A stretch of DNA of 46,716 bases. Origin: Planctomycetia bacterium (GTDB lineage Bacteria > Planctomycetota > Planctomycetia > Pirellulales > PNKZ01). The stretch's first letter is position 1. Each line of letters starts with the position of its first letter. Below, piece after piece: positions 1 through 46,716 of the stretch. The stretch lies in assembly GCA_021413845.1 (NCBI GenBank), contig JAIOPP010000165.1:1-46716 (forward strand), in the 5' to 3' direction. The notes under the pieces are model-generated. The model did not search any database. It saw only the letters and a program-made list of their open reading frames with translations, and had not been told where the DNA came from. Both the position numbers and the translations under genes were made by a program.

Positions 1-2018
1 CGAAGGGAGACTATTACCGCATCACTCAGGAAATGATCGGCCGACGCGTGAACGTCGCCGTACCGGCCGATAGCTTGCTGTTGCTCAAAGCGACGGGCAA
101 AGTGCCGCACACCGGCGGCCGGCTGTTCGATGTCGAGAGCCCGCACTATCGGACGCTCTATCGCTGGATCGAAGCCGGCGCGCTCGAAGATTCCGCCGCG
201 GTGCCCGAGCCGGTCGAGATCGCGCTCGCGCCGGAGCGGATGGTGTTCAACGGCGTGAAAGGGACCGAGCAGACGAAGGTCACGGCTCGCTATTCCGACG
301 GCTCGACGCGCGACGTTACGCACCTCGCCCGCTTTCTCTCGAACAACGTGTCGACCGCCGCGATCGACGCCGACGGCAAAGTTTCGGCCACGGGGCGCGG
401 CGACACGTTCGTCTTCGCGCGGTTCAACCGCTTCACGATCGGCTCGGAAGTGATCGTGCTGCCTGCCGATTCCACGTATCGCTGGCCGGCTCCTCCGGCG
501 AACAACTACATCGACGAGCTCGTTTACGATCGGCTGCAAAAGTTGCATTTGCTCCCTTCGGAGCTGTGTGACGACGAAACGTTTTTGCGACGCGTCTATC
601 TCGATCTGACGGGCGTGCCGCCGACGTTCGCCGAATACGAAGCGTTCACGGCCGACAACAGCGCGCGTAAACGCGACGAGCTCGTCGACCGTTTACTGGC
701 GAGCGACGCTTTCACCGACGTTTGGACCGCGAAATGGGCCGAGTCTTTGCGCGTGATCGGCGGCGGCTACGCTCCGACCGCGACCGACGTGAAGGCCGCC
801 GAAGCGTATTTCGAATGGATCCGCGAACAGATCGCGGCGAACCGTCCGCTGAACGAGTTCGTCGCCGATCAGATCACGGCCGGCGGCAGCAACCTCACCA
901 CGGGGCCCGCCAATCTTTACACCATGCTCGTACACGATACGAAGTTCACGCCGAAGAACTTCGCGGCCGATTTCTCGCAGCTCTTCACAGGCGTGCAAAT
1001 TCAGTGCGCCGAGTGCCACAACCATCCGTTCGACCGTTGGACGATGGACGACTACTACGGCTTCGTGAGTCTCTTCACCGGTATTCGTCGCAAGACCGGT
1101 GCCGAGGCGCGCGAGTTCTACATCTACAACGACGCAAGCGCGCCGCCGGCGAAGCATCTCATCGACGGTCGGCCGGTCCCCGTGATGGTGCTCGGCGGTG
1201 AGACGGCGGTTCCGAAGGGAACCGATACGCGCCAGGCCTTGGCCGCGTGGCTGACCTCGCCCGACAACGAACTCTTTTCGCAGAACCTCGCCAATCGGAT
1301 TTGGGCCCACTTCATGGGGCGCGGCCTCGTCGAGCCGCTCGACGACATGCGGATCAGCAACCCACCGACGAACAAGCCGCTGCTCGACGCGCTGGCGAAG
1401 CATCTGACCGAGTCTAAGTTCAACCTTCGCGCGCTGGTGCGCGAGATTTGCACCTCGCGTGTGTATCAACTTTCGTCGCGCCCGAACGAGACCAACGCTC
1501 TGGACGACCGGCAGTTCTCACGCGCTCGCCTCCGCCGATTGCGGGCCGACGTGCTGCTCGACTCCGTCGTGCAAGTGACGGAAAGCGAACGGGGCTTCCG
1601 CGATTTCCAACTCGGCACCAAAGCGATTCAGTTCTATCCTCGCACTCCCGGCGACACGACCGGTCCGCATGCCGGCGACTCGTTCTTCGAGACGTTCGGG
1701 CGTTCGTCGCGGGCGACCGTATGCGCCTGCGAGACGAAGCCCGACCCGACGCTGTCGCAGGCGTTGCACCTGATCGCCGGCGATACGGTTCATGCCCGGG
1801 TCGCGGCCGGAGGGCTCGTGCCGAAGCTCATCGCCTCGCAACCGACGCCGGAAGCGATCATCGAGCAGCTCTTCATTCGGGCCCTCACGCGTAAGCCGAC
1901 GGCCGAAGAACTGGCCGGCATGCGGAAACTCGTCGGCACCGACGTGAAAGATCGGAAGGCTTACGAAGATCTTTTTTGGGGCCTGCTGAACTCCACGGAA
2001 TTCAGCTTTAACCACTGA
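1..2018 (+). CDS. DUF1549/DUF1553 planctomycete surface protein, 5' end missing
   Basis: The reading frame is already open at base 3, so the true start lies upstream of the window; the ATG at 33 is internal. The first residues match the tail of the cytochrome-like region usual in this family. An Ig-like (Big_2 type) domain follows at about residues 60-140 counted from that ATG. Next comes a DUF1549 (PSCyt2) region with the typical RRVYLDLTGVPPT stretch, then DUF1553 (PSD1) to the end, including the QCAECHNHPFDRW segment near residue 325. These proteins are large, exported and strongly expanded in Planctomycetota; their function is unknown. In planctomycete genomes they often precede a DUF1501 gene, but none follows here. 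The family call is firm. Confidence 0.9.
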   Translation, partial: KGDYYRITQEMIGRRVNVAVPADSLLLLKATGKVPHTGGRLFDVESPHYRTLYRWIEAGALEDSAAVPEPVEIALAPERMVFNGVKGTEQTKVTARYSDGSTRDVTHLARFLSNNVSTAAIDADGKVSATGRGDTFVFARFNRFTIGSEVIVLPADSTYRWPAPPANNYIDELVYDRLQKLHLLPSELCDDETFLRRVYLDLTGVPPTFAEYEAFTADNSARKRDELVDRLLASDAFTDVWTAKWAESLRVIGGGYAPTATDVKAAEAYFEWIREQIAANRPLNEFVADQITAGGSNLTTGPANLYTMLVHDTKFTPKNFAADFSQLFTGVQIQCAECHNHPFDRWTMDDYYGFVSLFTGIRRKTGAEAREFYIYNDASAPPAKHLIDGRPVPVMVLGGETAVPKGTDTRQALAAWLTSPDNELFSQNLANRIWAHFMGRGLVEPLDDMRISNPPTNKPLLDALAKHLTESKFNLRALVREICTSRVYQLSSRPNETNALDDRQFSRARLRRLRADVLLDSVVQVTESERGFRDFQLGTKAIQFYPRTPGDTTGPHAGDSFFETFGRSSRATVCACETKPDPTLSQALHLIAGDTVHARVAAGGLVPKLIASQPTPEAIIEQLFIRALTRKPTAEELAGMRKLVGTDVKDRKAYEDLFWGLLNSTEFSFNH

Positions 2019-2074
2019 TCCCGTTCCGGCTCTCGCGATCGAACTATTACGATCGAGCGGCTGCTCCGGCGGCA

Positions 2075-2752
2075 TTATTTCGCGGCAGGAGCAAGCTCTT
2101 CGGCCTTGCCTGCGGGAGCAGCTTTGTCGTCCGGAGTCTCTTTACTTGCGGTCCCTTCTTCCTTCGCCGGAGGTGCCTTTTGGTTCGCCTTGAAGAAGGC
2201 CAAGACGACCGGCTCGCGATCTTCGGAATCGGTCGTGCGAAACAAGACGAGATGATCTTTCAGGAACCAAAAATGATTTTGCTTTAAGCCATCGGACGAA
2301 AGATAGGCGCGCGAGTAAGCGTCTCCCAAATCGACCTTCGACCAAGTGTTCGAGCCGGCCCCCTTTTTCAAGTCCTCGAGCTCTTGCAGCAGATCGCTCT
2401 TCGCCTGCTTCGTGATCGGAAAGACATAGGCATCGATGCGGCTCGGCCCCGCCTCGTAGAGGGCGTGCGTGCCGGCGAGATCGATCTTAAGTGCGGGAAC
2501 TCCTCCGCTCTTCTCGGCAGCGGTTCGCTCGTAGCCTGCGAGTCGCGCGGGAAAGACATCTTGAGCCGTTGCATCCGGCGCCGGGGCCGCCCAACCCGCC
2601 GCCAACGTCTGCCGCTCTTGCTCGATCGCGAGAGCCTCGTTCACCAGTTCCATCCCTTTATCGATCAGATCGGAGCCGTACCAAAACATCGCCCCGATCG
2701 CACCGGCGATCAACACCACGAAGAGACCGCAACCGATAAGAACCGCTTTCAT
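2075..2752 (-). CDS. Hypothetical membrane-anchored protein
   Basis: This 225-residue protein starts with one hydrophobic segment (about residues 4-25), expected to anchor it in the membrane or act as an uncleaved signal. The middle part is mixed alpha/beta in character. The tail from about residue 190 is rich in A, P, K and E and looks disordered. I do not recognise a family. It is convergent with the DUF1549/DUF1553 gene and stands alone. The ATG at 2752 is the first in a frame that keeps the hydrophobic N-terminus. Confidence 0.7.
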   Translation of the reverse strand: MKAVLIGCGLFVVLIAGAIGAMFWYGSDLIDKGMELVNEALAIEQERQTLAAGWAAPAPDATAQDVFPARLAGYERTAAEKSGGVPALKIDLAGTHALYEAGPSRIDAYVFPITKQAKSDLLQELEDLKKGAGSNTWSKVDLGDAYSRAYLSSDGLKQNHFWFLKDHLVLFRTTDSEDREPVVLAFFKANQKAPPAKEEGTASKETPDDKAAPAGKAEELAPAAK

Positions 2753-2939
2753 AATTGCCGTCGATGAAAAGAAGGTGAAAAGTAATTGAAAAGGATTATG
2801 TAATCGTAGGAGAAGTTTGCGAAGCCGTCGAACGCCATGCTAACATCTGTCGGCCGGTGTCGAGGAGCGGATTCCGCGCAGGATTTCGCGGCGGCACGAT
2901 CGGGCACGCCCCACCATAACAACTTCCCGAGAGATCCCC

Positions 2940-3878
2940 ATGTCGTCAGTTCTTCACTTTCCCTCGCTGCCGTATCGCCTCCCGGCGCTGCCGGTTCTTG
3001 CCGTCGTCTTCGCCCTGGCGACCGCTGCCGCCTCGGCAGCCGAGCCTGCCGCGCCGCAGAAGTCGCCCCTATGGGCCGGCGGCGCACCGAACGGCGACGG
3101 CACCGTCGACACGGCGACCGGCTTCCTGACCGTCCATCTTGCTCCTGCCGACAAGGCCAACGGCGCGGCGCTCGTGATTTGCCCCGGCGGCGGCTACGGC
3201 GGGCTCGTCACCGGTGCCGAGGGGCATGGGATCGCCAAATGGCTGAATGGGCACGGCATCGCAGGCATCGTGCTCGAATATCGCTTGCCGAAAGGCCGCT
3301 CGATGGTTCCTCTCGCCGACGCCAAGCATGCGATCCGCACCGTCCGCTCGAAGGCCGGCGAATGGAAGCTCGATCCGAAGCGGATCGGCATCATCGGGTT
3401 CTCGGCCGGCGGACACCTGGCGTCGACCGCCGCGGTGCATTTCGATGCCGGCGATGCGAAGTCGGCCGATCCGATCGAGCAGGGCTTCAGCAGCCGGCCC
3501 GACTTCGCGGTGCTCGTCTATCCGGTCGTTTCGATGGGCATGCTCGGCCACGGCGGCTCGCGGCGCAACTTGCTCGGCGCGAGCCCGTCGGAAGAATCCG
3601 TGGCCTTTTTCTCCAACGAAAAGCAAGTCACGAAAGAGACGCCGCCGATTTTTCTTACGCACGCCAAGAACGATACCGTCGTCGTGCCGGAAAACAGCCG
3701 CCTCTTGCACGAAGCGTTGAAGGAGCACGGCATCGCGACCGAATATCTGGAACTGGCCGAAGGGGGCCATGGGCTCAACGGCTACAAGGGCCCGATGTGG
3801 GACGCTTGGCAAACTAAGTCGCTCGCGTGGCTAGCGTCGCTGAAGATCATTCCTGAGTCGGACGCGGCGAATCCTTAG
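2940..3878 (+). CDS. Secreted alpha/beta-hydrolase (acetyl-xylan-esterase-like)
   Basis: A 312-residue alpha/beta-hydrolase of the BD-FAE/dienelactone type. A signal peptide covers about residues 1-34 and ends near AASAAEP. The oxyanion-loop segment CPGGGYGG is at 81-88, the nucleophile elbow GFSAGG puts Ser at 155, and the likely acid and base are Asp245 (HAKNDTVVVP) and His277 (EGGHGLN). Relatives deacetylate or hydrolyse polysaccharide-linked esters, so a periplasmic role in polysaccharide breakdown is inferred. Its 3' end overlaps the convergent membrane gene by 32 bases. Family call is firm; substrate is not. Confidence 0.88.
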   Translation: MSSVLHFPSLPYRLPALPVLAVVFALATAAASAAEPAAPQKSPLWAGGAPNGDGTVDTATGFLTVHLAPADKANGAALVICPGGGYGGLVTGAEGHGIAKWLNGHGIAGIVLEYRLPKGRSMVPLADAKHAIRTVRSKAGEWKLDPKRIGIIGFSAGGHLASTAAVHFDAGDAKSADPIEQGFSSRPDFAVLVYPVVSMGMLGHGGSRRNLLGASPSEESVAFFSNEKQVTKETPPIFLTHAKNDTVVVPENSRLLHEALKEHGIATEYLELAEGGHGLNGYKGPMWDAWQTKSLAWLASLKIIPESDAANP

Positions 3879-4578
3879 ACGGCTCCTCTTTCGACGGCGC
3901 ATCCTTCGTGGGGGAGTTCTTCGCCGCGTTCGCGCCGACCATCGTCAGGCCGACCAATTGCCCGATGAACACCGCGAAATAGAACTGCCCGAACAGCGCC
4001 TCGAACCACTGCAACGTGCGCACGAACGGCGCGAGCGGGGCGATGCCGTCGTGATCGAGCGACGTCAACGACGCGAAGCTGAGATGGTTGAAGAGAAACC
4101 GCCGGAGCTCCAGGTCGTTCAAGTGGGAAACGTGTTGCGGCTCGACGTGGAATGCGTCGGGCTGCAACAGGTAAATCAACAAGTACAGGTTGCCCCAAGC
4201 CAGAGCGGCGAGGATGAACCCGGAAAATGCGCCGATGACGTGGTCGAGTTGGATCCGTTCGCTACTGAAAATATCGGCGAGAATCGTCGCGACCGCGAAC
4301 CCCATGAACGAAATGATCAAGATGTGATACGCGATGAAGTAGTGATCGCGATGGCTTTCCGGGCCGAATATCCCGAGCGTGTTCGTCGCGATCGTCAGGA
4401 GGCCGAGCACGATGCCGACGACATGCTGCACACGTCGCTCGAACACGGTCAGGAAAACGGCGAGCAAGATGAGGAACCCGAAGATCTCGGTGCGGCCGGT
4501 CGCCACCGGTTGCGCCAGCAACGCAAGCACCAGCACCGCCAATAACAGCCGGTGCTTACGTTGCCGCAACCACTTCAT
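3847..4578 (-). CDS. Two-pore-helix ion-channel-like membrane protein with a non-canonical filter
   Basis: A 243-residue polytopic membrane protein with hydrophobic segments near residues 11-28, 33-47, 52-72, 82-104, 115-138 and 195-213. Residues 164-211 read like the pore loop plus last helix of an Ion_trans_2 potassium channel: a NHLSFASLTSL helix, then PLAPFVRTLQWFEALFGQ and a final helix. The selectivity filter, normally TVGYGD, reads SLDHDG (173-178). The tail is a charged K/E/S/P-rich stretch. It could be a channel relative with altered or lost selectivity. The homology is inferred from pattern only. Confidence 0.6.
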   Translation of the reverse strand: MKWLRQRKHRLLLAVLVLALLAQPVATGRTEIFGFLILLAVFLTVFERRVQHVVGIVLGLLTIATNTLGIFGPESHRDHYFIAYHILIISFMGFAVATILADIFSSERIQLDHVIGAFSGFILAALAWGNLYLLIYLLQPDAFHVEPQHVSHLNDLELRRFLFNHLSFASLTSLDHDGIAPLAPFVRTLQWFEALFGQFYFAVFIGQLVGLTMVGANAAKNSPTKDAPSKEEPSKDSPRPTQE

Positions 4579-4646
4579 ATATGCTCCGATAGTCCACGCG
4601 CCGAGGCCACGAATCCGTTCGATCGAGTTCTCGTTCTCCGGCGGGT

Positions 4647-5939
4647 TTACTTCGCCGGCGCGATCGTCACTTTATGCGGCTTCAATTCGAGCGCCTTGCG
4701 AACGGCCGCTTCGAGGGCCGGGAGTTCCTGCAACCGCTCGGCAATGGCCGCTTGGCGCTTCGACTCGATCTCTTCGGGCGAGATCTTGAGCCCTAAAAAC
4801 TCCGGGATGCTGGCCTGGGCCAACACGCAACCGCGGAAGATCCGATCGTGGTAGTACTTGTTCTTCGCTTCGATCGCGGCACGCACCGCTTTCACTTGCT
4901 CGGAAACAGGACCCACGGCCAACGCCGGCGCCGCAAGATCGACCCCCTTAGCGAGTTCGTCGGCGGAATACTTCGCGACCGTCTTGTCGCCCAGCCGCAC
5001 TTCGTAATTCCCAGCCTTAAGTCCGCTGACGGCGAGCCGATAGTCGTTGGTCTCCGCCAAGATCGGCGCCCAATTCAAAATCAGCGATGCATCTGCGGGA
5101 AAGAACGGCAGCGCTCCGTCGAGTCGCTCGAAGGTCAACACGTCTCCTTCGCGCGCAACGTTGGTTACTTCGCAATTCTCCGTCTTCACCCCCTTCAGAT
5201 CCGCCGCATCGATCGCCACCGACGAGACGAGCTTCGGAAAGTTCAGACCTTGAAGAATCGCAAAGGCCATCAGCGCTTGCCCCGGCGGGCCCGGATGTAC
5301 GGCATCGCCGGCCGTGATCCGTTTGTAAGGTTTCGAGCCGGCACGGGCCTTATCGAGAACCGCGAGATAAGGATGAAACTGATCGACGAAGTGCTGCCCG
5401 TTGGCGTCGGACGTCTTCTTCATCCCCTCGGACAACTTTTCCAACGTGAGGTTATAGGCGGTCAAAGCCGTCGGGCCTTGCTCTTCGGCGTCGAGCGGTT
5501 GCGGCGTGCAGAACGCCACGCGAATGCCGGCCGCTTTCGCTTGATCGGCGATGCCTTGCAGGCCTCCGACATAATTCTTGAAGACCGCTTCGTCGTAAGC
5601 TTTATAGCCACCGTCGTTCATGCCGAAATCGACGGTCATGGCCGTCGGCTTGAACGAAACGACGTCGCGCTTGAATCGACCATTGCCCCCGCGGCTGCTG
5701 TCGCCGCCGATGCCGACGTTGCGAAACGCCAAATTCCATTTCGGAAAGCGGGTCGTGACCCACATCTCGATGTAGTTGCTGTAGAGGTGCTGCTCGGTGA
5801 TCGAGTCTCCCATGATCACGATGCGGTCGCCGTCGCGAAAGAAAAACTTCTCGGCCGACGCGCCCGAAGCGCTAAGGCCGCCGATGAGCAAAGCGAAAAC
5901 GAACAGCAACCGGTTCATGGCGACGAATCGACGAATCAT
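4647..5939 (-). CDS. Secreted SGNH/GDSL hydrolase
   Basis: A 430-residue SGNH-family esterase. I place the start at the ATG at 5939 because GAGG lies nine bases upstream; the in-frame ATGs at 5954 and 5918 are alternatives, and the longer frame to 6071 looks non-coding. A signal peptide ends near residue 29 (SASGASA). Block I GDSIT contains the nucleophile Ser46, a GMND block III follows, and DAVHPGPPG supplies the block V Asp/His pair. This family removes acyl or acetyl groups from carbohydrates and related substrates in the periplasm. The C-terminal 150 residues are an extra beta-rich and helical part. Substrate unknown. Confidence 0.85.
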   Translation of the reverse strand: MIRRFVAMNRLLFVFALLIGGLSASGASAEKFFFRDGDRIVIMGDSITEQHLYSNYIEMWVTTRFPKWNLAFRNVGIGGDSSRGGNGRFKRDVVSFKPTAMTVDFGMNDGGYKAYDEAVFKNYVGGLQGIADQAKAAGIRVAFCTPQPLDAEEQGPTALTAYNLTLEKLSEGMKKTSDANGQHFVDQFHPYLAVLDKARAGSKPYKRITAGDAVHPGPPGQALMAFAILQGLNFPKLVSSVAIDAADLKGVKTENCEVTNVAREGDVLTFERLDGALPFFPADASLILNWAPILAETNDYRLAVSGLKAGNYEVRLGDKTVAKYSADELAKGVDLAAPALAVGPVSEQVKAVRAAIEAKNKYYHDRIFRGCVLAQASIPEFLGLKISPEEIESKRQAAIAERLQELPALEAAVRKALELKPHKVTIAPAK

Positions 5940-6113
5940 GTGCGGGATCCTCATAGAGATTTGCAGCGTTCGACGGAAACCGACGCTTCTTATCTTGCGT
6001 CGTGCGGCAACGGCTGCCTTGTTGCCGGCCGCTAATTTAGCAGAGGCGCACGGGTCGCGAAAGCATCGCAAGGATCGATGGATGCGACCGCGCTTCGCCC
6101 GGACGCTCGCGGC

Positions 6114-7457
6114 TTACTCTTTCACTTTGACGACGATCGATTCGATCGCCGAGTGGCCCGACTTGCGAAACGGACGCGGCATCGGCTGCGCGTGCCCCTT
6201 CTCGTCGATCGTCCGACTGCGCAACGTGTATTCACCGGCGGGGAGGCCGGGCAACACCTTCGCCCAGTGGGCGTTCGTCAGCCGCAGCGGCCAGGTCTTC
6301 GGCTCGCCGGCGGCGGTGAAACCGTGCGTCTCGGCAGGGAGCTTTCCTTCCGGAAGCGCCCCCCAATGTTTCGGAGGCGCGAGCAAGTCGGCATCGACCC
6401 ACGGCGCAGTCGTGAAATGCGGATCCCCTTCCGGTCGCGGCTTCGCGTTCGACTCGATCGAGACCTGCACCTTCGACAAGCCCGAGATGCCGACCTGCGC
6501 ATAACCGGAAACCGGAATCGGCTGACCCGGCTTGAATCCCGTCGGCGACGAAAGGATCGCGGCGAACGTCTTCAGCGGACTGTCGAGGTCGTTGTTGCCC
6601 GAGGCATACGTGTCGTTCGCATGCGCAAGGTTCGTGAGCACGAGATGCGTGAGCCACTTGATCGACTTGAAGCCGTAGGCTTCCGGCACGACGACGCGCA
6701 CAGGGCCGCCCCGTTCGGAATCGAGCCATTGGCCGTTGAGCTTATAGCACAAGATGACGGGAGGGAGATCGTAGGGATCTTCCAAAACGCGCCCCACCGG
6801 CAACGAACTGCGAAACATTTGCGCCGGGTCGTCGTTGTGGTAGCCGTAGAAAAACACGCGGCGCACATTCTCGCGCGGCTTCGTCAGCCAGAGCACTTCG
6901 CGCATCGGCACCCCTTCCCACAAGCCCATGCCGAGCGGGCAACCGATGTTCAAGCACGTCATCACTTTCGCGAACCGGACGGCATGCTTCTCGCCGAGCT
7001 TGAGCAAGCCGGCGAAGTCGAGCGCCGTGTTGTCGGCCTTCGTAAGCGACGTGCCGAGTTTCGCCGGGTTCTCGGAGTCGGAAACGACCTCGAGGCGCCA
7101 GGTGTCGCGCGTCAGTCCGACCTCGCGCTTCTTCTCTTCCGGCAACGAATGGGGCAACGGCTTGCCGCGCGAGACATCGCGAAAGTCTTCGACCGGCGTG
7201 AAGTAGGGATCTTGTCTAGCGCCAGCCTTGTCGGGCTTCGCCGGCTTCACGGGTTTCTCGTTCGCAACAGGTTTCTCAGCGACCGTTGCCGTAGGCTTGG
7301 GCGGGGTCGCAGGTTTATCAGGTGCCGCAGGCTTGGCCGGCTCTTCGGCGGCATGTAACAATGCAGCCTCGGCAACGGCAGCGCCCGCAACGCTTGCGCA
7401 GAGAAAGTAACGACGCGTCAGTCGCCGATGCTCTTCGAGAAACGTGGTCTCTTCCAT
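6114..7457 (-). CDS. Tat-exported sulfite-oxidase-family molybdopterin oxidoreductase
   Basis: This 447-residue protein begins at the ATG at 7457, with GGGAG at Shine-Dalgarno distance. A twin-arginine signal (TRRYFLCAS, residues 14-22) is followed by a P/K/A-rich linker to about residue 80. The body resembles the oxidoreductase molybdopterin-binding domain (about 100-300): GLWEGVPMREVLW and GYGFKSIKWL-like stretches are typical, and Cys168 in TCLNIGCPLGMG is the candidate molybdenum ligand. The C-terminal part resembles the Mo-co dimerisation domain. It would fold in the cytoplasm with its cofactor and act in the periplasm. No haem partner lies next to it, and the substrate is unknown. Confidence 0.85.
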   Translation of the reverse strand: MEETTFLEEHRRLTRRYFLCASVAGAAVAEAALLHAAEEPAKPAAPDKPATPPKPTATVAEKPVANEKPVKPAKPDKAGARQDPYFTPVEDFRDVSRGKPLPHSLPEEKKREVGLTRDTWRLEVVSDSENPAKLGTSLTKADNTALDFAGLLKLGEKHAVRFAKVMTCLNIGCPLGMGLWEGVPMREVLWLTKPRENVRRVFFYGYHNDDPAQMFRSSLPVGRVLEDPYDLPPVILCYKLNGQWLDSERGGPVRVVVPEAYGFKSIKWLTHLVLTNLAHANDTYASGNNDLDSPLKTFAAILSSPTGFKPGQPIPVSGYAQVGISGLSKVQVSIESNAKPRPEGDPHFTTAPWVDADLLAPPKHWGALPEGKLPAETHGFTAAGEPKTWPLRLTNAHWAKVLPGLPAGEYTLRSRTIDEKGHAQPMPRPFRKSGHSAIESIVVKVKE

Positions 7458-7710
7458 GATCGAACTCCCGGAATGAAACGCTGCCTTTTGCATTCTAAAA
7501 GTACGCGAGTCGAGAAGCGAAGCAGATTCACGAAGCGGCGGCGCATTTTCTTGGGTGTGATGCATGAAAGCGCGCAATCGCGATGCGCGAACGGCGGAAA
7601 TCTCTCCCTCCGATTGTCGCGCCCTAGGGAGTGGCATTCCGTCGCCGGCCGCACCATACTGACGACCTCTCCCGCACGCTTCTCCTTCCTTTTTCGAGAG
7701 TCTTCCGATC

Positions 7711-8793
7711 ATGCGTTGGATCATTGCCGCTATTTGCACGTTGGGTTGGGCCATGAACGCACATGCAGATACATACGTTTATGTCTCGCTCGTCGCCGAG
7801 CAGAAGATTCAAATCCTGCGTCTGAACCCCAGCGACGGCAGCCTTACGCCGGTCGATGCCGTGGCGGTCGACGGCGGGCCGGGCTCCTTAGGAGTCGATC
7901 CGCAGAAGAAGTTCTTGTTCGCCTCGCTTCGCAGCACTAGCACACTCGCGAGCTTTCGGATCGATTCCGCCACCGGCAAGCTCACGCTCATAAGCTCCGC
8001 CACGCGACCGACCGGCGAAGGGGCTGCCTACGTCACCACCGATCGCGCGGGGCGCTGGCTTCTCTCGGCTTCGTATGGCCTGGGACGAGCCGTGGTGCAT
8101 CGGCTGTCCGACGACGGCAAGATCGTAAGCCCTGCGGTCGACGTCGTCGAAACGGCGAAGACCGCGCACAGCGTGGCGACCGATCCGGATAATAATTTCG
8201 TCTTCGTGCCGCATCCCGCCCCGAACGCGATCTTTCAATTCAAGCTCGATCACGCGACCGGCAAACTCACGGACGCCGGCAAAGCCCCGGGCGGAACGCC
8301 CGCCGGCAGCGCGACCAAGACCGGCCCGCGGCATCTTGCGTTTCATCCGACTTTGAAGCTGGCCTTCACATCCGATGAAGCAGGGAGCAGCATCACGGCA
8401 TACCGGTTCGATCCGACGACCGGCTTGAAGCCGGTGCAGACCGTGTCGACTCTGCCCGCCGACTATAAGGCATCGAACAGCACGGCCGAAGTGAAAGTAC
8501 ATCCGAGCGGCCGGTTCGTGTGGGTCTCGAACCGGGGCCACGATAGCCTTGCCGGTTTCTCGATCGACCCGAGCGGGGCGCTCACCGCGATCGATCGCGC
8601 ACCGACCGAAAAAACACCACGCTCGTTCGATATCGAACCGCAAGGACGCTACGTCTTCGGCGCAGGAGAAGGCTCCGGCAAGCTAGCCGTGTTCCAAGTC
8701 GACACCACGACCGGCCAGCTCACGCGCAAGCACACCTACGAATTGGGCAAGAGCCTCACCTGGGTGCTCGCCGTGGAGACGACGAAGCCGTAA
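7711..8793 (+). CDS. Lactonase-family seven-bladed beta-propeller, exported
   Basis: A 360-residue protein with a signal peptide (about residues 1-19, ending MNAHA) followed by repeated blades of the 6-phosphogluconolactonase-like lactonase family (PF10282). Typical repeats are visible: LNPSDGSLTP, IDSATGKLTL, LDHATGKLTD, FDPTTGLKPV, IDPSGALTAI and VDTTTGQLTR, each closing a blade. GPRHLAFHP and PRSFDIEPQGRYVF are the usual inter-blade phrases. Because it is exported, a role in cytoplasmic pentose phosphate metabolism is unlikely; many secreted planctomycete members have unknown substrates. It is monocistronic between two minus-strand genes. Confidence 0.88.
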   Translation: MRWIIAAICTLGWAMNAHADTYVYVSLVAEQKIQILRLNPSDGSLTPVDAVAVDGGPGSLGVDPQKKFLFASLRSTSTLASFRIDSATGKLTLISSATRPTGEGAAYVTTDRAGRWLLSASYGLGRAVVHRLSDDGKIVSPAVDVVETAKTAHSVATDPDNNFVFVPHPAPNAIFQFKLDHATGKLTDAGKAPGGTPAGSATKTGPRHLAFHPTLKLAFTSDEAGSSITAYRFDPTTGLKPVQTVSTLPADYKASNSTAEVKVHPSGRFVWVSNRGHDSLAGFSIDPSGALTAIDRAPTEKTPRSFDIEPQGRYVFGAGEGSGKLAVFQVDTTTGQLTRKHTYELGKSLTWVLAVETTKP

Positions 8794-8820
8794 GCCGAGC
8801 GGAAGAAGTAGCGACCCCCA

Positions 8821-9891
8821 TCAGGAGCCGATCGAGCACTCGACGCGTCGGCCCGAGCGCGACGACTCGTAGGCGGCGTCGAGGATTTCGAGCGTAGCGA
8901 CGGTCGACTCCGGCGTATTGCGGCACTCGCGCACGCGGCTGGCGGCGCGGTCTTCGATCGCGGCGAGCCAATCTCCGACGACGTCGACTCCGCGAATGCC
9001 GCCGTAACCCGGCGTCGTGTCGGCGGCGACGGAAAACGTTTCTTCCATCGCATGCCATTGCGGTTGCGGGCCGTGGATTTCCAACGCGCCCGACGTGCCG
9101 GGCTTATTCGGATGCCAATTCACCCACCGCTCGCTGCCCCGGATCGACCATTGGTTTTCGCCGGCCCAACGGGGAAACCAGTAGCCGCCCGTGAAGGTCG
9201 CGAGGGCTCCCCCTTCAAGATCGAGGACGACCGTGCCGCCGTCTTCCACATCGGTTGCCGTCGCGCCGAACGTGCCCAGCCGCGCGGTCACTCCCATGAC
9301 TCTCCTTTGCGCGACGTAGAGCAGCAGATCCAGATGATGACAGCCGAGCCAATTTATAAAGCCGGCGCCGCTGATGTTGCGATCGAACAAGTAGTGGTCG
9401 GGCCCGCGCCGGCGAATGTCGCTGGTGACGAACTTCATGTCGATGTGGATCAGCTTGCCGAAACGCTTTTCGGCCAGCATCGTTCTCAAGCGTTCGGCGC
9501 ACGCATCGTAGCGCCACATGAAGCCGCTTTGAAAGGCGACGTCGTGCTTCCGCACCGCGGCGACGAGCGGGCGGAGATCGGCTGCCGTCGCCGCACCCGG
9601 CTTCTCGGTGAAGATGTGCTTTCCGGCTTCGGCAAGGCGGAGCAGGGTCGACGGGCCTTCGTTATTGGGGAGCGCGACTAGCGCGGCATCGAAGTCGCCG
9701 CGGGCGATCAAGTCGTCGACGGTGGCGAAGCGCGGCACTTCGGCGAAACGCTCTTCCAGGCTCGTCAGCGCGCCGCCGAAGCAAGGCAACAAGGCCGTGA
9801 TCTCGATCCGCTCGCCGAAGTTCTCCAACGTCTCCCGCCAATGCGCCCCATGCGGATGATCGACCCCGACGAAGGCAAGACGAAGCGACAT
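8821..9891 (-). CDS. Gfo/Idh/MocA-family oxidoreductase
   Basis: A 356-residue NAD(P)-dependent oxidoreductase without a signal peptide. The N-terminal Rossmann domain starts LRLAFVGVDHPHG, and the conserved EKP motif follows in KHIFTEKPGAAT, near residue 97. The substrate-binding C-terminal half contains the GGxxxxxGxHxxD-like segment GAGFINWLGCHHLDLLLY. Members oxidise or reduce sugars and related polyols; nothing here fixes the substrate. The 120 bases between it and argJ hold a C-rich stretch repeating CCCCTGACC-like units and no gene. Confidence 0.9.
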   Translation of the reverse strand: MSLRLAFVGVDHPHGAHWRETLENFGERIEITALLPCFGGALTSLEERFAEVPRFATVDDLIARGDFDAALVALPNNEGPSTLLRLAEAGKHIFTEKPGAATAADLRPLVAAVRKHDVAFQSGFMWRYDACAERLRTMLAEKRFGKLIHIDMKFVTSDIRRRGPDHYLFDRNISGAGFINWLGCHHLDLLLYVAQRRVMGVTARLGTFGATATDVEDGGTVVLDLEGGALATFTGGYWFPRWAGENQWSIRGSERWVNWHPNKPGTSGALEIHGPQPQWHAMEETFSVAADTTPGYGGIRGVDVVGDWLAAIEDRAASRVRECRNTPESTVATLEILDAAYESSRSGRRVECSIGS

Positions 9892-10011
9892 GATGAAAAA
9901 CTCAGAAGTCAGAAGGCAAAATGCAAAACGACGGACGTCGAGATCGGAACGACTTCTCTTCCCTTCCCCTTCCTTCTCTGACCCCTGACCACCGACCCCT
10001 GACCCCTTCTC

Positions 10012-11256
10012 CTAAGTATGATAATCCGCGTTCAGCCGCACATACTCGGCCGTGAGGTCGGTGGTCCAGAAATTTACCGTTGCCGTTCCTTCGCCGAAGG
10101 TGAGCCGGATGTGCGTGTCGCGGTGGTCGCGGATCGAGTGCGAAGCGGCGACCCGATCGAACGGGAGCGGCGCACCGTTTTCATACAGGTGCAGGCCGTT
10201 GACCCAGAGGTTCACCTTCGCCGGATCGAACGGAACGTTCGCGTAGCCGGCCGCGGAAACGATCCGGCCCCAGTTCGGGTCGGCACCGCAAATGGCGGTC
10301 TTAACGAGCAAACTTTCGCTCACGCTCTTGGCGAGCAGCCGGGCCGATTCCCGATCGCGGCCGCCTTGAATCTCGACCTGAATCAGATGCGTCGCTCCTT
10401 CGCCATCGGCCGGGATCATCCGCGCCAGTTCGCCGCAGACTTCGCCGAGCGCCGCTTCGAACTTCGCCAAGTCGGCCCCTTGCAGCGGCGCGCCGCCGGC
10501 CGCACCGTTTGCCAACAGCAACACGGTGTCGTTCGTGCTCATGTGGCCGTCGACGCTGATGCAGTTGAACGAATCTTCGACCGTCGACGATAGCAACCGC
10601 TGCGCATCTTTGGGGGCGAGCGCCGCATCGGTAAGGACGATGCCGAGCATCGTCGCCATCTTCGGGCCGATCATCGCGGCCCCCTTCGCCATGCCGGTAA
10701 GTTGCACCGAGCCGGAGCTAAGGGCAATGGTTCGCCCGGCGACTTTATGGCGTGTGTCGGTCGTGAGCATTCCGCGCGCGGCGGCGACCAGCGCAGCTTC
10801 GTCGGTACCGAGCTTGCCGGCGACGTCGCGGACGCCGGCTTCGATTTTCTGCATCGGCATAAACTCGCCGATGATGCCGGTCGAAAGAACGAGCATTTGG
10901 TCGGCCGTTGCGCCGCAGGTTTGCGCGGCGGCTTCCGCCATGCGTCGACAATCGGCATCCCCGCGCTCGCCCGTGCAGGCGTTGGCGTTGCCGGAGTTGA
11001 TCACGATGCCGCGCAGCGACGTGCCGGGCGTGTGCTCGCGGTCCCATTTCACCGGCGCCGCGAATACGAGGTTCGTCGTATAAACGCCCGCCGCCACGGC
11101 CGGACGCTCCGAGACGATCAGCGACAGGTCGAGTTTATCGGCATAGCGCTTGATGCCGCAATAAACACCGCCGAGCGAGTAGCCTTGCGGTAGCGGAGGA
11201 ACGGGAAGCGCGGGAGTCGATGCTGCGGCTGATGATGCTGCGGGCGAAGTGGTCAT
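10012..11256 (-). CDS. argJ: Bifunctional glutamate N-acetyltransferase / ornithine acetyltransferase
   Basis: ArgJ transfers the acetyl group of N-acetylornithine to glutamate, and in the bifunctional form also uses acetyl-CoA, closing the cyclic arginine pathway in the cytoplasm. The 414-residue length is usual. The autoproteolysis site KGAAMIGPKMATML is present, with Thr202 as the nucleophile that becomes the N-terminus of the beta chain. VINSGNANACTG and GADPNWGRI are further family signatures. The first 20 residues are an A/S/P-rich extension. It lies 91 bases downstream of argC on the same strand, consistent with a co-transcribed arginine pair. Whether it is mono- or bifunctional cannot be read here. 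Confidence 0.96.
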   Translation of the reverse strand: MTTSPAASSAAASTPALPVPPLPQGYSLGGVYCGIKRYADKLDLSLIVSERPAVAAGVYTTNLVFAAPVKWDREHTPGTSLRGIVINSGNANACTGERGDADCRRMAEAAAQTCGATADQMLVLSTGIIGEFMPMQKIEAGVRDVAGKLGTDEAALVAAARGMLTTDTRHKVAGRTIALSSGSVQLTGMAKGAAMIGPKMATMLGIVLTDAALAPKDAQRLLSSTVEDSFNCISVDGHMSTNDTVLLLANGAAGGAPLQGADLAKFEAALGEVCGELARMIPADGEGATHLIQVEIQGGRDRESARLLAKSVSESLLVKTAICGADPNWGRIVSAAGYANVPFDPAKVNLWVNGLHLYENGAPLPFDRVAASHSIRDHRDTHIRLTFGEGTATVNFWTTDLTAEYVRLNADYHT

Positions 11257-11347
11257 GGAACGTGTTGCGCACTCCTGGCGAACGGATCGAAAGTGAAACT
11301 ATGAAGGCTGCCGAACGAAACGCGGGCCGCGAATTACAAACGATCGA

Positions 11348-12364
11348 TTACAACAGGGCCGTCGTTTCCGGGTAGCCGAACATCAGGTTGAAGTTCTGCA
11401 CCGCTTGTCCTGCTGCGCCTTTAATCAGGTTATCTTCCACGCTGATCGTCACGATCCGATCGCGCACCACGCGGGCCGTCAGGTGGCAGTAGTTTGTGTG
11501 CGAGGTGTCTTTCGTCGTCGGCAGATGATCGACCACGCGCACGAACGGCTCGTCGCGATAGAAATCCTTCAACGCGTCGAGTACCTGCGCGGTCGTGTAG
11601 GTCCCGCGCGGCACGGCGTATGAAGTCGCGAGGATGCCCCGATCCATCGGCACCAGATGGGGCGTGAAGATGATCGAAGCCGGCGCGCCGCCGAACATCG
11701 TGAGGGTCTGTTCGATCTCGGGCGTGTGGCGATGCGTGCCGACGCCGTAGGCCGAGAAGTTTTCGTTGCACTCCGGATAGTGGAACGAAAGTTTCGGGGT
11801 TCGCCCTGCTCCCGAGACACCGCTCTTGGCGTCGATGATGATCCCCGTCGGCTCGATCATCCCGAGCTTAATGAGGGGAGCGAGCGGTAAGGCCGACGCG
11901 GTCGGATAGCAACCGGGGTTGGCGACCAACTTCGCCGGCGCGATCGCCGAGCGAAACAATTCGGGCAGACCGTAAACCGCCTCGGGAAGCCGGCCCGGAT
12001 CGGCGTGCGTTTCGCCGTACCATTGCTTATAAGCGGCAGGGTCTTTCAAGCGATAGTCGGCACTGAAATCGACGACCCGCGCGCCGGCCGCGAGCATGTC
12101 GGGCACTTGGTGCGTCGTGACGCCGTGCGGCAAGCAACTGAACACGCAATCGGCCCGCCGCCCGACCTCGGCCGCCGCCAGGTCTTCGAGCTTTAAGTCT
12201 AACCGGCCGGTCAGGCTCGCATGCACGGAAGCGAGCGACGGATTCCCTTCTTGCCGACTGGTTACGGCCGTGATCTCGATATGCGGATGCCGCAGCAAGA
12301 TCTTAAGCAGTTCGAGGGCCGAGTAGCCGGTGGCACCCTGAATGGCGACGCGCGTTTTTGGCAT
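11348..12364 (-). CDS. argC: N-acetyl-gamma-glutamyl-phosphate reductase
   Basis: ArgC reduces N-acetylglutamyl phosphate to the semialdehyde with NADPH in arginine biosynthesis. The 338-residue length is normal. The Rossmann motif [10 protein letters not shown] is at 10-19 and the catalytic Cys152 sits in [21 protein letters not shown] and the C-terminal [16 protein letters not shown] are typical. It is the first gene of an argC-argJ pair and is divergent from comM; the 273 bases between argC and comM probably hold both promoters, though I see no clear consensus boxes. Confidence 0.97.
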
Positions 12365-12637
12365 GGCTTGATGAATGCGGCTGACAAGGAAAACGGAGCA
12401 AGCGAATCGAGCCGAGCAGTATAACGACGACGAGCCGAACCCGCCAATCGGCCGAACGGCATCCTAACGAAGAGCCGTTTGCGGTCGCTGAGGTTCGCGG
12501 AGGAATGTCGTGGTGCGAGTGAAGGAATTCCTTCTGCTTGCAGCAGCCCACGGTTGCCGTCACAATGCCGGGCTTCTTACATGCGCTTGATTTCGGAAGC
12601 TTTCGCGGGGCCGTCGTCCCCAGGGGCACCGTTCGCA

Positions 12638-13852
12638 ATGCTGGCTAAACTGCAGACCTTTACGCTCGTCGGCATCGATGCCGTGCCGGTCGAAGTCGAG
12701 GTCGACGTCTCGGCCGGCGCGCTGCCGAAGACGATCTTAGTCGGCCTGCCCGAAGCGGCCGTGAAGGAGAGCGTACACAGAATCGAACGAGCACTGGTCA
12801 ACTCCGGCTACCAGCGGCCCGAGGATCGGATCGTCATCAATCTGGCCCCGGCCGATTTGCCGAAGCATGCCGTGTCGTTCGACTTGCCGATCGCGCTGGG
12901 GTTGCTCGCGGCGTCGGGACAAATCTCGGCCGAATGCCTGAGCGAGTTCGCAGTCGTCGGCGAGTTGGCGATGGATGGTTCCACGCGCCCGATCAAGGGC
13001 GCGCTTTCGATGGCGATCGCCGCGGCGCAGCAAAAGAATTTAATCGGCATCATCGTGCCGGCCGAGAACGCCGCCGAAGCGGCCGTCGTGGCGAAGATCG
13101 CCGTGTACCCGATCTCGAGCCTCACGCAAGCCGCGGCGTTTCTCTCGAAGCAAATCGAGATCGAACCGACCCCGACGAACCTAGACCGCTGGTTCGATTC
13201 TTACGGCACCTACGACATCGACTACGCCGACGTGCGCGGACAAGAAACGGCGAAGCGCGCGATGATGATCGCCGCGGCCGGCGCGCATAATCTGTTGATG
13301 AGCGGCCCGCCCGGTTCGGGCAAGACGATGCTCTCGAAACGGCTGCCGACGATCTTGCCGGAGCTCACGCCCGACGAATCGATCGAGACGAGCCGGATCT
13401 ATAGCGCGATGGGCTTGCTGCCCGTCGGCCAGCCGATCCTCGCGGTTCGGCCGTTTCGTAGCCCGCATCATACGATCAGCGATGCCGGCCTCGTCGGCGG
13501 TGGCTCGACCCCTTCGCCGGGAGAAATATCGCTCTCGAATCACGGCGTGTTATTTCTCGACGAGTTGCCGGAGTTTAATCGGCGTACGCTAGAAGTGTTG
13601 CGACAGCCGATGGAAGACGGCATCGTCACGATCAGTCGCGCGTTGAACAGCAGCACGTTCCCTGCGCACTTCATGCTCGTCGCGGCGCTGAACCCTTGCC
13701 CATGCGGCTACCGCAACGATGCCCGCAAGCGCTGCAACTGCTCGGGCCCGCAGGCCGAGCCCTATAAAAAGTTACGCTTTTTTTGCGGCCAAGACGCATT
13801 CTCCCTCGGTGCAATCGATGACGATTACGGGTCTTACCGTTTCGCATTGTGA
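12638..13852 (+). pseudogene. comM: comM 5' part, disrupted by element insertion
   Basis: ComM/YifB is a hexameric Mg-chelatase-like AAA+ helicase that promotes branch migration during natural transformation. The ATG at 12638 gives the canonical start [15 protein letters not shown]. The lon-protease-like N-domain is followed by a Walker [11 protein letters not shown], at about residues 224-233, then [10 protein letters not shown] and the NPCPCG zinc-binding segment. After [11 protein letters not shown] the genuine protein ends at the element junction (13764). The frame continues for 29 element-derived codons to a stop at 13852. The C-terminal AAA+ part is at 28182-28592. The host copy is probably inactive while the element is present, unless the element excises. 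Confidence 0.93.
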
Positions 13853-15500
13853 CAGTTTCCGTATGCCACCGAAGTCGCACCTCAGCACCAAGGCTATGCA
13901 GAACTTCGTTTACCACACGCGGTTCGACTAGTAGTTCTGGGGGGAGTTCGTCGCCAGGCTCTACTTGGAACGTCGCAACAACCTCCGGCAAGCAGTGTGA
14001 CACCGGCATCCGTAACGCTCTTTTTATAAAGTCCGACCACCAAGCGCTCAGAGCCTCGAACTCCGCACGGTTAAATGCACTAGGCTGCGGCAAACTAGCG
14101 ACTGATGCTTCAAGAGCCTCTAGTTCGTCACGCATCGTCGTAATGCGGCCATCTAGGCTTTGGCGAGTTCTTCGATCGCTGCAATCTAAGAGACTCTCTT
14201 CAGCGCGCCCGATACGGGCCAAAAGTTGCACGCGAGTCTGTTCCGCCGCGGCCTTCGATGCTTTGCGTCGATCGGATGCGAATACAAGCTCATCGGGTGG
14301 TTGAACGTAGAACCGCTCCAATTCGCGTATTTCTTCGCCGAGAAGCTTCAGAACCGTGGGCAAAATACGTTCCTCGCGAATCTCATAGGTTCCACATGTC
14401 CCAACTCCTGTCTTTGCTGGTGTGCTACAGCGATATACTCGATGAGGTCTACCAGTCGGCTGGCACCCGTACATAGGTTTGCCGCAATGATCGCATATCA
14501 ATACGCCGCTCAATGGATAGCCGCCATCGCGTGGTCGTCGACTTCCCTTCATCATGAAAGAGGCAAATCGAGACTGAACTCGCTCGAATAGTTCCCGATC
14601 TACGAGCGCTTCATAATGGTTCAGGTGAGATATCGTTCCGTTGTCTGTTTCCTTCCACGGTGGCGAGTCGCTCGGTCGATTCGATGCGTCGACGATGTCG
14701 CCCTTACTATCGAGGATGAAGAATTGCCCGGATTTTCGGCGGTTGTATTGAAAATCCCCGACGTACGCCCGGCGGGACAGCAACTCCTTGATTGATGCTA
14801 CGTGCCATTTGCCGCCGCGACGCCCGGGAGTTTTCTCGCGATTTAAGTCACTCGCAATCGCGTTCATGGAACGGAAACGGTTACCAAACTCGTCGAAAAT
14901 TCGGCGAACAATCGCGACGTCGCTAGCATTGCCCGGCCGAATACCGCCGCAGCCGTCGTTCTCCATTCCGTAAGGAGCAATGCCGCCGCTTCGCTTCCCC
15001 TCCATCGCTCGATTGCGACGGCTAAGAGAAACTCGGCGGCTAAGTTGGCGGCAAAAATCGTTAGCCGACCAAACGCTGACTACGAATTTGATGATCTCTC
15101 CAATGTCATTGCCGGCTCCTCCTAAATGGAAGGTTCCCTGAGCCGCGCTTACGATAACCAGCACACCTGCTTGCTTAAGGGCCAACGCGTCTCCTTGGAC
15201 TTCGGCTACGCTTGCGCGGCTAAATCGATCCATGTTGTCGACGACGATCGCTTCGATGTCCTTTTTTGAGGCGGCATCAGCGAGCATCTGACTGAATTCC
15301 GGTCGCGCTGCACCACGTTTCCATCCACTCTTACCAGGGTCAGCGTACCACCTAACGATCTTGTAGCCGTTCTCCTGTGCAAGCGACTCGATCTCGGTTC
15401 TTTGCTGTGAAATCGATTTCTCTTGGCGTTCGCGACCGTTGCTCGCTACGCCGCTGGTTGACTTTCGAAGGTATCCAGCCGCGGGTACTTTTCGTTCCAT
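13671..15500 (-). CDS. Large serine recombinase (integrase); C-terminus altered by integration
   Basis: This is the likely integrase of the element. The resolvase-type catalytic domain covers about residues 5-155 with YLRKS, nucleophile Ser14, and the DRFSR arginine motif. The Recombinase domain spans about 175-310. A zinc ribbon has Cys336, Cys339, Cys358 and Cys369, and a coiled coil covers about 410-470. The ATG at 15500 is preceded by GAGGA. Only about 579 codons lie in the element; the last 30 or so, to the stop at 13671, are antisense comM. In a circular form the frame would instead enter the right end and finish after 36 other codons (28179-28069). It is downstream of the small recombinase gene on the same strand. 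Confidence 0.93.
13756..13764. other. attL junction (left end of element)
   Basis: CGAGCCCTA here matches CGAGCGCTA at 28172-28180 with one mismatch. The comM reading frame leaves homology exactly here and resumes just after the right copy. Crossover therefore lies in the shared CGAGC or in the shared CTA. Either choice restores an open comM frame: A-E-P-Y-M-G-K or A-E-R-Y-M-G-K. Arg before Tyr is the usual residue in ComM, which slightly favours crossover in CGAGC. Confidence 0.8.
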
Positions 15501-15573
15501 TTGATTTCCTCAGTAAGTCATCGCGATGCGGTCGCTACCGCGCCGAAGACCGGCGGGTACTGCTGGCGTGAGT

Positions 15574-16317
15574 TTAGACAGGAACGCTCCGTTTTTGTTT
15601 ACGCGCGGAATCGACTTCGGCAACTAACGGACGAGCTTTCAAGAGTCGGGACACCTGCATCGGCGACCACTCGCATCCTCGCCGAGTCTCGTGCCCCTCT
15701 TTAGTCAGATGCGTAGCGATCGCTTGTAGCGACTTCCCCTCGTTTCTCAGAGATTCTATTAGGGGTATGAGGTCGACGTATGCGTCATGCGCTTTTTTCT
15801 GTCGCGTTGTGATGGCCTTAGTCCGTGCCCGCTCTAGCGCCGCCAGCCTGAGCGATTCTCGCCCGGTCCAGTGACCAACACGTGCAGAGCCAAGCAGCGT
15901 GCCCCTTGCCTTTGCGGCCGCCAATGCCGCCTTTGTTCTTTCGCTTATCCGTCGAGCCTCGTCCTCAGCAACCGCAGCCAAGATATGGATTGTCAGGCGG
16001 TTCGCGGTCGGATTGTCGCACGCAACGAATTCGACGCCCGAGTTCAAGAGCGCCGCGGTGAACTCAACATTCCTCGCAAGCCTATCCAACTTCGCTACGA
16101 CTAGGACTGCCTTTGCGCGCTTTGCATGTGCCAAGGCGCGGCTGAGTTGAGGACGATCAGCGAGCTTACCAGATTCAACTTCGACGTAGACGCCAGCAAT
16201 CGGAAGCGAGGATTGCGAGGCATACGACCGAACGGATGCGGCTTGCGCTTCAAGGCCGAGCCCCGAATCGCCTTGCTGCTTCGTGCTGACGCGATAATAG
16301 GCAATAAGGGACTTCAT
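15574..16317 (-). CDS. Small serine recombinase (resolvase/invertase family)
   Basis: A 247-residue serine recombinase with the catalytic domain at about 1-140: YYRVS with Ser11, KLDRLARN, and AEDEARRISERTKAAL at the start of the long E helix. The C-terminal 80 residues are longer than the helix-turn-helix of Tn3-type resolvases and end in a recombinase-like DNA-binding segment (LRNEGKSLQAIATHL...). It lies 73 bases upstream of the large recombinase on the same strand and is probably co-transcribed. It may resolve, invert or help direct the large recombinase; its substrate site is not known. No good Shine-Dalgarno is seen before the ATG at 16317. Confidence 0.9.
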   Translation of the reverse strand: MKSLIAYYRVSTKQQGDSGLGLEAQAASVRSYASQSSLPIAGVYVEVESGKLADRPQLSRALAHAKRAKAVLVVAKLDRLARNVEFTAALLNSGVEFVACDNPTANRLTIHILAAVAEDEARRISERTKAALAAAKARGTLLGSARVGHWTGRESLRLAALERARTKAITTRQKKAHDAYVDLIPLIESLRNEGKSLQAIATHLTKEGHETRRGCEWSPMQVSRLLKARPLVAEVDSARKQKRSVPV

Positions 16318-16361
16318 AACGCAGAGCCCAAAAGGACGCGGTTGACCACCTAGGGGGTATT

Positions 16362-16399
16362 GTAACGTTTCAGTAGACGGACGACAACTGAAGCGTTAC
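16362..16399. repeat. 13-bp inverted repeat upstream of the small recombinase
   Basis: GTAACGTTTCAGT at 16362-16374 is repeated in inverse as ACTGAAGCGTTAC at 16387-16399, with 12 of 13 positions pairing and a 12-base spacer. It is in the gap just before the recombinase start at 16317. It could be an operator, a recombination sub-site or a transcript hairpin; no T tract follows on either strand, so an intrinsic terminator is unlikely. Confidence 0.6.
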
Positions 16400-16402
16400 G
16401 GG

Positions 16403-16696
16403 CTATTTCTGCCGTCGTTTTGATCTGCGAGTAAGAATTCTCAGCGCCGCGGCTCGGCGATTGGCCTGCGCGCGATCATCCCGATGAACTCTCGAATCAA
16501 GTCCCGGGCTGCCAATAAGTTTGACAACGAGCTTTTTGATGTCCGGAGGTAGATCGCGGAGACGCCGAGCTTCGGTTTCATCGTCAGGAGTGAAATTCAA
16601 CTCATGGCCCTCGATGCTCTTATGCGCCTTCGACCGGGATCGCTTTCGTCTGAGCAGGCTCTTTAGCTCGCCGCAGATTGGCTCTAGCTGTAGCAA
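16403..16696 (-). CDS. Hypothetical basic protein, uncertain start
   Basis: A frame of up to 97 codons rich in Arg and Lys (RRKRSRSKAHK near the start, RRAAALRILTRRSKRRQK at the end). It overlaps the end of the preceding hypothetical gene by 77 bases and has only a TTG start, so it may be read by re-initiation or be the shifted continuation of that gene. No family is recognised. The element-like orientation and the position just upstream of the recombinase genes are its only support. Confidence 0.35.
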   Translation of the reverse strand: MLQLEPICGELKSLLRRKRSRSKAHKSIEGHELNFTPDDETEARRLRDLPPDIKKLVVKLIGSPGLDSRVHRDDRAQANRRAAALRILTRRSKRRQK

Positions 16697-16970
16697 CTGC
16701 GATCACACGGAATCCTTCGATCCGTTGCGAGGTAGTTGCCTCAGCGGAATTGACAAGCTGAAAGATCATGTCGATTAGTTGGCATCCGTGCAAATCCGGC
16801 ACAACACGACCGGTTGAAATCGCGGTTTGAAGCATCAACAAGTCGCGCACGCCAGCTTGGGTCCAATCAAATAATGTCCCCTTTCCCGTACGCAGAGCGC
16901 AGGGATTTTCGCGGTCGCCTCGCGCCTCGAACGTCGCGCGTTTTCGTTTCCGCCTGCTAATGTTAGGCAT
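16620..16970 (-). CDS. Hypothetical protein
   Basis: A 116-residue protein starting MPNISRRKRKR, with a basic N-terminus and then a mostly helical body (DWTQAGVRDLLMLQTAIS, CQLIDMIFQLVNSAEATT). No family is recognised. It lies between a zinc-finger gene and the recombinase genes on the same strand, so it is probably part of the element's recombination or regulation module. The opening MPNISRRK resembles the MPPIPRRK and MPAIPKFK openings of the two zinc-finger genes, which may reflect a common upstream sequence. Confidence 0.55.
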   Translation of the reverse strand: MPNISRRKRKRATFEARGDRENPCALRTGKGTLFDWTQAGVRDLLMLQTAISTGRVVPDLHGCQLIDMIFQLVNSAEATTSQRIEGFRVIAVATARANLRRAKEPAQTKAIPVEGA

Positions 16971-17111
16971 ATCCGCGAATTATATCCGAGGCGACTCTAA
17001 AAAGGCTTTTGCTATCCGTCCAAAGCCATAGCGCCCGTTTGCAAGTATGTTCGCGTTGACGCTATGCGAGGTCTTACCTTCGCCTGCGGATCTGGAAGCC
17101 CTCGCGAACCG

Positions 17112-17489
17112 TCACCGCGATTTCTTCCGACGTCGATATGCCGACTGTTTGCAGCCGCTACTGCAATATCTCTTGTCGCCTCGAATCAGCTCATCGCCAG
17201 GGTGGTAGCTAGGCCACCCTGAAATTGGATACCCGCATTCCTCGCAAGCGCGCTCGTGAGGCCCGTTCTTTGAAAACTTTGCCCGTCGAATGCGTTGGAG
17301 CTTTCGAGCCTCGCTACGCGCAGCAACAAATGCTGCGACTCGGCATTCTTTGCAGCAGTACTGTTGCTTCGAGTGTCGAATGAGAAATCGTGCGCGACAG
17401 GCAACACAGACTCCGAATTCAGGCATGGGGGCTTTCGTCACGGCGGTGTTCGTTACCGTCGTCGGTTTCCTTCTCGGGATCGGTGGCAT
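17112..17489 (-). CDS. Double treble-clef zinc-finger protein (intact copy)
   Basis: I place the start at the ATG at 17489, with GGGAG at Shine-Dalgarno distance; the longer frame to 17627 uses a TTG and reads through relic sequence. The 125-residue protein holds two CxxC...CxxxC fingers: Cys28/Cys31 with Cys45/Cys49, and Cys82/Cys85 with Cys109/Cys113. Each ends in a basic Arg/Lys helix (CRVAAFVAAR, CKQSAYRRRKKSR). Such fingers bind DNA or RNA in small mobile-element proteins, so a regulator or recombination accessory role is inferred. A frameshifted paralogue lies at 26903-27254. Confidence 0.72.
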   Translation of the reverse strand: MPPIPRRKPTTVTNTAVTKAPMPEFGVCVACRARFLIRHSKQQYCCKECRVAAFVAARSEARKLQRIRRAKFSKNGPHERACEECGYPISGWPSYHPGDELIRGDKRYCSSGCKQSAYRRRKKSR

Positions 17490-17538
17490 CGGTAGAAACT
17501 CCCGCAAAAAATCGCCGCTTCGGTCGGAATGTCTTGCC

Positions 17539-17720
17539 CTATTTCGTCGCGAGTCGGACAGGTCCGTTACGAATGTCGGTTGAGGACTTGGCGATCCGGA
17601 GAATTTGAAGGGCCGCCGTAATACCAATACTCGAAATCCACTCGACTTTGTTGCGAAGGCACTGATCGCAATGGCGACCGCCGCGTTACGTTTCGTGGTG
17701 TCGACTACTTGGGCCTTCGT
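17539..17720 (-). pseudogene. Relic of the 3' end of the third recombinase-like gene
   Basis: On the minus strand this stretch aligns with the end of the gene at 27332-28069. Shared runs are GAAACGTAACGCG, CGCAACAA and TTTCGAGTATTGG (TTTTCGAGCATTGG on the right), with nearly the same spacing (61 against 63 bases between the outer two runs). In one frame it still encodes LRNKVEWISSIG, against LRNNGETFSSIG in the intact gene. A stop and at least one frameshift break it. The zinc-finger gene follows in both places, so a two-gene module was duplicated and this copy decayed. The remainder of the gap up to 17935 holds no gene I can support. Confidence 0.6.
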
Positions 17721-17935
17721 GACGGCCCGCGATACGGACTCCGGCGGGCGGTCCTATATACTCGTGCTTTTAGTAGCCAAGCGAATTGATGCCCAATTAC
17801 CCGCTGCTACAACGATCGCGCAGTATGAGCGATTCTTATTGCGAGCAAACTGCTTGGAATCTGGCTCTCATCGATAAAGGGTGACTGGCAATTCCCCTCC
17901 TTTCAGCCATCGATCGCCACTGATATATTGGGGGC

Positions 17936-19288
17936 ATGACACCTCCAAGATTAAGCGAAATTCGAGTACTATGCGACGAAGCCGCAGACAAAGCCCTGTT
18001 TTTGCGGATCAAGCGGCTATCTCCGTTCCTGAGTCAGATTCCGGATTCGAATGTCGTGGTGTATCCGGCTCGCTTGGTCGGCGAACAGTTCGCGTTGATC
18101 GAGCCGCTAATGATCGACGACCGACCAGACTTCATTCTACTGCACGATAGGAAGCCGCTCCTTGTCGTAGAGCTTACAGAGCACGGTTACACGGGCGACA
18201 ACCCGCTGCAACGTTTCACTCGACTTGCTGCTGCCGCAGAAAATGGTGTTGCGGTTATCTACTTCGGTCCCTTCGCGCGGGTCCGCGACGACGAACTAGA
18301 TCTAGTCGATGATCCCGAAACACTTAGCAAGCGACGTGTGAATACTGATCTGTTCCGCGGTATGTATCGGCTCGGGCAAACTCATTCGGTCCCGGTTGCC
18401 GCAGTTGAGTGGATAACGGGTAGCAATGGCAAGCCGCTGAAGCTTCCGCTTTCACTTCCGGATGCGGACATCTCACGAGTGTTCGGCCGCCTGGTTTCGC
18501 GAATGAGCACGCTGCTCGAAGACGCTTGGCATCGGTCGCAGAACACGTCGCGGGTTCATCTTGAAGCAGATGTCAACGCAATCGACGAGGATCTAAGAGC
18601 TACTTTCGCGGTGTCAAATGTTCGTGGTAGTCAAACGAAGTTGATTTTACCGGGCTCAACGACGTTGAATTTCTTGCGAAATCCATCAACTATCCTTAGT
18701 TCGATCACGCGACAGGGGTATTTTTACAAAGACAAGCCGGAGCGTTTGCTTGCTCTCCAATGCATTCTTGAAACCGATATCCAGTTCATCAAGTCCGGCT
18801 CGGTTATCACGCCTGTTAGCGATAAAGAGGCCTTGGTAACTCGCCTTCTCGAAGCCGTTCCCGGGTTAGCGAATGGATGTGCCTTCTACTACACCGGATA
18901 TAAGTGGCGCAGCGATCCGCATTGCGGGGTGCTTGTAAACTTCGACTACCTTCAAGCTCGGGAACTCACCGAAGCGCGGGTTCTCGACCGGCAACGGCCC
19001 CTGATTCTCTTCTATCCGAGAATTCACTTGAGGCCGACGTCTCCAAACGTCGTGCGAGTGCAGTCGCGGCTCAGCAATTTCGGTCAGGCCGCAAATCCAT
19101 TTAGGCAACTTTTTGCTGAACGGTACGGCACGGCTAGCGCCGATACGCGTGCCACGGACTTTCTAAACCGAACGTCCGATCACACTGCCAAATGGACTGA
19201 CTCTACTAAGCAGGCGCGTATTTTTCAGCGTTACTGCGATCTGATCGTACTGCAAGATGCCGTGATACTCGGGCATCATCGAACTTAG
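17936..19288 (+). CDS. Putative restriction endonuclease, variant PD-(D/E)XK, subunit A
   Basis: A 450-residue protein in the element's restriction-modification locus. Residues 60-112 fit the core of a PD-(D/E)XK nuclease: RPDFILLH with Asp65, then a strand LLVVELTEHG with Glu79, then TGDNPLQRF and a strand GVAVIYF. The usual Lys two residues after Glu is Thr81. The remaining 330 residues show no domain I know. The stop is two bases before the next gene, so the two are co-transcribed. The ATG has a poor Shine-Dalgarno, while TATATT lies seven bases upstream (17924-17929), which would suit a leaderless mRNA. Nuclease activity is inferred from motif and neighbourhood. Confidence 0.55.
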   Translation: MTPPRLSEIRVLCDEAADKALFLRIKRLSPFLSQIPDSNVVVYPARLVGEQFALIEPLMIDDRPDFILLHDRKPLLVVELTEHGYTGDNPLQRFTRLAAAAENGVAVIYFGPFARVRDDELDLVDDPETLSKRRVNTDLFRGMYRLGQTHSVPVAAVEWITGSNGKPLKLPLSLPDADISRVFGRLVSRMSTLLEDAWHRSQNTSRVHLEADVNAIDEDLRATFAVSNVRGSQTKLILPGSTTLNFLRNPSTILSSITRQGYFYKDKPERLLALQCILETDIQFIKSGSVITPVSDKEALVTRLLEAVPGLANGCAFYYTGYKWRSDPHCGVLVNFDYLQARELTEARVLDRQRPLILFYPRIHLRPTSPNVVRVQSRLSNFGQAANPFRQLFAERYGTASADTRATDFLNRTSDHTAKWTDSTKQARIFQRYCDLIVLQDAVILGHHRT

Positions 19289-19290
19289 CT

Positions 19291-19788
19291 ATGCCGACAC
19301 TCGAAGATGAAGCGTATCAGAGGCTCGTCGACCGCCTTAATGAACGACGCATAACGGTAATTAGCGCTCATCCGCCAAGCGGAAAGGCATACGATTCCGA
19401 GCTTGTTCGAATTCCGGCTAAGGAAAGGAACTCAGGCCGTTATCACGCGGACATTATCTTTGTAATCGATACCGTGCTGTTCATATGCGAACTCAAGGGC
19501 AAAAGCAGCGAGTCGACTTCCGATGTCGCGAAGCTTCGAGGGATAATTGCAGACTATACGGTAGCAGAGCTAGTCTCGTTCATTCGGAAGCGCACGAACG
19601 TCGCGACAGTGAATTGGGCCGCCATCACTAAGGTCGTCGGCCTCATTGGAGTGGTAGTGGGTGACGCTTCCTTACCCGACGACATCGTATCGATAGTTGC
19701 GAGTGCGCCAGCCGAGTTCGAGGTCGATGTGGGCAATACGCTTCCTGACGCCTCGGGACTACGAGAGGCACTCGCTAGGGTTTTCTAA
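19291..19788 (+). CDS. Putative PD-(D/E)XK nuclease, subunit B
   Basis: A 165-residue protein with a clean PD-(D/E)XK core: HADIIFV with Asp54, then FICELKGK with Glu67 and Lys69, then an alpha-helical and strand region. It follows the larger nuclease candidate by two bases and its last 14 bases overlap the end of the second methyltransferase, tail to tail. A small catalytic subunit paired with a larger partner, next to two methylases, resembles heterodimeric type II enzymes with asymmetric sites (BbvCI is a known example of two nuclease and two methylase genes). The pairing is inference. Confidence 0.62.
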   Translation: MPTLEDEAYQRLVDRLNERRITVISAHPPSGKAYDSELVRIPAKERNSGRYHADIIFVIDTVLFICELKGKSSESTSDVAKLRGIIADYTVAELVSFIRKRTNVATVNWAAITKVVGLIGVVVGDASLPDDIVSIVASAPAEFEVDVGNTLPDASGLREALARVF

Positions 19789-20965
19789 AGACAACGATGT
19801 AATCGTGTTTGGTCTGAATTTCCGTATCGGCCGACTTGTGATAAAGGGCTTGAGTTCCTGAAGTCTCACGGCGAAGAATTTCTTCGACCTTGAATCCGGC
19901 GTCACTGGCCGATTGAGCAAATCGCGAGAAGATGTTGAGCTTCTTCTTAGAAAGTGTCGAGTCGGAATTAATGGCGACACCTCTTGCACCTGAAGCGCTT
20001 GCCCGGAACATCTCCTTCCAAACAAGATCGCAGTCGGCGAGGTACTTCTCCGCATCGTTCGGATTGCTAGTCTTAAAGCCATCCCGAATCTCTTCGCCAG
20101 CAATCACTCGACGATCTGCACCAAGCCATTCGAGTTCTAGCCGTAGGACATCGCTGCTGTACTTATAAAGCGCGAAATACGGGGGGTGCCAAAAGATCGT
20201 GCGCATGTCAGAGATTTGCGACGACATTTTCACAGCCGACACGCATTTCAAAACCACCGAGTTCGCCATTTCCGGAAGTTGGGCCTGCGCAGTTTGGATA
20301 GTGGAGTATTCCTTTACAAATAGGTCAAAGGGAAGGCGCGGTGTTTTCTGTTTATCTAGGAATAACCTTCCTGTTTTACTTGAAGCCTTCGACGATTTTC
20401 TTATTGTTCGCAGCCAAGCTAATAAAAGTATCCTGCGCTCCGCGGATTCGGGAATCGCTTCTATCGCTGCTCGCAGCACCGCATGTTGCTCCGCGGCCTC
20501 GTTGCTAAACCATCGGTCGATGTTTTGCATAGCCGCATCGCGAATTGCTGCGACGTCGTGCGGAGTCGCTTTAATCGCGACAGCTTTCGTTCTATTCGTA
20601 AATAAATCGGCTTCGAGCTTAAACGTCTGCTGCAACCGATCCTTCGCGAATTTTTGAATTCCGCCTAGGAGGCGATAGGTCTTATCTGCATCTGCTCGCT
20701 CTACCTTAACTTGACTGATCAATAGGCTAATCGGGTTAACGTCCAAGCCGACGGAGTCACGGCCCGCCAGTGACGATTCCAATAAGGTCGTCCCGCTACC
20801 GCACATAATGTCAACGACGGGTCCTTCGGCACCTAGACCCCATAGCTTCTCAAGAAGAATGCGAGTCGATGTCGGGGGGTATTTCCCGAAGTATCGGAAT
20901 ATGCTGTGGGTAAGATATCGCTGCGCGGCGTTAGAACTGCTGTCGACTAGAGCGGTATGTTTCAT
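19775..20965 (-). CDS. DNA amino-methyltransferase (M2)
   Basis: A 396-residue adenine-N6 or cytosine-N4 DNA methyltransferase. The start is the ATG at 20965, which overlaps the stop of the upstream methylase gene as ATGA; the longer frame beyond it overlaps M1 and is not coding. FRYFGKYPP (23-31) precedes the SAM-binding motif I DIMCGSGT (52-59) and DVNP (75-78). The catalytic motif IV is HPPY (260-263), with His for the usual Asn/Asp/Ser. The C-terminus YIVVFRKP matches that of M1, so the two are paralogues. The role is to protect host DNA from the adjacent putative nucleases, each methylase presumably marking one strand of an asymmetric site. Confidence 0.85.
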   Translation of the reverse strand: MKHTALVDSSSNAAQRYLTHSIFRYFGKYPPTSTRILLEKLWGLGAEGPVVDIMCGSGTTLLESSLAGRDSVGLDVNPISLLISQVKVERADADKTYRLLGGIQKFAKDRLQQTFKLEADLFTNRTKAVAIKATPHDVAAIRDAAMQNIDRWFSNEAAEQHAVLRAAIEAIPESAERRILLLAWLRTIRKSSKASSKTGRLFLDKQKTPRLPFDLFVKEYSTIQTAQAQLPEMANSVVLKCVSAVKMSSQISDMRTIFWHPPYFALYKYSSDVLRLELEWLGADRRVIAGEEIRDGFKTSNPNDAEKYLADCDLVWKEMFRASASGARGVAINSDSTLSKKKLNIFSRFAQSASDAGFKVEEILRRETSGTQALYHKSADTEIQTKHDYIVVFRKP

Positions 20966-22164
20966 GGCTTCCTTGCGATTACAATATGTTGTGTCCGCAT
21001 GCGCCGGTTTAGCGTTCGGCCAGTATTGTTGTTTAGGACGTGTTCCGCGTAGCGAACGACCTCGAAGCCAGTGTCTTCGCAGAATTCGCGAGTTATAGTG
21101 CCGACCGGTATGCGGACGGTATCGACCTGACCATCTCCGACAACAGCCGCGAAATGACCGCCACGCTTCAATACAGAAAATGCCTGGCGAACGATCTTGC
21201 ACCAGCCAACTAGATACTTCTGCACGCCATTGGGCTCGTGCAAATAACTTCCCCTATGCCTAAGCTCGCTTTTCCAGATGGTCTTATGATCAACTCCAAG
21301 GAAGGCGAGCTGAAGTTGAGTCGACTCACTAAAAGCGGTGTTCGACATATATGGCGGATGAGCCACGACTAGGCCAATGGCCTTATCCGCAGGATCGAAC
21401 TCAATCGCGTTTTGCCGACGTACTATCCGCTCGAATTTTCGAGTTCCCGCGTCCCTCGCAAACGCGTCGTGCAGTTCTATGTTTTTCTGCAGTGTTTTCG
21501 AGAACAGTTCTGCTACTGGCCAGACCTTCTTTTTTTCTCGGTCAAATTCGATGTTCATCTTCTTGACATTGCACAACGAGACACGTCGCAATATCGCGAA
21601 GAATGCCGTCTGTAAAAAATCCTTGATTTCGGGCGATTCAACTTTCTCGATAGCTCGGAAAAGTTGTGACAGGTCCTGCCACGCATCCGCCGTGAAGAAC
21701 TTCGAATTCTCACCCAGATTGATCAGGTCTGCCTTTTTCGAAGCGGGCTTGCTGAGCAGCGGACGATTCGTCTCCGGAAGTTGGGCGATGATTTCACTCG
21801 CGACCTTCTTCAATTGAGTCGGCACGCATACCGCTGAAGCGGTTCTGGCGACCGTCATAGCGACCGGGTTCACGTCATAGCCGATAATTCTCTTTCGACC
21901 GGCCAAGATCGCCTCGGTCAGTACGGTGCCCCCACCGCACATGGGATCGAGTATCGAATCCTTGGGACTGGAATACTCTTCGATGATGGCCCGCGCAATC
22001 TGCGGTGGAAACTTGCCAATATATCGAAAGTACCCGTGAGGACCTTCTTGAGTTTCGACGCCATGCGGCACTTCCCACAGTTCGCGGGCACCGGAAAAGG
22101 TTTGCTTAATCCGCAACTCCGCTAATATGTCGGCGGATTTCTCGGAGATTGAGTTAGCTGCCAT
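20962..22164 (-). CDS. DNA amino-methyltransferase (M1)
   Basis: A 400-residue paralogue of M2. I choose the ATG at 22164 because TAGGAGA sits six bases upstream; an in-frame ATG at 22215 has no such site. FRYIGKFPP (46-54) precedes motif I DPMCGGGT (73-80) and DVNP (97-100); motif IV is HPPY (269-272). The protein ends HIVIARKP, like M2. Both share the order motif I then motif IV, with about 185-200 residues between, which may carry target recognition. It is the first gene of the M1-M2 operon, with a near-consensus promoter at 22225-22254. Confidence 0.87.
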   Translation of the reverse strand: MAANSISEKSADILAELRIKQTFSGARELWEVPHGVETQEGPHGYFRYIGKFPPQIARAIIEEYSSPKDSILDPMCGGGTVLTEAILAGRKRIIGYDVNPVAMTVARTASAVCVPTQLKKVASEIIAQLPETNRPLLSKPASKKADLINLGENSKFFTADAWQDLSQLFRAIEKVESPEIKDFLQTAFFAILRRVSLCNVKKMNIEFDREKKKVWPVAELFSKTLQKNIELHDAFARDAGTRKFERIVRRQNAIEFDPADKAIGLVVAHPPYMSNTAFSESTQLQLAFLGVDHKTIWKSELRHRGSYLHEPNGVQKYLVGWCKIVRQAFSVLKRGGHFAAVVGDGQVDTVRIPVGTITREFCEDTGFEVVRYAEHVLNNNTGRTLNRRMRTQHIVIARKP

Positions 22165-22224
22165 GCACTCTCCTAGGTGGTCTCGACCGTCGATAACCCA
22201 TTGGTGGGAAATCATTTAGGACTA

Positions 22225-22254
22225 AATATAGCGAACGTTCGTCGGTTTTGGCAA
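22225..22254 (-). promoter_or_regulatory. Candidate sigma-70 promoter and palindrome for the methylase operon
   Basis: Read on the minus strand, TTGCCA (22254-22249), an 18-base spacer and TATATT (22230-22225) match the -35 and -10 consensus at five of six positions each. The spacer holds the perfect ten-base palindrome CGAACGTTCG (22232-22241), well placed to be an operator. The expected transcript start is about 55 bases before the chosen M1 start. Confidence 0.5.
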
Positions 22255-22278
22255 GCCGACGGAGGTCTGGGTAGTGTC

Positions 22279-22497
22279 CTAATTTGGCTTTTCAGTTTCC
22301 TTGGCGTTGCGGAACTCGCCAGTAGCGCGATCAAAGCGATACTGCACCGCGATTTGCCTCTCCCCGACCGTCATGGCGTGGAACTCAAATCGGTGTGGCT
22401 GTGCCGGTGTCAATCGCCAACTGCACGCCGCCGCAGTCGCACAGGCCATCGTCGTACACAGGACCACGACCAGCCGCCACCACGCTTGATTCGACAT
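22279..22497 (-). CDS. Small hypothetical exported or membrane protein
   Basis: A 72-residue frame with AGGGG eight bases before its ATG. It starts with a hydrophobic segment (WWRLVVVLCTTMACATAAAC) that could be a lipoprotein-like signal with Cys25 as modified residue. The remainder, FHAMTVGERQIAVQYRFDRATGEFRN, reads like a genuine small beta protein. No family is recognised. It lies upstream of the methylase promoter on the same strand. Confidence 0.5.
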   Translation of the reverse strand: MSNQAWWRLVVVLCTTMACATAAACSWRLTPAQPHRFEFHAMTVGERQIAVQYRFDRATGEFRNAKETEKPN

Positions 22498-22597
22498 CGG
22501 TCGGCCCCTAAATCTGGAACGGATCGTCGTCGATTCCCACCTGCACGCTGGTTTACGACCACGGAAATCGGCTAAAAATCCCCCTTCACTTGGACTA

Positions 22598-22615
22598 GAC
22601 TTGTGCCCACAAGTC
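22598..22615. promoter_or_regulatory. 18-bp palindrome upstream of the 238-residue gene
   Basis: GACTTGTGCCCACAAGTC has eight-base perfect arms around a two-base CC centre. It is 49 bases before the ATG at 22665. The symmetry and place suit a dimeric repressor site, perhaps for autoregulation of the next gene. Evidence is the symmetry only. Confidence 0.45.
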
Positions 22616-22664
22616 GGCCAGCCGTTTCGACCGTTTCAGTCGCCGCGACACAGGGGCATTCGCG

Positions 22665-23381
22665 ATGGATTTCAGCATCGAGGGCGGGCATCACGTTTCG
22701 CCGCTTGATACAGCCGAACCATCGCTATCGCAGTTACAGAAACTGTCGGGCCTTTTCGCCGCTCTATCGAGTGCTTTGGAGCGTGATCTTCGTGAGAACA
22801 GTCAGTGGTCAGTCGCAGAGGTTCTTCAAGACTTCATGCGAGCCTGGAAATTTCTGCGAGAGATCGGCCTCGACGGCGGCAGGGGGACGGTAACGCCGAT
22901 CGGGTGTGAACCACGGGAAATGCTGCACGCGCTTCGAGAGATTCGCGACTTCATGGGGATCTACGAGTCGCAGATAGGAAACAGCAACGCTTGGAGCATC
23001 CGACCAGGGGCTCACGCAGGGCGCGTTTCTAGTTCGTTGTTCATCGCCGTAGCCGAAAGATGGACCGTTGCTATCGCAGCACTTGCCAAAAGACAAGTTG
23101 AAAAAGCCGCTGCTGCTAGTTCAATCGTCGATGCAGAATCCGACGATCTAATGACGTTGTATGAATTATCCAAGCTCGTCTTCGTTTCGTCGAAAGCCCT
23201 TCGCAACAGAATGATACTGAGCGAGCCAGCGATAAAGGGCGGCGGTCGTGGACGCAAAGCTAAATGGCATTACCTCAAAGAGAAAACCGCCATCGAGACC
23301 GCTTATCACCTCAAATTGCCGGATCTCTCCGAAGCTCGGAAGCAATTGTCCCGAGATGGCGATGCGTCCAGTGCGGGATAG
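22665..23381 (+). CDS. Hypothetical protein with possible DNA-binding C-terminus
   Basis: A 238-residue protein of unknown family. The N-terminal 150 residues are mainly helical. Residues 163-200 (LMTLYELSKLVFVSSKALRNR, broken here for length, then a G/R/K-rich loop and KWHYLKEKT) look like a winged helix-turn-helix with a basic wing. The stop codon lies inside the first of a set of ACTATCCCG repeats, and a palindrome precedes the gene. That layout suits a regulator or replication/partition protein acting on those repeats; this is inference, not homology. Confidence 0.6.
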   Translation: MDFSIEGGHHVSPLDTAEPSLSQLQKLSGLFAALSSALERDLRENSQWSVAEVLQDFMRAWKFLREIGLDGGRGTVTPIGCEPREMLHALREIRDFMGIYESQIGNSNAWSIRPGAHAGRVSSSLFIAVAERWTVAIAALAKRQVEKAAAASSIVDAESDDLMTLYELSKLVFVSSKALRNRMILSEPAIKGGGRGRKAKWHYLKEKTAIETAYHLKLPDLSEARKQLSRDGDASSAG

Positions 23382-23434
23382 TTTGGCAATAAACTATCCC
23401 GATACTATCCCGCGAACATCGTAGAACTATCCCG
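23374..23434. repeat. Helically phased ACTATCCCG repeats with one inverted copy
   Basis: ACTATCCCG occurs at 23393, 23404 and 23426, that is 11 and 22 bases apart, placing all three on the same face of the helix. An inverted copy, CGGGATAGT, at 23374-23382 forms a perfect inverted repeat (GGGATAGTTT / AAACTATCCC, six-base spacer) with the first. This is the look of an iteron or operator array. It overlaps the end of the 238-residue gene. Confidence 0.65.
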
Positions 23435-23523
23435 AATGGTCGCAAACCATTGACGTGACGAAACTTCAAGAAAGTTTCTCTGCCGCATCTACGATGTCCC
23501 TGGCGACGCAAAGACCGTCGCCA
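23435..23523. repeat. Three consecutive short hairpins
   Basis: AATGGT/ACCATT (23435-23451), GAAACTT/AAGTTTC (23460-23478) and TGGCGACG/CGTCGCCA (23501-23523) are perfect inverted repeats with five-, five- and seven-base loops, in a row directly after the phased repeats. The last one abuts a full Shine-Dalgarno sequence. Together with the next hairpin they form a strongly structured 260-base region. Confidence 0.55.
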
Positions 23524-23535
23524 AGGAGGTTCGTC

Positions 23536-23565
23536 ATGAGAAGGGCCGAGTGCGCCGAACAATGA
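23536..23565 (+). CDS. Possible nine-residue leader peptide
   Basis: ATG plus eight codons and TGA (MRRAECAEQ) follow a perfect AAGGAGGT (23523-23530) at five bases. The Shine-Dalgarno begins at the foot of an eight-base-pair hairpin. A translated leader inside a structured RNA is one reading; a gene truncated by a deletion is another. The peptide is too short to support by sequence alone. Confidence 0.3.
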   Translation: MRRAECAEQ

Positions 23566-23583
23566 GCGGCGCGAGCCATAAAT

Positions 23584-23632
23584 AAAAAACGCCCGCAGTT
23601 GTCCGACTTAATCGGGAGGGCAACTGCGGGCG
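23584..23632 (-). terminator. Intrinsic terminator, minus strand
   Basis: CGCCCGCAGTTG (23590-23601) pairs perfectly with CAACTGCGGGCG (23621-23632) across a 19-base loop. On the minus strand the stem is followed by six T (23589-23584), which makes a strong terminator for transcription coming from the right. On the plus strand there is no T tract. Confidence 0.7.
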
Positions 23633-23642
23633 CTCAGCGTTT

Positions 23643-23709
23643 GGGCCTGCGCTGGCGGGTAGCGCAGCCTTTTATCCAGCGATAACGGCTTCGATCCCCG
23701 GCAGCTCCA
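23643..23709 (+). other. tRNA-like relic (3' half resembles tRNA-Lys or tmRNA end)
   Basis: TTTTATCCAGCGATAACGG followed by cTTCGATCCCCG and CAGCTCCA resembles the anticodon 3' half, T arm and acceptor 3' strand of a tRNA with UUU anticodon; CAGCTCCA is also the usual tmRNA 3' end. GGGCCTG at 23643-23649 could pair with CAGCTCC at six of seven positions, counting one G-U. The D arm and 5' anticodon strand do not fold, and the whole is short by several bases. It is probably a degenerate tRNA or an old attachment-site fragment. Confidence 0.3.
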
Positions 23710-23713
23710 ATGT

Positions 23714-23839
23714 TTATTTTGTAGGTCGTTTCGCGGCACGACGCAAGACTTCACGCGACCATGTGACCGGCTTTGCGTCGTCGGCCGCCGCCGCAGCATC
23801 GATCGCGGCTTCCTCTTTGGCCGATAACGGCAGCTTCAT
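23714..23839 (-). CDS. Small hypothetical protein, possibly with a lost N-terminus
   Basis: From the ATG at 23839 the frame encodes 41 residues: MKLPLSAKEEAAIDAAA, then ADDAKPVTWSREVLRRAAKR and PTK. The pattern (a strand, an AAIDAAA helix, then TWSREVLRRAAKR) resembles short ribbon-helix-helix or mobilisation-accessory proteins. Upstream, the same frame still reads sensibly (PPKPPEERRTDA) up to a TGA, and another frame offers a GTG start (VVENTALSTTAQ), so a frameshift near 23870 may have detached the original start. A minus-strand terminator lies 80 bases downstream. Confidence 0.4.
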   Translation of the reverse strand: MKLPLSAKEEAAIDAAAAADDAKPVTWSREVLRRAAKRPTK

Positions 23840-24077
23840 GGCATCCGTTCGCCGTTCTTCCGGCGGCTTGGGCGGTTGTGCTCAAGGCGGTGTTTTCTAC
23901 CACTCAGGTGACACGAACGATGTGATCATTCTCCGTGAAAACCGCTAATCGCGATGTTCTCGGTGCAGCCCTCGCCCCCGTCGAAGCCATCGAATCTGCG
24001 GTACGGATTCCGTTTCGCCCGATTATTCGATTTTGTTACAATTCTGGCGTGTCGATTAAAGGCCCAAGGATGATTTT

Positions 24078-24713
24078 ATGAACGCCGAAACGGTCGAACC
24101 CATCAACGTGCCGGTGGTTCAAACCAAGCCCGAGCCGGAGACGCCGATTCCCGTTGCCATGCCAGCCGTCATTCCGCAAGTAGCGGTGAAACGATTCGAT
24201 TGGACTGAGTTTCGGTCATGGACGACGCTAGTCATTGCAGTCGTCATCGCGGCATTGACTATCGCCCAAAGTCCTGCTTCCTCTTGGTTCAAACCGCGAC
24301 TTTCATATACCCAAAACCGGTTCGGAACGACCCATACGGGAACCTGCTTCATCGGGACGACTTGCTATCTTTTCAATGATTCCAGCTACGTTTCCGCAAA
24401 GAACGTGGTTGTGCGATTGGATTCGCATAGAGAACTAGAATTCGATATCAACGTGCCGCATAAGATTCAGAAGCAGGGGCAAAACGGCTACGCAATTGAA
24501 ATCCCTTCGATTCCGCCAGGCGGGGTAGTGCACCTTTTTGCGGCGACCGCATGGGAAGATGACTCCGGTCTAGCGATCGCCCCCGATGTAACCGCGATCT
24601 ATTCCGACGCCGGGATTGGCATTGAAAACTACAATTCTGACAGCTATCCGAGTCCGTGGCGAATTCCTGACCTGAAGCCGGCCACACCGAAGATTGCGAA
24701 AGTAATTCCGTAA
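24078..24713 (+). CDS. Hypothetical single-pass membrane protein
   Basis: A 211-residue protein. The first 48 residues are Pro/Val/Glu-rich and probably cytoplasmic, a single transmembrane helix covers about 48-66 (TTLVIAVVIAALTIAQS), and a 140-residue beta-rich part would lie outside. AAGGA precedes the ATG. No family is recognised. Membrane proteins with a soluble outer part occur in some defence loci, but nothing here ties it to the restriction genes. Confidence 0.65.
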   Translation: MNAETVEPINVPVVQTKPEPETPIPVAMPAVIPQVAVKRFDWTEFRSWTTLVIAVVIAALTIAQSPASSWFKPRLSYTQNRFGTTHTGTCFIGTTCYLFNDSSYVSAKNVVVRLDSHRELEFDINVPHKIQKQGQNGYAIEIPSIPPGGVVHLFAATAWEDDSGLAIAPDVTAIYSDAGIGIENYNSDSYPSPWRIPDLKPATPKIAKVIP

Positions 24714-24753
24714 GCGTGGCAACGAGCTAACTCCGCAGAAAGAGATTCATCGA

Positions 24754-25098
24754 ATGTTCGTGATCACGTTTTGTTTCGACGGTGGCCCGTTCGACGGTGG
24801 TAAGGCGGATACCTTAGGAGGCGACAGCTCACTCGTTGAAAAGTGGTACAACCTTACGAATGGCGGGGCCGTCGGACAGCGTTTCACCGTCACCAAGGCA
24901 TCGACCAGTAACTACCCGATCGCTAGCAGATACGCCGCTACGCTGGGTAATAATGACACAGAGTTCAAAGACTACGAATATGAGATCGTCCGCAGAGAGG
25001 TAGAGCCAACAGAAACCATAGAAGGCGAAACTGACCCATACAAAAAAGACGTGAATCGGGAAACATTTTATTGCGAGCTCTCAAGGGAACATCGCTAA
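24754..25098 (+). CDS. Hypothetical protein
   Basis: A 114-residue protein starting FVITFCFDGGPFDGG. It is followed by a beta-rich central part and an acidic tail (EPTETIEGETDPYKKD). No family is recognised. It starts 40 bases after the membrane protein gene on the same strand, so co-transcription is likely. A weak AGAAAGAGA purine run precedes the ATG. Confidence 0.55.
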   Translation: MFVITFCFDGGPFDGGKADTLGGDSSLVEKWYNLTNGGAVGQRFTVTKASTSNYPIASRYAATLGNNDTEFKDYEYEIVRREVEPTETIEGETDPYKKDVNRETFYCELSREHR

Positions 25099-25528
25099 AA
25101 GACTCCGTCATCGGTAAGGCTATCGCCGCGGAAGTAGTCCTCGATCGAGATCGTGGACTTCAACAGCTCCGCCATGAGCACGCGTCGCGTGCTGACGGGA
25201 ATGGTCAGCTCTTTCGACTACTCCTCGATGCTCGTAGACACTTCGTTGGCCGAGGTTCACAACACCGGCGCCATGGTCAGATAGACGAAGGACAGCGTCG
25301 AATTCGCTGAGGTGATCGAGGGGAGGAGGTGGAAGAAGTTTACCCGCCGCTTCTTCAGTGGAACCGTCGTATCTCTCGCCGATCGACGGATTCTACCGCC
25401 GTATCATTCGCATTGCCGTTGGGGGAATTACACCCTTTCTGCGCAAATCTGAGAACCCGATAATGGGCATCGACGACCCGCGGATACCGGCGGCGGCCCG
25501 CAAGATGATCGAAAGCAAGGGATGAAGA
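25099..25528. other. 430-base stretch without a supported gene
   Basis: No frame here has a good start site and protein-like composition over its length. A plus-strand frame at about 25438-25524 (NPIMGIDDPRIPAAARKMIE) ends cleanly just before the next gene and looks like the tail of a lost coding sequence. I see no hairpin with a T tract. Confidence 0.4.
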
Positions 25529-26482
25529 ATGGCCAATCGCAAGTATCTTTCAGAGTTCACGCTGAATGCCTACACCCAGTTCGGTGCCATTGTTCAACAG
25601 GCCGATCTTGCCCTGCTCAAGGACGACAATCGCTTTCAGAAGCGCCCATGCCACATCTACATGATCACTCGTGCCCCTCGACTTTCGATCGATATTGCAT
25701 CGATGACCATGGACGACCACACGATCAAGGGGCAGTTTTTAGTTCAGAAAAAGAATAATTTCGTTCCGCGTCCATTTTCAATTCAACACACATTTGGAAC
25801 GAAGCGATTAACCTTCGAATCCGACTTTCCACATACGCGGCTGATCAGCCGAGACGAGAACGGAGAGCTGTTCGGCGATTGGAAGGTTTCGATGGCAATT
25901 CGCGAATGGAAATTGGACGTTGGCGACCTTCTGGATCTCGAAGTGATGTACGTCGGCCAGTCCTACGGTGTCGATGGTGCTCGCACCGCGCCCGACAGAC
26001 TCCAGGCGCACGAGACGTTGCAAGCGATCTACGCTGAGACCGTGGCCAAGTCACCGGATCAAGACGTCTGGCTGGTTCTTCAGCACTTCGAAGAGCAATT
26101 GATGCACGAGATGAACGGAAGCTACGATGAATTCGAAAAGACAGAAGAGGAAGACATCGATCATTCGAGCAAGATCTACGATGCGACGTTCACCGAGCAG
26201 CAGACGATCAACTACGCCGAGGCCGGGATGATTCGGTACTTCCAACCGGAATTCAACCGCATCTACAAAGACTCGTTCCCGAATCCGGCACACTCTACGT
26301 ACAGCCAGTGCTACGATCTAGACATTCACATGCTGGCCGTTTCGATTTGCACCGACTGCATTCGAAGCCGCATATGGTCGCCGACGGTTGCCCCATCTGA
26401 CAAGCACCTCGCGCAATTCGATTTGAGGACGTCTGAGCAGCGACGAGGAATTTTCGATTACTTTGGCGACGGTTGGAAGTGA
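25529..26482 (+). CDS. GIY-YIG-like nuclease-fold protein
   Basis: A 317-residue protein. The region 137-250 shows a GIY-YIG-like order: MYVGQS with Tyr141 and Gly143, Arg157 and His161 in DRLQAHETLQ, then after a 60-residue insert YAEAGMIRYFQPEFN with Glu231 and Asn243. The first GIY half is not well conserved. The N-terminal 130 residues are beta-rich and probably a recognition or binding domain. The segment KDSFPNPAHSTYSQCYDLD after the core looks strongly constrained. GIY-YIG proteins cut or nick DNA, so a role in defence or element maintenance is plausible but inferred. Confidence 0.5.
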   Translation: MANRKYLSEFTLNAYTQFGAIVQQADLALLKDDNRFQKRPCHIYMITRAPRLSIDIASMTMDDHTIKGQFLVQKKNNFVPRPFSIQHTFGTKRLTFESDFPHTRLISRDENGELFGDWKVSMAIREWKLDVGDLLDLEVMYVGQSYGVDGARTAPDRLQAHETLQAIYAETVAKSPDQDVWLVLQHFEEQLMHEMNGSYDEFEKTEEEDIDHSSKIYDATFTEQQTINYAEAGMIRYFQPEFNRIYKDSFPNPAHSTYSQCYDLDIHMLAVSICTDCIRSRIWSPTVAPSDKHLAQFDLRTSEQRRGIFDYFGDGWK

Positions 26483-26609
26483 AACGCGCTGCATGTTACG
26501 GTCAGCCCGTGTCTGCCGCGCTCGAACGCGTGATCGTCACTCTACTATCGAAGGTCGATGGACAAGGCCCTTCGGCATGTGCGCATTTTCGGCGAATTAA
26601 GGCTCAGAA

Positions 26610-26885
26610 ATGGCAGAGAACGATGATTTCGTCACTTTTGGCGATTGTCGCATCTCGCCGCGGGCAATCGAGGCTTGCCGGACACACCACGGAATCGATA
26701 GTCGCAAGGCGGTCGCCGAATTGGCCCACCAAGCCCTGAAGACTTACGACGAGCATTTGAAGCCCAAAACGGCGTTTCAGGTCGAGAGGCTACTCTATGA
26801 CGGGGATAGGGTTCTTTTCGGCATCATGATTTCGCTGGAAGCCGGGAAGCTTAAGGTCGTTTTGAGCGACGCAAGCGAAGGTTAG
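26610..26885 (+). CDS. Hypothetical protein
   Basis: A 91-residue protein: MAENDDFVTFGDCRISPRA, then a helix AVAELAHQALKTYDEHL and two beta strands (RVLFGIMISL, LKVVLSD). The start is preceded by a purine-rich stretch. I do not recognise a family. It is the last plus-strand gene before the right-end minus-strand module. Confidence 0.5.
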   Translation: MAENDDFVTFGDCRISPRAIEACRTHHGIDSRKAVAELAHQALKTYDEHLKPKTAFQVERLLYDGDRVLFGIMISLEAGKLKVVLSDASEG

Positions 26886-26902
26886 ACGCGGCGACTGCTC
26901 AA

Positions 26903-27254
26903 TCAATCGATGAGCCGCCGACGCCACGCTGCCTGCCTACACTTTGCGGAGCAGAAAATCGCGTCGCGTCTAAGTGGTCGAAAATTTTTTCCGCAGTACC
27001 AACAGCCTGTTGAACCATTGAGTGGATCGTCGGCGGTCGGTTTTTGGCTTTTCTCGCGTTCCAGTGTTCTTCGCTGCACGAACGCTGACACGCGGCATTC
27101 CGCTTGGCAATACTTCTGTGCGGGGTGCCTGAGAAGAAATCGATTCCCGGCAATACTGGCAATTGCCAAACGCGAACTTTGAATTGCAGGCGGTTTCTGC
27201 TTGCGAGCGGTGCTCCGTTACGGTTACCGGTTTAAATTTGGGAATCGCTGGCAT
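26903..27254 (-). pseudogene. Double zinc-finger gene, frameshifted paralogue
   Basis: From the ATG at 27254, with GGAGG upstream, the frame encodes MPAIPKFKPVTVT and continues to NCQYCR, like the intact copy's MPPIPRRKPTTVT and VCVACR. Near 27140-27146 the homology jumps by one base to the frame that encodes RFLLRHPAQKYCQAECR and a second finger CWYCG...CSAKCRQAAWRRR, ending at 26903. Removing a single base restores a protein matching the intact copy residue for residue across the join (CR-x-RFLIRHSKQQYCCKECR). It is either a true frameshift or a sequencing error. Confidence 0.75.
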
Positions 27255-27331
27255 CGATAGAATTCCTCCGGAAATACTGCGACATCGATCGCTTTTTTAT
27301 GCCCTATCTCGCCCACGCGGCTCCGCGGCTG

Positions 27332-28069
27332 TTACGGCTTTCGGAAAAGATGCCGACGCACTTCAGAGGCCGATAGACCGACAATACTACCAATGCTCGA
27401 AAACGTCTCGCCGTTGTTGCGGAGATATCGGATTGCAACATCTTGTCGTCGCGTTACGTTTCGCGGTTTAGGACCGGGTGGACGCCCCTCAAAAATGGCG
27501 TTCTGTATTCCACGGGACGTCTTGCGCCCATGAAGCTCCTGTAATGAAGCCGAAGGGGACTCGACCACTGCGACGACAACTGTGGAAACGATTTGTCCAA
27601 GTAAGTCGAAGTCTTCCCCCGACGGCTCGGTGAACGGATCGCAGCCGCCATTCGATGCTTCCGGACGTAGAAGACGCCCGATATCGGGATAACAGATAAT
27701 GGCTTTGTGACGCAGCGCATGCGCTACCGCACGGTATAGATCTGGACGGCCTGTGCTGATCCGGCCCTGATACGGCTTGTCGTTTCCGACGATCGCAACG
27801 AGCCTTCCGCCTGCCTCGCGAATTGCTCTGCGAGCCGCGCACTGCTGACGGAATAGACTTCCGTTTTTTATCTGCGACAGTTCTGAAACACGAATACCCA
27901 GGACGACGTTTTTCGTCGGGCTTTGTCGAAGTGCTTCTGGTAGATGCAGGATGCGGCTCCGAAAGAACGGAGCGGCCCCGTTTATAATAGGCATGTCACT
28001 TTCCCCTATTGCGGCCTGCGATCGATCGGTCCCGTCAAGAACTTGGATCGCAGGCCGTGTTAATCGCAT
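27332..28069 (-). CDS. Divergent serine-recombinase-like protein
   Basis: A 245-residue protein starting at the ATG at 28069. Residues 53-120 follow a resolvase catalytic domain: VVLGIRVSELSQ with Ser62 in the R-V-S position, SLFRQQCAARRAIREAGG, and DIGRLLRPEA in place of LDRLARN. The C-terminus (GPKPRNVTRRQDVAIRYLR, then FSSIGSIVGLSASEVRRHL) is a helix-turn-helix of the resolvase kind. The core is worn enough that catalysis is doubtful; a directionality or accessory factor is a good alternative. In the circular element its ATG would overlap the stop of the large recombinase, so the two are natural operon partners. Confidence 0.65.
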   Translation of the reverse strand: MRLTRPAIQVLDGTDRSQAAIGESDMPIINGAAPFFRSRILHLPEALRQSPTKNVVLGIRVSELSQIKNGSLFRQQCAARRAIREAGGRLVAIVGNDKPYQGRISTGRPDLYRAVAHALRHKAIICYPDIGRLLRPEASNGGCDPFTEPSGEDFDLLGQIVSTVVVAVVESPSASLQELHGRKTSRGIQNAIFEGRPPGPKPRNVTRRQDVAIRYLRNNGETFSSIGSIVGLSASEVRRHLFRKP

Positions 28070-28070
28070 C

Positions 28071-28179
28071 AAACGGCCTTCGTCAGGGCTGAAGACTCAA
28101 ACACTCGATCGACGCGCGCGAGTAACTCGTCGCTAACTCTTGGCGGTAAGTTTGTGGCGCGTTCGGTAGATCGAGCGCT
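28071..28179 (-). pseudogene. Severed 3' tail of the large serine recombinase gene
   Basis: When the element ends are joined at the att core, the large recombinase frame passes Tyr579 and continues here for 36 codons (SARSTERATNLPPR, VSDELLARVDRVFES, SALTKAV) to a TGA at 28071-28069, whose last base is the first base of the next gene's ATG. The clean stop/start overlap and the sensible protein composition show that this is the recombinase's own C-terminus, cut off by integration. Confidence 0.72.
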
Positions 28180-28180
28180 A
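28172..28180. other. attR junction (right end of element)
   Basis: CGAGCGCTA is the partner of CGAGCCCTA at 13756-13764. Immediately after it the comM frame resumes as TAC-ATG-GGA-AAA, the Tyr-Met-Gly-Lys that normally precedes ISGPLLDRID. Confidence 0.8.
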
Positions 28181-28181
28181 C

Positions 28182-28592
28182 ATGGGAAAAATTTCCGGAC
28201 CTCTCTTGGACCGGATCGATATTCAGATCGAGGTGCCCGCCGTGGCGTTTAAGGAACTCTCGGCGACGACGCCCGGCATGAGCAGCGCCGAGATGCGGCA
28301 AGCGGTCGTGTCGGCCCGAGCGGTGCAGGCGCAGCGATTGGGTGCGGGGACGATGCGCTACAACGGCCAGCTGACGAATCGCCAAATTCGGACCCATTGC
28401 AAGCTCGGGCACGATGCCTCGGTCTTGCTGCGTGGGTGCATGACCGAACTCGGCTTCTCGGCTCGGGCCCACGATAAAATTCTGCGGGTCGCAAGGACGA
28501 TCGCCGACCTTGCCGGCAGCCGAGACATCGAAGTGGAGCATGTCGGCGAGGCGATCAACTACCGCCTGCTCGACCGCGAGCTCTGGAAATAG
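28182..28592 (+). pseudogene. comM: comM 3' part
   Basis: The frame MGKISGPLLDRIDIQIEVP and the Mg-chelatase C-terminal domain (ARAVQAQRLG, GFSARAHDKILRVARTIADL, INYRLLDRELW) complete the ComM protein broken at 13764. The ATG at 28182 is the ordinary internal Met, not a real start. The residues on both sides of the element join with no loss. Confidence 0.92.
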
Positions 28593-28775
28593 GGCCGAAT
28601 CCGCGATGGTTCTCGGGTTCTTCCGGCTGAAAATGCCGCTTTCGACCGGTCAATCAGGCCGATTAAATGGGCCGACCGTTACGGTCGAAAATACCGGGAA
28701 TAATCTTCCGCACGGCGTCCGAATAATCGGGCACGGGATCGAAGCTGGCCGAATGTGTATGTTTTGTCTAAAATG

Positions 28776-28805
28776 TTGACATCGCAAGACTTCGATCGGT
28801 AGACT
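28776..28805 (+). promoter_or_regulatory. Candidate sigma-70 promoter for the VWA gene
   Basis: TTGACA (28776-28781), an 18-base spacer and TAGACT (28800-28805) lie about 245 bases before the gene at 29052. The long leader between them has no other gene. A 15-base palindrome CGACCGT-T-ACGGTCG lies at 28673-28687. The rest of the 28593-29051 gap shows nothing I can name. Confidence 0.4.
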
Positions 28806-29051
28806 ATTTTTGATCGAGTGAAGTTCGGATAAGGATTTAGAACCGGTCGGCGGGCGATGTGGTAGAGCGGTTTGCAGCGCTGCCGGCATCGGTCTTTCGC
28901 CTTGCGGTTTGAGGTCGGTTCGTCGTGCTTGGCTCGTCTTGTTTAGATTTCATTGAATTTCGGATGATCGAATAGCGGATCGTCAGGTTTGGTCGCGTCG
29001 TCATTGGATCGGCGCTAACTCCTCACAACTTGTAAGAAGGCTTCGCCCAAC

Positions 29052-31013
29052 ATGTCTGCTGCAACGCCCCCGGCAAAAAATGCGTCGCCCGAAGCTCAAC
29101 CGGAACCGGAAGCCGAAGAAGAAGAACTGATCGAAACAGGCCCTGGCTTAGGGCGCAACGTGGTGTGGGGCCTCGCTGCCGGCGGCAGCTCGATGGTCGT
29201 GCATCTCGCCCTGCTCTTGATGATGGGCCTGATGATGAGCGGCGCTCCGCCGCGCGAACCACCTAAGCTGATCGAAGCGAGCGTCGAGCCGGTGCGCGAT
29301 CAGGAAGAGATCACGCAAAAGCTCGACTCGAAAATCGTGCCGTCGACGACGCTCAATGCCGCGTCGTCGGTCAGCTCCGCGGCTTCGGCTACGGCCGGCG
29401 TCTCGGGTGCGATTTCCTCCGCGGTCGCCGCGCCGAAGCTCAACACGACCGTCGTCAATCGCCCGACTTCGGTGCGCGTCGACGTCGGTGCCGTGAACGT
29501 GTTCACGCAGTCGGGAAGCACGTTCGCGTCGGCAGTGCCCGAAGGAACGCTCGGCGATGGACTCGCGACCGCCGAAGGCTACGGCGACGCGATGGATCGG
29601 ATGACGCAAGAAGTCTTGAACATGCTTGCCAAGCGTAAAGTCATGCTCGTGTGGTTGATGGATCAGTCGGAAAGTATGCAAGACGATCGCGAAGAAGTGA
29701 CGACGCGTATCGAACGGGTCTATCAAGAGCTCGGCCTCTCGGCCGCCGCGAAAGACGACGCCTTGCTGACCGGCGTTATCAGTTACGGAGCGAGCACGCT
29801 CAACCACACGCCGCAAGCGACCTACAAGCCGCAAGAGATCATGGCCGCCATTAAGTCGGTGCCGAACGATCCGTCGGGCTTCGAAATGCAAAGCCAAGCG
29901 TTCATGTTCGGGATCAACAGCTTCCAAAAGATTGCGCAGGCCGGCAATCGCCAAATGGCGATGATTATGGTGACCGACGAAAGCGGCGACATGGCGAGCA
30001 ACATCTCGCAACTCGAGCAAGCGATCGCGATGGTCAAGGCTGCGAACTGCAAAGTCTACATCCTCGGCCGCGAAGCGATCTTCGGTTATCCCTACGCTCA
30101 CATGCGTTGGACGGACCCGGCCACGAAGACCTCGCACTGGCTTCGTATCGATCGTGGTCCGGAAACTCCGCAACCGGAACAACTCCAAATCAACGGGTTC
30201 CACCGCCGCAACGATGCGTTTCCGAGCGGCTTCGGACCTTACGAACAATCTCGTATCGCCCGGCAAACCGGCGGTATCTTCTTCATGCTGCCGAGCCCTG
30301 AAGTCAACCTTCACGGTCGCGACACGCGTGCTTACGACTCCGACGCGATGCGGCCTTACCTGCCGGACTTGAGCCCGCGGAACGACTATATGTCGGAACG
30401 CGATAAGAATCCTTTGCGGCAAATGGTCTTCCAAGTGATTCAAGACTTGAACCCGTACCAAGCGGGGAGCAAAGGCTCTCGCGTGGAAATCAGCACCGGC
30501 CCCTTCTCGATCGATCGCTCGGTGTTCGCTCAGCAAACGACGGCCGAGATGAAGAAGGCTCAAGACTTGATCATGTATCTGCAAGAAGCGCAGAAGGGGT
30601 TGGAGTCGGTGGCGTCGTATCGTGCTCGCGAAAAGAGCCCGCGCTGGCGTGCCAACTACGACTTGATCTACGCTCAGGTAATCTCCTACCAAGCACGGTT
30701 GCTGGAGTATGGCTGGTATATGGGTGAGTTCCAGAAGACCCCGAAAGCGATCAAGAACATATTGGGCGAAGCTCGTCCGACCAACCGTTGGGGCATGTCC
30801 GTCGTCAAGCGGTTGCTGAAGCCGGACGTGACCCAAGCGCAACGTGACAAGGCCGACGGCCTGTTCCGCGAAATTCAAAAGGAATACGCCGGAACGCCGT
30901 GGGGCGAGCGTGCGAAAGACGAAATCAATCGCGGCTACGGCGTCGAATTGCATGAAGGGCACGAAGACCCTCGCAACCTCGCTGGTCGAGGCATTAAGCT
31001 TCCGAACTTCTAA
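29052..31013 (+). CDS. Membrane-anchored von Willebrand factor A domain protein
   Basis: A 653-residue protein. An acidic N-terminus (residues 1-35) is followed by a transmembrane helix at about 45-64. A long S/A/T-rich linker follows, then a VWA domain from about 195. The metal-ion-dependent adhesion site MDQSESM gives Asp204, Ser206 and Ser208, and MIMVTDESGD supplies a further acidic residue. The C-terminal 200 residues are helical (KKAQDLIMYLQEAQKGLESV). It is likely displayed outside the membrane and may bind proteins in a metal-dependent way. Many planctomycetes carry such proteins with unknown partners. A strong terminator follows, so it is monocistronic. Confidence 0.85.
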   Translation: MSAATPPAKNASPEAQPEPEAEEEELIETGPGLGRNVVWGLAAGGSSMVVHLALLLMMGLMMSGAPPREPPKLIEASVEPVRDQEEITQKLDSKIVPSTTLNAASSVSSAASATAGVSGAISSAVAAPKLNTTVVNRPTSVRVDVGAVNVFTQSGSTFASAVPEGTLGDGLATAEGYGDAMDRMTQEVLNMLAKRKVMLVWLMDQSESMQDDREEVTTRIERVYQELGLSAAAKDDALLTGVISYGASTLNHTPQATYKPQEIMAAIKSVPNDPSGFEMQSQAFMFGINSFQKIAQAGNRQMAMIMVTDESGDMASNISQLEQAIAMVKAANCKVYILGREAIFGYPYAHMRWTDPATKTSHWLRIDRGPETPQPEQLQINGFHRRNDAFPSGFGPYEQSRIARQTGGIFFMLPSPEVNLHGRDTRAYDSDAMRPYLPDLSPRNDYMSERDKNPLRQMVFQVIQDLNPYQAGSKGSRVEISTGPFSIDRSVFAQQTTAEMKKAQDLIMYLQEAQKGLESVASYRAREKSPRWRANYDLIYAQVISYQARLLEYGWYMGEFQKTPKAIKNILGEARPTNRWGMSVVKRLLKPDVTQAQRDKADGLFREIQKEYAGTPWGERAKDEINRGYGVELHEGHEDPRNLAGRGIKLPNF

Positions 31014-31062
31014 TTCGAAGTCCGGCTGATTCAAAGCCGGCTCCTGATTCGAGCTCTATACA

Positions 31063-31100
31063 CAGGCTGTCCGACTCCAAGTCGGACAGCCTGTTTTTTT
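31063..31100 (+). terminator. Intrinsic terminator after the VWA gene
   Basis: CAGGCTGTCCGAC and GTCGGACAGCCTG form a perfect 13-base-pair stem with a five-base loop (TCCAA) and are followed by seven T (31094-31100). It is 50 bases downstream of the VWA stop and just before the amidohydrolase gene. Confidence 0.93.
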
Positions 31101-31147
31101 GCCTTCGATTACCCCCTTCCGTTCCGTCGCACGGCAACCGAGCAATC

Positions 31148-32419
31148 ATGGTCCGCCACGAAAGCGCAACGCGGGCGACGACCTATCTCGCGCGGCGGAT
31201 ATTGCCGATCGAAGGCCCGCCGCTGGAGCAGGGATACCTGACGGTCGTCGGCGAGCGGATCGCCGCGCTCGGCCCGAAGCAGGACGTCGGCGCGCGGGCC
31301 GACCACGGCCGCACGATCGATCTCGGCGACGTCACGTTGCTCCCCGGCTTCGTCAACGCGCACACGCATCTCGAGTTCGGCGATCTACTTCAGCCGCTCG
31401 GCCGAGCGGGCATGAGGTTTCCGGATTGGATTCGCGAAGTCTTAAAGTATCGTCGCACGGTCGAGTTCGATCCGGTGCGCGCGCTTCACACGGGCCTGCG
31501 CGAAGCCACCCGATTCGGCACGACCCTCATCGGCGACATCGCCTCGTCGGCCCCCGATACGTTGTTCGACGCTACGCCGCCCGATGCCGCGGTTGTTTCG
31601 TTCGTGGAGTTGATCGGCCTCGGCGAGTCGCGGTCGGCAGGGCAACAGGCTCGGCTCGACGAATTTCTCGCACGAGCCGACGTCCCGAATTCGCTCCGGG
31701 GAATCAGCCCTCATGCGCCGTATACGGTGCGGCCTGCGTTGATCGAAGCCGCCCTGGCGCGCTCGCGGGAGCAGCGCGTGCCGACGGCGATGCACTTGGC
31801 CGAGTCGCGCGAAGAGCTGCAGCTTTTGCATTCCGGCACGGGCCCGTTCTGCGAGCTCTTGCGCGAGCTCGGCGCATGGGACCCCACGGCGATTCCCCTC
31901 GGCACCGTGCCGCTCGACTACTTGCGCACGCTCAGCCGGGCTCATCGGGCGCTCGTCGTCCACGGCAACTATCTCGCGCCCGACGAGATCGAGTTTCTCG
32001 CAGCGCACGCCGACCGCATGACGGTCGTCTACTGCCCTCGAACGCATGCGTATTTCGGCCACGAACCGCATCCGCTGCCGCAGCTGCTCGCGGCCGGCGC
32101 GGCAGTCGCGCTCGGCACCGACGGCCGCTGCACGAACCCCGACCTAAACTTGCTCGCAGAAATGCGCACCGTGGCCCGAGCGTTTCCGCAACTCGCTCCC
32201 GAACGCATCGTGCGGCTCGGCACGCTCGACGGCGCCCAAGCTCTCGGCCTACATCAAGAAGCCGGCTCGTTGCGGCCGGGAAAGCTCGCCGACTTCATCG
32301 CCGTCGCAGCACCGAGCGAGATCGACGATCCGTTCGCGACGCTTTTAAGCGACGAGTCGCAAGTCGTCGGCACGTGGAAGCGCGGGCGAGAGGTATGGCG
32401 CGCGACTACGGCACCGTAA
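31148..32419 (+). CDS. Amidohydrolase-superfamily deaminase-like enzyme
   Basis: A 423-residue metal-dependent hydrolase. The metal ligands are visible: HTH at 72-74 in VNAHTHLEFGDL, His in MHLAESREE, His in LVHGNYL, and Asp in ALGTDGRCTNPDLNLL. SPHAPYTVRP is typical of the chlorohydrolase/S-adenosylhomocysteine-deaminase group. The substrate may be a purine or other amino-heterocycle; no neighbour helps to decide. The 289 bases after it hold no gene. Confidence 0.88.
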   Translation: MVRHESATRATTYLARRILPIEGPPLEQGYLTVVGERIAALGPKQDVGARADHGRTIDLGDVTLLPGFVNAHTHLEFGDLLQPLGRAGMRFPDWIREVLKYRRTVEFDPVRALHTGLREATRFGTTLIGDIASSAPDTLFDATPPDAAVVSFVELIGLGESRSAGQQARLDEFLARADVPNSLRGISPHAPYTVRPALIEAALARSREQRVPTAMHLAESREELQLLHSGTGPFCELLRELGAWDPTAIPLGTVPLDYLRTLSRAHRALVVHGNYLAPDEIEFLAAHADRMTVVYCPRTHAYFGHEPHPLPQLLAAGAAVALGTDGRCTNPDLNLLAEMRTVARAFPQLAPERIVRLGTLDGAQALGLHQEAGSLRPGKLADFIAVAAPSEIDDPFATLLSDESQVVGTWKRGREVWRATTAP

Positions 32420-32708
32420 CCGTCCTGCGATGAAACCACCGGCACGGACGGACACGTGATCATCGACGCCGTGCATTTGCTCCCGGCGAAATAGGCGTAG
32501 TTCGCGGCATGTATTTCAGTGCAGCCATGCGCTCACATCGAGCGACGATGATGCAAAACGAACGAGGCAGGGGCGAATGCTAGTTGCGTCGCGGTGGAGA
32601 GTTGCCAAAATCATAAACGCGGGTGTAGCGCGAAATGCGGCTCGCAGCGTAGCGAAACCGATCCCTTAAGAAGTTCGTCAACACTTCTCCCTGACAGGAG
32701 TTTTCATC

Positions 32709-34013
32709 GTGAGTTCCAGTCCCGGTTCCAATCGTCGTACGTTTCTTAAAGCATCGGCCGCGACGACGCTTGCCGCGCCGACCATCGTGTCGCCGCGCAT
32801 CTTCGCCAAGGGAGATACCCCGGCGCCGAGCGATCGGGTGGTCGTCGGTTCGATCGGCGTCGGCGATCTCGGTCGTCGGCATCACTTAAACAACAAGCTG
32901 ATTCCGAATCCGCGCATTGAAGTCGCGGCCGTGTGCGACGTCGATCGCAACCATCGCGACCTCGCCGCCGCCGACGTTCTGTCGAAGACCGGCAAGACTC
33001 CGAGCGTTTACAAAGACTTCCGCGATCTTTGCGATCGGAAAGATATCGACGCGGTGCTGATCGCCGTGCCCGACCATTGGCACGCGCTCACTTCGCTCTA
33101 TGCGATGGAAAGCGGCAAAGACGTTTATTGCGAGAAGCCGCTGACGTTGAACATCGAAGAAGGAAAGAAGATGGTCGAAGCCGCGCGCCGCTACGGCACG
33201 GTCTTTCAGACCGGCAGCCAACAGCGTAGCGAAGGACCGTTTCGGCAAGCCGTCGAGCTGATTCGCAACAAGAAGATCGGCAAGGTAACGCGCGTCGACA
33301 CGTATATCGGCGGCATCGATGCCGGCAAGTGGCAGAAGCCGACGACTCCGCCGCCGGAACTCGATTGGAACTTCTGGCTCGGGCCCGCTCCGTATGCCGA
33401 GTATTTTCCGAACCGCAATCATTATCAGTTCCGTTGGTTCAGCGACTACAGCGGCGGCAAGATGACCGATTGGGGAGCCCATCACAACGACATCACGCAA
33501 TGGGCGCTCGACATGGACAAGAGCGGCCCGGTGAAGGTGCGGGCCGAGAAGGCGGCGTTCGCGCCGGAAGGTCCGCACGACGTCGCGCTGGAGTTCGATG
33601 TGGTCTACACGTACGCCGACGGCGTCGAACTGCATTGCCATAGCCAGGGCAAAAACGGCATCAATTTCACCGGCACCGACGGCTGGGTCTTCGTCAACCG
33701 GAGCGTCAAAGACTTCGACGCTCACGACCAGGCGCTCCTCACCTGGCAAGCGGGCGAAGCGGACGTTCGGCTGCCGCGCACCGAGTCCAAGCACCCACAC
33801 CACGACAATTGGTTGAACTGCATCGTTTCGCGACAACGGCCGATCTGCGATGTCGAGATCGGTCATCGCTCGGCGACGATCTGCCACCTGGGAAACATCG
33901 CGATCCGCACCGGCCGAGACCTGCAATGGGATCCGGTCAAGGAAGAGTTCGTCGGCGACGATCAAGCCAATCAGTTGGTCGGGAAGCCGATGCGAGCGCC
34001 TTGGCACCTGTAA
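32709..34013 (+). CDS. Tat-exported Gfo/Idh/MocA oxidoreductase
   Basis: A 434-residue protein starting at a GTG at 32709, chosen because AGGAG lies upstream and because it includes the twin-arginine signal NRRTFLKASAATTLAAP. The Rossmann motif VGSIGVGDLGRRHH is near 45-58, the EKP motif near 140 (DVYCEKPLTLN), and GGKMTDWGAHHNDITQWAL carries the conserved GxHxxD-like segment. Exported members of this family are common in planctomycetes and act on sugars or glycosides in the periplasm. No gene in the operon reveals the substrate. Confidence 0.9.
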   Translation: MSSSPGSNRRTFLKASAATTLAAPTIVSPRIFAKGDTPAPSDRVVVGSIGVGDLGRRHHLNNKLIPNPRIEVAAVCDVDRNHRDLAAADVLSKTGKTPSVYKDFRDLCDRKDIDAVLIAVPDHWHALTSLYAMESGKDVYCEKPLTLNIEEGKKMVEAARRYGTVFQTGSQQRSEGPFRQAVELIRNKKIGKVTRVDTYIGGIDAGKWQKPTTPPPELDWNFWLGPAPYAEYFPNRNHYQFRWFSDYSGGKMTDWGAHHNDITQWALDMDKSGPVKVRAEKAAFAPEGPHDVALEFDVVYTYADGVELHCHSQGKNGINFTGTDGWVFVNRSVKDFDAHDQALLTWQAGEADVRLPRTESKHPHHDNWLNCIVSRQRPICDVEIGHRSATICHLGNIAIRTGRDLQWDPVKEEFVGDDQANQLVGKPMRAPWHL

Positions 34014-34023
34014 ATGAAATCCC

Positions 34024-34150
34024 AATGACTAATGTCTAATGACTAAGGAAGCTCGAAGAACGAAGCTCGAATGGTATGCCGCAAGGATTATGACCTTCGT
34101 CATTCGTGCTTCGTCATTCTTTAGTCATTAAAAATTAGACATTAGTCATT
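34024..34150. repeat. 127-bp near-palindrome between two genes
   Basis: The 50-base arm at 34024-34073 (AATGACTAATGTCTAATGAC ... GCTCGAATG) is imperfectly complementary over its whole length to 34101-34150 (CATTCGTGCTTCGTCATTC ... AGACATTAGTCATT). Each arm itself contains short tandem units of ATGACTAATG type. There is no coding frame. It may be a miniature inverted-repeat (MITE/REP-like) unit or an mRNA-end hairpin. Confidence 0.7.
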
Positions 34151-34214
34151 CATAATCTTCCGAAGCAATTCGTAATAAATCAGCATTCAACGATAACCGT
34201 AAGGATTCAATAGC

Positions 34215-34970
34215 ATGGCAACCGTAACTCAATTAGCGGCCGATCTTTGCTCCGGCGATCAGGTGAAGGCATATCAGGCACAGCAGTCGCTTGCGAAGCT
34301 TACCGGCGAGATCGGCGGCAGCGGAAAAGAAGCCGAACGCGCCGCGACTGCGAAAGAACTAGCTGCTGCGCTCGCGGCACTCAAGCCCGCGAAAGACGGC
34401 CGCGGCGAGCCCACCGAATCGTCGATCAACTCCGTCGTCGGGGCGACGGAAATCTGTCGGGCGTTGGCGTTCGTCGCCGGCGAAGCCGAAACGGCGATCC
34501 TCAAAGAATGCTTGAAGAACATCGACTTGCGCGAGCCGGCACGTTGGTGCTTGGCCCGCATGACTTGCCAAGGAGCGACCGATGCGCTCGTCGAAGCGCT
34601 GACGAATGCGACCGGCACGGAGTATCGCGTCGGCCTGATCAACGGACTCGGCCGCAAGTCGGGCTCGGCGGTTGTCGAAGCTTTGAAAACGGCCGTGAAG
34701 TCGAACGAGCCGGAAGTGCGCCTCGCCGCCGCGGAAGCGCTCGCCGAGCAACCGCAAGCCGATCTCGATGCCGTCATCGCGACGGTCGACTCGGGCTCAT
34801 TGCAACGAAACGAAGCGCGCATCGCGCGGGCTCGCGTACGACTCGGCAACACGTTGCTCCGAGCAGGCGACAAGGCCGGCGCGAAGAAAGTCTTCACGTC
34901 GATCGCAGGCTCGTCGGCCGATGAGCCGCAAAAGAAAGCCGCCACGGCCGCGCTCGCGACGATCGGCTAG
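34215..34970 (+). CDS. HEAT-repeat-like protein
   Basis: A 251-residue, almost wholly helical, Ala-rich protein with repeated helix pairs in which LAAAEALAEQ, VVEALKTAVKSNEPEVRL and GLINGLGRKSGSAVVEAL are typical HEAT-type units. No signal peptide or catalytic motif is seen. Such proteins are scaffolds. GTAAGGATT precedes the ATG. It follows the Gfo/Idh/MocA gene, separated by the near-palindrome, and a strong terminator follows. Confidence 0.75.
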   Translation: MATVTQLAADLCSGDQVKAYQAQQSLAKLTGEIGGSGKEAERAATAKELAAALAALKPAKDGRGEPTESSINSVVGATEICRALAFVAGEAETAILKECLKNIDLREPARWCLARMTCQGATDALVEALTNATGTEYRVGLINGLGRKSGSAVVEALKTAVKSNEPEVRLAAAEALAEQPQADLDAVIATVDSGSLQRNEARIARARVRLGNTLLRAGDKAGAKKVFTSIAGSSADEPQKKAATAALATIG

Positions 34971-35028
34971 AAGCAACGGTTAGAACCAACTCAGACGAGG
35001 TCGTCGAACGATCGCCTGCGAAACATAG

Positions 35029-35065
35029 AGAGCGAGGCCCGCGCGTCGAGCCTCGCTCTTTTTTT
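35029..35065 (+). terminator. Intrinsic terminator after the HEAT-like gene
   Basis: AGAGCGAGGC (35029-35038) and GCCTCGCTCT (35050-35059) form a perfect ten-base-pair stem with an 11-base loop, followed by a run of T to 35065. It sits between two convergent genes and serves the plus strand. Confidence 0.9.
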
Positions 35066-35079
35066 CATGGATGAGGAAC

Positions 35080-35844
35080 TTAAGGACGCGTAATCGGCCC
35101 GCCGACGCGCCGCTGTGCGAATAGCCAGTCGAGTAGCCCGAAGCTCGGTTCGTAAGCCGGTTGCCAGCTATGGTGCCCGACATCGGCGAGCTCCGTATAT
35201 CGAGGCGAGCCACCGGCGGCGCGGATCGCCGCGATCATGTTGCGGCTTCGCTCGACCGGCACGATTTCGTCGCGCGCTCCATGCACGGCCCAGATCGGCA
35301 AGTCTTTCAACTCCGCTGCACCACCTTCGTAGCCTCCGCCGCAGATCGGCGCGGCGGCCGCGGTTTCACCGGCCGAGAACGAGGCCAGATACCAGCAGCC
35401 GAAGCCTCCCATCGAAATGCCGGTCAAGTAGATGCGAGCATCGTCGATCGGCTCGCTACGAAACACATCGTAGCAGGCCGCTTTCAACATCCGCAGCGCC
35501 GTGCCCGACGTAGCCACCGGGCGCGACTCGAGCTCATCATACGGCACTTCGATCCATTGCCGACCGATCGGGCATTGCGGCGCCACGACGAAGCAAGGAT
35601 ACCGTTCGCGATTCTCCGGACGGGCAAGGATCTCTGGGAGATACTTCAACTGCATCTCGTTGTCGTCGCCGCGCTCGCCGCCGCCGTGCATAAAGATGAC
35701 GAGCGGATACGTTTCGCCCGGCACGATACGTTCGGGCCTCATCAGCCGGTAGCGAACCGCGTCGAGTCCGGGGAGCGCGTGCCCTTCGGCAGGCGCGGAG
35801 CGCTCGGCGAAATGCAGCAGTGCGTCGGCCGATGGTTTCGTCAT
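35080..35844 (-). CDS. Cytoplasmic alpha/beta-hydrolase (PHB-depolymerase/esterase-like)
   Basis: A 254-residue alpha/beta-hydrolase without a signal peptide. The oxyanion segment is VIFMHGGGERGDD, the nucleophile elbow GISMGGFGCW, a likely acid lies in HGARDEIVPV and the catalytic His in DVGHHSW. The architecture matches planctomycete predicted peptidases/esterases of the prolyl-oligopeptidase-like group. It is 20 bases upstream of the Dabb protein gene's far end on the same strand, so the two may be co-transcribed, with Dabb first. Confidence 0.87.
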   Translation of the reverse strand: MTKPSADALLHFAERSAPAEGHALPGLDAVRYRLMRPERIVPGETYPLVIFMHGGGERGDDNEMQLKYLPEILARPENRERYPCFVVAPQCPIGRQWIEVPYDELESRPVATSGTALRMLKAACYDVFRSEPIDDARIYLTGISMGGFGCWYLASFSAGETAAAAPICGGGYEGGAAELKDLPIWAVHGARDEIVPVERSRNMIAAIRAAGGSPRYTELADVGHHSWQPAYEPSFGLLDWLFAQRRVGGPITRP

Positions 35845-35864
35845 GCTCGTCGTCGCTCGGCAGG

Positions 35865-36182
35865 TTAGGCGCCGATCGGAGCGTCGCTATCGAACACGCG
35901 CACGAGCTTCCAGTTCGGCTTGTTCTCGGCGATGAACTCGAGATGGCGCGGAGCGACTTGATAGGCATCGTGCGCCGCGCGGTCTTTGAAGATGACGTTG
36001 AGCGCGACGTCGTAGCCGTGGTCGTTCACCGGACGATTGTATTCCGCGGCCAACGTGCCGACGGCGTAGAACACGGTGCCGGGATGATCGGTGAGATATT
36101 TATTGCAAGCATCGGTCAAGGTCTTGCGAGCGGCGGCGGAATTGTCGTGCAACGTGAAGTAAACGCTATGAACGAGCAACAT
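35865..36182 (-). CDS. Dabb (stress-responsive A/B barrel) domain protein
   Basis: A 105-residue ferredoxin-like A/B barrel: LLVHSVYFTLHDN at the first strand, a helix to DHPGT, then GYDVALNVIFKDRAAHDAYQ and HLEFIAENKPNW, the usual Dabb ending. Such proteins are small dimers with varied or unknown substrates. It precedes the esterase on the same strand. Confidence 0.88.
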   Translation of the reverse strand: MLLVHSVYFTLHDNSAAARKTLTDACNKYLTDHPGTVFYAVGTLAAEYNRPVNDHGYDVALNVIFKDRAAHDAYQVAPRHLEFIAENKPNWKLVRVFDSDAPIGA

Positions 36183-36263
36183 GGCGAGCGAATTCCTCGG
36201 TAAAATCGGTTCAGTAAAATAAAGATTTACGAAGCGCGAGCGTGCGCACCGAGCGCCGCTAGG

Positions 36264-38606
36264 TTAAGTATTCTTCGGCTCGCGCGCCAGGAGCTTCGTC
36301 GGCAAGCGTTCCGCGGCCGGACCGAGCAACGCTTCGATTTCTTGCACTTCGAGCGTTTCGGCGTCGGCGAGTTTGTTCGCCAGCAGATCGAGCTTCGGAC
36401 GATATTCGATGAGCAACTTCTTGGCTTGATCGGCCGCCGTATGCAGGATGCGGGCCGTTTCCTCATCGATCACTTGGGCTGTGTGCTCGCTGAATTCGCG
36501 CGGCTCCGACATTTCGCGGCCGAGAAACGGATGTTCCTCGCCGATGCGAAACGCGACCGGCCCGAGTCGCTCGCTCATGCCCCAGTGGGCGACCATGCGG
36601 CGCGCGAGCTGCGTCGAACGCTTCAAATCGTTCTCGGCTCCGACACTGTATTCGTCGTAGATCAGCTTCTCGGCCGCGCGGCCTCCCATGAGGCAGACCA
36701 AGCGCGCGTGCAGCTCGCTTTCGCTGTAGCTTAATTTGTCTTCTTCCGGAAGAAGCTGAGTGACTCCCATCGCGCGACCCCGGGGAATGATAGTTACTTT
36801 ATGAACCCGATCGTTGCCGGGCAGGATCCAGGCGAGCAGAGTGTGTCCCGCTTCGTGATACGCGGTCATGTGCTTTTCGTGGTCGCTGAGCACTTCTTCG
36901 CGCCGCACGCCCATCAACATTTTATCGCGGGCATACTCGAAGTCGTTCATGTCGACTTTGTCTTTATCGCGGCGCGTCGCCCAAATGGCGGCTTCGTTGA
37001 CGAGGTTTCGGATATCGGCGCCCGTCAGGCCGACGGTGCCGGCCGCGAGCCGTTCGATGTCGACGTCGTCGGCCAGCGGCACGTCGCGCGTGTGGACTTT
37101 GAAGATCGCGATCCGACCTTTCATCGCCGGCCTGTCGACGGTGACGCGGCGATCGAAACGGCCCGGCCTCAGCAGCGCCGCGTCGAGCACGTCGGAGCGG
37201 TTCGTCGCCGCGAGCACGATCACGGATTCGTTCGGGCTGAAGCCGTCCATCTCGCTGAGAATCTGATTCAGCGTTTGCTCGCGTTCGTCTTGTCCGCCGC
37301 CGATCCCTGCGCCGCGCACCCGACCGACCGCATCGATTTCGTCGATGAAAAGAATGCAGGGCGAAGCTTCTTTGGCCGTGCGGAACATATCGCGGACGCG
37401 GCCCGCGCCGACGCCGACGAACATTTGAATGAACTCGGAACCGTTGATCGAGAAGAACGGCACGCCCGCTTCGCCGGCAACCGCTTTCGCGAGCAATGTT
37501 TTTCCGGTTCCCGGCGGACCTTCGAGTAGCACGCCCTTGGGAATGCGACCGCCGAGCCGCTGAAACTTTTGCGGGTTCTTCAAGAAGTCGACGATCTCGG
37601 TCAACTCGTTTTTCACACCCTCGAGCCCGGCGACATCGGAGAAGGTGACTCGCTTGCCGCTGGTGTCGTAGCGCTTGGCGGGGCTTTTGCTGAAGCTACT
37701 GAGAATGCCGCCTCCCATGAATTGATCGCGAGCGCGACGAAACATGATGTACATGCCGCCGATCAAGACCAAGGAGATTGCGAGATAAAACATCATCGCC
37801 ACGCCGGCGCTGTCGGTGAGGCGATCGGCTTTGTAGTGTTCGCCGAGTTTTTGGCGCAGCAGAAGATCGACCCTCTCTCCCGCCAGCGGACTCAGCACGA
37901 CGCTGAACTCCTTGCTCATCATCTCGGGCTTGGCATCCCCTTGCGCGATCGGCACTCGCGGCGTTAAGAAGCGATCGAGCGACGACTCGATGAAGTAGTT
38001 GGCGCCGAGCTTGGCGACTAGTTTATCTTCCAACTCTTTCCCGGCATTGGCACTCAACAGCACGCGAAAATCGAGCGCAAAATCGGCTGCTGCGGCGCTC
38101 GCGGCGACCGAGCCGGTCGCAGTCGGCGTGGCTGAAGGAGTCGGCGCGGCGGTGGAAGTCGGCGAAGGAGTCGCGGTCGGCGCAGGCGCGGCGGTCGGCG
38201 AACGTGTTTCTCCGACAGCGCGCTTGAACCGGCCGACGAGCTCGTGGCCGTCGGAATGGGCTTCGGCGATGTTGTCGGCATCGAGCTGCGCGAGAAACAG
38301 CCCGTAGGAGATCGTGCGGATCGTGTGCGGTTGCGTCTTCGTCGGCACGGGAACTTGCGGCGCCTCGACGAAGCGGCCCGAGACTTCCAGGCCGTCGATA
38401 CGGGCTTCCGCGACATTGCCGGCTTCCAGTTGCTCCATGAAGAAGCCGTAGTTGATCGAAGTCCGTGCGCGGATCCGATCGACCACGTAAAAGACCGAAA
38501 TGATCAACAGCATCATCACGACGAGCAACGCCGGGTTGCTCAGGAGCGACCGCGACGGCGGGAGTTTCTTCGGTTCCGGCTTCGGGCCGGAGGCGTTGGG
38601 ATCCAT
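36264..38606 (-). CDS. ftsH: ATP-dependent zinc metalloprotease FtsH with duplicated periplasmic domain
   Basis: FtsH is the membrane-bound hexameric AAA+ protease that degrades membrane and short-lived cytoplasmic proteins. I start it at the ATG at 38606 (MDPNASG), since GAGGGAAG lies upstream; the frame beyond uses only a TTG. Transmembrane helices are near 26-42 and 269-289. Between them are two copies of the FtsH extracellular motif ([18 protein letters not shown] at about 51 and [18 protein letters not shown] at about 99), then a T/P/A-rich linker and a third, longer part. Walker A GPPGTGKT is at 363-370, Walker B ILFIDEID at about 418-425 and the zinc site HEAGH at 584-588. At 780 residues it is longer than the usual 610-670. 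Confidence 0.96.
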
Positions 38607-38828
38607 CGACACGCAACTTCCCTCCAAACGGGATTCTTTCGCGGCGGACAAACATTCAAGATAGGGGAATAAGGCCGATAATTCCAGCGGCAGCGTGTGA
38701 AAGATGCGGCGAAACGATCAGGTTCTTCGCTCCGTTGCGCAGGGCTTACCGCAACTTGACTTCCGGCCCAACGCCGTCGACACTAACGAAACGCCATATC
38801 GTCTGCACTTCTTGCTAGAGCTTCCAGC

Positions 38829-39761
38829 ATGCCGATTCCGGTTGTTTGTCCGGGCTGCAAGGCCGCTTTCAACGTCAGCGATAAATTCGCGGGCAAGCAA
38901 GGTCCGTGTCCGAAATGCAAGACGCTGATCGCGATCCCCAAGCTCGACGCTGCGCAACCGAAAGAAGAAATCAAGATCCATGCGCCCGAAGAGGCGCAAG
39001 GTGGTCCGAAAGGAGCTTCCGGCCGTCCGGTTCTTAAGCCGATCGAACGTCGCGACGCGCGCTTAAGCCCCGTCGTTGCCGGCGGAATCGGTGTGGCGAT
39101 CATTGCGTTGTTCGTGCTCGCGTGGTTCGGCAGCGCGATGGTGATGCGGCCGTTCCCGCTCATGCTCGAGCAGCAGCGTATTCCGGAAGTCAAGTCGGCC
39201 TACGACCGTGCGATTTACGTCGCCTATGCGATTCGCGCAGTAGCGCTCTTGGTCATCGGTTTCCCGATCGTCTTAGCCGGCTATTTGATCTTGCGCGATG
39301 ACGAACTCGAACCGTTTCGCGGTCGCGCGCTTTGGTCGCGGATCGGCGTTTGCCTTTCGGTTTATCTGTTGCTGTGGTTAATCTATGCGCTGATTCCATT
39401 CGACTATACCTCGTCGTGGTATGTGTGGATCGTCATCGGCCCGCCGTTTCTGATCGCCGGCTTTACGGCCGCTTATTATTCGTTCGACTTCGACCCAACC
39501 TCGGCAGTCGTACATATCTTGTTTTTCATCGTCGTCACGTTGTTGCTCGGCATGACCGCAGGCCTGACGATGCCTTGGAGCGACGAAATCAAGACGCTTC
39601 CGGCTCGCTACGTCGAGACGGTCGGCGAGATTCCGCTCTACGACGGTTCGAATCGGCCGATGAACGATGCGGCGCGCAAGATCGAAGCGGAAAAGCACAA
39701 GAAGCCCGCCGCGTCGTCGACGAGACCTGCCGCGGCACCGAAGCCGGCGACCGCACCATGA
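38829..39761 (+). CDS. Zinc-ribbon integral membrane protein
   Basis: A 310-residue protein. The N-terminal zinc ribbon has Cys7/Cys10 (CPGC) and Cys27/Cys30 (CPKC), as in the MJ0042 type common in planctomycetes. A K/E/A/P linker leads to about five transmembrane helices between residues 80 and 255. The tail is A/P/K-rich. Function unknown; the ribbon may bind nucleic acid or protein at the membrane face. Divergent from ftsH; the next gene starts 28 bases after its stop. Confidence 0.78.
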   Translation: MPIPVVCPGCKAAFNVSDKFAGKQGPCPKCKTLIAIPKLDAAQPKEEIKIHAPEEAQGGPKGASGRPVLKPIERRDARLSPVVAGGIGVAIIALFVLAWFGSAMVMRPFPLMLEQQRIPEVKSAYDRAIYVAYAIRAVALLVIGFPIVLAGYLILRDDELEPFRGRALWSRIGVCLSVYLLLWLIYALIPFDYTSSWYVWIVIGPPFLIAGFTAAYYSFDFDPTSAVVHILFFIVVTLLLGMTAGLTMPWSDEIKTLPARYVETVGEIPLYDGSNRPMNDAARKIEAEKHKKPAASSTRPAAAPKPATAP

Positions 39762-39789
39762 CGGCTTTGCGATCGGCAGGTGCTCGACG

Positions 39790-41121
39790 ATGACCTCGCT
39801 TAGAAACATTCCCGAGCTCGAAGCGCTCAACGCTCCGAGCGGCGTGATTCGGATTCCGCCCGAGATCGACATACCGCTCACGCCGCGACTGCGGCAGCTG
39901 ATCGACACGCGCGAGTTTCGCCGTCTCGCCCACATCAGCCAGCTCGGGCTCGTTTCGCTCGTCTATCCCGCCGCGAACCATACGCGCTTCGAGCACTCGC
40001 TCGGCGTTTATCGCAATGCGCTGTTCTTTCTCAACCGGCTCGCGCACGATCCGCGCTTCGAGGCCGTGATCCGACCGGCCGATGCCGAACTGTTCTTGCT
40101 TGCGGCCCTCTTCCACGATCTTGGGCATTGGCCGTTCTGCCATCCGATCGAAGACATGAAGCTGGCCGAAGTGCCGCAGCATGAATTGTTCGCCAACAGC
40201 TTTCTGCTCGAAGGAGAGATCGCCGACACGGTACGCGACGAATGGGGCGTGAGCCCGCGCGATATCGTGTCGCTCCTGTCGGAGAAGCCGCGGACGACGA
40301 AGTCGCGTGTGCTCGCGAGCATGCTCTCGGGCCCGATCGATATCGACAAGATCGACTACTTGTTCCGCGATAGCCTGCACGCCGGCGTGCCGTATGGACG
40401 GAACTTCGATCAGAACCGGCTCATCGGTAGCTTGTGTTTGAACGAAGCCGGCGACGGTCTCGCGATCACCGAGAAAGGGAAGACCGCGGCCGAGATGATG
40501 GTCTTCTCACGCTATGTGATGTTCAGCGAAGTCTACTGGCACCATGCCGTTCGTTCGGCGACGGCGATGCTGCAACGCGCCTTCTACTTGCTCTATCGCA
40601 CGCTCGATCTCGACGCGGTTTTTCGGCTCACGGAGAACGCATGGATCGTCGAAATCATGCGGCAAGCGGAAGGGCATCCGGCGCGTGAGCTCCTGGAAGG
40701 ATTGTTCGGCACGACACGTCGCCTCTACAAGCAAGTCGGGCAATATAGCTTCTTCGAGCATCAAGAGACTTATCAGCAGCTTGCGAGAAAGCCTTACACT
40801 TGGCTCGCGACGTTGGCCGAGCAGTTCGCCACGGTCGCCGGCTCGGCACTCGGGCGGATCGTTGCGCCGCATGAGATTCTCTTCGATGCGCCGCCGATGC
40901 AGTGCGAGATTCAGTTCGATGTCGACGTGTTTTATCCGAAAGAAAATCGCTATCGCTCGCTGAGCGATGTGTCGCCCGTTTGCCGCGCGCTGGCCGAACG
41001 CCAGTTCGACGACTACGTCAAACGGGTTCGCCTCTTCGTGCATCCGCGCCTGGCGGACGATCTTCGTTCTTCATCGAACCTCGCCGAGCTCATCGCGCAA
41101 GCGGTGCGACGAACCGAGTGA
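39790..41121 (+). CDS. HD-superfamily phosphohydrolase (dGTPase-like)
   Basis: A 443-residue protein. I use the ATG at 39790 (MTSLRNIPELEALN); the upstream frame is Arg-rich shadow sequence of the previous gene. The HD signature is complete: RFEHSLGV with His69, FHDLGHWPFCH with His109-Asp110, and PIDIDKIDYLFRD with the final Asp. Relatives hydrolyse deoxynucleoside triphosphates or nucleotides with a divalent metal. It may be co-transcribed with the zinc-ribbon membrane gene. Confidence 0.9.
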   Translation: MTSLRNIPELEALNAPSGVIRIPPEIDIPLTPRLRQLIDTREFRRLAHISQLGLVSLVYPAANHTRFEHSLGVYRNALFFLNRLAHDPRFEAVIRPADAELFLLAALFHDLGHWPFCHPIEDMKLAEVPQHELFANSFLLEGEIADTVRDEWGVSPRDIVSLLSEKPRTTKSRVLASMLSGPIDIDKIDYLFRDSLHAGVPYGRNFDQNRLIGSLCLNEAGDGLAITEKGKTAAEMMVFSRYVMFSEVYWHHAVRSATAMLQRAFYLLYRTLDLDAVFRLTENAWIVEIMRQAEGHPARELLEGLFGTTRRLYKQVGQYSFFEHQETYQQLARKPYTWLATLAEQFATVAGSALGRIVAPHEILFDAPPMQCEIQFDVDVFYPKENRYRSLSDVSPVCRALAERQFDDYVKRVRLFVHPRLADDLRSSSNLAELIAQAVRRTE

Positions 41122-41132
41122 GTCGTTGCGAT

Positions 41133-41687
41133 TTACGTTTGCGATCGCAACCGGCTTTCGATCCAGTCGGCCGCATCGCAAAGATCGTCGGCCGTGAAAT
41201 CGGCGCGGCATTTTCCGGCTCGCTCCGTCGCCAGTCCGTGACCGGTGCGCACGAGAACCGTCGTCGCTCCGACCGCTTGCCCTAGCTCGACGTCGGCGCA
41301 TTTATCGCCGATGACGAACGCCGCACGAAGATCGATCGCGTGCTCGCGCGCGGCAAGATCGGCCATGCCCGTTCGCGGTTTCCGACATTCGCACCCGTGT
41401 TCATCGGTATGCGGACAATGGTAGATCGCCTCGAGCGCGATGTTCTCCGCCGTGAGTAGTTCTCGCAGTCGCGCGTGCATCGCGGCGAGCGCAGTTTCGT
41501 CGAAGTAGCCGCGCCCCAGGCCCGATTGATTGGTGACGATGATGAAGCGAAAGCCGAGCCGAGCCATGCGGCGCAAGCCTTCAGCGGCGTTCGGCAAAAG
41601 CTCGACGCCGTCGGCGTCGGCAAGAAAGTGACGGTCGACGATGATCGTGCCGTCGCGGTCGAGCAAGATGTAGCGAGTTCGTTCCAT
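41133..41687 (-). CDS. gmhB: D-glycero-beta-D-manno-heptose-1,7-bisphosphate 7-phosphatase
   Basis: GmhB removes the 7-phosphate of heptose bisphosphate on the way to ADP-heptose for lipopolysaccharide or S-layer glycan. The HAD motif LLDRDGTII places Asp10 and Asp12; motif II is VTNQSG, and the GmhB-specific zinc loop is Cys91, His93, Cys99, Cys101 in CPHTDEHGCECRKP. GDKCADVELG is motif IV. The 184-residue length is typical. It is divergent from rfbD, another surface-sugar gene. Confidence 0.92.
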   Translation of the reverse strand: MERTRYILLDRDGTIIVDRHFLADADGVELLPNAAEGLRRMARLGFRFIIVTNQSGLGRGYFDETALAAMHARLRELLTAENIALEAIYHCPHTDEHGCECRKPRTGMADLAAREHAIDLRAAFVIGDKCADVELGQAVGATTVLVRTGHGLATERAGKCRADFTADDLCDAADWIESRLRSQT

Positions 41688-41767
41688 GACTGCATTAGAT
41701 ACCGCGCGGAAGGTGGATTCGCCAAGATGCCCTAGTCGGTCGAAAGGGGATTTGCCACAATTCGCTC

Positions 41768-42712
41768 ATGACGACGACTATCGAAACTCCGAAAATCCTG
41801 CTCATCGGTTCGCAAGGACAACTCGGCTGGGAGTTGCGCCGCAGCTTGCGTCCGCTGGGCAAAGTGATTTGCGCCGCGCGGCGCGGCGATGCAAACACGC
41901 TCGCGGTCGACCTGGCCGATCCCGACTCGCTGCGCGCGTTGATTCGCGATACGGCGCCGCGCTTGATCGTGAATGCCGCGGTCTATTCGCAAGTCGATCA
42001 AGCGGAGAAAGAGCCCGAGCTTGCACGCGCGGTGAATGCGATTGCGCCGGGAGTGATCCAAGCGGAAGCGAACCGCCTCGGTGCCGCGGTCGTGCATTAT
42101 TCGACCGACTATGTGTTCGACGGCACCGGTACGCGTCCGTGGGAAGAGACCGATCCGACGAACCCACCGAATACCTACGGCCGGAGCAAGCGCGAAGGCG
42201 AGTCGGCGGTCGAAGCGGAAGGAGGCGCGTATGCCGTGCTGCGCACCTCTTGGGTCTACGGAATTCACGGCGTTAATTTCGTGAAGAAGATTTTGAAGTT
42301 GGCGAGCGAGCGACCGACGCTGCGCATCGTCGACGATCAGATCGGCGCACCGACTTCCGCACGTATGCTGGCCGATGTGTCGGCGCAAATGCTGGCCTGC
42401 GCGCAAGGGAACTTCGCCGCGCTGCTGCGCGAGCGCGGCGAGATATTTCATGTCTGTTGCGGAGGCGAAACGAGTTGGTGCGGCTTTACGAAGACGATCG
42501 TCGAGCGAGCGCGACTTTTGGGAATGACGTTGAAAGTCGAAGCGATCGAGCCGATCACATCGAAAGAATTTCCGACACCCGCCGCGCGGCCGTTGAATTC
42601 CCGATTGTCGTGCGCTCGATTGCAGCGAGAATACCGGCTCACGCCGCCGACCTGGCAAGAGGCGCTCGACGACACGCTGCCGCTGTTGCTCAAATGGGAA
42701 TTCGGCGTTTGA
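41768..42712 (+). CDS. rfbD: dTDP-4-dehydrorhamnose reductase
   Basis: RfbD performs the last step of dTDP-L-rhamnose synthesis, reducing the 4-keto sugar with NAD(P)H. The 314-residue protein has the Rossmann motif LLIGSQGQLGWEL (11-23), YSTDYVFDGTG (111-121) and the catalytic Tyr137 and Lys141 in YGRSKRE. No rfbA, rfbB or rfbC neighbours are in the window, so the pathway must be completed elsewhere. With gmhB next to it, a cell-surface polysaccharide role is likely. Confidence 0.9.
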   Translation: MTTTIETPKILLIGSQGQLGWELRRSLRPLGKVICAARRGDANTLAVDLADPDSLRALIRDTAPRLIVNAAVYSQVDQAEKEPELARAVNAIAPGVIQAEANRLGAAVVHYSTDYVFDGTGTRPWEETDPTNPPNTYGRSKREGESAVEAEGGAYAVLRTSWVYGIHGVNFVKKILKLASERPTLRIVDDQIGAPTSARMLADVSAQMLACAQGNFAALLRERGEIFHVCCGGETSWCGFTKTIVERARLLGMTLKVEAIEPITSKEFPTPAARPLNSRLSCARLQREYRLTPPTWQEALDDTLPLLLKWEFGV

Positions 42713-42775
42713 TCGGCTCCGCCGGCGATCGAGCGTAAGCCTCGGCGACGAACTTTTCGGGATGCGAGTTTCGAC

Positions 42776-43711
42776 ATGCGAATCGTAGGACGACTGAACG
42801 ACGAACGGCAAGCGACGACGTTCGTCGACTACTTGCTGACGCTCGGCGTCGGCGCGAAGTCGGAAAAGAGCGATCGCTCGGCCGATGATATTCATTGGGA
42901 TCTCTGGGTCTTCGATGAAGATCAACTCGCGCTCGCGAAAGAATCGCTGAAATCGTTCGAGACCGATCCGGATGCCGATCGATTCAAATCGGCATCGAAG
43001 GAGGCCGATCGGCTTCGTCGTGAAACGGCTCAGCAGGAACTCGCCCTGCGCCGCAAGCAACAAAGCCTCGTGCGGCGCGTTTATCCGAACTCGTCGGGCC
43101 GGCGACCGGTGACGATGACGTTGTTGGTGGCAAGCTGCCTCACGTTTCTGTTGACCGACGGCGGCAACTCCGAAGCGACGAGGCCACTCGTAGCTCGCCT
43201 GAGCATCAGCGCGGCTCCGCAACTGCGCGACGTTTCCGGTGAGCGCGTGATCCGGCTACCGGAGCTGAAGCAAGGGCAATGGTGGCGGGTCATCTCGCCG
43301 ATCTTTCTGCATTTCGGTTGGATGCATATCCTCTTGAACATGATGTGGTTGATGGATTTCGGGGCGCAGGTCGAAGTGTTGCGTGGATCGCGCAAGATGC
43401 TGTTGTTCACGCTCGTCTTCGCGATGGGCGGCAATCTCTCGCAGTATTATTTCGTCGGCCCGAGCTTCGGCGGCATGTCGGGCGTGGTCTATGGATTGTT
43501 CGGCTACATCTGGATGAAGTCGTGGTACGAACCGTCGTCCGGTTTTTTTCTGCAGCCGTTCACCGTCATTCTTCTAATGACCTGGTTTCTGCTCGGCCTG
43601 TTCGACGTCGTCGGTGCGACCGCCAATTTATGCCACGGGGTCGGCTTGTTGCTCGGCGTCGTCTTCGGATACGCACCGACTTTGCTTCGTTCGATTCGGA
43701 AGTCCAGCTAA
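42776..43711 (+). CDS. Rhomboid-family intramembrane serine protease
   Basis: A 311-residue rhomboid protease. The first 100 residues are a cytoplasmic domain (RIVGRLNDERQATTFVDYL, then charged helices), as in GlpG-type N-domains. Six membrane segments follow from about 112. The catalytic Ser235 is in FGGMSGVVYGLFG and His287 in NLCHGVGLLLG. HFGWMHILLNMMW is the conserved L1/TM2 segment. It cleaves membrane proteins within the bilayer; substrates are unknown. Possibly co-transcribed with rfbD, from which it is separated by 63 bases. Confidence 0.94.
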   Translation: MRIVGRLNDERQATTFVDYLLTLGVGAKSEKSDRSADDIHWDLWVFDEDQLALAKESLKSFETDPDADRFKSASKEADRLRRETAQQELALRRKQQSLVRRVYPNSSGRRPVTMTLLVASCLTFLLTDGGNSEATRPLVARLSISAAPQLRDVSGERVIRLPELKQGQWWRVISPIFLHFGWMHILLNMMWLMDFGAQVEVLRGSRKMLLFTLVFAMGGNLSQYYFVGPSFGGMSGVVYGLFGYIWMKSWYEPSSGFFLQPFTVILLMTWFLLGLFDVVGATANLCHGVGLLLGVVFGYAPTLLRSIRKSS

Positions 43712-43729
43712 GCTGTTTCTTTCATCGCG

Positions 43730-44584
43730 TCAATCGATCTGCGCATGACGATGCAGGGGAGCCGCCGTAATCGCGTCGTCGATTTCGATCGAGGCTTCGT
43801 CGGCCGAGGGTTGATCGTCGGAGCTCCCGGCTTCTTGAGCTTTCGATTTCGAGTTCGCGGCGATATCAGGCACGGTGGTTTCGAGGATCATGATTTTTTG
43901 CCAAATGTTGCGCGAAAGATCGGTCGTTAGGTTCGTGAGCCGGTCGACCGCTTCGATCGCCACTTCATCGGGAAACTCTTGAACGTAGAGGGCACCGGTC
44001 TTGCTCGTAAGCGAAAGGAGCTCGCTGCAATAATCGAGATACCGGCCCAACTCGAACGGGGTCATCGAGCGCTTCGGCGACGAGGCGGTGCGGCTCCCCT
44101 TTCGCGTAATCCGCTCCGGGTCTTTCGTAAGCTGGTGCATGTCGATGATGTGCGCGAGCGAACGGAGCTCGCGAACGGCGTCGAGCGCGCGAGCACGCTT
44201 CATACGCAACTCGAGCGAAAACAAAAACACGATCGCCGCGCCGATGAACACCGCGCTACCGAGCGAGGCCTCGACCGATTGCACGAAATGCTCCAACTGG
44301 AACACCTCGTCGTTCATCCGAATGAATTTCGCCCCTTGCCAGATCAGCCAGGCGACGAGCACGGCAATCAGCAGAATGCCGAACCGCAAACCGATGTTCG
44401 GCCGGCGAATGCGCTGTGCCCGGATCACCGACTCTTCCGAAATGCGATGCAGCTCGCAGGCGACTTGGTAGAGGCCCGAGGCGGGGAAGCGTTCTTGAAT
44501 GCGCCGCCGGAGAACATCGATCGTCTCGACGATTTCCGATGGCCGCAGATTACGGTAGCTGGCCGGATTCTCGACTTTCGTCAT
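43730..44584 (-). CDS. Hypothetical two-transmembrane protein
   Basis: A 284-residue protein from the ATG at 44584 (MTKVENPASYRNL); the longer frame upstream is probably non-coding. Two hydrophobic segments (FGILLIAVLVAWLIWQG and SAVFIGAAIVFLFSL) lie in the first half and frame a short loop; the rest is helical and charged, with an S/E/D-rich C-terminus. No family is recognised. It is convergent with the rhomboid gene. Confidence 0.68.
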   Translation of the reverse strand: MTKVENPASYRNLRPSEIVETIDVLRRRIQERFPASGLYQVACELHRISEESVIRAQRIRRPNIGLRFGILLIAVLVAWLIWQGAKFIRMNDEVFQLEHFVQSVEASLGSAVFIGAAIVFLFSLELRMKRARALDAVRELRSLAHIIDMHQLTKDPERITRKGSRTASSPKRSMTPFELGRYLDYCSELLSLTSKTGALYVQEFPDEVAIEAVDRLTNLTTDLSRNIWQKIMILETTVPDIAANSKSKAQEAGSSDDQPSADEASIEIDDAITAAPLHRHAQID

Positions 44585-44729
44585 CGAAATCTTTCGCTTT
44601 CGAGAAGCAGTGGTCGATGCCTGCGTATGGGAAACGGCCCGTAGCACCCGACGGAAGCCATGGCTCGCCGCTCATGGTAGCCGAGCCGCCGGGCGTAGCC
44701 AACCGACGCAATTAGGCCGCCGAACGGCG

Positions 44730-44758
44730 TTCACGATTCTATTCGAGATGTGTATAAT
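44730..44758 (+). promoter_or_regulatory. Candidate sigma-70 promoter
   Basis: TTCACG (44730-44735), a 17-base spacer and a perfect TATAAT (44753-44758) lie 54 bases before the ATG at 44813. The position argues against starting the following gene at the GTG at 44750, which would lie on top of the -10 box. Confidence 0.6.
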
Positions 44759-44812
44759 GAACTTGTTACGCAAACCGGCCCAATCGCCGTCTCGCCTGAG
44801 ACGCATAAGCCC

Positions 44813-45526
44813 ATGTCGTACGCGAAAATGCGCCAGCAGCTTGCCGAGCAAGCCGCGCGGCTGATGTTTGAGAATCAAATCTCCTTTCAGAAAGCGACGC
44901 AGCAGGCGGTGCAGCGCGTCGCCGGCGGCTACGTCGCTCGCAAGGCTCTGCCGACGCAGCGCGAGATTCGCGCCGAGATCGCGCGGCTCGCTTGGATGAG
45001 CGGGCAGAACGACGATCGGCTGCTCGAACCGCCGGAGCCCGACGATCCGTTCGTGGTCTTCGCCGCGTTGCTCGCGCCGTTGGAACAAGTCCGGCGTCGA
45101 GGACGCAACGGCGTCTTCGAAGACTACCTGTCGCATAGCCTGCGGGTATTCGATCTGGCTTGCGACGAGCTCCCCTACGACGAAGAATTTCTCACCGCCG
45201 CGCTCTTGCACGAAGTCGGGCGCGGGCTCGATCCTCAATCTCCCGCGCTTGCCGGCCTGGATGCGCTCGGAGAAATGATTACTCCACGCACGGCATGGTT
45301 GATCGAAAACCTAGACGCGGCCAATGCCTCCGTAGAAGGAACGCTCGGCCGGCGCTCGCTGCGCAGGCTGGCGGAATCGGAATGGTTCGAAGACTTGCTG
45401 CAGCTCGCGGATTGCGACCGGCGCGGCAGTTCGCTGGGTGTTCCGACCTCGGATTTAGAGTCGGCCTTGGAATATCTGCGTGAGATGAATGCCGAGGACG
45501 AAGCCGATTCCGATGCCGACCGATAG
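44813..45526 (+). CDS. HD-like helical protein
   Basis: A 237-residue protein from the ATG at 44813 (MSYAKMRQQLAEQAARL). The body is helical; VFDLACDELPYDEEFLTAALLHEVGRGLDP resembles part of an HD-domain, with His/Glu in place of His/Asp, and LLQLADCDRRG could be the last conserved acidic helix. Enzyme activity is uncertain because the motif is incomplete. The tail is acidic. It starts downstream of a clear TATAAT promoter. Confidence 0.65.
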   Translation: MSYAKMRQQLAEQAARLMFENQISFQKATQQAVQRVAGGYVARKALPTQREIRAEIARLAWMSGQNDDRLLEPPEPDDPFVVFAALLAPLEQVRRRGRNGVFEDYLSHSLRVFDLACDELPYDEEFLTAALLHEVGRGLDPQSPALAGLDALGEMITPRTAWLIENLDAANASVEGTLGRRSLRRLAESEWFEDLLQLADCDRRGSSLGVPTSDLESALEYLREMNAEDEADSDADR

Positions 45527-45682
45527 CATCGGACCCTCCGGATTTATTCCTGAAATGCCGTGGTTCGTCTCACGCTCGGGGTCTGTTTCAGGTTATAATC
45601 GGAACCATGCGCGGCCCGGGATGAGCCGCGCGCAGCGGCGCAAGCGTCGCTGGCCGTCGGATTTTAATGAGGGAGTTCTGAA

Positions 45683-46099
45683 TTGATCGAGTTGCACGCC
45701 ACCGCCCAAGATTATCGCAAAGCTTTGCCTGCCATTCGCGACCTCCGCTCCACGAGCTCCACGACCTGGACCTTGTGGGTCAATTTATTGCGCAGCCAAT
45801 ACGCGAGCCCGGAACATTCCATCGGTCTCGCGGCTTTGGCCGAAGCAGCCAAGCTGACCTCCGGCAACATCGCCGGCCTGCGCTATGCCGCCCTGGGCGA
45901 AGCCATCGCGAAGCAACTCGGTTACGTTCCCCCGAATAAGACGCAAGGGGACAAGAAGCCGATGTGGTGGACGACCCTTTCGACCGCGCTGCATTCCGAC
46001 GACAAAGACCCGACCTTCCGCCTCACCATGCGCCCGGAGCTGGTCGAAGCGATCGAGTTGATGGGTTGGGTCAAGGCCCAACCGGCACCGCAAGCTTAG
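45683..46099 (+). CDS. Hypothetical protein with TTG start
   Basis: A 138-residue protein. GGGAG at 45671-45675 lies seven bases before the TTG at 45683, and no ATG is suitable, so the TTG start is accepted. TATAAT at 45594-45599 could be its -10 box, but the -35 is weak. The sequence is mainly helical (HSIGLAALAEAAKLTSGN, LVEAIELMGWVKA). No family is recognised. Confidence 0.6.
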   Translation: MIELHATAQDYRKALPAIRDLRSTSSTTWTLWVNLLRSQYASPEHSIGLAALAEAAKLTSGNIAGLRYAALGEAIAKQLGYVPPNKTQGDKKPMWWTTLSTALHSDDKDPTFRLTMRPELVEAIELMGWVKAQPAPQA

Positions 46100-46148
46100 T
46101 CACCTCAACTTCGATAGCCCCTCCGCCGGCAATCTTGCTTGCTAGCTT

Positions 46149-46403
46149 ATGAGCGACTCGCATTCATTTCTCGCGCGCGACGCGCAGGGCAATCCGTATC
46201 GTCTGACGATGCATCGCGAGATGATCGGTGCGTCGTCGAGGAGTGAAGACCACATGCCGTCGAAGATGTCGATTCCGGTGGACATCATCGGTCCGCGCGG
46301 AGAATGGGTGAGCCTGGTTCATCCCGGGCGCTACTTGATGCAGCCGATCGAAAAAGGTCGAGCGGCGATCGAACTATTCGCCGACGACCCGATGGCTCTT
46401 TGA
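46149..46403 (+). CDS. Small hypothetical protein
   Basis: An 84-residue protein starting at the ATG at 46149. It opens SHSFLARDAQGNPYRLTMHRE, and the second half is beta-rich (MSIPVDIIGPRGEWVSLVHPGRYLMQP). No signal peptide and no known family. It is 49 bases after the previous gene on the same strand. Confidence 0.5.
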   Translation: MSDSHSFLARDAQGNPYRLTMHREMIGASSRSEDHMPSKMSIPVDIIGPRGEWVSLVHPGRYLMQPIEKGRAAIELFADDPMAL

Positions 46404-46520
46404 AGCGCCGCTCACGATCGGGCCGGAAGGTCTCGGCTGCCGGAATCGGGTTCGGTATAATCTCGCCCGACCGTTCGCCTTCTCCGGCCTTCGAGGGCCG
46501 CTCTGCAACTGGGCCCGCAT

Positions 46521-46716
46521 GTGAGCGATCTTTTTCAAATTCTGCTGACGGCGCTGCATCTCACTTCGGTCAACGCGGCGTTCGGCGGCCCGATCTTGGC
46601 CTTCTGGCTCGATCTGCGACGCACCCGCCGCGGAGACGCCGTGGCCGATGCCTTGGGCCGGCGCTTGCTGCGCGTGTCGTTGCATGGGCTCTACGCCGGC
46701 GCGGCGCTCGGGGCCA
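46521..46716 (+). CDS. Membrane protein, 3' end beyond the window
   Basis: From a GTG at 46521 the frame stays open to the end of the window (65 codons). It encodes SDLFQILLTALHLTSVNAAFG, then GPILAFWLDLRRTRRGD and LHGLYAGAALGA, that is a first membrane helix followed by a basic loop and the start of a second. TATAAT at 46456-46461 may be its -10 box. No Shine-Dalgarno is clear, so the start is tentative and the family is unknown. Confidence 0.55.
   Translation, partial: MSDLFQILLTALHLTSVNAAFGGPILAFWLDLRRTRRGDAVADALGRRLLRVSLHGLYAGAALGA

Follow-up and report, generated by a model that had tools for sequence, protein, structure and literature searches.

A 46,716-nt contig of a Planctomycetia bacterium (JAIOPP010000165.1, assembly GCA_021413845.1; hereafter the window) carries a large serine recombinase (LSR) whose reading frame crosses the edge of a mobile element and ends in antisense comM. 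This geometry raises the question of whether the attachment site lies inside the integrase gene and, if so, what integration does to the C-terminus of the enzyme and to the gene that follows it in the circular form. A first-pass annotation had proposed that the circular arrangement is the original one and that integration could act as a built-in toggle of the enzyme between integrating and integrated forms. Our analysis points to a mobile element with attP inside its own serine integrase gene, shortly past the last conserved motif, in a layout found clade-wide, with integration cutting off a partner gene. We consider this reading probable.

Table 1. Coordinates of the element, its attachment sites and the genes at its ends
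Feature	Position	Strand	Basis
comM 5' part (Mg-chelatase-like), broken at a Gln codon	12638..13753	+	ORF
LSR, integrated form, 609 aa, last 26 residues antisense comM	13671..15500	-	Pfam Resolvase, Recombinase, Zn_ribbon_recom
attL core dinucleotide AG	13752..13753	.	comM conservation, attP symmetry
Integrated element, 14.4 kb	13754..28169	.	Flank joining restores comM in frame; GC differs from flanks
Small serine recombinase upstream of LSR, same strand	15574..16317	-	Pfam Resolvase
Gene 3, diverged small-serine-recombinase-like, C-terminal helix-turn-helix (HTH)	27332..28069	-	Pair BLASTP E 2e-5 over 28 residues
Element-encoded LSR 3' end in circular form, 32 residues + TGA	28069..28167	-	Element ends joined
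attR core dinucleotide AG	28168..28169	.	comM conservation, attP symmetry
comM 3' part	28170..28592	+	Reading frame regained on flank joining

The attachment site lies within the integrase gene

The element splits comM at one Gln codon with AG as the core, and its GC content is 0.539 versus 0.622 and 0.606 in the flanks. Matches to comM were found in 37 of the 40 genomes searched, own genome included. The comM of genome G018, initially taken for another split gene, was dropped, as its contig ends overlap and give an uninterrupted gene. The circular form was not seen in the window's own assembly, an attP probe matching only the two half-sites. Nothing relevant to planctomycete elements in comM appeared among the literature matches listed, in a search that is weak since 'comm' also matches 'community'.

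Both comM conservation and attP symmetry favor AG over a core within CGAGC (13756/28172). The latter gives Ala at the junction and was dropped, as the 27 readable comM loci among 29 relatives (L003-L031; one of the other two is interrupted and one is cut by a contig end) have Ile (16) or Val (11) there. Among same-dinucleotide pairs, AG ranks first for symmetry of the attP arms, with 14 of 25 positions against 12 for the next pair. This symmetry is modest. In G260, a genome with a related element, the AA core also ranks first (20/25; next pair 18), and in G149 the core pair that restores the target gene comes second (12/25 vs 14) and was picked for restoring the gene, not by its symmetry rank. 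The window element thus has the short core common to attL and attR and the symmetric attP arms of a serine integrase system. The earlier placement of the crossover inside the LSR gene holds, with the ends shifted by a few bases.

The LSR is a serine integrase by domain content, with PF00239, PF07508 and PF13408 all above curated cut-offs. Its frame does cross the left junction to the stop described in the first-pass annotation. On the circular side, the frame continues to TGA as had been claimed, over 33 codons including the stop instead of 36, and the tail contains RARPTERATNLPPR, not SARSTERATNLPPR as first given. The circular form has 615 residues, of which 583 are shared with the integrated form. 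As read from the DNA, integration replaces the last 32 residues of the integrase with target-encoded ones, here 26 from antisense comM, which is the type of C-terminal replacement described for rumA ICEs and phage Mx8. A model predicted from two LSR sequences (mean pLDDT 41.9) places the tail beyond the last strand, which is at most a weak hint.

The layout recurs in a clade of LSRs

We looked for further members in several collections. Phage and plasmid records contained no LSR relatives at E 1e-20; viral contigs yielded one, L114, and no matches when the G260 LSR was the query. Within L114 the gene preceding the LSR is similar to the window's small serine recombinase (32% identity). A search of genome contigs returned five loci at 23-27% identity, which were left out of the comparison. 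The sample of the order (396 genomes) gave four clade members besides the own genome, and that of the phylum (392 genomes) no new member by identity, its best two matches, G630 and G698, falling outside the clade in the tree. In the families of G260 (241 genomes), G319 (119) and G149 (43), only the known members were recovered at the set thresholds. Other matches, in one of these searches, were at the level of outgroups. Because each genome-sample search scores just the few top candidates of a genome, further members may have been missed.

The clade comprises five intact LSRs (window, G260, G149, L114 and G319) at about 40% identity, with 100/100 support in a ten-row tree. G212 (L070), a member by identity, is degraded, with internal stop codons, and was dropped from the five. 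All five LSRs run past the junction into target DNA, although L114 and G319 contribute one junction each and that of G319 is placed only by intron overlap. The targets are comM (twice), a DUF1559 gene and a phage portal gene, both assigned by Pfam, and a group II intron, assigned by Rfam. For the window, G260 and G149, joining the flanks restores the target gene in frame; in the three clade members with both ends known, the junction lies 12, 16 and 12 residues after an RLG motif. As every one of the five intact members has the layout, across four types of target, it probably goes back to the ancestor of the clade, and the location of attP within the integrase gene appears to be a long-standing trait of these LSRs.

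A parallel is provided by G260, where a separate 14.7-kb element occupies the same comM codon and its LSR (38-42% identical to that of the window) likewise has two alternative tails. At BLASTP E 1e-4, the LSR is the only gene that the two elements share. One other match between them falls within the LSR gene, in another frame. The G260 element encodes primase, terminase and major head genes, which fits an LSR module moving between backbones.

The circular tails measure 32 (window), 64 (G260) and 5 residues (G149), and the initial idea that the tail is conserved across the clade was dropped on account of the last. The window and G260 tails have RVxRxFxxSAL in common, with 24 of 5,000 shuffles scoring as high, so the tail may play a role in certain members. 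LSRs at a greater distance (about 30% identity) differ in their C-termini. Among the 15 distinct loci compared outside the clade are four LSRs, picked for tRNA-like tails and separate from the five above, that end inside or run through tRNA genes.

Two kinds of homologue could have contradicted this arrangement, those whose normal C-terminus is the comM-antisense tail and those ending well before the junction. None occurs within the clade, the range in which the comparison is valid; the comM-antisense tail of G260 is explained by that copy being itself inserted in comM. Together with the two tails of G260, the three other clade members and the recurrent stop/start overlaps described below, this bears out the circular reading as the element's own arrangement.

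Integration detaches the following gene

When the element ends are joined, the LSR stop and the ATG of gene 3 overlap by one base (TGATG at 28071-28067), as had been noted. The accompanying statement that such an overlap is unlikely by chance proved too strong. An overlap of exactly 1 nt with the first ATG/GTG turned up in 153 of 21,340 control trials (0.7%) and any overlap of 1-8 nt in 1,886 of 21,340 (8.8%); a looser count gave 1,620 of 10,920 (14.8%). These trials are not independent and include shadow ORFs. Given these rates, the overlap taken alone is only moderately improbable.

It does recur, in three of four reconstructed circles: 1 nt in the window, 4 nt in G149 (GTGA) and 8 nt in G006, for partner start codons that are predictions (the G149 frame has at least one further GTG upstream). 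The binomial chance of three in four is 0.003-0.012 at 8.8-14.8% each. The G006 circle was put together across two contigs of a draft genome that is 75% complete, and its LSR is a distant one outside the clade (27% identity over 147 residues, E 4e-8). In G260 the next gene begins 51 nt past the LSR stop, without overlap. At the level of sequence, then, integration parts the integrase gene from its downstream neighbor, and the TGATG overlap of stop and start exists only in the circle, when the element ends are joined, as originally proposed.

Gene 3 resembles a small serine recombinase, though a diverged one, and appears to have a C-terminal HTH, which scores only below Pfam cut-offs. Matches to it were found in 7 of 395 other genomes and none in viral contigs, and its single-sequence AlphaFold model has a mean pLDDT of 40.1. 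One comparison, with the G006 partner, gave a weak match in the HTH region (E 0.022). Positions 27900-28600 contain no promoter-like matches (0.2 expected). Positions 13500-16700 contain one, before the small recombinase, which says little because 1.6 are expected there.

What the arrangement may do

Integrase genes and attP adjoin in most integrating elements. The arrangement might lack any function, the two neighbors merely overlapping and both tail and partner coupling being without effect. Overlap between an integrase 3' end and the target is not rare in the phylum, as the four LSRs at tRNA genes indicate, and chance alone gives a stop/start overlap of 1-8 nt in 9-15% of trials. Against this, the layout is present in every intact clade member found, at about 40% identity and in different targets, and most reconstructed circles have the overlap; we judge an absence of function rather unlikely. 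This explanation partly overlaps the one we prefer and differs from it only in the effect on the partner gene.

A true C-terminal switch, in which the circular tail would make the integrase and the comM-antisense tail a form for the integrated state that differs in activity or stability, gene 3 being the directionality factor, is unlikely. In Mx8, a changed integrase 3' end does alter activity and specificity, according to the available text of PMC6070905 and PMC4701971. The motif common to two circular tails also speaks for a switch, and the integrated tails of the two comM insertions, in the same antisense frame, look alignable by eye. Small DNA-binding directionality factors often carry an HTH, as gene 3 and the G006 partner both do. 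On the other hand, the circular tails vary widely in length, the motif is confined to two of three and the tails that other targets supply on integration are unrelated. No significant match links gene 3 to its G260 counterpart, and the ORF comparison gave none between gene 3 and the G149 partner. A directionality factor expressed chiefly from the circle would be mistimed for excision, barring a promoter of its own. Because the circular tails are hardly conserved, the switch proposed in the first-pass annotation is not supported.

Finally, an assembly or frame artefact with wrongly joined ends, conceivable for a 167-contig assembly, is extremely improbable, as comM is regained with conserved sequence and the same arrangement occurs in the single-contig genomes G260 and G149, the former already contradicting it.

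Returning to the preferred reading of attP within the integrase gene and a detached partner, the layout may persist because integrase and attP form a single compact unit that can pass among elements of differing cargo. The integrase would tolerate many tails, which would make the tail swap mostly a by-product. A functional effect is likelier on the partner gene: only the circle would couple it to translation of the integrase, perhaps also to its transcription, and integration would take the upstream integrase region away from it. A broader generalization, which we offer tentatively and with low confidence, is that serine-integrase elements of this phylum have repeatedly placed attP right at a coupled stop/start between the integrase and its downstream neighbor. 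The integrase operon would then be complete only in the circle, and integration would act as a latch that cuts off downstream genes from integrase expression and gives the integrase a new tail, making an integration-dependent operon in at least two distant LSR lineages. The downstream genes concerned are recombinase-like, HTH or packaging genes.

The control of direction in serine integrases is commonly attributed to distinct directionality factors. If integration rewires the integrase operon in a clade with attP inside the integrase gene, it would represent a DNA-encoded state switch without a regulator, and the two integrase forms can be compared directly. There is also a warning for the mining of genomes for LSRs as tools: the host may encode the C-terminus annotated for an integrated copy, in which case the element's own tail has to be read from its opposite end.

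Comparison with known systems

The closest known systems, as described in the available portions of the cited reports, include the streptococcal rumA ICEs. They use a single serine integrase whose gene contains the att site; on integration this gene and the target swap 3' ends, and, as in the window, the integrated and excised forms differ in their C-terminus (PMC4701971). They differ in being conjugative Firmicutes elements with rumA as the main target and a few secondary sites; the accessible text mentions no coupled downstream partner gene such as that of the window. The Myxococcus phage Mx8 also has attP within int and acquires a new int 3' end, the modified integrase being altered, not inactive (PMC6070905, PMC4701971). 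In contrast to the window, its integrase is a tyrosine recombinase, 112 residues are replaced by 13 (PMC4701971), and the effect has been shown by experiment.

Archaeal SSV-type suicidal integrases share an att site inside the integrase gene, and their compact int-att module was proposed to favor exchange (PMC8371274). There, however, a tyrosine recombinase is split into two pseudogenes with the catalytic part separated, whereas the window enzyme is a serine recombinase that exchanges only its C-terminal tail and keeps its recognized Pfam domains whole. In phages with integration-dependent immunity, attP lies inside a phage gene and integration changes the C-terminus and thereby regulation (PMC8092301, PMC6109161); that gene encodes the repressor, and the systems of PMC8092301 use tyrosine integrases, unlike the window, where attP is in the LSR gene. 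Judging from these accounts, the C-terminus swap is already in print for the serine integrases of streptococcal rumA ICEs and for phage Mx8; what appears to be added here is the clade-wide layout and the recurrent partner gene coupled by its stop/start overlap.

Two forms of the recombinase in the window

The window DNA looks planctomycete-like. Joining the flanks of the element at AG 13752–13753 and AG 28168–28169 restored a single uninterrupted comM gene. The residue following the junction Gln could be read in 27 of 29 comM loci of relatives (L003–L031), where it is Ile (16) or Val (11); a stricter motif had recovered it in 11 of the 27. One of the two unreadable loci is interrupted and the other is cut by a contig end. 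The AG pair also gave the best attP symmetry among the pairs scanned, by a modest margin of only 14 versus 12 of 25 positions for the next pair.

The large serine recombinase (LSR) has Resolvase, Recombinase and Zn ribbon domains according to Pfam. Read through the left junction, the integrated form comprises 609 residues, the final 26 encoded by antisense comM. Read across the joined element ends, the circle form comprises 615 residues, the final 32 coming from the right end of the element, and its stop meets the ATG of the recombinase-like gene 3 at 28069 as TGATG. With comM rebuilt and both LSR readings at hand, the first-pass annotation was right in that the LSR reads into antisense comM and the circle frame ends as TGATG on gene 3, while the core, the residue counts and the tail letters shifted slightly.

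Coordinates of the main features
Sequence	Coordinates	Feature	Remark
Window	12638–13753 and 28170–28592	comM (Mg-chelatase-like), two pieces	split by 14.4-kb element
Window	13671–15500 (−)	LSR	integrated form
Window	17112–17627 and 26903–27254	two similar cysteine-rich genes	near opposite element ends, by eye
Window	17936–22215	two type II-like DNA methyltransferases	neighbours: proteins of 450 and 165 aa
Window	27332–28069 (−)	gene 3	recombinase-like
G260 (L068, L081)	L068 14132–20000 with L081 1–8816	LSR element	14.7 kb, in comM
G006 (L145, L146)	L145 604–3739 and L146 2207–3021	comM element	distant LSR
L114 (IMG/VR contig)	1–4173	clade LSR element	in phage portal gene
G018 (L143, L144)	L143 1; L144 7174	comM Gln codon	

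The recombinase clade and its targets

The LSR was searched for in 396 genomes of the order, 392 of the phylum, three families (241, 119 and 43 genomes), viral contigs, phages and plasmids. Across all these searches, the clade of the window LSR gained four intact members and a degraded one (G212). The five intact LSRs cluster with 100/100 support in a ten-row tree, and in none of the five does the frame stop before the junction.

Their targets are of four kinds. The genome G260 has its insertion at the comM Gln codon that is also used in the window (core AA), with an attP that is a strong inverted repeat (20/25 positions) and LSR tails of 20 residues (integrated, comM antisense) and 64 (circle). 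In G149, an 8-kb element lies within a DUF1559 gene, both halves of which match this family in Pfam and which joining restores in frame; the circle tail is TWSSG and the integrated one has 89 residues. The LSR frame runs in antisense into a group II intron (Rfam RF02005) in G319 and into a phage portal gene in L114. At the latter locus, where the portal gene has a terminase gene next to it and, as in the window, a small serine recombinase lies upstream of the LSR, the mobile element sits within what remains of a phage.

G260 branches first in the tree, and the window and G260 LSRs, both inserted in comM, do not form a sister pair; the inner supports are only 85–89%. Since all five members share the layout across four target kinds and the comM insertions are non-sister, an attP inside int is probably older than the present targets. 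The claim applies to clade members; more distant LSRs (~30% identity) have different C-termini.

A proposed compact module with variable cargo

The shared layout may represent a compact int–attP module, an idea already in print for archaeal suicidal integrases (PMC8371274). This view fits the finding that the LSR is the sole gene shared by the window and G260 elements, their cargo being otherwise different. The G260 element encodes a primase, a large terminase and a major head protein, and judged by its genes it looks like a capsid-forming phage satellite; by eye, it also has ORFs resembling AbiEi/AbiEii and a TIR protein. The window element carries two DNA methyltransferases, and the two proteins beside them had no Pfam or PADLOC match; the region is possibly defence or restriction-modification cargo. 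The left of the two cysteine-rich genes has a match to an HNH endonuclease family, and the right copy is apparently broken over two frames.

Partner genes behind the recombinase

Four circles were reconstructed: window, G260, G149 and G006, the last from left and right element halves on two draft contigs and with an LSR distant from that of the window (27% identity over 147 residues). In three of the four, the stop of the LSR frame and the start of the gene that follows at the opposite element end overlap, as TGATG (window), GTGA (G149) and ATGGGTAA, within a palindromic attP (G006). G260 is the exception, its next gene beginning 51 nt past the LSR stop, behind an AAGGAG sequence.

A control for such overlaps comprised 21,340 trials around 194 long ORFs from the window and 11 fetched loci, each reading starting 15–180 nt upstream in another frame and scored against the first ATG/GTG. 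Of these trials, which include shadow ORFs and are not independent, 0.7% ended with an overlap of exactly 1 nt and 8.8% with one of 1–8 nt; counted more loosely, the latter rate was 14.8%. A single stop/start overlap thus proves little, and its recurrence among circles weighs more.

The next genes differ among the four circles. The window partner, gene 3, encodes a recombinase-like protein bearing an HTH in its C-terminal part; that of G260 (156 aa) has no family match and looks MerR-like by eye only; that of G149 is a short protein ahead of a terminase gene; that of G006 is an HTH protein whose top Pfam match falls slightly below the cut-off. Compared directly, gene 3 showed no significant similarity to the G260 partner. 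Its similarity to the G006 partner, which covers the HTH, was weak (E 0.022, one comparison), as was that to the small recombinase of its own element, which spans 28 residues. Matches to gene 3 are present in 7 of 395 other genomes, and several of these relatives read as diverged small serine recombinases.

What integration changes

A switch based on the LSR tail appears less likely, because circle tails vary in length (32, 64 and 5 residues in the window, G260 and G149), resemble each other only between the window and G260 (SW score 35, reached by 24 of 5,000 shuffles), and begin at a junction ~12 residues past the last strand of an LSR model that is itself poor. Judging from gene order, what integration consistently alters is the operon: the partner would lose its upstream coding sequence and any upstream transcript. 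This separation from int may be regulatory. A promoter scan of attR gave no promoter-like match; in the int region there was one, before the small recombinase, with 1.6 expected by chance.

Other insertions in comM and, apparently, in tRNA genes

As the G006 LSR is distant and sits at a comM codon other than that used in the window and G260, two or more LSR lineages have hit comM within this order. The G006 attP is a 16-bp palindrome that takes in the stop of the LSR as well as the start of the gene that follows. In G018, one contig begins exactly at the comM Gln codon serving as attB and another reads through it, in an otherwise good assembly, a possible sign of a mixed occupied/empty site. 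Outside the clade, four LSRs from the phylum (L118, L119, L120 and L121) have 3′ ends that enter or traverse a tRNA gene in antisense orientation, with tails such as GVGFEPTTSGL, and apparently target tRNA genes.

Comparison with known systems

In the openly licensed literature, among the matches listed, we came across neither a description of a stop/start-coupled partner nor an example from this phylum. The core phenomenon, an att site in the integrase gene with C-terminus exchange, is already in print. Streptococcal ICEs in rumA are described as having the att site within the serine integrase gene, integration exchanging the 3′ ends, and their authors draw a comparison with Mx8 (PMC4701971). 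For Mx8, a review describes attP as contained in int and the modified integrase as altered rather than inactive (PMC6070905). On these accounts, the window element resembles Mx8 in having attP within int, and the streptococcal rumA ICEs in having a serine integrase gene that holds the att site and swaps its 3′ ends.
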